NCBI GenBank assembly: GCA_949825045.1
Contig: OX463835.1
Location: 18,183,201 to 18,247,200, forward strand
DNA from: Argyresthia goedartella
Lineage: Eukaryota > Arthropoda > Insecta > Lepidoptera > Argyresthiidae
Reading direction: 5' to 3'
DNA: 64,000 bases
Position numbers and translations under genes: made by a program. Positions 1 through 64,000 of this stretch are shown here, piece by piece. The notes beneath the pieces are model-generated. The model searched no databases. It was not told where the DNA came from and saw only the letters and a program-made list of their open reading frames with translations. How positions within the stretch are numbered: position 1 is the stretch's first letter; every line of letters starts with the position of its first letter.

Positions 1-337
1 ACCTACCTAGTTAATTTAAAAGCTTGGAGTATATATTTTAGTTTATATTTAGATAAAGCACGCCAGGCTTTTAATTACATTATTATTAACAAAATAATTA
101 GGTACAGTCACGCTCAGGTCAAGTCACCCCTCTGAAATTCAATACCTAGTAGTTCCTATGACTCCCGAAATAGGAGCGATGCAAAGGGGCGACTCACGCT
201 GTGCGCGACTGTATCTACCCGTACATACCTAAATGTCGTAGCAAATAAATTGCAAATTCAGTTAGTTATTTCATTAGATAGTTAGTCTAGTCTTCCTAAT
301 AAAAGCGTAGTAGGTACGTAATAATAAAAATGCTTAC

Positions 338-467
338 CGCTGGACAAGTTGCATTCCTTTACCACCTCTATCCACGCTGCTTCCTTTAAATCTGTCAGTT
401 TATATTCTTCAGAGTCCGTATTCCATAAACAAGGAAATTTGCGTACAGTTTCAATTAGTCTTTCCAT
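338..467 (-). CDS. MADF-domain protein, first coding exon only (partial)
   Basis: The exon starts at an ATG (complement of 465-467) and runs to a good donor (GTAAGC) just below 338, giving 43 codons plus one base (phase 1). The peptide begins MERLIETVRKFPCLW and continues with an acidic-aromatic stretch and AAWIEVVKE. This is the usual start of a MADF (Myb/SANT-like, Adf-1 type) DNA-binding domain: L-I-x-x-V-R, P-C-L-W, then A-W-x-x-V. MADF proteins bind DNA as transcription regulators or as accessory proteins of transposons. The remaining exons would lie to the left of the window. The exon is on the same strand as the piggyBac gene to its right, but I see no evidence that they are linked. 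The family call is fairly secure; whether it is a host or transposon gene is open. Confidence 0.6.
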
Positions 468-539
468 TACGATTAGGTAAACAACAACGACGAGAAATAC
501 GTGCAACACAACTTCTCCTCACTGCTCGTTCCACTGAAC

Positions 540-886
540 TGAGTTACCTACCTACTGAATGAGAAAGAAAGAAGATTCCAGGATGTGCGCCTGATCCTTC
601 GCTATGTGTGAAAGAGATGACTTTGCCGCGAGAACACACTGTATTCGCATTTTGTATCTTAAGATATATCTTTTTGTATCTTAAGGTATCTTAAGATATT
701 ATCGTAAGATATATTTAATAACTTAAGATGTTATGTTACGATAAATGCTCATATCGCTCCCTATCTTACGATATCAAAATATGAAAATATATCTTATCTT
801 CGTCGTGTGTGATGGTCCATTGAATTGTATGGCGAGCGATATTATATCTTAAGATAAAAAGTTATAGTATCTTCGTCGTGTGTGGC
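540..886. repeat. AT-rich stretch of ATCTTAAG-type palindromes with a 17-bp direct repeat
   Basis: Between about 650 and 860 the palindrome ATCTTAAGAT and variants recur many times (for example around 657, 680, 690, 722 and 847). A direct repeat TATCTTCGTCGTGTGTG is at 795-811 and again at 868-884. The second copy overlaps the last codons of the neighbouring piggyBac frame, so the C-terminal residues of that frame may be junction sequence rather than true transposase. No gene is visible here; it may be a terminal or subterminal region of the element. Confidence 0.5.
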
Positions 887-2868
887 TCGCTTATATCCTT
901 ATTCAGACGCGTCTCCACTAAAAGACCTAAGCTGACAGTTGGTTCCGATTGACGGTGAACTTTCACCAACGTTTCAGCCAGATCTTCCCTGAATAGGCGG
1001 TGCGTCATCGGGGACAAACCGCGACGTCTCCTGGAATCCGACAACAAAACGAAAGCGTTGTGCACACTGACGTTCAGTAACCTTTTAAAAATTTTCATAT
1101 ACCATTTCAGGCATCTCTTTCTTTCCAACAAATACATGGAGAGTTTTTGATCTTTTAGATCAACACCTCCCATAGTATTGTTGTAGTCCTGTACTACACA
1201 GGGCTTCACCAGTTCCTTTCCAGCCTTTTGACCTACGACGGTGTCCGCATTGTGGAAGTGGAGATCATATTTACCGTTCTAGTGTCTTGCCATGCGAGGC
1301 ATGACACGTCACCAGAGTGGCGAGCAATGATTGTCCCCTTTGCCATCTTCTTCGGAGCCTTCGCGATCGGAACTGGTACGTTTTTACGATTAGCACGCAA
1401 CGTCCCCACACAAACAAATCCTTTACTCTTAAGGTACCTTGCCAACGCTGGAGAATTATAATAATTATCCATCGTGACGCAGTGACCTCGATGTTCAAGA
1501 CCTTTCAATAAATCGAGTACCACTTGGGTACTCTTACCAGCCAAGTCTGCACTAAGAGTCACAACATCGCTGCGAACGGAATTCGTATCCTTCCCCGTAT
1601 AGATTTGAAATCTAGACAAATACCCAGTCCTTGATTCGCACAGCTCAAATGATTTGATGCCAAAACGCGCAGCCTTTGACCTTATCGCTTGGACCCAGGA
1701 CAAGCGGCCTTTGAATAAGGTCAACGACTCATCGATAGCGACATCTTGGTCGAGGTTATACATTGAGAAAAATTTATCATTGAGGTGCACGATCAGTGAT
1801 GCTATCTTTCGTAGCTTTGCAGAGAGCATAACCCCTCCAATTTGCGGCAAATTTTGACTTATACCAACATTGTCCGTAAAGTGGAGGAATTTGTTCAGCA
1901 AAACAAAACGATTGAAAGACATCACCTGCCTGAAGTAGGGCAACTGTAGGATTCCGGTCGTTTTCCAGTATTCATGCTGAGATGAATGTTTCAAAAATCC
2001 CATCATCATATACAAGGCTAGAAGCACACGCATCTCATTTGCATCGGTGTCAATCCATCGATCCAAACGAGACGTCCTCTTCAATTTTCTTGCTTCAAGT
2101 AGAGCGTTAATCGTCTGATGAGCATATCTATTGGTTTCCTCAACCATACGACCAATGATGTCATCGCTCCAGATATCACAAAAGGCATCATAGGGCGTAT
2201 CGTAGTCTTTGACAGCTCCAGGGCGTGGGCCGGAAAAAATCTCCTGCACACCCCTGAAAGTGGCAAAGTCTTCCTGCCAAGTAAAACCATCAGATGGGCC
2301 CACCAGACGGTCAATGGCTGCATCCATTTCCCTCTCAACCGAAGTTACTATTTCGCGAGTACGTACATCTAACTCCCTGTTGTCAGGAATAATCCTAAGC
2401 ATGGGATCACGAGCTTCAATGATCGCGTCAAAATCGAACTCGTCGTCGAAATCTGAATCGAGATCACTGCCGTCGTTGACCGGTCCCGCAGCATTCTTGA
2501 TGGGTGATACTGCTGTCATCCCTGAACATGACGGAACAGCATTCATCTGCTGAACGGTAGACACTGCTAACCCACTGTGATTGTCACTGCTTGTTGCCGG
2601 TCTCTGCTCATCTGACTGAACACTATAACTAAAGCTAGTTCCCGGTATCGGGAGATCAGCATGAGCACGAACACTAGCGGTGACCAACGACAGATTATCA
2701 GGTTCTACCGCTGGCCCAAGCATGCTGCGAGAAGGGCTCATGCTTTCTGGAGTTCCCGACTGCAACCCATCCACCCATTTTCTTACATGATCCAAGTGAT
2801 CCTCTACAGCCGCTTCTCCCTCTTCGGCGTCCATCCCACACTCTTCGATAATTTCCTCAGGGCGAAGG
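862..2868 (-). pseudogene. piggyBac-type transposase, main catalytic exon, frameshifted
   Basis: This is a DDE_Tnp_1_7 (piggyBac) transposase, the enzyme for TTAA cut-and-paste transposition. The frame from a splice acceptor at 2868 reads through an acidic N-terminal region (SDLDSDFDDEFDFD) into the catalytic core. The first aspartate lies in AIDESLTLFKGR (near 1731) and the second in MDNYYNSPALA (near 1468). One missing base near 1256 shifts the frame, so the in-frame ORF stops at 1233. The third catalytic segment (GGVDLKDQ, with NNTMG before it) continues in another frame from about 1209 down to 862. No cysteine-rich C-terminal domain is evident. The exon opens with LRPEEIIEE upstream of the first ATG (complement of 2832-2834), which supports splicing from upstream exons. 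One frameshift in an otherwise open core suggests recent decay or a sequencing error. Confidence 0.85.
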
Positions 2869-2916
2869 CTGTAAAAAATAAATAAAAATTAGCTATCTAT
2901 ATGTGTAATATAATAA

Positions 2917-3405
2917 CTGGCCAAGTGCGAATCGGACTCGTACCATTATCTATAAAACCATTCCGTTTCCGGTTCCGTACCATTATCTATAAAAAAACGA
3001 AAAAATTACGTTTGTTGTATGGGAGCCCCCCATAAATATTAAATTAATTTTAATTAAATTATTTATTTTAAATGTGAATTATTATTAACCTCAATATTTT
3101 GTAAATATTTCAAGCGTCTACATATGTATCATTCCAACTATTATCAATATCGATCAAAAATTAGCAAAAAACACGTCTGTTGTATGGGAGCCCCCTTAAA
3201 CATTTATTTTATTCTGGTTAATTTTATTTGTTGTCATAGAGGCACCTGAAAATACATCATCTGTGAAAACTCTCTAGTTATCACGGTTCATGAGATACAG
3301 CCTGGTGACAGACGGACGGACGGACGGACAGACGGACAGACGGAAGGACAGCGAAGTCTTAGTATTAGGATCCCGTTTTAACCCTTTGGCTACGGAACCC
3401 TAAAA
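2917..3405 (+). repeat. SINE-like lepidopteran interspersed repeat inside intron 3 of the piggyBac-type gene
   Basis: The repeat starts TGGCCAAGTGCGAATCGGAC, has an internal duplicated ATTATCTATAAAA segment and a repeated TTGTATGGGAGCCCCC motif (3018 and 3182). It then carries a (CGGA/CAGA)n run at 3312-3350 and ends in GGAACCCTAAAA. I recall this arrangement as a common lepidopteran repeat with box-A/box-B-like sequence at its head. It fills nearly all of the 573-bp intron, so it presumably inserted there. Confidence 0.6.
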
Positions 3406-3441
3406 AGCGGCGGTAACTTAGGTGATAGGATGGCGGCTTAC

Positions 3442-3597
3442 AAAATCGACTGCTCCAACTCCTTCTTGCGCCGGATAGAGCCTCCGGGAGTTGCGACCAC
3501 AGAAACCTTATTGGTGACAAGTACTGTTCCTCCCGGAGAAACTTCCACACCCAGAGCGACGGTGGGTAGGTGATGAGGTCGTGGAGGTGGTCGAGCA
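3442..3597 (-). CDS. Third exon of the piggyBac-type gene (arginine/proline and basic segment)
   Basis: The 156-bp exon runs from a pyrimidine-rich acceptor (CTTCCAG) at 3598-3599 to a donor GTAAGC at 3436-3441. It begins and ends in phase 2: one base, 51 codons, two bases. Its peptide starts ARPPPRPHHLP and ends IRRKKELEQSI. If the donor is ignored, the frame stops at once (TAA), so the exon could also end a short isoform. Splicing to the acceptor at 2868 makes a phenylalanine codon and continues as LRPEEII. This is inference from splice signals and phase only. Confidence 0.55.
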
Positions 3598-3714
3598 CTG
3601 GAAGATATAAAAAAAACAACATATAAGGACTAATAAAAAAATATCCCATTACATTACTGATGATGAGCCATAGATTAAGTGATATAAAATAATGATTTTA
3701 AATAAAATACTCAC

Positions 3715-3894
3715 GGAATCACCGGTCTCCAAATTCTCGGTTCTATTTGAACTTCGGCCTCCCTCTCAGTGAAGGTTGTCGCGGCTAACACCATATCCAG
3801 GCAACGCCTGGCCCGTAGCTCATCGGATACTCGCTGAGGCACAGGCGTCGCCGACCTTGACCTCGAAGTGGACCGCGAAGATCGACTGAACTTA
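3715..3894 (-). CDS. Second exon of the piggyBac-type gene (RS-rich segment)
   Basis: The 180-bp exon lies between an acceptor (TTTCTAG, 3895-3900) and a donor GTGAGT (3709-3714), again phase 2 at both sides. The peptide opens with an arginine/serine-rich run (KFSRSSRSTSRSRS) followed by a helix-prone segment, RVSDELRARRCLDMV. It ends IEPRIWRPVIP. The RS run suggests a nuclear protein, possibly with nucleic-acid or SR-protein contacts (inference). The frame has no stop codons. Confidence 0.55.
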
Positions 3895-4079
3895 CTAGAA
3901 ATACAAAAAATAAGATACAGAAAAAAGACAGTTTAAGAAAGAGTTTGTTTTTCAAGATACATGTACGCAAACAATTTCTAGACATTTTTCCTCAATATAC
4001 ATCTGATACATATTTTTTCGTTTCAAATGTTTTTATTTTATTTATTTATTTAATTATTTACGCTTTTTTTTCATCATCG

Positions 4080-4225
4080 TAAGGAAACCTTCATTACTCC
4101 ATAGCTGCAGCGATGGGCTAGCCCCTCTGTCACGCAAAATGGAGTATTGGATCACTGGCTGAAAGTGAGCACAGTTGTGCCTCTGCCACCCCGTATGGGA
4201 AAAAAGGCGTGACGCTATATTATTT
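4080..4225 (+). repeat. Short interspersed repeat ending in a GGCGTGACG motif
   Basis: The sequence running from about 4080 to CCACCCCGTATGGG and AAAAGGCGTGACG resembles a widespread lepidopteran repeat tail as I remember it. ATTTATTTATTT tracts lie on both sides. It is non-coding and lies within intron 1 of the piggyBac-type gene. Confidence 0.4.
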
Positions 4226-4788
4226 ATTTATTTATATTTGTTGATGTTGCATAGCATATTATTTTAGCTAGACTCAATCAGTCAAATACAAGCATCGAAA
4301 CAAGTGCTCATACTGAACCAAAAAAAAATATGTAGGTACATATATAAAAAAAAACTCCTGTGGTTACTATAATATTTGTGAGTCGATTCCCTTTGACACT
4401 ATTTGTGAGACAAATACCAAATACCATAACCCAATTTTAGAAAACAAAACATTTTTTTGCCTACGGTACTTACATCGAAGATTTGGACTTATTTGTTTGG
4501 AATTGCGATATTACATCTTATACGATAAGTTACGTAAAAACAAACATGGAAAACGTAATCCTGGTTAAATTACGACAAAACTGATATATTTATTTTATCA
4601 AACTAACATGGAAATATACCATAAAGCTACAATGGACGCCAGCCGTGCGGAAGTCGAATGCCGTCGGAAAAAGTTTTGAGCCTTTTTCCTCAAACATATT
4701 TTCCGAAATGGCTAAAACTAATACTTGAAACATATTCAACACAAAATTATCAGTAATTAGGTATATAATACATAACACAAACACTTAC

Positions 4789-4808
4789 CGTTTCAATCCT
4801 CTAGGCAT
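4789..4808 (-). CDS. First coding exon (MPRGLKR) of the piggyBac-type gene
   Basis: The ATG at the complement of 4806-4808 opens six codons plus two bases and is followed by a strong donor (GTAAGT). The phase (2) matches the acceptors at 3894, 3597 and 2868, so the exon can join any of them in frame. The exon is very short and is supported only by its ATG, its donor and the matching phase. Confidence 0.45.
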
Positions 4809-5343
4809 ATTTATTCCGTAGCGCACAACACAAAAAACCAATCACAGCAGTATGACAACAATGGCTGAATTTTGGCGCCAACAATTTGTATTTTTTATCA
4901 TCTGAGTAATTGGCTATCTAATGTCAATTTCGTTCATTCTACAGTATAGCCAACGTAACAACTGATAATATGGGTCCCATTTCCGGCTGCGTTTCCAAAT
5001 CTAGTTATTAGTTATGGTACCTCGAAGTTTGCAACTCCCGTTAGGCGCAACTGTCGTGCGCGGGACATTACCCGCCAAATAAAATTCGGCGCAACTGTCG
5101 CGCTTAGGACATCGAAGAGGTTAAGAAAACAATGTAGGTACATTTTTGTATAGTGCCTGAGGTAACCTACTGCCCACCCACCTACTTGCATAACCAAAAA
5201 ATAGCTTTTTCATGTACATATAAGTAATAGCATAGGATGTAAAATGCCATGTACCTACCAATAAAATAGCTACTGTAAATCTATGTTATTACTAAAATCT
5301 ACGTATTCTAAGCATAAAATACACAATTATTTCAAAAACTTAC

Positions 5344-5439
5344 CTGAAGAACTTTGCTACACTTCACACATGTGGATTTTTTGTTTACCGGATCATAGTG
5401 AAAGTAATTATGAACATTATTACTTTTCTTGCGGCCCAT
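5344..5439 (-). CDS. BED-type zinc-finger first exon (partial)
   Basis: The ATG at the complement of 5437-5439 opens exactly 32 codons (phase 0) and ends CAG before a perfect GTAAGT donor. The peptide starts MGRKKSNNVHNYFHYD and ends CVKCSKVLQ. The aromatic pair (NYFHYD) followed by C-x-x-C is the first half of a BED finger, a DNA-binding module of hAT-type transposases and ZBED proteins. The exon carrying the H-x-H/C half was not found downstream on this strand, so the gene is partial or disrupted. Confidence 0.5.
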
Positions 5440-5721
5440 TTTAAAGTACAGCTAAATTAAAGGTACCTAATCAAACGAAACCTAGCTAGGTGTGACGTAA
5501 AATACGTGCAACACGCTCAGGCTGCGCAGGCACGACAGATTTCTTTAATCTAATATTTAGGGGCGCAGCGACGTACCTATCACGCACAGGTTGCAACTTG
5601 AATGGAATTAACCAGGTTAATTCCAACGCCAATAGCGTTCGCAAATAGGTTCCGCTCGGAGCGATTGGTTATGAAAAAACCTGGTTGAAAACCTTTATTA
5701 ACCGGTATTTTTCGAACCGTT
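5440..5721. other. No gene seen; upstream region with GGTTAA/CCAGG-type inverted motifs
   Basis: No coding frame is supported. Around 5605-5712 the motifs TTAACCAGGTTAA, AAAACCTGGTTGAAAACC and TTAACCGG recur in both orientations. This suggests a small non-autonomous DNA element ending near the gypsy fragment at 5722, but no terminal repeats could be set. Confidence 0.3.
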
Positions 5722-5972
5722 CCTACCGTTTGCATTGCGCGACAGACTGAATGCTGAATTAAATAAAATGATTCAATTAGGAGTAATTCGTAAGGTCAGT
5801 CATCCGACACCGTGGGTGAACGCGTTGGTTGTAGCGGCTAAGAAGAATAACGGCATTAGAGTTTGTTTAGATCCGCGGCCGCTGAACAATGCCATTCAAC
5901 GAGCTCATTTTCAAATGCCTACAGTTAATGAGCTGGCAACGCAATTCAAAGGAGCTCAGCTGTTTAGTGTTT
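5722..5972 (+). pseudogene. Ty3/gypsy RT fragment, plus strand, inverted relative to the array
   Basis: The fragment begins inside the sequence coding PFALRDRLNAEL and runs in frame through the RT segments LGVIRKVSHPTPWVNA and RVCLDPRPLNNA to QLFSV, where it meets a palindrome. It is nearly identical to the array RT segment but in the opposite orientation. It lacks RT motifs A to C, so it cannot be functional. Up to five bases of homology (TACCG) sit at the left breakpoint. Confidence 0.85.
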
Positions 5973-5998
5973 AAACACTAAACAGCTGAGCTCCTTTG
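5947..5998. repeat. Perfect 52-bp palindrome at an RT head-to-head junction
   Basis: Two 26-bp arms (5947-5972 and 5973-5998) are exact reverse complements with no spacer; the centre is TTTAAA. Each arm is RT coding sequence from the same gypsy site (the codons for FKGAQLFSV). This is the expected product when a broken end folds back or when two inverted copies join. Confidence 0.95.
5965..5998. repeat. 34-bp direct repeat, left copy
   Basis: The 34 bases from TAGTGTTTAAAC to CTCCTTTG recur exactly at 8335-8368. They flank the inserted non-LTR fragment and look like a target-site duplication, although the first few bases may be chance matches. Confidence 0.85.
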
Positions 5999-6551
5999 TG
6001 TTATAATTGTAATACTGTATTAACAGTCATATATAACCACTCTATATTGTGTGTTAAATAAAATAACGTTTTTAAAAACGAAATCAAAGACTTTCATACT
6101 TAACTCGCTCGACGCGCGTCGTTGAGAGCAGACGTGTCCGCTCCGCGCTCCGTATTTTAGCGATCTTTATTGTGATTGCGCGGCCGCGGCTACTGCTTCA
6201 GTTGTCCGGCGGCGCCGGTTGCTCTGCGCGGGACATCGCGGTACCGTAAGTGCGTCCGGCGAGGTTGGTAAGTGGTGTTGTGTGTTGGGACAGGGACCCT
6301 TGGAGACCTATTGGTACTCTTTGTGACAGCGACACTTGTGTGCGGTGTGGGATTGGGACCCCTTTTCGTGATAGTGACACTTGTGCAGTGTGGGACAGGG
6401 ACCCCGTGATAGTGACACATACATTGTCTGTGTTATTGTCTGTACTGTTGTTTCCTATTGTTGCTGTGTGTGTGCGTACTTGTAACTGTTTTTGTGTACT
6501 TTTGAGCGTACACCAGTGCTACGGTGCTGGTGTTACGCTCTTTTTTACTTT

Positions 6552-6722
6552 GACATTTTAATAGGACGGACGACTGTGCGTTGCCGGCGGGCCATTGCCG
6601 ATTAACGGTATTGGTTTGACATTTTAATAGGACGGACGACTGTGCGTTGCCGGCCGGTCATAGCCGATTAACGGTATTGGTGTCACACTCCGTAGGACGA
6701 CTGTGCGTTGCCGGCGAGTCAC
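6552..6722 (+). repeat. 66-bp tandem repeats in the leader of the non-LTR element
   Basis: Units starting at 6552 and 6618 are nearly identical (GACATTTTAATAGGACGGAC to ACGGTATTGG). A third, partial unit with the core GGACGACTGTGCGTTGCCGG follows at about 6694-6720. Tandem 5' repeats of this kind often act as monomer promoters in non-LTR elements (known for the class; inferred here). A (GA)n run follows at about 6727-6747. Confidence 0.85.
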
Positions 6723-6749
6723 TGACGAGAGAGAGAGAGAGAGAGAGCG

Positions 6750-8160
6750 ATGACGACGCCGAACCAGGAGTGGGACGGCGGTGGGACATTGGAGGAAAGG
6801 GCTTCGCCGTTTGCGCCTGGGCGCAAGAGCCTGGCGCGTACGCCGCCGCAGACGCCGCTGCCCGCACCTGCGACATCGATCATTTTGGACCCCATGAGTG
6901 CACCGAATACCTCCGAAGCAGCCCAGCAGAAGGCCCAGAAGCGGCTCAGGGAGTCCCCCGGGACTGCAGGAGTGGCGGAAAAAACCGCACGGCTGACGTC
7001 CACCGAGCACCAACTAGGGTCGGTGGACCTAATATTCGCGTCGAAACACCACCTGATGCAGGAGGTGTCCCTCGCTGTCGAAGGCGTGCAAAGGGTGATC
7101 CAGCCAAACAACCAAGTCCAACAAGCTTAATAAGGATGACATACTGGCCATTAGCAATTATGGCCAGCGGATATTGTCCGTATTGGCGTAGCTGTCGACG
7201 CGCTTGGGGGACTCAGAAGGACAGCTTGACAAGAAGGACGTCATCATCGCGACACTACGGGGCGAGCTGGAGCTCCTGAAGGCCCGACAGGGCACTTGCG
7301 CGCCGACACCAGCTGTCGCTGTCGCTGCCGTCCCCCAGCAGCCTTCATTTGCCTCAGCGGTTAGGACCGGTCGGACCACAACGGCGCCCATCCCGCCCTC
7401 GATCGGCCGTACCATCAACATCTATCCTGCTGAAGATCAGCAGGAAACGCTGAAGACGGCAGATGCCACCAAGGCCGCGCTGAGAGAGGCAGTTGACCCG
7501 GCCCAGCAAGGCTTCAAGATCGTGGGAATTAGAAAGATGGGCCGTGCGGGGGTGGCCGTACAGACCACCTGCCAAGAAGAAGCCGAGCGGCTGAAGAAGG
7601 CGCTCCCAAAGACGCTGCGCGCCACGGAGCCGGCACCACGGAAACCGATGGTCTCCCTCAGCAATGTTGAGGGAGACCCCACTGGCGATGAGCTGCTGAA
7701 GCAGCTTCATGAGCAGAACTTTGCCGCTGACCCTGGGTGGACCCTAGGCGCCATCAAGGCGAACGCCAAACTGGCGTTCAAGAGATGGCGCCTGAAGAAG
7801 ACGGCAACTCAGTGCATACTGGAGTGCTCGCCCCGGTTCCGCGAGGTGCTGGTGACGCATGGCACACTCTACATGGGATGGCAGGTGGTCCACGTTGAGG
7901 ACTACATTGACGTCACATGCTGCGCGAAATGCCAACAGTACGGCCAACCGGAGAAATATTGTCGGGCAAAGGTGGAGACCTGCGGACTTTGCGGCAAGGA
8001 CGGCCACCGCCGAGACAAGTGTGAGGCGCACACAACTGCGTGCGCGACGTGCACGAAATTCGAGCGCCCAGAGGCGCACAGCCACCGAACAGCTTCGAAG
8101 GACTGCCCGGCCTACGAACATGCCGTGCAGCGCGCTATGAACGGTACGCAATGGCAGTGA
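6750..8160 (+). pseudogene. ORF1 (gag-like, zinc-knuckle) of the R1-type element, broken
   Basis: ORF1 proteins of R1-type elements bind RNA and form the retrotransposition particle. The frame opens at ATG 6750 (MTTPNQEWDG) and runs 126 codons to a TAA at 7128. The coding sense continues in another frame from about 7110, is cut by a TAG at 7189-7191, and then runs open to 8160. Near the C-terminus are three cysteine-rich knuckles: CAKCQQYGQPEKYC, CGLCGKDGHRRDKC and CATCTKF followed by a histidine-rich tail. In the first knuckle the conserved histidine is glutamine. One frameshift, one stop and a lost zinc ligand mean it is not functional. Confidence 0.75.
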
Positions 8161-8334
8161 AGGTTGGACAATTGAACCTGCAAGATATGGAGGACGCCAC
8201 CAAAGAGATCCGGACTCTTGCACTGGCCCACAAACTGGACCTGGTGCTAGTGCAGGAGCAATACCCCGGGTCTCCAAACATCGTGGAATGCGGCGATCAT
8301 CCCAAAGCTGGGATCGTCGTCATGAACAAGGGGA
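8151..8334 (+). pseudogene. ORF2 N-terminus (APE-type endonuclease start), truncated
   Basis: The ATG at 8151 overlaps the ORF1 stop (ATGGCAGTGA), a layout common in R1-clade elements. The peptide begins MAVKVGQLNLQDMEDATKEI and contains LDLVLVQEQYPG. This matches the first two blocks of an APE-like endonuclease (the N-x-Q and QE segments). It is cut after about 62 residues where the right copy of the 34-bp repeat begins, so the DNA-nicking and RT parts are missing. Confidence 0.7.
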
Positions 8335-8368
8335 TAGTGTTTAAACACTAAACAGCTGAGCTCCTTTG
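8335..8368. repeat. 34-bp direct repeat, right copy
   Basis: Identical to 5965-5998. From 8341 on the sequence is continuous with the minus-strand RT of the tandem array. Confidence 0.85.
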
Positions 8369-9843
8369 AATTGCGTTGCCAGCTCATTAACTGTAGGCAT
8401 TTGAAAATGAGCTCGTTGAATGGCATTGTTCAGCGGCCGCGGATCTAAACAAACTCTAATGCCGTTATTCTTCTTAGCCGCTACAACCAACGCGTTCACC
8501 CACGGTGTCGGATGACTGACCTTACGAATTACTCCTAATTGAATCATTTTATTTAATTCAGCATTCAGTCTGTCGCGCAATGCAAACGGTATCTTACGAG
8601 GCGCACAGACCACTGGTTTTATTGACTTATCGACAACAATGTGATAAACTCCTGGAATCCGGATGACCACGGGGAGAGTCAACAGCAGTATGATTTTCTT
8701 CTTCCTGATACCGATTTTCACCGGCATATGTGTTAACATGTCATCGTATAGTATCGTTGGCGGAAAACATAAGCTCTCAGGAAAACCGGTGCTGATTTTG
8801 GTGATGGCATCCACGAGCTGGGGTGTCCCTATCAGTGCAAGCGGTAAATTTCCACTAACCATACACTCACTTACATGGATAAAAAACTCTGACGAGAGCA
8901 GGAAAGATGACTCCAAACTACTTAGTCGGGTGTTGTAGTCCATGATGTCTAGGAGAATATTGAGGATCCCTTGCGTGAATGATAGTTCCTCACTCTGTGT
9001 ATTTAAGGCTTGAGTAATAAACTCGATGTTATGTTGTAAAGTAGCGGCAGTGTCATTGATATGTCGCTGTGTTATGCTGATACTATTAGCAAGGTTGACC
9101 AGCCCTGACTGCGTGATCTTGGTGATGGATTGGATTTTTTGATTTATGTCCATTACGAAGTCTGTTGTGGCATTGGCATGTTTCTCATCAGATTTTAACA
9201 CGTTCTCAATATCCCGAATCTGTTCATCTGTTGCCACCCCTGCGAACCAGTGATAGAACTGGCCTATAAATTCGATGGCTCTCCTCTTCCTCTTGCTAAC
9301 AAGGTTATCATTGACCCCTCTCGACGATCTGAATTTATGCCCGTGAACAGTGGTCCTTGCATTGATTGTTATCTGGTCAGGCTTCTTCGAGGCAGTGTCA
9401 TCGATAGCTAAGGTGCCCACGTATTTGTTGCCAGTCCTGTCATCCAGAATCAGCTTGAGTTTTGCCGCGTTATCACCACGCGAGTCTACACGTGAGATTC
9501 CGATTTCTTGTGGGACAAATGCTAGCCGATTTTTCCTTAATTCCAACCGATATTGGGCTGCAGACTGCGATTGGCGTAGCTCTTTTTCTCGGAATGAGTC
9601 CAGGAAGACACCGTCGATTAAGTTCGAAGTATCAGAACCTGTGAGGTACCGGGCATCGTTAGCTCTCAGATTAGGCTGCACGGAGACTTGTCCTATGCTG
9701 GCACCGTAAAAGTTATTTTTTGTCATGCTGCCTTTCCCGACAATATCATGGTCTGTTACCAAATTATTATCTTCGTTCTCTGTGGAGTAGTCTTTTCCCC
9801 TTTTAAATCGCCTGACTGTAGGTGCATCTTCACACAGTGACAC
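8341..9843 (-). pseudogene. Array unit 1: env-RT frame open but RT cut at the palindrome
   Basis: The env frame and the first third of RT are open for 500 codons and stop at the array edge after QLFSV. The furin-like RKRR site is intact. A private change turns DEKR into DEKH just downstream of the cleavage region. Confidence 0.85.
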
Positions 9844-11582
9844 CGGAGACCTACATGCTCTTGGGTAGACCTACCCCATACAATAATATCATCTACAAAA
9901 CTATCAACCCCTTCCAGATCCTCTAATAGCTGACGCATTTTACCATGAAATACTTCAGATGCACAATTTATTCCGTAAGGAAGTCTCAAAAATTGATATC
10001 TCCCAAAAGGTGTGCTAAATGTACAGAGATCCGCGCTAGTATCATCTATTCTCAACATCCAAAACCCAGAATTGGCATCTAAAACACTAAACAGCTGAGC
10101 TCCCTTGAATTGCGTTGCCAGCTCATTAACTGTAGGCATTTGAAAATGAGCTCGTTGAATGGCATTGTTCAGCGGCCGCGGATCTTAACAAACTCTAATG
10201 CCGTTATTCTTCTTAGCCGCTACAACCAACGCGTTCACCCACGGTGTCGGATGACTGACCTTACGAATTACTCCTAATTGAATCATTTTATTTAATTCAG
10301 CATTCAGTCTGTCGCGCAATGCCAACGGTATCTTACGAGGCGCACAGACCACTGGTTTTATTGACTTATCGACAACAATGTGATAAACTCCTGGAATCCG
10401 GATGACCACGGGGAGAGTCAACAGCAGTATGATTTTCTTCTTCCTGATACCGATTTTCACCGGCATATGTGTTCACATGTCATCGTATAGTATCGTTGGC
10501 GGAAAACATAAGCTCTCAGGAAAACCGGTGCTGATTTTGGTGATGGCATCCACGAGCTGGGGTTTCCCTATCAGTGCAAGCGGTAAATTTCCACTAACCA
10601 TACACTCACTTACATGGATAAAAAACTCTGACGAGAGCAGGAAAGATGACTCCAAACTACTTAGTCGGGTGTTGTAGTCCATGATGTCTAGGAGAATATA
10701 GAGGATCCCTTGCGTGAATGATAGTTCCTCACTCTGTGTATTTAAGGCTTGAGTAATAAACTCGATGTTATGTTGTAAAGTAGCGGCAGTGTCATTGATA
10801 TGTCGCTGTGTTATGCTGATACTATTAGCAAGGTTGACCAGCCCTGACTGCGTGATCTTGGTGATGGATTGGATTTTTTGATTTATGTCCATTACGAAGT
10901 CTGTTGTGGCATTGGCACGTTTCTCATCAGATTTTAACACGTTCTCAATATCCCGAATCTGTTCATCTGTTGCCACCCCTGCGAACCAGTGATAGAACTG
11001 GCCTATAAATTCGATGGCTCTCCTCTTCCTCTTGCTAACAAGGTTATCATTGACCCCTCTCGACGATCTGAATTTATGCCCGTGAACAGTGGTCCTTGCA
11101 TTGATTGTTATCTGGTCAGGCTTCTTCGAGGCAGTGTCATCGATAGCTAAGGTGCCCACGTATTTGTTGCCAGTCCTGTCATCCAGAATCAGCTTGAGTT
11201 TTGCCGCGTTATCACCACGCGAGTCTACACGTGAGATTCCGATTTCTTGTGGGACAAATGCTAGCCAATTTTTCCTTAATTCCAACCGATATTGGGCTGC
11301 AGACTGCGATTGGCGTAGCTCTTTTTCTCGGAATGAGTCCAGGAAGACACCGTCGATTATGTTCGAAGTATAAGAACCTGTGAGGTACCTGGCATCGTTA
11401 GCTCTCAGATTAGGCTGCACGGAGACTTGTCCTATGCTGGCACCGTAAAAGTTATTTTTTGTCATGCTGCCTTTCCCGACAATATCATGGTCTGTTACCA
11501 AATTATTATCTTCGTTCTCTGTGCAGTAGTCTTTTCCCCTTTTAAATCGCCTGACTGTAGGTGCATCTTCACACAGTGACAC
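9844..11582 (-). pseudogene. Array unit 2: two nonsense changes
   Basis: A TGA ends the env frame after ILYDDM (near 10470). A TAA in RT after GIRVC (near 10182) is caused by one changed base. RT is otherwise the native type, with LDAN in motif A. Confidence 0.85.
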
Positions 11583-13320
11583 CGGAGACCTACATGCTCT
11601 TGGGTAGACCTACCCCATACAATAATATCATCTACAAAACTATCAACCCCTTCCAGATCCTCTAATAGCTGACGCATTTAACCATGAAATACTTCAGATG
11701 CACAATTTATTCCGAAAGGAAGTCTCAAAAATTGATATCTCCCAAAAGGTGTGCTAAATGTACAGAGATCCGCGCTAGTATCATCTATTCTCAACATCCA
11801 AAACCCAGAATTGGCATCTAAAACACTAAACAGCTGAGCTCCTTTGAATTGCGTTGCCAGCTCATTAACTGTAGGCATTTGAAAATGAGCTCGTTGAATG
11901 GCATTGTTCAGCGGCCGCGGATCTAAACAAACTCTAATGCCGTTATTCTTCTTAGCCGCTACAACCAACGCGTTCACCCACGGTGTCGGATGACTGACCT
12001 TACGAATTACTCCTAATTGAATCATTTTATTTAATTCAGCATTCAGTCTGTCGCGCAATGCAAACGGTATCTTACGAGGCGCACAGACCACTGGTTTTAT
12101 TGACTTATCGACAACAATGTGATAAACTCCTGGAATCCGGATGACCACGGGGAGAGTCAACAGCAGTATGATTTTCTTCTTCCTGATACCGATTTTCACC
12201 GGCATATGTGTTAACATGTCATCGTATAGTATCGTTGGCGGAAAACATAAGCTCTCAGGAAAACCCGTGCTGATTTTGGTGATGGCATCCACGAGCTGGG
12301 GTGTCCCTATCAGTGCAAGCGGTAAATTTCCACTAACCATACACTCACTTACATGGATAAAAAACTCTGACGAGAGCAGGAAAGACGACTCCAAACTACT
12401 TAGTCGGGTGTTGTAGTCCATGATGTCTAGGAGAATATTGAGGATCCCTTGCGTGAATGATAGTTCCTCACTCTGTGATTTAAGGCTTGAGTAATAAACT
12501 CGATGTTATGTTGTAAAGTAGCGGCAGTGTCATTGATATGTCGCTGTGTTATGCTGATACTATTAGCAAGGTTGACCAGCCCTGACTGCGTGATCTTGGT
12601 GATGGATTGGATTTTTTGATTTATGTCCATTACGAAGTCTGTTGTGGCATTGGCACGTTTCTCATCAGATTTTAACACGTTCTCAATATCCCGAATCTGT
12701 TCATCTGTTGCCACCCCTGCGAACCAGTGATAGAACTGGCCTATAAATTCGATGGCTCTCCTCTTCCTCTTGCTAACAAGGTTATCATTGACCCCTCTCG
12801 ACGATCTGAATTTATGCCCGTGAACAGTGGTCCTTGCATTGATTGTTATCTGGTCAGGCTTCTTCGAGGCAGTGTCATCGATAGCTAAGGTGCCCACGTA
12901 TTTGTTGCCAGTCCTGTCATCCAGAATCAGCTTGAGTTTTGTCGCGTTATCACCACGCGAGTCTACACATGAGATTCCGATTTCTTGTGGGACAAATGCT
13001 AGCCGATTTTTCCTTAATTCCAACCGATATTGGGCTGCAGTCTGCGATTGGCGTAGCTCTTTTTCTCGGAATGAGTCCAGGAAGACACCGTCGATTAAGT
13101 TCGAAGTATCAGAACCTGTGAGGTACCTGGCATCGTTAGCTCTCAGATTAGGCTGCACGGAGACTTGTCCTATGCTGGCACCGTAAAAGTTATTTTTTGT
13201 CATGCTGCCTTTCCCGACAATATCATGGTCTGTTACCAAATTATTATCTTCGTTCTCTGTGGAGTAGTCTTTTCCCCTTTTAAATCGCCTGACTGTAGGT
13301 GCATCTTCACACAGTGACAC
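11583..13320 (-). pseudogene. Array unit 3: env frameshift and RT stop
   Basis: One base is missing near 12477 in the env segment, ending the frame shortly after. The RT carries a TAA after VFHG (near 11677), a stop shared with units 13 to 15 or their immediate neighbours. Confidence 0.85.
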
Positions 13321-15058
13321 CGGAGACCTACATGCTCTTGGGTAGACCTACCCCATACAATAATATCATCTACAAAACTATCAACCCCTTCCAGATCCTC
13401 TAATAGCTGACGCATTTTACCATGAAATACTTCAGATGCACAATTTATTCCGTAAGGAAGTCTCAAAAATTGATATCTCCCAAAAGGTGTGCTAAATGTA
13501 CAGAGATCCGCGCTAGTATCATCTATTCTCAACATCCAAAACCCAGAATTGGCATCTAAAACACTAAACAGCTGAGCTCCCTTGAATTGCGTTGCCAGCT
13601 CATTAACTGTAGGCATTTGAAAATGAGCTCGTTGAATGGCATTGTTCAGCGGCCGCGGATCTAAACAAACTCTAATGCCGTTATTCTTCTTAGCCGCTAC
13701 AACCAACGCGTTCACCCACGGTGTCGGATGACTGACCTTACGAATTACTCCTAATTGAATCATTTTATTTAATTCAGCATTCAGTCTGTCGCGCAATGCA
13801 AACGGTATCTTACGAGGCGCACAGACCACTGGTTTTATTGACTTATCGACAACAATGTGATAAACTCCTGGAATCCGGCTGACCACGGGGAGAGTCAACA
13901 GCAGTATGATTTTCTTCTTCCTGATACCGATTTTCACCGGCATATGTGTTAACATGTCATCGTATAGTATCGTTGGCGGAAAACATAAGCTCTCAGGAAA
14001 ACCGGTGCTGATTTTGGTGATGGCATCCACGAGCTGGGGTGTCCCTATCAGTGCAAGCGGTAAATTTCCACTAACCATACACTCACTTACATGGATAAAA
14101 AACTCTGACGAGAGCAGGAAAGATGACTCCAAACTACTTAGTCGGGTGTTGTAGTCCATGATGTCTAGGAGAATATTGAGGATCCCTTGCGTGAATGATA
14201 GTTCCTCACTCTGTGTATTTAAGGCTTGAGTAATAAACTCGATGTTATGTTGTAAAGTAGCGGCAGTGTCATTGATATGTCGCTGTGTTATGCTGATACT
14301 ATTAGCAAGGTTGACCAGCCCTGACTGCGTGATCTTGGTGATGGATTGGATTTTTTGATTTATGTCCATTACGAAGTCTGTTGTGGCATTGGCACGTTTC
14401 TCATCAGATTTTAACACGTTCTCAATATCCCGAATCTGTTCATCTGTTGCCACCCCTGCGAACCAGTGATAGAACTGGCCTATAAATTCGATGGTTCTCC
14501 TCTTCCTCTTGCTAACAAGGTTATCATTGACCCCTCTCGACGATCTGAATTTATGCCCGTGAACAGTGGTCCTTGCATTGATTGTTATCTGGTCAGGCTT
14601 CTTCGAGGCAGTGTCATCGATAGCTAAGGTGCCCACGTATTTGTTGCCAGTCCTGTCATCCAGAATCAGCTTGAGTTTTGCCGCGTTATCACCACGCGAG
14701 TCTACACGTGAGATTCCGATTTCTTGTGGGACAAATGCTAGCCGATTTTTCCTTAATTCCAACCGATATTGGCTGCAGACTGCGATTGGCGTAACTCTTT
14801 TTCTCGGAATGAGTCCAGGAAGACACCGTCGATTAAGTTCGAAGTATCAGAACCTGTGAGGTACCTGGCATCGTTAGCTCTCAGATTAGGCTGCACGGAG
14901 ACTTGTCCTATGCTGGCACCGTAAAAGTTATTTTTTGTCATGCTGCCTTTCCCGACAATATCATGGTCTGTTACCAAATTATTATCTTCGTTCTCTGTGG
15001 AGTAGTCTTTTCCCCTTTTAAATCGCCTGACTGTAGGTGCATCTTCACACAGTGACAC
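13321..15058 (-). pseudogene. Array unit 4: one-base deletion in env; twin of unit 7
   Basis: A single G is missing near 14771 (GATATTGGCTGC instead of GATATTGGGCTGC). The frame downstream is open for 509 codons from an internal start. The unit shares this deletion, KRKRRTIE at the cleavage site and VVSRIPG at junction B with unit 7. Confidence 0.85.
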
Positions 15059-16797
15059 CGGAGACCTACATGCTCTTGGGTAGACCTACCCCATACAATA
15101 ATATCATCTACAAAACTATCAACCCCTTCCAGATCCTCTAATAGCTGACGCATTTTACCATGAAATACTTCAGATGCACAATTTATTCCGTAAGGAAGTC
15201 TCAAAAATTGATATCTCCCAAAAGGTGTGCTAAATGTATAGAGATCCGCGCTAGTATCATCTATTCTCAACATCCAAAACCCAGAATTGGCTTCTAAAAC
15301 ACTAAACAGCTGAGCTCCCTTGAATTGCGTTGCCAGCTCATTAACTGTAGGCATTTGAAAATGAGCTCGTTGAATGGCATTGTTCAGCGGCCGCGGATCT
15401 AAACAAACTCTAATGCCGTTATTCTTCTTAGCCGCTACAACCAACGCGTTCACCCACGGTGTCGGATGACTGACCTTACGAATTACTCCTAATTGAATAA
15501 TTTTATTTAATTCAGCATTCAGTCTGTCGCGCAATGCAAACGGTATCTTACGAGGCGCACATACCACTGGTTTTATTGACTTATCGACAACAATGTGATA
15601 AACTCCTGGAATCCGGATGACCACGGGGAGAGTCAACAGCAGTATGATTTTCTTCTTCCTGATACCGATTTTCACCGGCATATGTGTTAACATGTCATCG
15701 TATAGTATCGTTGGCGGAAAACATAAGCTCTCAGGAAAACCGGTGCTGATTTTGGTGATGGCATCCACGAGCTGGGGTGTCCCTATCAGTGCAAGCGGTA
15801 AATTTCCACTAACCATACACTCACTGACATGGATAAAAAACTCTGACGAGAGCAGGAAAGATGACTCCAAACTACTTAGTCGGGTGTTGTAGTCCATGAT
15901 GTCTAGGATAATATTGAGGATCCCTTGCGTGACTGATAGTTCCTCACTCTGTGTATTTAAGGCTTGAGTAATAAACTCGATGTTATGTTGTAAAGTAGCG
16001 GCAGTGTCATTGATATGTCGCTGTGTTATGCTGATACTATTAGCAAGGTTGACCAGCCCTGACTGCGTGATCTTGGTGATGGATTGGATTTTTTGATTTA
16101 TGTCCATTACGAAGTCTGTTGTGGCATTGGCACGTTTCTCATCAGATTTTAACACGTTCTCAATATCCCGAATCTGTTCATCTGTTGCCACCCCTGCGAA
16201 CCAGTGATAGAACTGGCCTATAAATTCGATGGCTCTCCTCTTCCTCTTGCTAACAAGGTTATCATTGACCCCTCTCGACGATCTGAATTTATGCCCGTGA
16301 ACAGTGGTCCTTGCATTGATTGTTATCTGGTCAGGCTTCTTCGAGGCAGTGTCATCGATAGCTAAGGTGCCCACGTATTTGTTGCCAGTCCTGTCATCCA
16401 GAATCAGCTTGAGTTTTGTCGCGTTATCACCACGCGAGTCTACACGTCAGATTCCGATTTCTTGTGGGACAAATGCTAGCCGATTTTTCCTTAATTCCAA
16501 CCGATATTGGGCTGCAGACTGCGATTGGCGTAGCTCTTTTTCTCGGAATGAGTCCAGGAAGACACCGTCGATTAAGTTCGAAGTATCAGAACCTGTGAGG
16601 TACCTGGCATCGTTAGCTCTCAGATTAGGCTGCACGGAGACTTGTCCTATGCTGGCACCGTAAAAGTTATTTTTTGTCATGCTGCCTTTCCCGACAATAT
16701 CATGGTCTGTTACCAAATTATTATCTTCGTTCTCTGTGGAGTAGTCTTTTCCCCTTTTAAATCGCCTGACTGTAGGTGCATCTTCACACAGTGACAC
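15059..16797 (-). pseudogene. Array unit 5: early env stop; RT motif A changed
   Basis: A TGA interrupts env at about 16447 (codon after GI of EIGI). The rest is open, with NKIIQ in the RT and LEAN in place of LDAN, so the motif A aspartate is glutamate. Confidence 0.85.
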
Positions 16798-18536
16798 CGG
16801 AGACCTACATGCTCTTGGGTAGACCTACCCCATACAATAATATCATCTACAAAACTATCAACCCCTTCCAGATCCTCTAATAGCTGACGCATTTTACCAT
16901 GAAATACTTCAGATGCACAATTTATTCCGTAAGGAAGTCTCAAAAATTGATATCTCCCAAAAGGTGTGCTAAATGTATAGAGATCCGCGCTAGTATCATC
17001 TATTCTCAACATCCAAAACCCAGAATTGGCATCTAAAACACTAAACAGCTGAGCTCCCTTGAATTGCGTTGCCAGCTCATTAACTGTAGGCATTTGAAAA
17101 TGAGCTCGTTGAATGGCATTGTTCAGCGGCCGCGGATCTAAACAAACTCTAATGCCGTTATTCTTCTTAGCCGCTACAACCAACGCGTTCACCCACGGTG
17201 TCGGATGACTGACCTTACGAATTACTCCTAATTGAATCATTTTATTTAATTCAGCATTCAGTCTGTCGCGCAATGCAAACGGTATCTTACGAGGCGCACA
17301 GACCACTGGTTTTATTGACTTATCGACAACAATGTGATAAACTCCTGGAATCCGGCTGACCACGGGGAGAGTCAACAGCAGTATGATTTTCTTCTTCCTG
17401 ATACCGATTTTCACCGGCATATGTGTTAACATGTCATCGTATAGTATCGTTGGCGGAAAACATAAGCTCTCAGGAAAACCGGTGCTGATTTTGGTGATGG
17501 CATCCACGAGCTGGGGTGTCCCTATCAGTGCAAGCGGTAAATTTCCACTAACCATACACTCACTTACATGGATAAAAAACTCTGACGAGAGCAGGAAAGA
17601 TGACTCCTAACTACTTAGTCGGGTGTTGTAGTCCATGATGTCTAGGAGAATATTGAGGATCCCTTGCGTGAATGATAGTTCCTCACTCTGTGTATTTAAG
17701 GCTTGAGTAATAAACTCGATGTTATGTTGTAAAGTAGCGGCAGTGTCATTGATATGTCGCTGTGTTATGCTGATACTATTAGCAAGGTTGACCAGCCCTG
17801 ACTGCGTGATCTTGGTGATGGATTGGATTTTTTGATTTATGTCCATTACGAAGTCTGTTGTGGCATTGGCACGTTTCTCATCAGATTTTAACACGTTCTC
17901 AATATCCCGAATCTGTTCATCTGTTGCCACCCCTGCGAACCAGTGATAGAACTGGCCTATAAATTCGATGGCTCTCCTCTTCCTCTTGCTAACAAGGTTA
18001 TCATTGACCCCTCTCGACGATCTGAATTTATGCCCGTGAACAGTGGTCCTTGCATTGATTGTTATCTGGTCAGGCTTCTTCGAGGCAGTGTCATCGATAG
18101 CTAAGGTGCCCACGTATTTGTTGCCAGTCCTGTCATCCAGAATCAGCTTGAGTTTTGCCGCGTTATCACCACGCGAGTCTACACGTGAGATTCCGATTTC
18201 TTGTGGGACAAATGCTAGCCGATTTTTCCTTAATTCCAACCGATATTGGGCTGCAGACTGCGATTGGCGTAGCTCTTTTTCTCGGAATGAGTCCAGGAAA
18301 ACACCGTCGATTAAGTTCGAAGTATCAGAACCTGTGAGGTACCTGGCATCGTTAGCTCTCAGATTAGGCTGCACGGAGACTTGTCCTATGCTGGCACCGT
18401 AAAAGTTATTTTTTGTCATGCTGCCTTTCCCGACAATATCATGGTCTGTTACCAAATTATTATCTTCGTTCTCTGTGGAGTAGTCTTTTCCCCTTTTAAA
18501 TCGCCTGACTTTAGGTGCATCTTCACACAGTGACAC
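16798..18536 (-). pseudogene. Array unit 6: TAG in env
   Basis: One changed base makes a TAG in the LSSLESS segment near 17608. Further markers are KVRRF near the env start (shared with unit 16), VVSRIPG at junction B, and LDAN with LYTF in RT. Confidence 0.85.
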
Positions 18537-20274
18537 CGGAGACCTACATGCTCTTGGGTAGACCTACCCCATACAATAATATCATCTACAAAACTATCAA
18601 CCCCTTCCAGATCCTCTAATAGCTGACGCATTTTACCATGAAATACTTCAGATGCACAATTTATTCCGTAAGGAAGTCTCAAAAATTGATATCTCCCAAA
18701 AGGTGTGCTAAATGTACAGAGATCCGCGCTAGTATCATCTATTCTCAACATCCAAAACCCAGAATTGGCATCTAAAACACTAAACAGCTGAGCTCCCTTG
18801 AATTGCGTTGCCAGCTCATTAACTGTAGGCATTTGAAAATGAGCTCGTTGAATGGCATTGTTCAGCGGCCGCGGATCTAAACAAACTCTAATGCCGTTAT
18901 TCTTCTTAGCCGCTACAACTAACGCGTTCACCCACGGTGTCGGATGACTGACCTTACGAATTACTCCTAATTGAATCATTTTATTTAATTCAGCATTCAG
19001 TCTGTCGCGCAATGCAAACGGTATCTTACGAGGCGCACAGACCACTGGTTTTATTGACTTATCGACAACAATGTGATAAACTCCTGGAATCCGGCTGACC
19101 ACGGGGAGAGTCAACAGCAGTATGATTTTCTTCTTCCTGATACCGATTTTCACCGGCATATGTGTTAACATGTCATCGTATAGTATCGTTGGCGGAAAAC
19201 ATAAGCTCTCAGGAAAACCGGTGCTGATTTTGGTGATGGCATCCACGAGCTGGGGTGTCCCTATCAGTGCAAGCGGTAAATTTCCACTAACCATACACTC
19301 ACTTACATGGATAAAAAACTCTGACGAGAGCAGGAAAGATGACTCCAAACTACTTAGTCGGGTGTTGTAGTCCATGATGTCTAGGAGAATATTGAGGATC
19401 CCTTGCGTGAATGATAGTTCCTCACTCTGTGTATTTAAGGCTTGAGTAATAAACTCGATGTTATGTTGTAAAGTAGCGGCAGTGTCATTGATATGTCGCT
19501 GTGTTATGCTGATACTATTAGCAAGGTTGACCAGCCCTGACTGCGTGATCTTGGTGATGGATTGGATTTTTTGATTTATGTCCATTACGAAGTCTGTTGT
19601 GGCATTGGCACGTTTCTCATCAGATTTTAACACGTTCTCAATATCCCGAATCTGTTCATCTGTTGCCACCCCTGCGAACCAGTGATAGAACTGGCCTATA
19701 AATTCGATGGTTCTCCTCTTCCTCTTGCTAACAAGGTTATCATTGACCCCTCTCGACGATCTGAATTTATGCCCGTGAACAGTGGTCCTTGCATTGATTG
19801 TTATCTGGTCAGGCTTCTTCGAGGCAGTGTCATCGATAGCTAAGGTGCCCACGTATTTGTTGCCAGTCCTGTCATCCAGAATCAGCTTGAGTTTTGCCGC
19901 GTTATCACCACGCGAGTCTACACGTGAGATTCCGATTTCTTGTGGGACAAATGCTAGCCGATTTTTCCTTAATTCCAACCGATATTGGCTGCAGACTGCG
20001 ATTGGCGTAACTCTTTTTCTCGGAATGAGTCCAGGAAGACACCGTCGATTAAGTTCGAAGTATCAGAACCTGTGAGGTACCTGGCATCGTTAGCTCTCAG
20101 ATTAGGCTGCACGGAGACTTGTCCTATGCTGGCACCGTAAAAGTTATTTTTTGTCATGCTGCCTTTCCCGACAATATCATGGTCTGTTACCAAATTATTA
20201 TCTTCGTTCTCTGTGGAGTAGTCTTTTCCCCTTTTAAATCGCCTGACTGTAGGTGCATCTTCACACAGTGACAC
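18537..20274 (-). pseudogene. Array unit 7: same deletion and markers as unit 4
   Basis: It carries the same one-base env deletion (near 19987), KRKRRTIE and VVSRIPG as unit 4, exactly three units (5,216 bp) away. A private change alters MHLQSGD to MHLKSGD in the out-of-frame tail. Confidence 0.85.
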
Positions 20275-22013
20275 CGGAGACCTACATGCTCTTGGGTAGA
20301 CCTACCCCATACAATAATATCATCTACAAAACTATCAACCCCTTCCAGATCCTCTAATAGCTGACGCATTTTACTATGAAATACTTCAGATGCACAATTT
20401 ATTCCGTAAGGAAGTCTCAAAAATTGATATCTCCCAAAAGGTGTGCTAAATGTACAGAGATCCGCGCTAGTATCATCTATTCTCAACATCCAAAACCCAG
20501 AATTGGCTTCTAAAACACTAAACAGCTGAGCTCCCTTGAATTGCGTTGCCAGCTCATTAACTGTAGGCATTTGAAAATGAGCTCGTTGAATGGCATGGTT
20601 CAGCGGCCGCGGATCTAAACAAACTCTAATGCCGTTATTCTTCTTAGCCGCTACAACCAACGCGTTCACCCACGGTGTCGGATGACTGACCTTACGAATT
20701 ACTCCTAATTGAATAATTTTATTTAATTCAGCATTCAGTCTGTCGCGCAATGCAAACGGTATCTTACGAGGCGCACAGACCACTGGTTTTATTGACTTAT
20801 CGACAACAATGTGATAAACTCCTGGAATCCGGCTGACCACGGGGAGAGTCAACAGCAGTATGATTTTCTTCTTCCTGATACCGATTTTCACCGGCATATG
20901 TGTTAACATGTCATCGTATAGTATCGTTGGCGGAAAACATAAGCTCTCAGGAAAACCGGTGCTGATTTTGGTGATGGCATCCACGAGCTGGGGTGTCCCT
21001 ATCAGTGCAAGCGGTAAATTTCCACTAACCATACACTCACTTACATGGATAAAAAACTCTGACGAGAGCAGGAAAGATGACTCCAAACTACTTAGTCGGG
21101 TGTTGTAGTCCATGATGTCTAGGAGAATATTGAGGATCCCTTGCGTGAATGATAGTTCCTCACTCTGTGTATTTAAGGCTTGAGTAATAAACTCGATGTT
21201 ATGTTGTAAAGTAGCGGCAGTGTCATTGATATGTCGCTGTGTTATGCTGATACTATTAGCAAGGTTGACCAGCCCTGACTGCGTGATCTTGGTGATGGAT
21301 TGGATTTTTTGATTTATGTCCATTACGAAGTCTGTTGTGGCATTGGCACGTTTCTCATCAGATTTTAACACGTTCTCAATATCCCGAATCTGTTCATCTG
21401 TTGCCACCCCTGCGAACCAGTGATAGAACTGGCCTATAAATTCGATGGCTCTCCTCTTCCTCTTGCTAACAAGGTTATCATTGACCCCTCTCGACGATCT
21501 GAATTTATGCCCGTGAACAGTGGTCCTTGCATTGATTGTTATCTGGTCAGGCTTCTTCGAGGCAGTGTCATCGATAGCTAAGGTGCCCACGTATTTGTTG
21601 CCAGTCCTGTCATCCAGAATCAGCTTGAGTTTTGCCGCGTTATCACCACGCGAGTCTACACGTGAGATTCCGATTTCTTGTGGGACAAATGCTAGCCGAT
21701 TTTTCCTTAATTCCAACCGATATTGGGCTGCAGACTGCGATTGGCGTAGCTCTTTTTCTCGGAATGAGTCCAGGAAGACACCGTCGATTAAGTTCGAAGT
21801 TTCAGAACCTGTGAGGTACCTGGCATCGTTAGCTCTCAGATTAGGCTGCACGGAGACTTGTCCTATGCTGGCACCGTAAAAGTTATTTTTTGTCATGCTG
21901 CCTTTCCCGACAATATCATGGTCTGTTACCAAATTATTATCTTCGTTCTCTGTGTAGTAGTCTTTTACCCTTTTAAATCGCCTGACTGTAGGTGCATCTT
22001 CACACAGTGACAC
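20275..22013 (-). CDS. Array unit 8: open env-RT fusion frame (about 608 codons)
   Basis: The frame is uninterrupted from GTG 22013 through the env segment, across junction B into RT, and past junction A into an out-of-frame tail ending at 20187. The first ATG is about 40 codons in. Landmarks in the 608-codon frame: furin-like RKRR at about 185-188, followed by AIEFIGQFYHWFAG (fusion-peptide-like); junction B near 395; RT motif A at about 501-505 (LEANS); FVDD at about 562-565. No thumb, RNase H or integrase is present. Private markers are KRVKDYYTEN, LNHAIQ and FHSKM. No promoter is visible. Expression is unproven and RT activity unlikely. Confidence 0.6.
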
Positions 22014-23752
22014 CGGAGACCTACATGCTCTTGGGTAGACCTACCCCATACAATAATATCATCTACAAAACTATCAACCCCTTCCAGATCCTCTAATAGC
22101 TGACGCATTTTACCATGAAATACTTCAGATGCACAATTTATTCCGTAAGGAAGTCTCAAAAATTGATATCTCCCAAAAGGTGTGCTAAATGTATAGAGAT
22201 CCGCGCTAGTATCATCTATTCTCAACATCCAAAACCCAGAATTGGCTTCTAAAACACTAAACAGCTGAGCTCCCTTGAATTGCGTTGCCAGCTCATTAAC
22301 TGTAGGCATTTGAAAATGAGCTCGTTGAATGGCATTGTTCAGCGGCCGCGGATCTAAACAAACTCTAATGCCGTTATTCTTCTTAGCCGCTACAACCAAC
22401 GCGTTCACCCACGGTGTCGGATGACTGACCTTACGAATTACTCCTAATTGAATAATTTTATTTAATTCAGCATTCAGTCTGTCGCGCAATGCAAACGGTA
22501 TCTTACGAGGCGCACATACCACTGGTTTTATTGACTTATCGACAACAATGTGATAAACTCCTGGAATCCGGATGACCACGGGGAGAGTCAACAGCAGTAT
22601 GATTTTCTTCTTCCTGATACCGATTTTCACCGGCATATGTGTTAACATGTCATCGTATAGTATCGTTGGCGGAAAACATAAGCTCTCAGGAAAACCGGTG
22701 CTGATTTTGGTGATGGCATCCACGAGCTGGGGTGTCCCTATCAGTGCAAGCGGTAAATTTCCACTAACCATACACTCACTTACATGGATAAAAAACTCTG
22801 ACGAGAGCAGGAAAGATGACTCCAAACTACTTAGTCGGGTGTTGTAGTCCATGATGTCTAGGATAATATTGAGGATCCCTTGCGTGACTGATAGTTCCTC
22901 ACTCTGTGTATTTAAGGCTTGAGTAATAAACTCGATGTTATGTTGTAAAGTAGCGGCAGTGTCATTGATATGTCGCTGTGTTATGCTGATACTATTAGCA
23001 AGGTTGACCAGCCCTGACTGCGTGATCTTGGTGATGGATTGGATTTTTTGATTTATGTCCATTACGAAGTCTGTTGTGGCATTGGCACGTTTCTCATCAG
23101 ATTTTAACACGTTCTCAATATCCCGAATCTGTTCATCTGTTGCCACCCCTGCGAACCAGTGATAGAACTGGCCTATAAATTCGATGGCTCTCCTCTTCCT
23201 CTTGCTAACAAGGTTATCATTGACCCCTCTCGACGATCTGAATTTATGCCCGTGAACAGTGGTCCTTGCATTGATTGTTATCTGGTCAGGCTTCTTCGAG
23301 GCAGTGTCATCGATAGCTAAGGTGCCCACGTATTTGTTGCCAGTCCTGTCATCCAGAATCAGCTTGAGTTTTGCCGCGTTATCACCACGCGAGTCTACAC
23401 GTGAGATTCCGATTTCTTGTGGGACAAATGCTAGCCGATTTTTCCTTAATTCCAACCGATATTGGGCTGCAGACTGCGATTGGCGTAGCTCTTTTTCTCG
23501 GAATGAGTCCAGGAAGACACCGTCGATTAAGTTCGAAGTATCAGAACCTGTGAGGTACCTGGCATCGTTAGCTCTCAGATTAGGCTGCACGGAGACTTGT
23601 CCTATGCTGGCACCGTTAAAGTTATTTTTTGTCATGCTGCCTTTCCCGACAATATCATGGTCTGTTACCAAATTATTATCTTCGTTCTCTGTGTAGTAGT
23701 CTTTTACCCTTTTAAATCGCCTGACTGTAGGTGCATCTTCACACAGTGACAC
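22014..23752 (-). CDS. Array unit 9: open env-RT fusion frame
   Basis: Open for 595 codons. Markers: KRVKDYYTEN (shared with unit 8), NNFNGAS (private), LSVTQGILNIILD (shared with units 5 and 16), NKIIQ, LEAN and LYTF. The tail beyond junction A stops a few codons earlier than in unit 8 because of a changed base in the next unit. Confidence 0.6.
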
Positions 23753-25491
23753 CGGAGACCTACATGCTCTTGGGTAGACCTACCCCATACAATAATATCA
23801 TCTACAAAACTATCAACCCCTTCCAGATCCTCTAATAGCTGACGCATTTTACCATGAAATACTTCAGATGCACAATTTATTCCGTAAGGAAGTCTCAAAA
23901 ATTGATATCTCCCAAAAGGTGTGCTAAATGTATAGAGATCCGCGCTAGTATCATCTATTCTCAACATCCAAAACCCAGAATTGGCTTCTAAAACACTAAA
24001 CAGCTGAGCTCCCTTGAATTGCGTTGCCAGCTCATTAACTGTAGGCATTTGAAAATGAGCTCGTTGAATGGCATTGTTCAGCGGCCGCGGATCTAAACAA
24101 ACTCTAATGCCGTTATTCTTCTTAGCCGCTACAACCAACGCGTTCACCCACGGTGTCGGATGACTGACCTTACGAATTACTCCTAATTGAATAATTTTAT
24201 TTAATTCAGCATTCAGTCTGTCGCGCAATGCAAACGGTATCTTACGAGGCGCACATACCACTGGTTTTATTGACTTATCGACAACAATGTGATAAACTCC
24301 TGGAATCCGGATGACCACGGGGAGAGTCAACAGCAGTATGATTTTCTTCTTCCTGATACCGATTTTCACCGGCATATGTGTTAACATGTCATCGTATAGT
24401 ATCGTTGGCGGAAAACATAAGCTCTCAGGAAAACCGGTGCTGATTTTGGTGATGGCATCCACGAGCTGGGGTGTCCCTATCAGTGCAAGCGGTAAATTTC
24501 CACTAACCATACACTCACTTACATGGATAAAAAACTCTGACGAGAGCAGGAAAGATGACTCCAAACTACTTAGTCGGGTGTTGTAGTCCATGATGTCTAG
24601 GATAATATTGAGGATCCCTTGCGTGAATGATAGTTCCTCACTCTGTGTATTTAAGGCTTGAGTAATAAACTCGATGTTATGTTGTAAAGTAGCGGCAGTG
24701 TCATTGATATGTCGCTGTGTTATGCTGATACTATTAGCAAGGTTGACCAGCCCTGACTGCGTGATCTTGGTGATGGATTGGATTTTTTGATTTATGTCCA
24801 TTACGAAGTCTGTTGTGGCATTGGCACGTTTCTCATCAGATTTTAACACGTTCTCAATATCCCGAATCTGTTCATCTGTTGCCACCCCTGCGAACCAGTG
24901 ATAGAACTGGCCTATAAATTCGATGGCTCTCCTCTTCCTCTTGCTAACAAGGTTATCATTGACCCCTCTCGACGATCTGAATTTATGCCCGTGAACAGTG
25001 GTCCTTGCATTGATTGTTATCTGGTCAGGCTTCTTCGAGGCAGTGTCATCGATAGCTAAGGTGCCCACGTATTTGTTGCCAGTCCTGTCATCCAGAATCA
25101 GCTTGAGTTTTGCCGCGTTATCACCACGCGAGTCTACACGTGAGATTCCGATTTCTTGTGGGACAAATGCTAGCCGATTTTTCCTTAATTCCAACCGATA
25201 TTGGGCTGCAGACTGCGATTGGCGTAGCTCTTTTTCTCGGAATGAGTCCAGGAAGACACCGTCGATTAAGTTCGAAGTATCAGAACCTGTGAGGTACCTG
25301 GCATCGTTAGCTCTCAGATTAGGCTGCACGGAGACTTGTCCTATGCTGGCACCGTAAAAGTTATTTTTTGTCATGCTGCCTTTCCCGACAATATCATGGT
25401 CTGTTACCAAATTATTATCTTCGTTCTCTGTGGAGTAGTCTTTTCCCCTTTTAAATCGCCTGACTGTAGGTGCATCTTCACACAGTGACAC
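23753..25491 (-). CDS. Array unit 10: open env-RT fusion frame
   Basis: Open for 595 codons. It has the common KRGKDYSTEN start, LSFTQGILNIILD, NKIIQ, LEAN and LYTF. It is intermediate between units 9 and 11, as expected for stepwise local duplication. Confidence 0.6.
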
Positions 25492-27230
25492 CGGAGACCT
25501 ACATGCTCTTGGGTAGACCTACCCCATACAATAATATCATCTACAAAACTATCAACCCCTTCCAGATCCTCTAATAGCTGACGCATTTTACCATGAAATA
25601 CTTCAGATGCACAATTTATTCCGTAAGGAAGTCTCAAAAATTGATATCTCCCAAAAGGTGTGCTAAATGTATAGAGATCCGCGCTAGTATCATCTATTCT
25701 CAACATCCAAAACCCAGAATTGGCTTCTAAAACACTAAACAGCTGAGCTCCCTTGAATTGCGTTGCCAGCTCATTAACTGTAGGCATTTGAAAATGAGCT
25801 CGTTGAATGGCATTGTTCAGCGGCCGCGGATCTAAACAAACTCTAATGCCGTTATTCTTCTTAGCCGCTACAACCAACGCGTTCACCCACGGTGTCGGAT
25901 GACTGACCTTACGAATTACTCCTAATTGAATAATTTTATTTAATTCAGCATTCAGTCTGTCGCGCAATGCAAACGGTATCTTACGAGGCGCACATACCAC
26001 TGGTTTTATTGACTTATCGACAACAATGTGATAAACTCCTGGAATCCGGATGACCACGGGGAGAGTCAACAGCAGTATGATTTTCTTCTTCCTGATACCG
26101 ATTTTCACCGGCATATGTGTTAACATGTCATCGTATAGTATCGTTGGCGGAAAACATAAGCTCTCAGGAAAACCGGTGCTGATTTTGGTGATGGCATCCA
26201 CGAGCTGGGGTGTCCCTATCAGTGCAAGCGGTAAATTTCCACTAACCATACACTCACTTAAATGGATAAAAAACTCTGACGAGAGCAGGAAAGATGACTC
26301 CAAACTACTTAGTCGGGTGTTGTAGTCCATGATGTCTAGGAGAATATTGAGGATCCCTTGCGTGAATGATAGTTCCTCACTCTGTGTATTTAAGGCTTGA
26401 GTAATAAACTCGATGTTATGTTGTAAAGTAGCGGCAGTGTCATTGATATGTCGCTGTGTTATGCTGATACTATTAGCAAGGTTGACCAGCCCTGACTGCG
26501 TGATCTTGGTGATGGATTGGATTTTTTGATTTATGTCCATTACGAAGTCTGTTGTGGCATTGGCACGTTTCTCATCAGATTTTAACACGTTCTCAATATC
26601 CCGAATCTGTTCATCTGTTGCCACCCCTGCGAACCAGTGATAGAACTGGCCTATAAATTCGATGGCTCTCCTCTTCCTCTTGCTAACAAGGTTATCATTG
26701 ACCCCTCTCGACGATCTGAATTTATGCCCGTGAACAGTGGTCCTTGCATTGATTGTTATCTGATCAGGCTTCTTCGAGGCAGTGTCATCGATAGCTAAGG
26801 TGCCCACGTATTTGTTGCCAGTCCTGTCATCCAGAATCAGCTTGAGTTTTGCCGCGTTATCACCACGCGAGTCTACACGTGAGATTCCGATTTCTTGTGG
26901 GACAAATGCTAGCCGATTTTTCCTTAATTCCAACCGATATTGGGCTGCAGACTGCGATTGGCGTAGCTCTTTTTCTCGGAATGAGTCCAGGAAGACACCG
27001 TCGATTAAGTTCGAAGTATCAGAACCTGTGAGGTACCTGGCATCGTTAGCTCTCAGATTAGGCTGCACGGAGACTTGTCCTATGCTGGCACCGTAAAAGT
27101 TATTTTTTGTCATGCTGCCTTTCCCGACAATATCATGGTCTGTTACCAAATTATTATCTTCGTTCTCTGTGGAGTAGTCTTTTCCCCTTTTAAATCGCCT
27201 GACTGTAGGTGCATCTTCACACAGTGACAC
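25492..27230 (-). CDS. Array unit 11: open env-RT fusion frame (608 codons)
   Basis: Open throughout. Markers are FIHLSEC (shared with units 14 and 15), NKIIQ, LEAN and LYTF. It is the rightmost of four consecutive units with an uninterrupted fusion frame. Confidence 0.6.
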
Positions 27231-28967
27231 CGGAGACCTACATGCTCTTGGGTAGACCTACCCCATACAATAATATCATCTACAAAACTATCAACCCCTT
27301 CCAGATCCTCTAATAGCTGACGCATTTTACCATGAAATACTTCAGATGCACAATTTATTCCGTAAGGAAGTCTCAAAAATTGATATCTCCCAAAAGGTGT
27401 GCTAAATGTACAGAGATCCGCGCTAGTATCATCTATTCTCAACATCCAAAACCCAGAATTGGCATCTAAAACACTAAACAGCTGAGCTCCCTTGAATTGC
27501 GTTGCCAGCTCATTAACTGTAGGCATTTGAAAATGAGCTCGTTGAATGGCATTGTTCAGCGGCCGCGGATCTAAACAAACTCTAATGCCGTTATTCTTCT
27601 TAGCCGCTACAACCAACGCGTTCACCCACGGTGTCGGATGACTGACCTTACGAATTACTCCTAATTGAATCATTTTATTTAATTCAGCATTCAGTCAGTC
27701 GCGCAATGCAAACGGTATCTTACGAGGCGCACAGACCACTGGTTTTATTGACTTATCGACAACAATGTGATAAACTCCTGGAATCCGGATGACCACGGGG
27801 AGAGTCAACAGCAGTATGATTTTCTTCTTCCTGATACCGATTTTCACCGGCATATGTGTTAACATGTCATCGTATAGTATCGTTGGCGGAAAACATAAGC
27901 TCTCAGGAAAACTGGTGCTGATTTTGGTGATGGCATCCACGAGCTGGGGTGTCCCTATCAGTGCAAGCGGTAAATTTCCACTAACCATACACTCACTTAC
28001 ATGGATAAAAAACTGACGAGAGCAGGAAAGATGACTCCAAACTACTTAGTCGGGTGTTGTAGTCCATGATGTCTAGGAGAATATTGAGGATCCCTTGCGT
28101 GAATGATAGTTCCTCACTCTGTGTATTTAAGGCTTGAGTAATAAACTCGATGTTATGTTGTAAAGTAGCGGCAGTGTCATTGATATGTCGCTGTGTTATG
28201 CTGATACTATTAGCAAGGTTGACCAGCCCTGACTGCGTGATCTTGGTGATGGATTGGATTTTTTGATTTATGTCCATTACGAAGTCTGTTGTGGCATTGG
28301 CACGTTTCTCATCAGATTTTAACACGTTCTCAATATCCCGAATCTGTTCATCTGTTGCCACCCCTGCGAACCAGTGATAGAACTGGCCTATAAATTCGAT
28401 GGCTCTCCTCTTCCTCTTGCTAACAAGGTTATCATTGACCTCTCTCGACGATCTGAATTTATGCCCGTGAACAGTGGTCCTTGCATTGATTGTTATCTGG
28501 TCAGGCTTCTTCGAGGCAGTGTCATCGATAGCTAAGGTGCCCACGTATTTGTTGCCAGTCCTGTCATCCAGAATCAGCTTGAGTTTTGCCGCGTTATCAC
28601 CACGCGAGTCTACACGTGAGATTCCGATTTCTTGTGGGACAAATGCTAGCCGATTTTTCCTTAATTCCAACCGATATTGGGCTGCAGACTGCGATTGGCG
28701 TAGCTCTTTTTCTCGGAATGAGTCCAGGAAGACACCGTCGATTAAGTTCGAAGTATCAGAACCTGTGAGGTACCTGGCATCGTTAGCTCTCAGATTAGGC
28801 TGCACGGAGACTTGTCCTATGCTGGCACCGTAAAAGTTATTTTTTGTCATGCTGCCTTTCCCGACAATATCATGGTCTGTTACCAAATTATTATCTTCGT
28901 TCTCTGTGGAGTAGTCTTTTCCCCTTTTAAATCGCCTGACTGTAGGTGCATCTTCACACAGTGACAC
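27231..28967 (-). pseudogene. Array unit 12: two-base env deletion and RT stop
   Basis: CT is missing near 28014, giving a short out-of-frame end (SSVFYPCK). A TGA replaces the arginine codon after LRD near 27696. RT motif A is the native LDAN. It is a near twin of unit 13. Confidence 0.85.
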
Positions 28968-30702
28968 CGGAGACCTACATGCTCTTGGGTAGACCTACCC
29001 CATACAATAATATCATCTACAAAACTATCAACCCCTTCCAGATCCTCTAATAGCTGACGCATTTAACCATGAAATACTTCAGATGCACAATTTATTCCGT
29101 AAGGAAGTCTCAAAAATTGATATCTCCCAAAAGGTGTGCTAAATGTACAGAGATCCGCGCTAGTATCATCTATTCTCAACATCCAAAACCCAGAATTGGC
29201 ATCTAAAACACTAAACAGCTGAGCTCCTTTGAATTGCGTTGCCAGCTCATTAACTGTAGGCATTTGAAAATGAGCTCGTTGAATGGCATTGTTCAGCGGC
29301 CGCGGATCTAAACAAACTCTAATGCCGTTATTCTTCTTAGCCGCTACAACCAACGCGTTCACCCACGGTGTCGGATGACTGACCTTACGAATTACTCCTA
29401 ATTGAATCATTTTATTTAATTCAGCATTCAGTCAGTCGCGCAATGCAAACGGTATCTTACGAGGCGCACAGACCACTGGTTTTATTGACTTATCGACAAC
29501 AATGTGATAAACTCCTGGAATCCGGATGACCACGGGGAGAGTCAACAGCAGTATGATTTTCTTCTTCCTGATACCGATTTTCACCGGCATATGTGTTAAC
29601 ATGTCATCGTATAGTATCGTTGGCGGAAAACATAAGCTCTCAGGAAAACCGGTGCTGATTTTGGTGATGGCATCCACGAGCTGGGGTGTCCCTATCAGTG
29701 CAAGCGGTAAATTTCCACTAACCATACACTCACTTACATGGATAAAAAACTGACGAGAGCAGGAAAGATGACTCCAAACTACTTAGTCGGGTGTTGTAGT
29801 CCATGATGTCTAGGAGAATATTGAGGATCCCTTGCGTGAATGATAGTTCCTCACTCTGTGTATTTAAGGCTTGAGTAATAAACTCGATGTTATGTTGTAA
29901 AGTAGCGGCAGTGTCATTGATATGTCGCTGTGTTATGCTGATACTATTAGCAAGGTTGACCAGCCCTGACTGCGTGATCTTGGTGATGGATTGGATTTTT
30001 TGATTTATGTCCATTACGAAGTCTGTTGTGGCATTGGCACGTTTCTCATCAGATTTTAACACGTTCTCAATATCCCGAATCTGTTCATCTGTTGCCACCC
30101 CTGCGAACCAGTGATAGAACTGGCCTATAAATTCGATGGCTCTCCTCTTCCTCTTGCTAACAAGGTTATCATTGACCTCTCGACGATCTGAATTTATGCC
30201 CGTGAACAGTGGTCCTTGCATTGATTATTATCTGGTCAGGCTTCTTCGAGGCAGTGTCATCGATAGCTAAGGTGCCCACGTATTTGTTGCCAGTCCTGTC
30301 ATCCAGAATCAGCTTGAGTTTTGCCGCGTTATCACCACGCGAGTCTACACGTGAGATTCCGATTTCTTGTGGGACAAATGCTAGCCGATTTTTCCTTAAT
30401 TCCAACCGATATTGGGCTGCAGACTGCGATTGGCGTAGCTCTTTTTCTCGGAATGAGTCCAGGAAGACACCGTCGATTAAGTTCGAAGTATCAGAACCTG
30501 TGAGGTACCTGGCATCGTTAGCTCTCAGATTAGGCTGCACGGAGACTTGTCCTATGCTGGCACCGTAAAAGTTATTTTTTGTCATGCTGCCTTTCCCGAC
30601 AATATCATGGTCTGTTACCAAATTATTATCTTCGTTCTCTGTGGAGTAGTCTTTTCCCCTTTTAAATCGCCTGACTGTAGGTGCATCTTCACACAGTGAC
30701 AC
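28968..30702 (-). pseudogene. Array unit 13: two env deletions, two RT stops
   Basis: It has the same CT deletion (near 29751) and LRD-TGA (near 29433) as unit 12. It adds a further two-base deletion near 30176 just upstream of the cleavage site and the TAA after VFHG near 29063. This is the shortest unit, at 1,735 bp. Confidence 0.85.
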
Positions 30703-32441
30703 CGGAGACCTACATGCTCTTGGGTAGACCTACCCCATACAATAATATCATCTACAAAACTATCAACCCCTTCCAGATCCTCTAATAGCTGACGCATTTA
30801 ACCATGAAATACTTCAGATGCACAATTTATTCCGTAAGGAAGTCTCAAAAATTGATATCTCCCAAAAGGTGTGCTAAATGTACAGAGATCCGCGCTAGTA
30901 TCATCTATTCTCAACATCCAAAACCCAGAATTGGCATCTAAAACACTAAACAGCTGAGCTCCTTTGAATTGCGTTGCCAGCTCATTAACTGTAGGCATTT
31001 GAAAATGAGCTCGTTGAATGGCATTGTTCAGCGGCCGCGGATCTAAACAAACTCTAATGCCGTTATTCTTCTTAGCCGCTACAACCAACGCGTTCACCCA
31101 CGGTGTCGGATGACTGACCTTACGAATTACTCCTAATTGAATCATTTTATTTAATTCAGCATTCAGTCTGTCGCGCAATGCAAACGGTATCTTACGAGGC
31201 GCACAGACCACTGGTTTTATTGACTTATCGACAACAATGTGATAAACTCCTGGAATCCGGATGACCACGGGGAGAGTCAACAGCAGTATGATTTTCTTCT
31301 TCCTGATACCGATTTTCACCGGCATATGTGTTAACATGTCATCGTATAGTATCGTTGGCGGAAAACATAAGCTCTCAGGAAAACCGGTGCTGATTTTGGT
31401 GATGGCATCCACGAGCTGGGGTGTCCCTATCAGTGCAAGCGGTAAATTTCCACTAACCATACACTCACTTAAATGGATAAAAAACTCTGACGAGAGCAGG
31501 AAAGATGACTCCAAACTACTTAGTCGGGTGTTGTAGTCCATGATGTCTAGGAGAATATTGAGGATCCCTTGCGTGAATGATAGTTCCTCACTCTGTGTAT
31601 TTAAGGCTTGAGTAATAAACTCGATGTTATGTTGTAAAGTAGCGGCAGTGTCATTGATATGTCGCTGTGTTATGCTGATACTATTAGCAAGGTTGACCAG
31701 CCCTGACTGCGTGATCTTGGTGATGGATTGGATTTTTTGATTTATGTCCATTACGAAGTCTGTTGTGGCATTGGCACGTTTCTCATCAGATTTTAACACG
31801 TTCTCAATATCCCGAATCTGTTCATCTGTTGCCACCCCTGCGAACCAGTGATAGAACTGGCCTATAAATTCGATGGCTCTCCTCTTCCTCTTGCTAACAA
31901 GGTTATCATTGACCCCTCTCGACGATCTGAATTTATGCCCGTGAACAGTGGTCCTTGCATTGATTGTTATCTGGTCAGGCTTCTTCGAGGCAGTGTCATC
32001 GATAGCTAAGGTGCCCACGTATTTGTTGCCAGTCCTGTCATCCAGAATCAGCTTGAGTTCTGCCGCGTTATCACCACGCGAGTCTACACGTGAGATTCCG
32101 ATTTCTTGTGGGACAAATGCTAGCCGATTTTTCCTTAAGTCCAACCGATATTGGGCTGCAGACTGCGATTGGCGTAGCTCTTTTTCTCGGAATGAGTCCA
32201 GGAAGACACCGTCGATTAAGTTCGAAGTATCAGAACCTGTGAGGTACCTGGCATCGTTAGCTCTCAGATTAGGCTGCACGTAGACTTGTCCTATGCTGGC
32301 ACCGTAAAAGTTATTTTTTGTCATGCTGCCTTTCCCGACAATATCATGGTCTGTTACCAAATTATTATCTTCGTTCTCTGTGGAGTAGTCTTTTCCCCTT
32401 TTAAATCGCCTGACTGTAGGTGCATCTTCACACAGTGACAC
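30703..32441 (-). pseudogene. Array unit 14: open to a stop just before RT motif C
   Basis: The frame runs 547 codons, then stops at TAA after VFHG (near 30796), so the FVDD motif is not reached. FIHLSEC, LDAN and LCTF are present. SVQP is changed to YVQP, a change also seen in unit 17. Confidence 0.8.
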
Positions 32442-34180
32442 CGGAGACCTACATGCTCTTGGGTAGACCTACCCCATACAATAATATCATCTACAAAACT
32501 ATCAACCCCTTCCAGATCCTCTAATAGCTGACGCATTTAACCATGAAATACTTCAGATGCACAATTTATTCCGTAAGGACGTCTCAAAAATTGATTTCTC
32601 CCAAAAGGTGTGCTAAATGTACAGAGATCCGCGCTAGTATCATCTATTCTCAACATCCAAAACCCAGAATTGGCATCTAAAACACTAAACAGCTGAGCTC
32701 CTTTGAATTGCGTTGCCAGCTCATTAACTGTAGGCATTTGAAAATGAGCTCGTTGAATGGCATTGTTCAGCGGCCGCGGATCTAAACAAACTCTAATGCC
32801 GTTATTCTTCTTAGCCGCTACAACCAACGCGTTCACCCACGGTGTCGGATGACTGACCTTACAAATTACTCCTAATTGAATCATTTTATTTAATTCAGCA
32901 TTCAGTCTGTCGCGCAATGCAAACGGTATCTTACGAGGCGCACAGACCACTGGTTTTATTGACTTATCGACAACAATGTGATAAACTCCTGGAATCCGGA
33001 TGACCACGGGGAGAGTCAACAGCAGTATGATTTTCTTCTTCCTGATACCGATTTTCACCGGCATATGTGTTAACATGTCATCGTATAGTATCGTTGGCGG
33101 AAAACATAAGCTCTCAGGAAAACCGGTGCTGATTTTGGTGATGGCATCCACGAGCTGGGGTGTCCCTATCAGTGCAAGCGGTAAATTTCCACTAACCATA
33201 CACTCACTTAAATGGATAAAAAACTCTGACGAGAGCAGGAAAGATGACTCCAAACTACTTAGTCGGGTGTTGTAGTCCATGATGTCTAGGAGAATATTGA
33301 GGATCCCTTGCGTGAATGATAGTTCCTCACTCTGTGTATTTAAGGCTTGAGTAATAAACTCGATGTTATGTTGTAAAGTAGCGGCAGTGTCATTGATATG
33401 TCGCTGTGTTATGCTGATACTATTAGCAAGGTTGACCAGCCCTGACTGCGTGATCTTGGTGATGGATTGGATTTTTTGATTTATGTCCATTACGAAGTCT
33501 GTTGTGGCATTTGCACGTTTCTCATCAGATTTTAACACGTTCTCAATATCCCGAATCTGTTCATCTGTTGCCACCCCTGCGAACCAGTGATAGAACTGGC
33601 CTATAAATTCGATGGCTCTCCTCTTCCTCTTGCTAACAAGGTTATCATTGACCCCTCTCGACGATCTGAATTTATGCCCGTGAACAGTGGTCCTTGCATT
33701 GATTGTTATCTGGTCAGGCTTCTTCGAGGCAGTGTCATCGATAGCTAAGGTGCCCACGTATTTGTTGCCAGTCCTGTCATCCAGAATCAGCTTGAGTTTT
33801 GCCGCGTTATCACCACGCGAGTCTACACGTGAGATTCCGATTTCTTGTGGGACAAATGCTAGCCGATTTTTCCTTAATTCCAACCGATATTGGGCTGCAG
33901 ACTGCGATTGGCGTAGCTCTTTTTCTCGGAATGAGTCCAGGAAGACACCGTCGATTAAGTTCGAAGTATCAGAACCTGTGAGGTACCTGGCATCGTTAGC
34001 TCTCAGATTAGGCTGCACGGAGACTTGTCCTATGCTGGCACCGTAAAAGTTATTTTTTGTCATGCTGCCTTTCCCGACAATATCATGGTCTGTTACCAAA
34101 TTATTATCTTCGTTCTCTGTGGAGTAGTCTTTTCCCCTTTTAAATCGCCTGACTGTAGGTGCATCTTCACACAGTGACAC
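32442..34180 (-). pseudogene. Array unit 15: as unit 14, with RT missense changes
   Basis: It runs 547 codons to the same VFHG-TAA stop (near 32536). RT has VICKV for VIRKV and RNQFLRRP for RYQFLRLP, which suggests no purifying constraint on this copy. Confidence 0.8.
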
Positions 34181-35919
34181 CGGAGACCTACATGCTCTTG
34201 GGTAGACCTACCCCATACAATAATATCATCTACAAAACTATCAACCCCTTCCAGATCCTCTAATAGCTGACGCATTTTACCATGAAATACTTCAGATGCA
34301 CAATTTATTCCGTAAGGAAGTCTCAAAAATTGATATCTCCCAAAAGGTGTGCTAAATGTACAGAGATCCGCGCTAGTATCATCTATTCTCAACATCCAAA
34401 ACCCAGAATTGGCATCTAAAACACTAAACAGCTGAGCTCCCTTGAATTGCGTTGCCAGCTCATTAACTGTAGGCATTTGAAAATGAGCTCGTTGAATGGC
34501 ATTGTTCAGCGGCCGCGGATCTAAACAAACTCTAATGCCGTTATTCTTCTTAGCCGCTACAACCAACGCGTTCACCCACGGTGTCGGATGACTGACCTTA
34601 CGAATTACTCCTAATTGAATCATTTTATTTAATTCAGCATTCAGTCAGTCGCGCAATGCAAACGGTATCTTACGAGGCGCACAGACCACTGGTTTTATTG
34701 ACTTATCGACAACAATGTGATAAACTCCTGGAATCCGGATGACCACGGGGAGAGTCAACAGCAGTATGATTTTCTTCTTCCTGATACCGATTTTCACCGG
34801 CATATGTGTTAACATGTCATCGTATAGTATCGTTGGCGGAAAACATAAGCTCTCAGGAAAACCGGTGCTGATTTTGGTGATGGCATCCACGAGCTGGGGT
34901 GTCCCTATCAGTGCAAGCGGTAAATTTCCACTAACCATACACTCACTTACATGGATAAAAAACTCTGACGAGAGCAGGAAAGATGACTCCAAACTACTTA
35001 GTCGGGTGTTGTAGTCCATGATGTCTAGGATAATATTGAGGATCCCTTGCGTGACTGATAGTTCCTCACTCTGTGTATTTAAGGCTTGAGTAATAAACTC
35101 GATGTTATGTTGTAAAGTAGCGGCAGTGTCATTGATATGTCGCTGTGTTATGCTGATACTATTAGCAAGGTTGACCAGCCCTGACTGCGTGATCTTGGTG
35201 ATGGATTGGATTTTTTGATTTATGTCCATTACGAAGTCTGTTGTGGCATTGGCACGTTTCTCATCAGATTTTAACACGTTCTCAATATCCCGAATCTGTT
35301 CATCTGTTGCCACCCCTGCGAACCAGTGATAGAACTGGCCTATAAATTCGATGGCTCTCCTCTTCCTCTTGCTAACAAGGTTATCATTGACCCCTCTCGA
35401 CGATCTGAATTTATGCCCGTGAACAGTGGTCCTTGCATTGATTGTTATCTGGTCAGGCTTCTTCGAGGCAGTGTCATCGATAGCTAAGGTGCCCACGTAT
35501 TTGTTGCCAGTCCTGTCATCCAGAATCAGCTTGAGTTTTGCCGCGTTATCACCACACGAGTCTACACGTGAGATTCCGATTTCTTGTGGGACAAATGCTA
35601 GCCGATTTTTCCTTAATTCCAACCGATATTGGGCTGCAGACTGCGATTGGCGTAGCTCTTTTTCTCGGAATGAGTCCAGGAAGACACCGTCGATTAAGTT
35701 CGAAGTATCAGAACCTGTGAGGTACCTGGCATCGTTAGCTCTCAGATTAGGCTGCACGGAGACTTGTCCTATGCTGGCACCGTAAAAGTTATTTTTTGTC
35801 ATGCTGCCTTTCCCGACAATATCATGGTCTGTTACCAAATTATTATCTTCGTTCTCTGTGGAGTAGTCTTTTCCCCTTTTAAATCGCCTGACTTTAGGTG
35901 CATCTTTACACAGTGACAC
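34181..35919 (-). pseudogene. Array unit 16: stop at the start of RT
   Basis: Env is open for 424 codons to the LRD-TGA near 34646, the same change as in units 12 and 13. It carries KVRRF like unit 6 and LSVTQGILNIILD like units 5 and 9. Confidence 0.85.
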
Positions 35920-36272
35920 CGGAGACCTACATGCTCTTGGGTAGACCTACCCCATACAATAATATCATCTACAAAACTATCAACCCCTTCCAGATCCTCT
36001 AATAGCTGACGCATTTTACCATGAAATACTTCAGATGCACAATTTATCCCGTAAGGAAGTCTCAAAAATTGATATCTCCCAAAAGGTGTGCTAAATGTAC
36101 AGAGATCCGCGCTAGTATCATCTATTCTCAACATCCAAAACCCAGAATTGGCATCTAAAACTCTAAACAGCTGAGCTCCCTTGAATTGCGTTGCCAGCTC
36201 ATTAACTGTAGGCATTTGAAAATGAGCTCGTTGAATGGCATTGTTCAGCGGCCGCGGATCTAAACAAACTCT

Positions 36273-38006
36273 CAATCAAATCAATCAATCAAACAAAAAT
36301 CATTTATTTCCATATGATGTTGTTACATCACTTAGATCCGTCATTACATTTTTTTGGGTGAGTTCACTAACCCAATGGCGGAATCTGTGGAGAAGAGCTC
36401 ACCGAAGAAACTCCACAGTCGTCGCATCTTTTGCGTTTCCTTTTTTAAATAAAATATTGTCAAATTACAAAATGAATGCTAATTATATATCGAAACAGCC
36501 TGTTACTCAAACAATCTATTCCCATGGACATCTGTCCTCTAAGTAATCAGATATCCTGTAGTAACCTTTTTTATACAATTTCTGTTTTATTATTATTTTG
36601 AACTTGTCTAAAGGTAAATTTTTAATATCAGTAGGGACCTTATTGTAATAGCGTATACAATTGCCTTTAAAAGAATTACTAATTTTATGTAGTCGGCTTA
36701 CATAAGCAACCAACTTGTCTTTATTTCTAGTATTAAAATTGTGTATATCACTGTACTTCTGAAAATTAGTTATATTTCTTTTTACATACACAAGATTGTC
36801 ATAGATATATTGAGACACAAATGTCAGAATATTGATTTCTTTAAACTTTTCCCTCAGTGACACTCTAGGCCCTAATCTATAAATTGCACGAACAGCCCGT
36901 TTCTGCAGAATAAATATACTATTAGCATTCGCAGCGTGACCCCACAATAAAATACCATAGGTCATTAGACTATAAAAGTAACTAAAGTAGACTAGTCTAG
37001 CGGTGTCTACGTCGGTAAGAGCTCTAATTTTTTTAACTGCGAACGCTGCCGAACTCAGTCTGTTCGACAATTTATTTATATGAGGATCCCATTGTAGTTT
37101 GGCGTCTAAAGTAATGCCCAAAAAGACAGTCGACTGCACAAGGTCCAATCTCTGTCCTTTTATAAATATGTCTGTAGTTACCGGGTTCACATTGGGTAAC
37201 ACGAATTTAATACATTTAGTTTTCTTTTCATTAAGTAATAAATTGTTAACAGTAAACCAGTTCACTATACTAGAGATAGCATTGTTTACCTCGTCATAAT
37301 TTGATTGCTGTCTTTTAACTTTAAATATCAAAGAAGTATCATCGGCAAACAATACTAACCCATGTTTTGCTTTAACAAGGTAAGGTAAATCATTAATATA
37401 TACTAAAAACAAGAAAGGTCCAAGAATTGAACCTTGCGGTACGCCCATACTTATTGAAGACCCAGGTGATCTTTTCCCATTAACATCGACCATCTGAACC
37501 CTATCTGTTAGATATGACTCCAGAAGGCCAAGTGCCTGATCTTTTACACCATAATGGCGTAACTTCCTGACAAGAGTGTCATGATGGACGCAATCAAAAG
37601 CCTTGGATAGATCGCAGAAGACACCTATTGCATCCATTGCGTCTTCCCAGGCATCAAAAATATTGTCGATTAGTTCAACACCAGCATCGGCTGTTGAACG
37701 ACCCTTTGTGAAACCAAACTGAGCAATATGAATTAAATTATTGAGATAAAAATGACTGCAATTGATTAAGTATGAGTTTTTCAAATATTTTGCTAAGCGT
37801 TGGTAGTATCGATATGGGTCTAAAATTGGTGGGGTCTGATGTACTACCAGCTTTGAATAAAGGTATAACTTTACTTAGTTTCATCAAGTCAGGAAACACA
37901 CCACTATCTATACATTGATTAAATATACAACAAAGGTGAGGTGCAATACAATCTACAATGGAACTAATAATTTTTACTGATAGACCATGGGCGTCAGCTG
38001 TCTTTG
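36273..38006 (-). mobile_element. 5'-truncated Jockey/CR1-type non-LTR retrotransposon inside array unit 17
   Basis: The 1,734-bp insert has its 3' end at the left, with a simple-repeat tail (ATTG/TTTG units) next to 36273. It is cut at the 5' side within ORF2 at 38006. The codons TCT border both sides. It occurs in one unit only, so it entered after the array had formed. Confidence 0.85.
36516..38006 (-). pseudogene. Non-LTR RT ORF2, C-terminal two thirds
   Basis: This is RT of the Jockey/CR1 group. From 38006 down, fragments resembling RPISILPTLSKIFEKLI lead by a frameshift near 37785 into a 422-codon open frame. The frame holds FTKGRSTADA, FCDLSKAFDCV (motif A), GVPQGSILGPFLF (motif B) and LVLFADDTSLIF (motif C, FADD). 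A thumb/C-terminal region follows and ends SDYLEDRCPWE at 36516. The endonuclease is missing. The remaining RT core looks intact, pointing to a fairly recent insertion. Confidence 0.85.
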
Positions 38007-39394
38007 TCTAATGCCGTTATTCTTCTTAGCCGCTACTACCAACGCGTTCACCCACGGTGTCGGATGACTGACCTTACGAATTACTCCTCATTGAATCATT
38101 TTATTTAATTCAGCATTCAGTCTGTCGCGCAATGTAAACGGTATCTTACGAGGCGCACAGACCACTGGTTTTATTGACTTATCGACAACAATGTGATAAA
38201 CTCCTGGAATCCGGATGACCACGGGGAGAGTCAACAGCAGTATGATTTTCTTCTTCCTGATACCGATTTTCACCGGCATATGTGTTAACATGTCATCGTA
38301 TAGTATAGTTGGCGGAAAACATAAGCTCTCAGGAAAACCGGTGCTGATTTTGGTGATGGCATCCACGAGCTGGGGTGTCCCTATCAGTGCAAGCGGTAAA
38401 TTTCCACTAACCATACACTCACTTACATGGATAAAAAACTCTGACGAGAGCAGGAAAGATGACTCCAAACTACTTAGTCGGGTGTTGTAGTCCATGATGT
38501 CTAGGAGAATATTGAGGATCCCTTGCGTGAATGATAGTTCCTCACTCTGTGTATTTAAGGCTTGAGTAATAAACTCGATGTTATGTTGTAAAGTAGCGGC
38601 AGTGTCATTGATATGTCGCTGTGTTATGCTGATACTATTAGCAAGGTTGACCAGCCCTGACTGCGTGATCTTGGTGATGGATTGGATTTTTTGATTTATG
38701 TCCATTACGAAGTCTGTTGTGGCATTGGCACGTTTCTCATCAGATTTTAACACGTTCTCAATATCCCGAATCTGTTCATCTGTTGCCACCCCTGCGAACC
38801 AGTGATAGAACTGGCCTATAAATTCGATGGCTCTCCTCTTCCTCTTGCTAACAAGGTTATCATTGACCCCTCTCGACGATCTGAATTTATGCCCGTGAAC
38901 AGTGGTCCTTGCATTGATTGTTATCTGGTCAGGCTTCTTCGAGGCAGTGTCATCGATAGCTAAGGTGCCCACGTATCTGTTGCCAGTCCTGTCATCCAGA
39001 ATCAGCTTGAGTTTTGCCGCGTTATCACCACGCGAGTCTACACGTGAGATTCCGATTTCTTGTGGGACAAATGCTAGCCGATTTTTCCTTAATTCCAACC
39101 GATATTGGGCTGCAGACTGCGATTGGCGTAGCTCTTTTTCTCGGAATGAGTCCAGGAAGACACCGTCGATTAAGTTCGAAGTATCAGAACCTGTGAGGTA
39201 CCTGGCATCGTTTGCTCTCAGATTAGGCTGCACGTAGACTTGTCCTATGCTGGCACCGTAAAAGTTATTTTTTGTCATGCTGCCTTTCCCGACAATATCA
39301 TGGTCTGTTACCAAATTATTATCTTCGTTCTCTGTGGAGTAGTCTTTTCCCTTTTAAATCGCCTGACTGTAGGTGCATCTTCACACAGTGACAC

Positions 39395-40056
39395 CGGAGA
39401 CCTACATGCTCTTGGGTAGACCTACCCCATACAATAATATCATCTACAAAACTATCAACCCCTTCCAGATCCTCTAATAGCTGACGCATTTTACCATGAA
39501 ATAATTCAGATGCACAATTTATTCCGTAAGGAAGTCTCAAAAATTGATATCTCCCAAAAGGTGTGCTAAATGTACAGAGATCCGCGCTAGTATCATCTAT
39601 TCTCAACATCCAAAACCCAGAATTGGCATCTAAAACACTAAACAGCTGAGCTCCCTTGAATTGCGTTGCCAGCTCATTAACTGTAGGCATTTGAAAATGA
39701 GCTCGTTGAATGGCATTGTTCAGCGGCCGCGGATCTAAACAAACTCTAATGCCGTTATTCTTCTTAGCCGCTGCAACCAACGCGTTCACCCACGGTGTCG
39801 GATGACTGACCTTACGAATTACTCCTAATTGAATCATTTTATTTAATTCAGCATTCAATCTGTCGCGCAATGCAAACGGTATCTTACGAGGCCCACAGAC
39901 CACTGGTTTTATTGACTTATCGACAACAATGTGATAAACTCCTGGAAGGCAACCCAACCCGTGAAATAGGTCCGAATATTCATTAACGTTTACCGAATTC
40001 ATTCGACTTACTAATAATCCCAATGATTCACATGCATACTTTCCCAGTACGCTTTC
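39395..40056 (-). pseudogene. Right-hand cap of the array: native gypsy protease-RT linker joined to RT
   Basis: On the minus strand the sequence from 40056 codes for the end of the protease region (NCESVLGKYACESLG), a linker (SDLFHGLGCLPGVYH) and RT up to GRSTQEH, then enters unit 17. This is the only array RT whose upstream side is native gypsy rather than env. It therefore marks the 5' edge of the founding element and sets the unit's start at PGVYH. The left truncation is at CACAATT, next to a CTCGAG-rich repeat. Confidence 0.85.
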
Positions 40057-40160
40057 ACAATTAGGGTTTCTCATTTCTCGACCTTTTTCATTTCTCGAGT
40101 CACGAGAATTCTCGACCCCAAACTCTCGAGAATTCTCGACTTTTCGAGAAATAATTTATA
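40057..40160. repeat. CTCGAG/GAATTCTCG short inverted repeats at the array's right edge
   Basis: The motifs TTTCTCGA, CGAGAATTCTCGA and CTCGAGAATTCTCGAC recur within about 90 bp in both orientations, directly against the truncated gypsy sequence. They may be the foldback that helped end the array or an unrelated minisatellite. Confidence 0.6.
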
Positions 40161-41151
40161 AAGTAAAAAAAAAAAAATTTCGCATTTTTTAAACGCCACA
40201 CGATTATGATGAATAGAAAATAAAAAGAGGTTTTTTAATAATCATATTTTTTTATTAAAATTGTCCTTTTACAGAGGTAAAGTAAAAGTAAACATTTGAA
40301 CAAAACATATCAAATAACAATCAACAATATGATGTGTGTGTGTCTGCTCAGCACAGTCTTTTTCAATCAATATCACAAAAGGTATTATTTAAAAGTAGTC
40401 ATCCTTATTTGACTTATAAGAGACTCATACCTAAATACTATTAATAGAAATTAAAGATTTATTTGCATAAACCAGTCTTTCTCATCTCAAACTAGTAATA
40501 TACATAAATTAACAAAACAATCAAAACAAAACAAACATAAATGATCACAAATATTATTTAAATAAACTTAAAAATCAACGTTAGAGTTACTTTCTATCTA
40601 TACATACGTCAGACAGTCTTTTTAATAGGAACTGAATTATAATTATTATAACAAAACAAAAGAAGCTAGAAATCGCCTGTTATTAGATTAACTTGTATTT
40701 TGAATAAAATATGCTTTCAAAAACACAAGAGCATTAACCGTCTTATTAATAAACACAGACTAGCACAGTAGTAACTTTACTCCAAGTATTAGGCCAGTAT
40801 TAAGGAAAATCATTATTAATAAACGTGGTGTAAGGATTGAGTAGCACTAATCCGACTCTACTCTCGGACCAACAGTTACACCTCGTCGGTACCTAGTTTA
40901 GCGATGGAGTAAGGACAGACTAGTGTGATCTATGGCGTAATTTGACATTTGTAACTTTCTTTTTGAACGGCCATTTTGAATGTTTCTATCATTGTTGTTT
41001 GTTTTGTGCTCTGGTTTTGCTTCGGAGTTTCATTCATAGTTTGTGTGATTTTGCTTTAGAAAAAGATTTGGTTGTTCTAATTAATCTAATTCTTAGTTTT
41101 TTTTAAAATAATATTTCAAGATTGTACCGGGTTTAATAGTTTGTGGTGATA
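40161..41151. other. AT-rich non-coding stretch upstream of the Harbinger transposase
   Basis: No coding frame is supported. Poly-A-rich and low-complexity sequence runs to about 40735. Two ATTAATAAAC motifs then flank a short segment (40740-40830), followed by more GC-balanced DNA that probably holds the promoter of the transposase gene. Clear terminal inverted repeats were not found by eye. Confidence 0.4.
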
Positions 41152-42654
41152 ATGGAAAGAGACTATTACTTGGATGATTTGAGGTTACTGCAAGAGCAAG
41201 AATTTCAAAACAACACTCCACTAGGAAGAAGAGTCAAATTTTACAAAACCCGTTTCAATCCATTAGAAGAACTCGAAGAAGCGGAATTCAAGTACAAGTA
41301 CAGGTTTTCCCGATCTACTGCCATGTTGATAATCAACATGATTAAAAATGATTTGTCAGGAGATACTAGAGGTGGTCGCATCCCTCCCCATATTAAAGTT
41401 TTGAGTGCAATAAGAATATGGGCCCGAGGAGAGGTAGGTCTTAGAATGCTTATCGTAGTACATATTCATAGTTAATTACGAATTTTAATGTGATTGGGTT
41501 TATACCTAGTTTTAAGTTTAATTCTAAATTGTGATATCAACAGATTCAAGACGATGCAGGTGATATAAGCGGAATGAGTCAGCCTGCAATGTCGCTCATA
41601 TGCAAGCAAGTTGCTTTAGCAATAGTACCCCATATTGCTCAGTGGATTAAAATGCCACAAACTGATGTCCAGCAGAACAGTGTGATTGGTGGTTTTTATG
41701 AAATATGTGGGTTTAGACAAGTGATAGGAGCCATCGATGGTACTCACATCCGAATACCTAAAGTTGGTGGGAATATTGGACAGTACTATATAAACAGGAT
41801 AGGATATAGTTCAATAAATGTCCAAGTAAGTTGCATATTGTTATCTATTGGATCTGTTCATGATCATCATATCTGCCTGTATCATCCCACTATTGGGCAT
41901 AGGCCTCTCCCAAAGCATGCCACTTGCACCTGTCCCCCGCCAGTCTGGTCCACTGTCTATCAGCCACCTTGACAATGTTATGTGACCATTGGTCCTGTGG
42001 TCTACTCGCTATTCTTTTCACTGCAGCGGGCAGACCAAGACCAATTTCTCCACATTAAATATACCATAACTTTATCAGTGTATATGAATCCCTTATGATC
42101 AAACAGTAACCTTTTTAACCAACTTCTGATCTGACAGTACCTACCATATTTTGTTCCAGGTTGTATCAAATGCAAATCTAGAAATTATGGACATAGTAGC
42201 ACATTGGCGTGGAAGCACACATGATTCAAGGAATTTTAATGAGTGTAGCTTAAAACAAAGATTTGAGCATTCAGAATTTAAAGGCAGACTTCTAGGAGAT
42301 TCGGGTTATGCCTGTACTCCTTACTTATTTACTCCAGTCTTGAATCCAACTTCAGAAAAGGAAGAAGCATATAACCATGCACATATAAGGACCCGTAACA
42401 CTGTAGAACGATACTTTGGTGTGTGGAAACAAAGATTCCGATGTTTACTTCGTGGCTTTACAACGAAATTAGACAATACAAAGTTATACATTGTTGCATT
42501 GGCCATACTACATAAAATTGCTATGCATAACCAAGATTTACTTGAAGATATACAAATTGAAGACACATTTCCCTCATCTTCAGAGGCTCCCTTGATCAAT
42601 AATTCTATAAGAGGAAATGCATCACGGGTAGCATTCATCAACGAAAATTTTTAA
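41152..42654 (+). CDS. PIF/Harbinger (HARBI1-like) transposase, three exons
   Basis: Exons are 41152-41433, 41544-41825 and 42160-42654, all in phase 0, about 352 residues together. Donors are GTAGGT and GTAAGT; acceptors are AACAG and TTCCAG. The first ATG begins MERDYYLDDLRLL. The DDE triad is visible as IGAIDGTHI in exon 2, LLGDSGYACTP and VERYFGVWKQRFR in exon 3. The length is typical of HARBI1-like proteins (around 350 residues), and no stop or frameshift was seen. Such transposases need a Myb/SANT-like partner for nuclear import and DNA binding, and one is encoded convergently just downstream. It is probably a potentially functional transposase; a domesticated gene is an alternative. 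Confidence 0.85.
41850..42060 (+). repeat. Interspersed repeat in Harbinger intron 2
   Basis: The segment with CACTATTGGGCATAGGCCTC and later GCAGCGGGCAGACC resembles a lepidopteran non-LTR-derived short repeat (the GGGCATAGGCCT motif, from memory). It makes the second intron unusually long. Confidence 0.5.
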
Positions 42655-42754
42655 GTTAATATATAATGTAGATTTAATTTTGTGTTTTAAGCAATAAAGA
42701 TATGTAAAATAAACTCGACTTTAAACTAGATAAATTTCATTTATTATGAATTAT

Positions 42755-44516
42755 TTAATTAGTACCTTCTATACTATCTAAAAATCTTCTTAATTTCTTT
42801 TCTGAGAGCTGACGCTCTAGTTCAGCACGCATTAAATTTTCCCTAAGTATTTTTAATTCTATTTCATGCTTCTCTTCGGCCATCTCCATGCGTCTGGCAA
42901 ATTCCTTATTTTTTATTTCTTTGGAATGTGCGGCCATTCTGTCGACGTAGTCATCATGATGGTCCCGGTCCTGTAAGTCATTAAATGACAGTCACTTTAT
43001 CAAATTTCTGAAAAACATATGTTATATAATTACTGCTGAACGATTTACTTGGACAACACAACTGAACAATGAAGCTTATTAAATTTTCTTTAAAATTCAT
43101 CTTCATCATAATATCAACCACAGCTAGAGCACAGATAATGCCAAGTTTCTTTGACTGAGCGAGTGGTACCCCTCTCACTACCCTTCCCTCCTTATGAGAG
43201 AGAGTGTCACAGCTCTCTCAGTCAAACCCACAGAAACTAGGCAAGGCCTGTATACATTGTAACAAACCTTTCTGATCTTTGCGGCCTTTTTTTGTGACTT
43301 ATTATTATTATTAAAAATAATATGAGGCTGTATCTGAAAAAAAAAAACAAAAATCAAATTGTAATCTTCATGAATCTACACTGATACTTAATAAACATCA
43401 ATTAATTATATGCACACCTTTCTCGTTTTTTTCATGCCAGTTTCCGGGGTAGCTGGGATTGGATTCTGTACAAAGGAAAAACTGCATTATACATAGATGG
43501 ACTAAACTCGCGCTGTTTATTTAATAAATATAGCATATTACAGTGACTTACATTTAATTCCTGGATTAATATTGGTGTATCCATTTGCGAGTCTATTATT
43601 TGAATATCTATTTCTATATTATCAGTCTCCCTTTGTTCCACTTTTTTTTGTGTATCTGTTTCTTCGAAAGTCCAATTGAATTTCTATAAAACAAATAATA
43701 ATAACTTAAATTAATCAAACTATGTTACTTAATCAATGTGTTAAAAAAAGGTTAATCAATCAACTGACCTGCGAATCTGGCAGTACATCAGCATGAGTTA
43801 GTGATATTAATACTTTATCTTCATCTTTGGATGATTGAGGAGGATTGAAGACCTATAAAAACATAAAAATATACATAATTATAAAAAGTACCATAATTTC
43901 ACTCAAGCAAGAGACCTATGACCTATAACCTAAAATGGTATACTCACAATTCCGTCGGAATCAAATCTATTTTCGTCTTTCAACAATTCGCTGGATTTAA
44001 TAAATCTTTGACTTGAATGATGTCGTCATCAGGAGTTGCGGGCCTATCGCCTCCACCTGTTTTGTTGCTTTCTTTTCTATATGTGCTGTATGTCTTACGC
44101 GCGTTGACTTTCATACCCTTCCATTGTATTTTGAGCTGGCTGAGTTCCCTTTTTCGGCTGTTCAATCTATTAAATCTAGTAGAAAGAAAGAAAAAAGAAA
44201 AGAAAAGTATAATTGGTATTAGGTATTTGAAATAAATTGGAGCCAAAATTTATAACACAATATACTTTACTTTTTGTAGACTTCCTCCCATGCTCTGACT
44301 TTTATTTTATTGGTATTGGTGTTCAGTGTTTTGTCCTCTATTATTTGCGCGTAGTCTTTAAGGACACAGCGAAATAATTGCTGAAACAATAAGTAAACAA
44401 AATAAACAAACACCACGCCACACGCACCCTATAAATGATCACTTGATGCACTTTACATAGGTACATACCTTTTCTTCTTCGTCCCAATTAACAGAGCGAT
44501 TCCGTTTATTCGACAT
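42755..44516 (-). pseudogene. Harbinger partner: MSANTD/Myb-SANT-like protein, eight exons, one frameshift
   Basis: Exons read on the minus strand: 44469-44516, 44271-44380, 43948-44175, 43769-43852, 43552-43683, 43418-43465, 43268-43333 and 42755-42970, with consistent donors and acceptors, for about 310 residues. The N-terminus (MSNKRNRSVNWDEEEK, then KVRAWEEVYKKFN and LKIQWKGMK) is a trihelix Myb/SANT-like domain. Acidic linkers follow, then a C-terminal coiled coil rich in E, K and L (KEFARRMEMAEEKHEIEL). One base appears inserted or lost near 43990: exon 3 hits a stop in its own frame, while the shifted frame leads cleanly to the next donor. The tail-to-tail pairing with the transposase is typical of PIF/Harbinger elements. 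Confidence 0.7.
43090..43255. repeat. Probable short repeat inside the last intron of the MSANTD-like gene
   Basis: The GC-richer segment from CAGCTAGAGCACAGATAATG to AGGCAAGGCCTGTATAC has internal complementary parts (TTTGACTGAGCGAG and CTCTCTCAGTCAAA), so it could fold into a hairpin. No coding frame; origin unknown. Confidence 0.4.
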
Positions 44517-44882
44517 AATTTCAACACTACAACACACTCCACAACGACAAAAGTAAATCAGCAAAAATATGTATATCTTCAACTTAATTTATCTTTGATT
44601 GTAGCGCCAACTCCAACTTGTCACTGTCAAACGGATGTCAAATACAAATATACAAATACAAATACAAAATCATTTATTTGTGGAATGTAGGTGGATATAT
44701 AAGTTGGTAAATACATTTATGTACTCTACATTCTGCTAAAAAAAGCATACAAATATTTTCATTACTTATAGTCTAACATGCAATTATAATAGTTGATCAA
44801 ATTAATGTCTTTAACAAATTCAAAAGTCTCAATTGAAGTTTATCATACATGTTATAGAAAGTGGCTCAGTGGCTCTGTAGAG

Positions 44883-47788
44883 TTATTTGCAGAATTCCTT
44901 GTCATTTAAATATTCAACAATAGAGTAATAACACTTCTCAATCAATATGGATTTAAGCTTTAATTTAAAAGTATTAACATTAAGGCTTTTAATATTATTA
45001 GGAATTTTATTGTAAATTTTTGGAGCTAGTCCAATTACGCTTTTACTAAGTAGAGCCGTTTTTGAGGTTACATTTTGAAGCCTATGAGGATTTCTTAATC
45101 TATTAGTTTTCGTAAATAATATTGGGTTCGTTTTTACAAATAAAGCAACTTCAAAAATGTACATAGAGGGAAACGTTAGTAACTTCAGTTCTTTAAAATA
45201 TGGTTTACAGGTGTCTGTTGATTTTAATTTACACATTGCTCTCTAAGACATCTCTTTTGAGATTTAAATATAATTTCTCTATTTGAACAGTTCCCCCAGA
45301 ATATGATACCATAACGAAGCGTGGAAGCTACATAGCCGTGATAGGCACATAGCACTGCGTCACGGTTCACAACTTTAGCGAGCTTATATAACGCGTATGA
45401 GAATTTATAAAGTTTTTTGCAGATTTCTTCTGATTGTGGCTTTCAAGTCAAGTTTTTATCTATAACTAACCCTAAGAATTTGGTTTGGTTCACTTCTTCA
45501 ATTGTTTCACCCTTGTAGTTTACATTTGGGTTCAAATATTCTACCTTTTGACCAAAATGCATCACCTTGGTTTTGTCAATATTTATAAGCAGGTAATTAT
45601 TAGTAAGCCAATCTATGATGTTGCTGAGAGTACTATTAATATCTTTCTCGTAGTCTACATCATTATTCCCTTTTATTAGAACTGTGCTATCATCGGCAAA
45701 CAGTACCATGGGGTGGTGTACATTATTCGGCATGTCGTTAATGTACAGTAAAAACAAAAGCGGCCCCAATACGCTGCCTTGTGGTACTCCAAAGCAAGTC
45801 TTTCTAGGCTCCGATCTAAAACTTATTTCCCGAGCCCTATGCTGACATATTTGGGTTATTTCTGTGTATTGATATCTGTCACTGAGATATGACTTTATAA
45901 GATCATGTACGTTACCACGCAAGCCGTATGTGTAGAGCTTATCCATTAATATACAATGATCAACACAGTCGAAAGCCTTTGACATGTCCATATAAATGGC
46001 ACAAATAGGCTTCCTTATGTCCATATTTAACACCGCACATTTTATTAAGTCATAAATTGCCATATTTATAGTCATATTTTTTCTAAATCCTTTTTGTTGA
46101 TCAGTCAATATTTTATGCTTGTTAATAAAGTTTGTAATGGCATTATATATATATTTTTCAAAGACTTTTGATAGAATAGGTATCAATGCTACAGGTCTAT
46201 AATTGGATAGCTTAACTTTATCGCCTTTTTTGTGCAATGGTCTAACAATTGTTGGTTTTAGTTTGTTTGGAAATATGCCTTTGGTGATACATTGATTGAA
46301 TACATGGCTCAGAGGAGATGCTATTTCATTTGATACAAACTTTAAGACTTCTGTGGAAATTTCATCAAAACCAACACTTTTTTTGTTCTTTAGTCCTTTA
46401 ACAATTTTATTAACTTCATCTGGTGAGATCGGTCTCATAAATATAGAATGAGGGATATTTGCGGAACTGTCAATACGGTTTTTAGTTTTAGGTATATCTC
46501 TAACCTGGTCAATAAAAAAATCATTAAAAGCATTAGCTATAGCTATTGGTTCTGTAATATCCCTGTTTAGATTATTAATCTTGGTTATTGATTCCTTAGG
46601 ATGATTATCTTTTGTTTTGTTTATAATTTGCCAGGTGGCTTTACATTTGTTGTTTGCTAGTTGTATGTAGTTATTATTTTGAGAGAACTGCGTCTGTTTG
46701 AGAACTTTTCTGTATCTTTTTTTGTACGAATTCAGCAATAGTTTGGTTCCACTGCAAGGCTTCAGTCTGTATTGCCAGAGAAGTTCCCTATTTCGCTTGC
46801 TACATTTTTTTATTCCCTTGGATATCCATCGTTGCTTTCTTCTTGTACGTATCCTAACATTTTTAATGGGAAAGAATAGGTCATAAAATAGTTTAAATGT
46901 TTCGAAAAATAAATTATATGCTTTATTTGGATCAACTGAGTCAAATACGTCACTAAATTTATAACTTGTTAAACATTCTTTAAATTTATGTAGGTTTTCT
47001 GTGGAGAAGTCCCGTCTTGTAATTTGCCATGATTTAAGTGTGCAGGTTTTTTTCACAGGACATTTTAAAATTTGCGCTGTATGGTCTGATAAGCCTAATT
47101 CCGCGATTTCCCCAGTACATCCTCTAATGCTATGAGCAAAATTATCTATACAGGTTTTACTTGCATATCTCGTTGGCTCTCTGAATTGTAATGTCAGATT
47201 ATGACTCAACAAAAGATGTTCGAATTCAGTTGATTTACAATTTGTTTTCAATACATCAATGTTAAAATCACCGCATATTATTAGTTGACTTTTTGAGTCA
47301 TCACATATTTTCCGTAAAATTAGGTCCAGGGTGTCAAAAAATAAATTCATGTCTGATCCTGGTACCCGATAAACACATAATATGTTAATACGATGTTTAC
47401 TTATCTCTATTGCACAGCATTCTATTACGTTAGGTATAGAGTACTTGGCTATATCACTGAGTGTTCTGAAGTCGTGGTCCATTCTGGTTAGTATACAAGA
47501 GCCTCCTCTTTTTTTGTTTCTACATAAACTGGCAGCAATTCTATAATTTGGTAAAAATAGTTGTTCTTCATTAGCGTCAGTCATATTGTGCTCTGTAATA
47601 CATAACACGTCTATGGTTTTTCTGTTTTTTATCTTCATTTCTTCAAGGCAAACTGTTAGTTCATCAGCTTTGCTTATTAGTCCAGCTATATTCTGATGCA
47701 TGACATTTATGTGGTTATATACGAATAGTGGCACTTTGGGATCATTAGTTACGAAAAAGCTGAGTCGGTGTGTCAATAGTCCCGTCAT
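44883..47788 (-). pseudogene. ORF2 of the CR1/Jockey-like element: endonuclease plus reverse transcriptase
   Basis: The main frame (781 codons, 47788-45443) starts MTGLLTHRLSFFV. The APE endonuclease blocks are HQNIAGLISKADEL, LCITEHNM, IICGDFNIDV and ELGLSDHTAQI. The RT follows with SVGFDEIS, NYRPVALIPILSKVFEK, YMDMSKAFDCV (motif A), GVPQGSVLGPLLFLLYIND and MVLFADDSTVLI (FADD). A TGA replaces a tryptophan codon near 45443 (NLT-stop-KPQ). A one-base shift near 45240 separates the last 117 codons, which end NDKEFCK at 44883. Two lesions in nearly 3 kb mean a young but dead copy. Confidence 0.85.
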
Positions 47789-47802
47789 TGGTGTTTTTCT
47801 GT

Positions 47803-48305
47803 TTATTTATTTGGACGGACCCTTTTTTTTTTAATTGAGTTTATTAGTTTTGCCAAATCATCAAATACTACTTTCGTTCCATAATTGTTTATCTGGCCAC
47901 TATATCTATGAAACATATTGTTGTCGTATGTTAAATTCAAATTTGTGTCTAATGCATGCGCATGCTTGTGTTCTTGTAAATCCATATATAAAGCACTGTT
48001 GAAAGTTTCAATCCTCCAGTTGAATAAGTCTGAATGTTCGTTGCATTTAAACGTTGGCACGCACAGTATTACATTCGTATGTTTTATTTTCTGTAGTTCC
48101 TCTCTGATGAGGTATACAAGATCAATATAGTTATTGGTGGTCAAGAAATCTTCTTCTCCAATCATGATGATGCAGTAATCGTCCATCGTAAAATCTTTAA
48201 CATTTTTTTGAGTCTTTTCTAATAGGTAACTAATTCCAGCTCCAGGTGATGAGTAATGTATATACTGCTATTTGGCAGGGTATCTTCAGCCCCTATTTCT
48301 ATTTT
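47803..48305 (-). pseudogene. C-terminal part of ORF1, possible SGNH-esterase-like domain
   Basis: The open segment starting MDDYCIIMIGEEDF (48186) extends upstream without an ATG through SPGAGISYLLEKTQ, with a one-base shift near 48253. The blocks CIIMIGEEDF and VILCVPTFKCN, with hydrophobic strands and a late histidine, are reminiscent of the SGNH-hydrolase ORF1 of CR1-type elements. That assignment is weak and by eye. It lies just upstream of ORF2 on the same strand. Confidence 0.45.
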
Positions 48306-48465
48306 GTTTATTTTAAATTATTCTATTTTCTTAATGTATATTGAAATCTAGTTTAATGAAACTTAGTTCTAATGTACTTTAGATAAAATATTTGAATGTT
48401 CACTCATTCATCTTAGAACTTAATCTAATTAATGATTCGGGTCGTCACTCCCTGTTTGCGCGTCA
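48306..48465. other. Short AT-rich spacer, nothing recognised
   Basis: This is low-complexity sequence between the truncated non-LTR element and the stop codon of the neighbouring 469-codon ORF. No poly-A tract or direct repeat was noted at either edge. Confidence 0.3.
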
Positions 48466-49875
48466 TTAGCGATCGGTCTTTAACATCCGTCTGATGATTG
48501 ATTCGGTTCGATTTTTCATCGATTCTGTAAGACTCGTGAATCGCCGTTCATCTAGTCGTGATGGGATAGCTATTCGGTCGTTGACGTTTGCAATCCAATC
48601 TGGTGGGACTGGAGTAGCGGCTGAAGCACGTAGACAACACCAATTCTGATGTGACCCGCCTACTGCGCCCTTCCGTAACTGGAATCCCATGTAAAATGAT
48701 GATCCCAATGCGGTGTCTGTCTCTCGATTTGCACTGAATGGTGTGACTACCAACTCTGTCCACTTAGCGTTCGCGTTAACGTTCTCGGCCGTGGGTTCAG
48801 TTATAATTAGCAGTGATGACTCACCTTCTAGTGTCAATTTATCAATCGACATCTTCTCAACTCTAAAGGTTGGAAGTGTGCCTAGATAAGCACTGATTGC
48901 ATCTAGTAGACCTGTGTTAAGTCTAGTGTTAGTCACGTTTTCGAAGAAAGCGTCTCCTGTAATTCCTTGAGAATTCAGTAGAACTACTATCTCTTCCTTG
49001 CGTGCTATGCACTGACCCAAGTATCCACTTAGTGCCCTCGTTGCTGCTCTGGCTGCTGGTACTGGTCCGAATGTCGGGACTGGTACTGGTACGACTCCTC
49101 CTGCAATAGCCATTAGCGTGTCCCCTACAATTCCTAAACTCGGGATTTCCTCGTATAGATTGTGGGATGCAACGTCTATAGCTGCTGAAAAGTAGCCTGT
49201 TTTGTTTACCGCCGTTGTGACTGGTAAAACATGGTCACTCAAGAACACAGATTTTCCTGTTTTGTCTTTGTAGTTACCAATGCTGCTGATGTACGCAGCG
49301 ATGGGATAGGGTACGTTGTACTCCTTATCCTTGAACGATCCTAGAAAGTCAACTTCTGTTTGAGTAAGTTGCGTTCTGGCGTTCTTGCCTTTCACATCGA
49401 TCAGTCGTGCCCATAGCAATGATGTTGAGTAATACATCAGCATCTCCTTGGTCATCGTCTTGTTCAATTGTGTGGCATCGGGAACATAGTTTGCATAGAC
49501 TCTCTCGACTATATCGGGTAATCTTGCAAAACTTGGCGTAATCTGCTCGTGCACCGTGAGCTCTCTACATGGTGATTCCGGGCTGAAAATCGCATCGTCT
49601 AGTAAAGACGTGTTCTTTTGAGCGGTCGGTTTATTACCTGCTTCGATGTCTCTTGGTGGTGGAAGCGAATTCGCTTTCGGTCCTCGTTGTTTGTCCGGCT
49701 TTGGTTGGTCTTTCTGAATCTTCCTATCTCCTTTCTTAGTCTTTCCAACTAGATCGGGATTGAATAGTTCTGGTGGACCTTTGTAGCCTGGTGAGATCTT
49801 CTTGATCTCTTCTGGGGTCATAACTCTTCTGTTATCCGCCATTTTGTTGTTGTTGTCAGTTTTCCTCGATAGCAT
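48466..49875 (-). CDS. Intact intronless 469-codon ORF of unknown function; candidate endogenised viral capsid-like gene
   Basis: The frame is open from ATG 49875 (MLSRKTDNNNKMADNRR) to the stop at 48466; a second ATG lies 12 codons in. The first 100 residues are charged and proline/lysine-rich (KKGDRKIQKDQPKPDKQ), likely disordered. The rest is a compact alpha/beta-looking domain with segments such as MYYSTSLLWARLIDV, YPIAAYISSIGNY and PVPVPTFGPVPAARA. There is no signal peptide, transmembrane segment or known transposase/RT motif. A basic disordered N-terminus plus one globular domain, without introns, fits capsid or nucleocapsid proteins of small RNA viruses (partiti-like is my best guess). 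I cannot confirm it. It sits between a non-LTR element and a hAT remnant. It has no internal stop despite the decayed surroundings. Confidence 0.55.
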   Translation of the reverse strand: MLSRKTDNNNKMADNRRVMTPEEIKKISPGYKGPPELFNPDLVGKTKKGDRKIQKDQPKPDKQRGPKANSLPPPRDIEAGNKPTAQKNTSLLDDAIFSPESPCRELTVHEQITPSFARLPDIVERVYANYVPDATQLNKTMTKEMLMYYSTSLLWARLIDVKGKNARTQLTQTEVDFLGSFKDKEYNVPYPIAAYISSIGNYKDKTGKSVFLSDHVLPVTTAVNKTGYFSAAIDVASHNLYEEIPSLGIVGDTLMAIAGGVVPVPVPTFGPVPAARAATRALSGYLGQCIARKEEIVVLLNSQGITGDAFFENVTNTRLNTGLLDAISAYLGTLPTFRVEKMSIDKLTLEGESSLLIITEPTAENVNANAKWTELVVTPFSANRETDTALGSSFYMGFQLRKGAVGGSHQNWCCLRASAATPVPPDWIANVNDRIAIPSRLDERRFTSLTESMKNRTESIIRRMLKTDR

Positions 49876-50087
49876 ACAGCGTAGGTTAAAATGTCAATTT
49901 GTTTTTATTGGGGTCTGACGGCCCTGAAATTAGTCCTTTTAGACCATTTTTTACTTTTAAATAATTGGGGTTGCCATAGATCACCCTCTAATCCAAGCGT
50001 AAGGAATGCTTTGTTATTCCAAGCGTACTCTATGTTTATTAATAACAATTTTACACCAGGCTTACTCCGAGTTTAACCTGAGAGTAA

Positions 50088-51115
50088 CTAGTCTGAGAGT
50101 AAGGAAGGATTAACAACAGAATAGAGTGTTTTTATTAATAAGACGGTAAGAGATTTATCTGATAGCCGATTCCTTATTTTAGTAACAAAATTACTGGATA
50201 GCGAGAAAACCCTTTCATTTTCGGTAGATGTTGGTTTAACTGTCAACAAAGCTTTATATAAATTTTCAAGATTGGCTGAACGTTTACCTGTTGATTCAAA
50301 ATGAGTGAATTCTTTTCTTATCAAGGTTCTGGTGATTTGAGCTTCTGTATTTTTGGAAGTCCCTGCAGTCTCTATAGCCCGTTGCAGCAATAGCTCAAAA
50401 TTGGTCTCTTGTTCATCGTCTGGTGTAGCTTGGAGTTGAACATCATCCGTTTCATTTGAGGTTGAGGTGGACGGATATAGTCTCGTGTAAAGCTCCTCTG
50501 TAAATTTGATTAAAGCGTTTTTGGTGCAGTTGCTTGGCAGTCTTTCATTTTCATTTTGAATTGAAGCCGGGTTATGAAGATACTTGATTAAAGTAATCAA
50601 ATTAATGTTTCGCCTTTCACGTTTGCCGATTTCGTTTGCCAAATTTTCCAAAAACTTTTTCGCTAAATCGTTGTCCATCGACTCCAGTTTATCAAACAGC
50701 ACTTCTATTATTGCTTCCGATGTCAGTAAAGTAGCATCTTTTCTTGATAAAGCTTCAACAGACAATTTGACTGGTTGCAAAATATCCACGATTGATTGTA
50801 AAATAGGTATGTTATCGTCATACCACATTGCAGACATATTTAAATCAATCAAAGACTTCTTGATGGCATTTTTGAGTTTGAGAAATCTTTCCACCATTTG
50901 CATCATTGAATTCCATCTTATTCGTACATCCAACAATAGGTTTAGCTCGTGGCCGAATTCCTCTTTCACGTATTTTTGAAGAGAGATATTTTTTAATGGA
51001 CTTTTTCGAAAAAGTTTTACAAGCGCTCGAGTTTTTATTTTATCAACGGTCTCCTCAGAAATTATATCTTTTGTATTTGTGTTGGAATCCGGCCTGTTGT
51101 GTCCACATTTCTGTT
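50088..51115 (-). pseudogene. hAT-type transposase, C-terminal part
   Basis: The frame is open on the minus strand from about 51115 (KCGHNRPDSNTNTK) to the stop at 50088, although the first in-frame start-like codon is a GTG near 50969. The segment LLDVRIRWNSMMQMVERFLKL is the W-N-S-M motif region of hAT transposases. The end (TSTENERVFSLSSNFVTKIRNRL) is the hAT dimerisation domain (Dimer_Tnp_hAT). The BED finger and first catalytic aspartate are missing, so it is an N-truncated copy. hAT enzymes make 8-bp target duplications; none could be placed here. Confidence 0.75.
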
Positions 51116-51740
51116 TAGCTGGAAGCGTGCCTTATCGTTGTATCGCGTGACAACAGACTCTATATCACCCTATAGTATAGGAACGTCATGTAATTTCTGG
51201 TAACGACGTGTTTCTTTAATTGTAAAATGGCTTTGGATTGTTACATCGTCGGCTGCAATGCGCATAATATCATAATCTTTATTAATGATTTATTAAATAA
51301 CTCGAAAAAATATTGGATACCATAACATACTAAAAATGTTGAATTCTAGAAAGACTAATTGAGATTTTAAAAATAAAAAGTTTATCACCATGTTCAGAGC
51401 AGCCACGAGACAAATGAGCTTGTTATATTGTTACACGAGCCCCGATAACTCCGAACTTTTATCTCCAGCTAGAATAAAAACTATTTGTAAGGTAACATCA
51501 TCTTATTGCCACCAAGGCGATAAATCCCGCCACCTTCCATCGTTATCTGTGATCTCTCAGAAACCCGAAACCGAAAACATGCTCGCTGAGCACACACTGG
51601 TTAACTATTCATCCGATGTCTAGAAGAGAAATGTATTGAACAAAAGAGTCAGCATCCGACTACACTATTTCTCACTACATCGGCCGATGTAATCAGAGAA
51701 GACGACGTGTCGCGTTTATTTATGTATGAGAGGGGCGCGG
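51116..51740. other. No gene seen between the hAT remnant and the gypsy copy
   Basis: The sequence is AT-rich. A 77-codon plus-strand frame at 51390-51623 has no recognisable motif and looks like chance. Confidence 0.3.
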
Positions 51741-51744
51741 GCGA

Positions 51745-52393
51745 GGGTGGCAGCGGCGGCGGCGCGCCGCGGCGCTGGCGGGGCTGGCGCGCGGGCAGCG
51801 GCGGCGCGGCCGGGGGCCGCGGCTCGGGCTCGGGCAGGTCGGGTGTACAAAGGCGTCCACCTTGTGGCGCGTGTGGCGATTACAAGTGCAGGCCGGGGGC
51901 TTGTCCAGCCTATGGTGTCGAGTGTTTCATGTGCAAAAATCATGGGCACTTTGCTAGGATGTGTAAAGTGGGCGAACGATCGCCGTAAAAGGTAAATGAA
52001 ATTGAGTGCTATGTGGAGCAGGATGGCGAATCGAATGACAGCTGTGAGTCGTTTCATATCTCGGTTATATCAAGGCGGAATACGCCGTCTTCTGATAAAT
52101 GGTATGAAAATCTTCACTGTGCGAATGGTACGGAGCGTTTCAAGTTGGACACTGGTGCAGACATTAACTTGATTTCAATTGAAACCTTTTTGCGTCTTGG
52201 ATTTGATCCAAAAATTTTGATGAAAAATCAAAAAGTTAGGGTAGAATCATACACGGGCAACATAATACCCTTGAAGGGCATTTGTGAGCTGGAGTGGTGT
52301 TACAACGGTGATAAGCATAATTTAAAATTTGGCGTGGCTGATATGAATTGTGAAAGCGTACTGGGAAAGTATGCATGTGAATCATTGGGATAA
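51745..52393 (+). pseudogene. Gypsy gag C-terminus (zinc knuckles) and aspartic protease
   Basis: A Gly/Arg-rich low-complexity run leads to CGACGDYKCRPGAC and the knuckle CFMCKNHGHFARMC (C-x2-C-x4-H-x4-C), which packages RNA. A TAA at 51986-51988 replaces a lysine codon present in the minus-strand copy at 56.8 kb. The retropepsin follows with its active site in FKLDTGADINLIS. The protease region ends at a second TAA just after GKYACESLG (52391-52393). Both stops are substitutions; the reading frame itself is otherwise kept. Confidence 0.8.
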
Positions 52394-53705
52394 GTAAGTC
52401 GAATGAATTCGGTAAAGGTTAATGAATATTCGGACCTATTTCACGGGTTGGGTTGCCTTCCAGGAGTTTATCACATTGTTGTCGATAAGTCAATAAAACC
52501 AGTGGTCTGTGCGCCTCGTAAGATACCGTTTGCATTGCGCGACAGACTGAATGCTGAATTAAATAAAATGATTCAATTAGGAGTAATTCGTAAGGTCAGT
52601 TATCCGACGCGTTGGTTGTAGCGGCTAAGAAGAATAACGGCATTAGAGTTTGTTTAGATCCGCGGCCGCTGAACAATGCCATTCAACGAGCTCATTTTCA
52701 AATGCCTACAGTTAATGAGCTGGCAACGCAATTCAAGGGAGCTCAGCTGTTTAGTGTTTTAGATGCCAATCCTGGGTTTTGGATGTTGAGAATAGATGAT
52801 ACTAGCGCGGATCTCTGTACATTTAGCACACCTTTTGGGAGATATCAATTTTTGAGACTTCCTTACGGAATAAATTGTGCATCTGACGTATTTCATGGTA
52901 AAATGCGTCAGCTATTAGAGGATCTGGAAGGGGTTGATAGTTTTGTAGATGATATTATTGTATGGGGTAGGTCTACCCAAGAGCATGATGAAAGGCTCGA
53001 TGCATTATTGCGCCGGGCGCGAGAAATTAATATAAAATTCAACAAATCGAAATGCAAGATAGGTGTAAAGGAAGTTGTTTACCTAGGACACATATTTGAT
53101 AAGAATGGCTTGCGGCCAGACAATAACAAAGTCAAAGCTATCAATGAAATGCCGGTGCCTACAGACAGAAAAGCACTAGAAATATTCTTAGGGGCAGTTA
53201 ATTATCTTGCTAGATATATACCTAACTACTCTGAACATGCGTCGCCATTAACGGGTTTATTAAAGAAAGAAACGATCTGGTGCTGGGAAGATGGTCACCA
53301 AAAAGCATTTGAGTCATTGCGTGCGTTAGTGTGCTCGGCGCCGGTGCTAGCGCTGTACGACGTGGCGCGACCTGTACTGCTGAGCGTGGACGCGAGCGCC
53401 GAGGAGCTTGGCGCGGTCATCATGCAGGACGGCCGCCCGGTCGAGTACGCCTCGCGCACGCTCACAGACACGCAGCGTAGATATGCTCAAATAGAGAAGG
53501 AACTTCTCGCGATCGTTTTTGCATGTGAGAGGTTCCACCAATACATATTTGGTAGAGATAACATAATAGTCGAAAGTGACCACATACCACTGGAAAGCAT
53601 TTTTAAGAAGCCATTGATGTCAGTCCCAGTACGCTTACAGCGGATGATGCTCCGCCTGCAGGGATATGATCTCAAGGTAGTCTATAAACCGGGCAAGTTT
53701 ATGTA
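52394..53705 (+). pseudogene. Gypsy reverse transcriptase and RNase H
   Basis: RT starts from SDLFHGLGCLPGVYH. A 13-bp deletion near 52609 shifts the frame (codons for TPWVN lost); it reopens at 52612. Motif A is LDANPGFWML (serine to proline next to the catalytic aspartate), motif C is SFVDDIIVWG, and the thumb (YLGHIFDKNGLRPD) is present. RNase H has LSVDASAEELGAV, IEKELLAIVFACERF and VESDHIPLESIF. The frame then runs into a Tc1-like element at TA 53704-53705. This copy shows what lies downstream of GRSTQEH in the native element (DERLDALL), so it fixes array junction A exactly. Confidence 0.85.
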
Positions 53706-53909
53706 CAATCGGCAAAGAAGTTCGGTTTGCAGGGCACACAAATGCCACTCTTTGTGTGCGTAACGTTGCGACACGAATCGCTGACTTGAATGTGTGTGCG
53801 TTACATTGGTCGTCACAGCACAGTCACAGATATTATAATACTGTCTGAGCATACAATCACTATGTGTCTTCGTTGAATATAAGACTAGTTTTTACCGCTT
53901 CCTACAGAG

Positions 53910-53983
53910 TGGACGATAGCCCAACGGGTTAGATGCCAGACTAATGACTTTGAGGTATTGAGTTCGATCCTCTATCAAGGAGG
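53910..53983 (+). other. tRNA-like module in the left arm of the Tc1 element
   Basis: ATAGCCCAACGGGTTAGATG resembles a tRNA box A/D-arm. GAGTTCGATCC is a good box B/T-arm, about 45 bp further on. The anticodon and acceptor stems pair poorly, so it is not a working tRNA gene. A diverged copy lies in inverted orientation in the right arm. Confidence 0.6.
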
Positions 53984-54059
53984 GAAAAAGCATGGTGATG
54001 TTTTTTTTTAGATACTTTTTTTTAATTATTATTGATCAGACCAAATATTTATTCTAGAT

Positions 54060-54171
54060 TAAGGGCCGGTTTCACCACTGCTGATGAAGCCTATCTGCCA
54101 GTTAAACTTAGATTTTTGTATGGCGTTATTTGACAGATAGGCTTTATCAGCATGTGGTGAAACCAGCCTTA
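54060..54171. mobile_element. Foldback MITE nested in the Tc1 element
   Basis: About 112 bp with inverted ends: AAGGGCCGGTTTCACCAC at the left, and the complement of GTGGTGAAACCAGCCTT at the right. The arms continue through GCTGAT and AGCCTATCTG. TTA at both edges could be a 3-bp Harbinger-type target duplication. Non-coding. Confidence 0.75.
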
Positions 54172-54443
54172 TTTTTTTCATAATAAAACAAAATTATATT
54201 TCGTCCTAATAATAATTTATTACTAGTTTGTTATAATAAACTACACTTAATTTACTTATTTTAGTTTTAGTCAGACAAGGACAGATGTCGCAGTTGATGA
54301 TATATAAGCTATGAATCAACATGCTAAGCAATTAGAAATTATGTGATAACTTCTAACCTGAAGTAGCAATAACATCATAGACATATAAATCACCTTATCT
54401 TATGATAACACAAAGCTTTCACATATTAATGGTTATGTTTTAT

Positions 54444-55554
54444 TTAATATCTTAGTGGAGCTCCTTCTCTTACTATTATTTGTTGTAGTCTACTTCTCAT
54501 GCCAGTGACCATATTCCAACACATGTCAGTGCCTCGCATTATCTCCCAGGTTGAAGTAACAACTTCATCTAAATTAGACCTAGATCTCACATTCGATGGA
54601 TCCCAATTGAGCACCATATGTCCCCATAGATTTTCGATGGGGTTTAAATCAGGGCTTTTAGAAGGCCAGTCAATAACTGTCAAGGATTCTTGCTTGTTAA
54701 ACCATTCTTGCACAATATGGGCGCGATGCACAGCGCAATTGTCATGGACAAAGTATATATGCTCATCCGGATATACAGTTCGTACGGTTGGTAACATGAC
54801 GTTCTGTAAAATATCCAAGTATCCTTGAGCAGTGTTGCGAGCACTCACTTGCACTAATTCACCGGGGCCCATCGACGACATCCATCCCCAATATCCCAAA
54901 GTAATACGGCCACTACACCTGCACGGTAGAATGTTTGCTAAACTATATCGTTCATTATTTCTTCTCCACAGTATTTTACGCCCATCCTTGTCTGATCTAA
55001 AAGTCTTTTCATCACTAAAAACAACAACATTATTACACCAATCAAAGTCCAAATATTCACGGGCAAACCGCACTCTGTCTTCACGATGCTCATTAGACAT
55101 CATAATCTTCTTCGCTGGTCTCCGACATCTTAAACCATCAGCTCGTAAGTGATTGCGAACTGTTTGTAGTGTTACATTATGAAGTGTCGCCGTAGACCGG
55201 GTGCTGGCAAACGGATTGCTGTTATGCGCTGCAATGATGTCGCGATGGCGATCAGATGCAGCTGTGTAGGCTACAGGCTGTGGGCCTGGTCGACGACTTT
55301 CAACATGTCCAGAATCTGCATACCTATGAACCCACAGTTGCACTGTTCTTCTCTGTAAAATAAGAAAAAAATACAATGAAGTAGTAACACAAGGTATAAT
55401 TATAATCATAATTTATAAAAAACCTTCAAATTTATTTTTTATATGCATAACTCACCGATATCATTAAACGTCGTGCTATCTCGCTAATTGAAATGTTTTG
55501 TTCATACAAAACAATGATTTCCGCCTTTTTAAAAGTGGATAGATGACTTTCCAT
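54444..55554 (-). CDS. Tc1/mariner-type transposase, two exons
   Basis: Exon 1 is 55456-55554 (33 codons, ATG at the complement of 55552-55554, donor GTGAGT). Exon 2 is 54444-55352 (acceptor TTTTACAG), in phase 0, for about 335 residues. The N-terminus (FKKAEIIVLYEQNISISEIARRL) is a helix-turn-helix, followed by a second DNA-binding helix region in exon 2 (RRTVQLWVHRYADSG). The catalytic triad is FSDEKTF, FVHDNCAVH and PDLNPIENLWG. Length and motif spacing are normal, and no lesion was found, so the element may be autonomous. The intron of about 100 bp is less usual for Tc1-like genes. Confidence 0.85.
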
Positions 55555-55802
55555 GATAGATAACAAATCTCAATCACAATTTACAAGGAACGAAATGCAA
55601 TACAACTAATGCTGAGAGCGCGCAGACGCAAAACAATTTTAAAGAGGGTAGCTGTTACATTTTAAATAAAGAAGGTAGACTATGGCCTTTTTACCGGGCA
55701 AGTTTACAACTCTTCGAACTCTAGTTTGGTTAAACAATTGTAATCAATTTATATTCGATGCTATGTGAATTTAATAATACTCGTAGCTTCTAAAAAATAA
55801 TT

Positions 55803-55872
55803 TCCTTTGAGGGATCGAACCTTTATCTACATATCGTAATTCTAGCACCTAATCCACTAGGCTATCGACTAC
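55803..55872 (-). other. tRNA-like module in the right arm of the Tc1 element
   Basis: On the minus strand GTCGATAGCCTAGTGGATTAGG (box-A-like) and AAAGGTTCGATCCC (box-B-like) align with the left module over about 60 bp. Both modules point towards the element's interior. Confidence 0.6.
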
Positions 55873-56057
55873 TTTGCATAAAGCTGTGAAAACTTGCGTC
55901 ATAATCAATGAATGTATGGGATCAGAAAAACGCACACAGACGCGACATTAACACGAATACTGTGTTAGTGTGCATTGCTAATCGTAGCTATTGGCAACGT
56001 TACGCACACAAAGACTGGTGTTTGTGTGCCCTGCAAACCGATCTTCTTTGTCGTGTG

Positions 56058-56342
56058 TACATACCGGATACATTGTCGCGTGCACCGTTGCCGGATTTGT
56101 ATGATAATAGTTTAAGTGATGAAATTTTATTTCAAGTACAAATGTTAGTTGAAACATCAAAGGTTTCAAATAAAAAAATGGTATTAATTAAAAAAGAAAG
56201 TAGATCTGATAACACGTTTTCGATGTTGGCTGATTGTATAAAAAATGGTTGGCCTAAGAATAAATGTGATGTATTAACTGATTTGCATGTTTATTGGTCG
56301 TATAGGGATGAGATGTTTTTAATTGATGACGTAGTTTTTAAG
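56058..56342 (+). pseudogene. Gypsy pol continuation between RNase H and integrase
   Basis: After the TA at 56058-56059 the pol frame resumes with IPDTLSRAPLPDLYDNSL. It continues through CDVLTDLHVYWSYRDEMF to VVFK, the segment before the integrase H2C2 zinc finger. It then meets unrelated GC-rich filler and an inverted gag-protease copy. The integrase is lost. Confidence 0.8.
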
Positions 56343-56396
56343 AGTGACCCGAGGACACAAGCTGCCAGTGGTAGCGGCACGGCACCAGGTGCCTCG

Positions 56397-57677
56397 TTCA
56401 TTAACGTTTACCGAATTCATTCGACTTACTAATCCCAATGATTCACATGCATACTTTCCCAGTACGCTTTCACAATTCATATCAGCCACGCCAAATTTTA
56501 AATTATGCTTATCACCGTTGTAACACCACTTCAGCTCACAAATGCCCTTCAAGGGTATTATGTTGCCCGTGTATGATTCTACCCTAACTTTTTGATTTTT
56601 CATCAAAATTTTTGGATCAAATCCAAGACGCAAAAAGATTTCAATTGAAATCAAGTTAATGTCTGCACCAGTGTCCAACTTGAAACGCTCCGTACCATTC
56701 GCACAGTGAAGATTTTCATACCATTTATCAGAAGACGGCGTATTCCGCCTTGATATAACCGAGATATGAAACGACTCACAGCTGTCATCCGATTCGCCAT
56801 CCTGCTCCACATAGCACTCAATTTCATTTACCTTTTTCGGCGATCGTTCGCCCACTTTACATATCCTAGCAAAGTGCCCATGATTTTTGCACATGAAACA
56901 CTCGACACCATAGGCTGGACAAGCCCCCAGCCTGCACTTGTAATCGCCACACGCGCCACACGGTGGACGCCTTTGTACACCCGACCTCCCCGAGCCCGAG
57001 CCGCGGCCCCCGGCCGCGCCGCCGCTGCCCGCGCGCCAGCCCCGCCAGCGCCGCGGCACGCCGCCGCCGCTGCCTCGCACTGCCTGCGTTGCAACTGCAT
57101 CCACTTGAACAGACCCCAGGCCTGCTTTGCGATCCAGCTGACGACTGCCATCCGATGACACCTCGTCTGCTTGGCATATTTTGACGGCCTTGTCGAGAGT
57201 TAGCTCTTCAGTCCGCAACATCCGATCTCTCACCAATGAATTTCTAACTCCGCACACGATCCGATCCCTGATCAGACCTTCCTCCAACAATGAAAACTCG
57301 CAATACTTGCTCAGCAGCTTCAGCGCCGTAACGTACTGATTAATTGATTCACCAGTCTCTTGGTTTCGAGTGAAAAAATTATACCTCGATAGTGCTATGT
57401 TCGGTTTGGTTCCAAAATGGCGGTCAAATTTCTTGATCACAGTGTTGACGTCATCCGCCGATTCAGTTGCGCTGTGCGTAAATGTTTGAAACACATCGAA
57501 ACCATCCGGCCCAATCAAGTTAATCATCAAGCTGGCTTGAATTGCCGGTTCTTCCTTATGCACCCCGGATGCCTTTAAAAACATTTGGAATTGCGTTTTC
57601 CATCGCTGCCATGCGTCGGCCCGGCCGACGGGGCTGCCGTCCATACTCAGTTCCGGTGGTGGTCTTGCGTGTTCCAT
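56397..57677 (-). pseudogene. Gypsy gag and protease, minus strand, open frame joined head-to-head to the plus copy
   Basis: The frame starts at ATG 57677 (MEHARPPPELSMDG) and stays open through a Ty3/gypsy gag capsid-like domain (WQRWKTQFQMFLKASG, FDRHFGTKPNI, ETGESINQYVTALKLL). A Gly/Arg-rich run, the knuckle CFMCKNHGHFARIC and the protease (FKLDTGADINLIS) follow, up to NVNE. Unlike the plus copy it has no stop. The junction near 56397 joins it to filler and the inverted pol, adding a foreign tail of about 26 codons. It is the best-preserved gag of this family in the window. Confidence 0.8.
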
Positions 57678-57772
57678 CTTACGAAATATATGCCGCTCGT
57701 GAAATTAAGTCTTAACACAATAAGCCCGATACTTGAATCGCCTAGCAAACACTTTATTTCTTGATTTATAAA

Positions 57773-57787
57773 CCACCGCTGTCACCA
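57773..57787 (-). promoter_or_regulatory. Candidate primer-binding site of the minus-strand gypsy copy
   Basis: On the minus strand the sequence reads ...CACTACA then TGGTGACAGCGGTGG, about 95 nt upstream of the gag ATG. A CA end followed by TGG is the usual LTR end/primer-binding-site layout. The matching tRNA was not identified. Confidence 0.4.
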
Positions 57788-58030
57788 TGTAGTGAAACAC
57801 CGAGAGTAGGACAACAACTGATTTATTATAATAATAATTGCAGACTACCCACAACACCAGTAAACAATAATATTTTCGTTTTGTATCGAAATAGTAAAAC
57901 AGCAGGCGGTCGCAGAAAATTCGGTCCAGAAGAGAAAAAATATGACACTGACATTTGGCCATCAGCCAATAAGGACGTTTTAAGTGTTGCCAGTAAAAGT
58001 GCTAAAGATCGTTCAGAAATATAAAAAAAC
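57788..58030 (-). repeat. Possible gypsy LTR (3' part), outer boundary not set
   Basis: Sequence adjoining the candidate primer-binding site includes AATAAATCAGTTG on the minus strand and ends in CA at 57788. No second LTR copy occurs in the window, so the outer boundary cannot be fixed. Confidence 0.3.
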
Positions 58031-58758
58031 TACTACGATATTGTGTGAGGAAAAAGTACGTGACTAAAATGTAGAAATGTGAGACATTTTGTTTTTTGCG
58101 TGAAATGAAAATATCTTAAAGAAAGCAGGCTATGGACTATTTTAAACCTTAATCTATATTATACTACGGTGCTAATCAGAGAAACCTGAAACGTTAGACA
58201 TAAATAATAATTTTTGAAGAAGCAATGTCGTTGGTACCCACAGTGACAAAAAGATTTTGTATGGAAGAGCAAATGACGTCTATGAGAATCTGATGTTTTA
58301 CACTATGTTATGAAGTATTTTCTATCTTTGATGTCTAAAAACCTAGTAAGGCCTATATTATCTTTAATTACCTTCAATTTTTTCAAGAATAATACAGTAT
58401 TTTATTAATATTTTCTCACTTTAACTTTTGCGACAAGTTTTTCTTCACAAATGTTTTATGTATTTTGAGAAATACAAATGTATTTTTGAGAAATACTCAA
58501 CTTTATACTAAATTTATTTCGTGCGCTTATGGGCACAATATTGTTTAGTTATTTTAATATTTTGTTCAGGACTTAAGGTTTCTATGGCAAAAAAGGACTA
58601 ACTCATACCTAAATACCTGAAAATTTTATATCACAGCAATGAGATCAAAACCAATGTCAATAGTTTCATCAGTTATTATTTAGGTTACCTGTGGTGATGG
58701 AATAAAATAAAATACATACTTTGATTTATATTATTATTATGAAAAAATTACAAAAAAC
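58031..58758. other. AT-rich spacer, no feature recognised
   Basis: No coding frame, clear repeat or RNA gene was seen between the gypsy leader region and the DUF7869-like gene end. Confidence 0.3.
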
Positions 58759-59697
58759 TTATGCATTCGCACAAAAATCAGCGTCGTGGTCTGGTCCCAT
58801 AATGCGAGATAGGTCTGGGTCTTCTTCGGCAACCTCTCTCTGAAGTGCGGAGGTTTTGATAAAATGCATGACAATCTCTGTCTATAAACGGAAGGAGTGT
58901 TAGAATGTCTTTCTTCTCTACGCTTATAGGTATTTGACCTCTAGAACGATCATATTGCTGTTCGTAGAGAGTTTGGATCGCCCAGTCCTTTGAAAAGAGA
59001 TGTTTTTGAAATCTTCATCTTCGCTCAAATTTGTTTTGTATTTCACCACAAATTCCTCATGTGGTGTATACCTGTACCAACGAATGTCCGGCCAGTATAC
59101 CTTTTGTTTTTCTGTGTTGGTTTTTCTCAGAATCATTGGTCCCTTCAAGAGTTTTTCGAAATCGTAAAACTTTTCTTCCGTCATTTTCCTAACGGAAAAC
59201 CTCCCATCCCTTGCAGCGTTTCTTACCATCTGGTAGTAATCTCTTGGGTGGTGAATATTCTTAATCTTCTTTTTGGCCCTCTCAATAACGGAGTGGTCGT
59301 AGTCACACTCCATATGAGTATGACCCCGGACTAGGAATTTGTGGTCGATGTACTGAATATGAGGATACTCTTTTGTAAGTGCTAAGAACATGGCAGTGAC
59401 ATAGGAGTTCTTATTTTGACCCCCACAAGTGTCAGAGTATAATATGATATTCGTGACGTGAACCGGCAACTTTTTGATGTAGTCATAGAGACAGGAAGCG
59501 ATTTGATTGCCGTTTTTAGTTGCTAGTTGCTTCGTGCCACATATAGCATGTAGCTTGTTTTGTTTTGCAGTCATGAATTGTCAAGTTTAAGGTCCAAAGA
59601 CTTCTTTTATAAAATGCCATACCTGAAGACAGCATCGGAGTAGGGAGGCATTGTTGAAGGTCGAAAGTGAGTACGACTAAAGAATCATCGTCTAATG
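58759..59697 (-). pseudogene. C-terminal half of a DUF7869-like gene, frameshifted
   Basis: The core reads ILYSDTCGGQNKNSY, then FLVRGHTHMECDYDHSVIERAKKK. The spacing of D, H, D, H and E recalls a nuclease/DDE-like fold of the arthropod family I know as DUF7869. Upstream, LVVLTFDLQQCLPTP and MAFYKRSLWTLNLTIHD belong to the same protein in another frame (shift near 59570). Downstream, after a shift near 58924, ISVEKKDILTLLPFIDRDCHAFYQNL completes the C-terminus to a stop at 58759-58761. The gene is cut at 59697 by a hAT end. The N-terminal exon is at 61780-62052. Function unknown. Confidence 0.6.
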
Positions 59698-60808
59698 CAG
59701 GGGTTCTCTAACTTATTCGGGATGCGCCCCCTTTCGACCATTAAAAAAAATTCGCGCCCCCCATCCTCCAGTCCAGATTATCTGGTCAAAATAAAAAAGT
59801 ATTCAATGTAATAAGTATTTTTATTAATCATTAAAATTATACAAAAATAACACAAAAGTATTGGTAAGCAGTGCCTATTTATTGGAATGAGATGGATGAG
59901 CTTGCATGGATTTGACGAGGTTTATAATTCTCGGCTTAACCATAGAAATCGCACAACGCAAATCATTGCCAATGTCAAGTTTATTTCGATACTTGGTTTT
60001 TATTGCGACTAAGGTAGAAAATCCCCTTTCGCAAAAATATGTACTTGGGAAGGGTAAATACAATTGAAGTGCTTTTTCTGCTATTTTGGGGAAATTGAGA
60101 AATTTTTGACCCAAAACAATGATGGACCCATTTATTCAAAATCGTTTTTGGCAGCAGAACTATTTTTAATGTCCAAGGCTTCCTCTTGAAGTGTTTCTGG
60201 CAGGGTATCTACATTAACATGGAATGGATCCCTCGCCAATCTATAAATGAATTCGGAAAGTAACGACTGAACTCATCAGTAAGGCATCGCAAATGATTTG
60301 ATATTTTTTTCTTAGTTTCAGCGTCTTGAAAAACCTTCATAAAGCGCGTTTCTTCTGAAAGACTGTATAATTTAGGAAAACATACATAATTAGATGGCTC
60401 TGCTAATACTTTGCGATCCCAAAGTTGTAGCTTTTCAGTAAAAGTCTTGATGGCGTCTCTATGATTAATTATATTTGAGTCTCCGCCTTGAAGTTTCAAG
60501 TTCAATGAGTTCAATGAATCAAATATATCTGATAAATAAGCCAACGCTACTTGAACACTGGGACTTTTTAATTCATTGCATAATTCGCTTTTTTTGTTTT
60601 CGAGAAATAGTGTTACTTCATCGCAAATAATCTTGCCATCATATTGCCCTTTGAGAGCCAGCGCACTTCTGTGTGAAACAATAATGTTTTATGTTCGATT
60701 CCCAAATCTTCACAAAACGCCGTGAAAAGTCGTGTATTTAACGCACTCCTTTTTATAGAATTTACTACTTTGATACATAGTTTCAACACGTCATTCAGTT
60801 CGCTGGGT
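59698..60808 (-). mobile_element. hAT element remnant (ZBED5/SPIN-like transposase), one end only
   Basis: The left end starts CAGGGGTTCTCTAACTTA, a typical hAT terminus (CAGGGGTTCTCAAACTT). No matching end was found on the right, so the element is truncated near 60808 against a piggyBac-like fragment. Confidence 0.7.
59875..60808 (-). pseudogene. hAT transposase fragments (ZBED5-like), several frame breaks
   Basis: Pieces on the minus strand: from about 60808 down, a region coding LNTRLFTAFCEDLGIEHK and TEVRWLSKG (the hAT W-L-S motif); a 111-codon segment at 60209-60544 (LSDIFDSLNSLNLKLQGGD); and the dimerisation end at 59875-60114 (YFCERGFSTLVAIKTKYRN). These match the order in ZBED5/FAM200-type hAT proteins. 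Frameshifts separate the pieces and the BED finger is missing. Confidence 0.7.
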
Positions 60809-60809
60809 T

Positions 60810-61400
60810 ACATTCATTGTCATCAATGTTGGTCCACCCCACTGCGTTAATTTGCTTAGCATATCGGTTATCCGCTCGCTCCTTGGTCCTTATTTTTCCC
60901 AGATCCTCTTCTTGCCTGTCCTGCCGATCCGCGTTCATTTCCTCGTCCTCTTGCAAGTAATGTGGGTTGGGGTGATTGAGTCAGGTTTGCATTCGATGTG
61001 GAAGGTAGAGGTGATGACGGAGCCATTATTGTTTCCATAGAACGCAGGTCTGCTTCATCACTCGTCGTAGAGAACTGAGGCGAAGCCCTTATAGTAGACC
61101 GCAGTCCTGGTTCATCTAAATCCTCCAAAATCCGCTGCAGTTTCGTGTGGTTGTAAAAAATGTTTTCCTTCTCGGATTCCTCATCATCTTCAGACTGGTT
61201 GGGGTCTGATGGAAGACAGAACATTTTCTCCAGTTCCTCCTCAATTTCATCGTCATTCAGCAGTTTATTGCTGATTTTTGATTCGATCTGTAAAATAAAA
61301 ATCAAGTGTAAAATCTTTTCTCCGGTTCCCTCCATGGTTACAGGGAATATGCTCCCACCAATAATAATCATGATAAGGAAAACAATGTGCAAGATAACCG
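60810..61400 (-). pseudogene. N-terminal fragment of a piggyBac-like protein (tentative)
   Basis: An acceptor (TTTTACAG) at 61288-61290 opens a frame reading IESKISNKLLNDDEIEEELEKMF. A strongly acidic serine-rich stretch (QSEDDEESEKE) and a Pro/Ser/Gly-rich region follow, to 60868. In a shifted frame NRYAKQINAVGW continues. Acidic low-complexity N-termini of this kind are usual in piggyBac-type transposases, but no catalytic part is present, so the family call is weak. Confidence 0.35.
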
Positions 61401-61412
61401 AAAAATACAGCT

Positions 61413-61571
61413 TGTTCCTAAGTTATTAGACATATATCTAGTAAAGTAAAACACAGTGTGTACGACAGATCGACAACGAGTAATATTTTATTCAACGAAC
61501 ATACAGCTAGGTGTTACAATTGTATTGCCACCAGATGGCGCTAGTAGTATCTCAATTTTGATATTACAACA
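61413..61571 (-). repeat. Ty1/Copia LTR
   Basis: On the minus strand the 159-bp sequence starts TGTTGTAATATC and ends CTTAGGAACA (TGTT...AACA ends). It holds AATAAAATATT as a polyadenylation-like signal and is preceded by the polypurine tract GAGTGGGAG (61572-61580). Confidence 0.75.
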
Positions 61572-61615
61572 CTCCCACTCAAAACAGAGATTACTTTAAA
61601 ATCAATGAATAAAGA

Positions 61616-61760
61616 CTACACTTTAACAAGACCTAAGGCATTCAAATGTTTGTAGTGTTTTACAGCACCTAAGCTTTTAGTGAGCAAATCAGCTGGCGCC
61701 CCACGTAACATTGTTTTCTTGAACATTCCAGTGCTCATTTTAGTGTAATAATTTGTTTCA
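61616..61760 (-). pseudogene. Copia pol C-terminus (RNase H end)
   Basis: The minus-strand frame reads KMSTGMFKKTMLRGAPADLL, then TKSLGAVKHYKHLNALGLVKV and a stop at 61616-61618. This is the usual end of Copia RNase H (A-D-x-x-T-K...ALGL) just upstream of the polypurine tract and 3' LTR. Only the last 45 or so codons are present. Confidence 0.7.
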
Positions 61761-61779
61761 GGGCTGCATTATGCTTACT

Positions 61780-62052
61780 TTTTATTGCATTGAGCCTTTG
61801 TAGGATTTGGTTTTATTTTAGACGCGGATGCCTGAATCTCTTTTAATGTTTCCTTTTTTTTAGCTTGCTTTCTTTTCTGCTCTCTCCATAAAGCTCGTTT
61901 TTGTTGAATCTCTTGCTCGGACAACTCTAATATTTTTTTACTTTTTGACTTTATTCTTTTTAAATCCTTTTTCTTATATTCTTCATATTTCTCTGGTTTT
62001 TTTTTTAACTTTTCTCTATACCTCTTCATTTTTTCCGCTGGCGTAAGAGCCA
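61780..62052 (-). pseudogene. N-terminal exon of the DUF7869-like gene
   Basis: The exon starts at an ATG directly after an acceptor (TTTTACAG). It codes MALTPAEKMKRYREKLKKKP, then a lysine-rich coiled-coil-like region (EQEIQQKRALWREQKRKQ), ending QCNKK at a stop near 61780. I recall this start as characteristic of DUF7869-type proteins. About 2 kb of Copia, piggyBac-like and hAT sequence separates it from the C-terminal half, and the central part is missing. Confidence 0.55.
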
Positions 62053-62133
62053 TCTGTAAAAGTAAAATAATAACAATGTTGCAATGTTGTAATGTTATGC
62101 CACATCTATACTGAAACTGGTGTAGTATCAAAA

Positions 62134-62210
62134 ACCGGCCAAGTGCGAGCCAGACTTGTGACTTGTTTCGTACCACTACACATACCATTACACAAAACAT
62201 TTATCTGGTT
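62134..62210 (+). repeat. Truncated second copy of the GGCCAAGTGCGA repeat
   Basis: ACCGGCCAAGTGCGAGCCAGAC and TTTCGTACCACTA match the head of the SINE-like repeat at 2917-3405. The rest is missing. Confidence 0.55.
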
Positions 62211-63169
62211 GTAGATACGGACCCCAAGTGCTAGTCTGAATCGCACTAGGCCATTTGTTTATATTTTTCTGTTATATTCTAGGAGTATAAAGACAGGACG
62301 CCTTACACGGCGTTACCTCTCTTATCTGGGTTAAAGATACGAGATGAAAAATCTAGCGCGTATACAGGGTGGAACAAGCGAATGGGCCCTGGAGGGAAAG
62401 TACCTTAAATCCTTAAGATAGCTCATTTTACTCAAATGAAACATTCTCTAACCGCTCAGTTGATATCGCCTCCGGAAATTATCATGCGTCGATTGCCAGC
62501 GGCGCGGCAAAAAAAAAAACCGTCGATTGCCATAAAAAACACGTCATCGAGGGCCCGCCCGCTGCGCGGCGGCTCGCTCTACAAAAACATTATTTATGAC
62601 TATGGGTTCTTGAGAATACCGCTTGAAGTGTTGTTATTGTTAGTGCTCGTAAACTAAACATTCTAATGGCATACGTGTTGATTGAATTTGATACTCTTGT
62701 ACAATCATACATAGCTGTAAACATAGACTTCAAGCGTAAAATCGACTAGGGTCAATGTAAAAATATATATCTAAAAAAGTAAAGCGATAACCTACTTATT
62801 TTATTTATTTAAAAGATTCCTGTATTAATATTACACATGGAAAAAAAATAAACTCGCAATATGTAGATAAAAAATATTTATTTATATGTATTTAAACTTT
62901 CGCTAGCGGTTGCTAGCGCCCCGTGGTTAATAACTCGGATTCAAAAAAATATATCTTATTTTCTATTACACATAATATTACAAATTTAGTATGTATTGAA
63001 AGCATATTTAACTCGTAAGTTTATTTAAAAAAATGTAGGCAATTGCATAATCCAGCCCGGAAAAATATTGCCTATGACGAAATTGTATAACATTTACAAA
63101 CATACATCCTTGTGAATCTAGGTGTTTTTTTGCTTAGATTTTTGATGTATAAACCTTTTTATTTATAAA
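62211..63169. other. Non-coding stretch, no gene recognised
   Basis: It is mostly AT-rich. A GC-richer island at 62340-62640 includes TACAGGGTGGAACAAGCG and a poly-A run. It could be a fragment of a repeat, but no family was recognised. A 73-codon frame there has no motif. Confidence 0.3.
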
Positions 63170-64000
63170 ACATATTTACGTATAAAAAGCCCTTTCCAAT
63201 GAAGTAAGTATGTATGTATGTCTGTCTGTTCCTATGTCCACTCATAACTGCTTGACGGCTCAACCGATTTTGATAAATGATACTTCATTAGATTTGTCTT
63301 GATGGCATGAGTGGCACTGAAAAAAAACCACATCCCATGAGTACTCTGGTCGCCAAAAAAATGGCGGCTCAAACGATTTTGATAAATGATACATTATTAG
63401 ATTTGTCTTCATGGCACGAGTGGCACATAAGTATGTATGTAAGTATGTCTGTTCCTAAGTCCACTCTCTGCTCAACGGCCCAACCGTTTTTGATAAATGA
63501 TACATTATTATATTTGTCTTCATGGAACGAGTGGCACATAAGTATGTATGTAAGTATGTCTGTTCCTAAGTCCGCTCTCTGCTCAACGGCCCAACCGATT
63601 TTGATAAATGATACATCATTAGATTCGTCTTGATGGCACGAGTGACACCGAAAAAAACCACTTCACCATGAGTAACCTGGTACACAAAAAAAAAATGGCG
63701 GCTCAACCGATTTTGATAAATGATACATCATTAGATTCGTCTTGATGGCACGGGTTTAACTGCTCAACGGCTCAACCGATTTTTATAAATGATACATCAT
63801 TAGATTCGTCTTGATGGCACGAGTGACACCGAAAAAAACCACTTCACCATGAGTAACCTGGTACACAAAAAAAAAATGGCGGCTCAACCGATTTTGATAA
63901 ATGATACATCATTAGATTCGTCTTGATGGCACGTGTTTAACTGCTCAACGGCTCAACCGATTTTGATAAATAATACATCATTAGATTCGTCTTGATGGCA
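63170..64000 (+). repeat. Mosaic minisatellite with about 110-bp and 72-bp units, running off the window
   Basis: The core GGCTCAACCGATTTTGATAAATGATAC recurs near 63271, 63381, 63492, 63603, 63713, 63785, 63895 and 63967, giving steps of about 110-111, then 110, 72, 110 and 72. Long units contain a GAGTGACACCGAAAAAAACC type insert or the GTATGTATGTAAGTATGTCTG run; short units carry GGGTTTAACTGCTCAAC instead. The array continues beyond 64000. Confidence 0.85.

What the first reader, a model, noticed from the sequence alone, without database searches (positions are those of the whole stretch)
8341..40056. A 30-kb tandem array of an env-RT chimera, 17 units of 1,739 bp
Tandem arrays are usually made of satellite DNA, LTR monomers or gene copies. 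Here the unit is a chimera of an envelope-like segment and a gypsy RT segment, placed env before RT, the reverse of retroviral order. Flanking sequence fixes both breakpoints: RT is cut after GRSTQEH, and env is joined to RT at PGVYH. The right edge alone keeps the native protease-RT linker. The simplest history is an internal deletion joining RT to env, then tandem duplication of that piece.
Basis: partly seen in the sequence, partly recalled or inferred. Interest (0 to 1): 0.85.

Follow-up and report, generated by a model that had tools for sequence, protein, structure and literature searches.

The report
Envelope fragment trapped in amplified retrotransposon
In a moth or butterfly genome, a piece of a virus-like envelope gene lies between two copies of a jumping gene's polymerase segment, and this sandwich has multiplied into a long, decaying tandem repeat; a distant relative of the same envelope gene sits in the same kind of sandwich, in a different jumping gene, elsewhere in the genome.

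Summary
The array is real: 15 complete units of 1,735-1,739 bp, one unit split by a LINE and two partial units in the window (17.2 unit equivalents, 8343-39947). The array continues 30 kb to the left, and at its true left end (C30:18155110) RT runs natively past GRSTQEH (333/341 identical to another copy). The locus reads native-RT543-(env-RT543)x20-native: an RT duplication around an env piece, then amplified. Nineteen of 19 other fetched RT copies are native there; env searches found this env otherwise only as 45-64% aa relatives on C15 and a 51% fragment on C5. On C15 it again alternates with a repeated segment (about 1.06 kb) of a different gypsy family, with native continuation. Changes look neutral (16 of 67 synonymous, about 23% expected). 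Neighbouring units are most alike and private variants concentrate towards the ends, as unequal exchange predicts. A TE-derived, satellite-like array; the repeated env sandwich is the unusual part.

The parts
8343..9755 (-). Partial unit (unit positions 327-1739): right-hand part of array unit 4, whose left part lies at C30:18161531-18161856
9756..35831 (-). Fifteen complete head-to-tail units of 1,735-1,739 bp
25502..26044 (-). RT segment (543 bp) of one representative unit, PGVYH to GRSTQEH; no RNase H or integrase
26045..27240 (-). env-like segment (1,196 bp) of one representative unit, with the Baculo_F-matching stretch; furin-like RRFKR and RKRR motifs, and the lack of a signal peptide and membrane anchor, read by eye
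35832..36276 (-). First part of array unit 20, interrupted by a non-LTR element
36277..38006 (-). Non-LTR element (RVT_1) inserted in unit 20; judged 5'-truncated from its length
38007..39307 (-). Second part of array unit 20
39308..39947 (-). Terminal unit piece carrying the last RT copy, with its native upstream join
39948..40062 (-). Native protease-RT linker: right (upstream) native flank of the array
5724..5972 (+). Inverted 249-bp copy of RT (unit positions 327-575), head to head with the array
5947..5998 (.). Perfect 52-bp palindrome at the fold-back joint
5999..8334 (+). Insertion with R1-like ORF1 and the start of ORF2 (names recalled; the ORF scanned had no Pfam match), lacking its 3' part, between 34-bp direct repeats 5965-5998 and 8335-8368
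51749..53706 (+). Separate copy of the same gypsy family (protease to RNase H), resuming at 56055 after a Tc1/mariner insertion; reference for the native RT sequence

Best explanation
Shown: the locus reads native-RT543-(env-RT543)x20-native inside a fragment of a K02A2.6-like Ty3/gypsy element. Inferred: a 543-bp RT segment was first duplicated with a 1,196-bp piece of a foreign, probably F-type, env at the joint, by a polymerase back-jump that used an env template, either at DNA level or during reverse transcription with a co-packaged env RNA. The direct repeats then let unequal exchange and gene conversion expand and homogenise the array. It shows no coding constraint now; it is a young, satellite-like array that has since been cut by two LINE-like insertions, a 29.7-kb block and a palindromic fold-back.
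For: The right end is native upstream of RT and the left end is native downstream of GRSTQEH, 333/341 identical to another copy. The pieces add up to 35,323 bp, exactly 20 x 1,739 + 543. Neither joint occurs in the 19 other fetched RT copies. Over 21 unit copies, neighbours are most alike (lag-1 P=0.005, lag-2 P=0.016), difference grows with separation (r=0.245, P=0.007), private variants concentrate towards the true ends (Spearman -0.70, P=0.0005) and 47 of 210 informative site pairs fail the four-gamete test. No sign of selection: 16 synonymous, 44 non-synonymous and 7 stop changes of 67, with about 23% synonymous expected; 4 of 15 complete units keep the whole fused frame open. The C15 locus repeats the architecture with another gypsy family.
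Against: The founding two-copy state is inferred, not seen. No parental env element was found, so microhomology at the joints cannot be scored. The native flanks are short (115 bp upstream, 341 bp downstream), because the host copy is itself a fragment. The RT tree is star-like and does not make the array RTs one clade; one array RT is identical to a dispersed copy. Neighbour similarity is not significant beyond lag 2. The C5 env fragment is not in a sandwich. Copy number rests on an assembly without reads.
Confidence: 0.68

Rival explanations
1. A chimeric extrachromosomal circle of RT543+env, possibly already multimeric by rolling-circle replication, recombined by homology into a native RT fragment; the final structure is the same.
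For: Homologous insertion of a circle into RT gives exactly RT-(env-RT)n with native flanks, as seen. A review describes rolling-circle origin and reintegration of the Bari1 clusters (PMC9659126 section 8).
Against: It needs a separate event that makes the circle with both joints. Structure alone cannot separate it from stepwise growth. Neighbour similarity and edge divergence show later exchange in either case.
Confidence: 0.2
2. One reading: an internal deletion in one pol-env element joined RT to env, and the piece was then duplicated in tandem.
For: The RT-env joint and tandem duplication exist.
Against: RT continues natively past the joint at the true left end. Nineteen of 19 other fetched RT copies show no such deletion and no env at the joint. 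The env protein search found no env linked to this RT family elsewhere. One dispersed copy was followed a further 4.2 kb and no env was found, though no integrase was recognised there either, so that copy may be truncated.
Confidence: 0.04
3. A locus kept for function: a domesticated env-RT protein gene family, or a source of small RNAs. The head-to-head 257-bp inverted repeat of RT could form a hairpin RNA against the gypsy family.
For: The env-RT fusion is in frame and 4 of 15 complete units keep it open. A perfect 257-bp inverted repeat exists (5724-5980 against 8335-8591).
Against: Substitutions fit neutrality, with more stops than expected (7 of 67 against about 4%). No expression data are at hand. 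The inverted repeat is split by 2.35 kb of other sequence.
Confidence: 0.04
4. Assembly artefact: copy number inflated or units misjoined.
For: No reads could be examined here.
Against: Units differ by private variants, two insertions and a 29.7-kb block sit in different units, and the two ends join different native flanks.
Confidence: 0.04

Closest known systems
CRM1TR/CRM4TR, maize tandem repeats derived from centromeric Ty3/gypsy elements (PMC3648361; abstract and sections 13 and 15 read)
   Same: A local tandem array made from pieces of a Ty3/gypsy element, for which the authors propose initiation by illegitimate recombination and growth by gene conversion, with later retrotransposon insertions.
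   Different: Those units are LTR-UTR pieces of one element. Here the unit is coding sequence, pol plus an env not found in that element, and the structure is a segmental duplication around an insert.
TE-derived satellite DNA in general (reviews: PMC9659126, sections 6 and 8 and passages read; PMC12628747, passages read)
   Same: ORF, gag or pol segments of elements are described there as sources of satellite monomers.
   Different: In the parts I read, no monomer combined env with pol of another element, and no case recurred with the same insert family at two loci.
Insect endogenous retroviruses with F-type env (PMC12992720 and PMC6085415, passages read)
   Same: A weak Baculo_F match and furin-like motifs in the env segment; those papers describe acquisition of F-type env as the step that made LTR elements infectious.
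   Different: Here env is an internal fragment without signal peptide or membrane anchor, placed between pol repeats.

Membership tests
TE-derived tandem repeat | Head-to-tail array of near-identical units made of TE sequence | tested here: met
TE-derived tandem repeat | Exchange between units, more divergent ends | tested here: met
   lag-1 P=0.005, Spearman -0.70 (P=0.0005), 47 of 210 site pairs fail the four-gamete test
TE-derived tandem repeat | No coding constraint | tested here: met
   18 window copies: 16 of 67 changes synonymous against about 23% expected; 7 stops
Classical satellite DNA | High abundance or several loci in the genome | tested here: not met
   (24 candidates, all scored): env of this identity only at this locus, 20 copies; so called satellite-like only
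K02A2.6-like Ty3/gypsy element (RT part) | RT closest to that named group, with dispersed native copies | tested here: met
   74% identity to a Leguminivora 'K02A2.6-like' protein; 24 places outside the array among 40 scored of 92 candidates (lower bound)
F-type (baculovirus F) envelope | Profile match above the curated cut-off | tested here: not met
   21.3 bits against 24.1, E=1.2e-4; C15 relative 20.2 bits, same profile region
F-type (baculovirus F) envelope | Furin-like site followed by fusion peptide and helical stretch | tested here: inconclusive
   RKRR|AIEFIGQFYHWFAG read by eye, largely conserved in the C15 relatives; fold prediction too poor to judge (mean pLDDT 38.3)
F-type (baculovirus F) envelope | Signal peptide and C-terminal membrane anchor | tested here: not met
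   not seen in the unit (by eye); the C5 relative has a hydrophobic start (by eye)
Insect endogenous retrovirus (errantivirus-like) | gag-pol-env between LTRs | tested here: not met
   the unit holds only RT and env pieces

The most novel reading that the evidence does not exclude
The two env sandwiches (K02A2.6-like RT on C30, another gypsy family's integrase/3' region on C15) are fossils of failed envelope capture. While an element's RNA was copied, its reverse transcriptase switched to a co-packaged env RNA and then back upstream on its own RNA, which inserts env between two copies of a pol segment. If so, the genome records the molecular step by which gypsy elements acquire env, and the long direct repeats it leaves make the products prone to tandem amplification.
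Probability: 0.18. Interest if true: 0.75.

Novelty: new variant of a known kind. Interest (0 to 1): 0.5.

Why it matters
TE-derived tandem repeats are well known, but their founding structure is rarely visible. Here both native flanks survive, so the first step can be read: a segmental duplication around a foreign insert, not a deletion. That the only other multi-copy locus found for this env family in a 1.1-Gb genome has the same architecture in another gypsy family makes a question testable: does env capture by insect retrotransposons pass through a duplicate-and-insert intermediate, and does that intermediate seed tandem arrays?

Tried and rejected
Tried without result: env protein search of the large protein set gave no relative at E<=1e-3 (7504 candidates); viral-contig search gave none; of 80 PDB sequence matches the 60 shown all fall in the RT half; structure prediction of the env piece was too poor to use (mean pLDDT 38.3, pTM 0.20), so no fold search was run. 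The RT tree is star-like and cannot say which dispersed copy was the parent. The telomere motif tested is absent from the window. No long direct repeat was found around the C5 env fragment in the 10 kb fetched, so two of three env loci have the sandwich, not all.

Rejected: internal deletion; coding gene family. The first edge statistic, which took 8343 for an array end, was replaced.

I saw no report of an env-pol chimeric tandem array in those listings or in the passages and sections read; this is no proof of absence.
Full report
What is there. One unit searched against the window gives a partial unit at 8343-9755, fifteen complete units at 9756-35831, a unit split by a 1.73-kb non-LTR insertion (35832-36276 and 38007-39307) and a terminal 640-bp piece at 39308-39947: 29,875 bp of unit sequence, 17.18 units. 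In gene orientation (minus strand) each unit is 543 bp of reverse transcriptase (PGVYH to GRSTQEH) and 1,196 bp of an env-like segment. The env end is in frame with RT; the RT end is not in frame with env.

Identity of the parts. RT matches RVT_1, and the family is closest to lepidopteran proteins named K02A2.6-like (74% identity), so the window is lepidopteran by inference. The env label is weaker: Baculo_F at E=1.2e-4, below the curated cut-off. The same profile region matches in the relative on C15 (E=2.5e-4), and a furin-like RKRR site followed by a conserved stretch is largely kept there. A search of the large protein set found no relative of env. A fold prediction failed (mean pLDDT 38.3).

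The whole locus. The window is C30:18183201-18247200 of a 1.109-Gb assembly. An env DNA search (24 candidates, all scored) finds 17 copies in the window, three more to the left at C30:18155653-18161530, and otherwise only 66-73% matches on C15. Reading that stretch (locus L024) shows the array's true left end at C30:18155110. Left of it, RT runs on past GRSTQEH natively, 333 of 341 bases identical to the window's other copy. The right end is native upstream of RT to window position 40062. The pieces add up to 35,323 bp, exactly 20 x 1,739 + 543: RT-(env-RT)x20. The array is cut at unit position 326|327 by a 29,686-bp block, in unit 3 by a 1.3-kb insertion that is LINE-like by eye and has a 6-bp duplication, and in unit 20 by the non-LTR element at 36277-38006.

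Origin. Because both outer flanks are native, no deletion is needed or seen. The simplest ancestor is native-RT543-env-RT543-native, a segmental duplication with a foreign insert at its joint. The RT family has 24 places outside the array among the 40 candidates scored of 92. Twenty loci were fetched; one is the array's own left end and one the window's other copy. The 19 apart from the array end are all native at GRSTQEH and 17 of 19 are native at the protease linker, the other two having deletions there; none carries either joint. Five of the 24 places were not fetched. One dispersed copy was followed a further 4.2 kb downstream: no env was found, but no integrase was recognised there either, so it may be truncated. 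The env protein search (104 of 105 candidates scored) finds only this array, three degenerate copies on C15 (45-64% identity) and a fragment on C5 (51%). A genome-wide pattern search for the joints was asked but not answered.

A second sandwich. On C15 the env relative repeats with a period of 2,258 bp between the two fullest copies; the third, partial copy is spaced differently, 2,552 bp. It alternates with a segment of about 1.06 kb that encodes an integrase end (starting VERWHRSL; domain read by eye, no Pfam match) and the start of a small MGGQSS reading frame. A search with that segment (26 candidates, all scored) finds six dispersed places (C24, two on C22, C23, C2, C7) that run unbroken from the segment's start past the point where env begins on C15. 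The joint on C15 is GGAGGAAA followed by env in two copies and by native sequence in the last. At the segment's other end the one native copy checked, on C24, reads ...HAQSNGQVERWHRS where C15 has env. That this is another gypsy family is shown by the places: no place lies near one, the closest pair, on C4, being over 450 kb apart; the listed RT relatives also gave no tblastn match there. The upstream end of the C15 array is truncated inside env, so its first native flank is not seen. The C5 fragment has no long direct repeats around it in the 10 kb fetched. Two of the three env loci found therefore have this architecture.

Growth and decay. Over all 21 unit copies the mean pairwise difference is 0.72%. 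Neighbours are most alike (lag-1 P=0.005, lag-2 P=0.016, not significant beyond), difference grows with separation (r=0.245, P=0.007), private variants fall with distance from the true ends (Spearman -0.70, P=0.0005; high in the first six and last two copies), and 47 of 210 informative site pairs fail the four-gamete test. This is the pattern expected of unequal exchange and conversion. In the RT part native copies differ by 1.20% from each other, array copies by 0.92%, and array from native by 1.13%, so the array is about as young as the family's recent spread (inference). Coding changes among the 18 window copies are 16 synonymous, 44 non-synonymous and 7 stops of 67, near the neutral expectation except for somewhat many stops; 4 of 15 complete units keep the whole fused frame open.

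Left break. At the right side of the 29.7-kb block lies a 249-bp inverted copy of RT, head to head with the array, with a 52-bp perfect palindrome at the joint. It is identical over 249 bp to the adjoining unit and also to two other units. A later insertion (5999-8334) with R1-like coding sequence (recalled name) lies between 34-bp direct repeats that include the palindrome centre, and lacks its 3' part. I read this as break repair by fold-back followed by capture of other DNA; that is inference.

Verdict. A real, young, neutrally decaying, TE-derived tandem array; a known kind in a new variant. The surprising element is the insertion of the same rare env family between repeated pol segments of two gypsy families. 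Whether that happened by template switching during reverse transcription, by DNA-level switching or through circles cannot be decided here.

Noticed in passing
48466-49893 (minus): A 475-aa open frame with no Pfam match; 17 relatives among 7994 scored candidates, 80% identity to a fragment and 47% to a Euphydryas editha entry named 'Capsid protein'. Probably an endogenous viral element.
   Followed up: partly
5724-8591: Fold-back: 257-bp perfect inverted repeat (5724-5980 against 8335-8591), 52-bp palindrome, and a 3'-less R1-like insertion with 34-bp direct repeats at the palindrome.
   Followed up: partly
L027 and L028 (C15:28365900-28372264): Second env sandwich: env relative alternating with an integrase/MGGQSS segment of another gypsy family, period about 2,258 bp, native continuation after the last copy.
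   Followed up: yes
C30 as a whole (25.6 Mb): 35 of the 150 listed RVT_1 matches lie on C30, against 2.3% of the bases (hand count; binomial P=8e-25). The 150 are those scored of 92,591 candidates. Possibly the W chromosome or a heterochromatic chromosome.
   Followed up: no
array RT segments against dispersed copies: Transitions to transversions are 13:20 among 21 array RTs and 39:18 among 19 native copies; the difference is unexplained.
   Followed up: no
51749-57704: Native gypsy copy split by a Tc1/mariner element (about 53707-56054, inverted ends) and followed head to head by an inverted gag-protease piece (56397-57074).
   Followed up: partly
L041 (C5:36115033-36115962): 310-aa open frame with a hydrophobic start that holds the N-terminal part of the env relative and then diverges.
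   Followed up: partly
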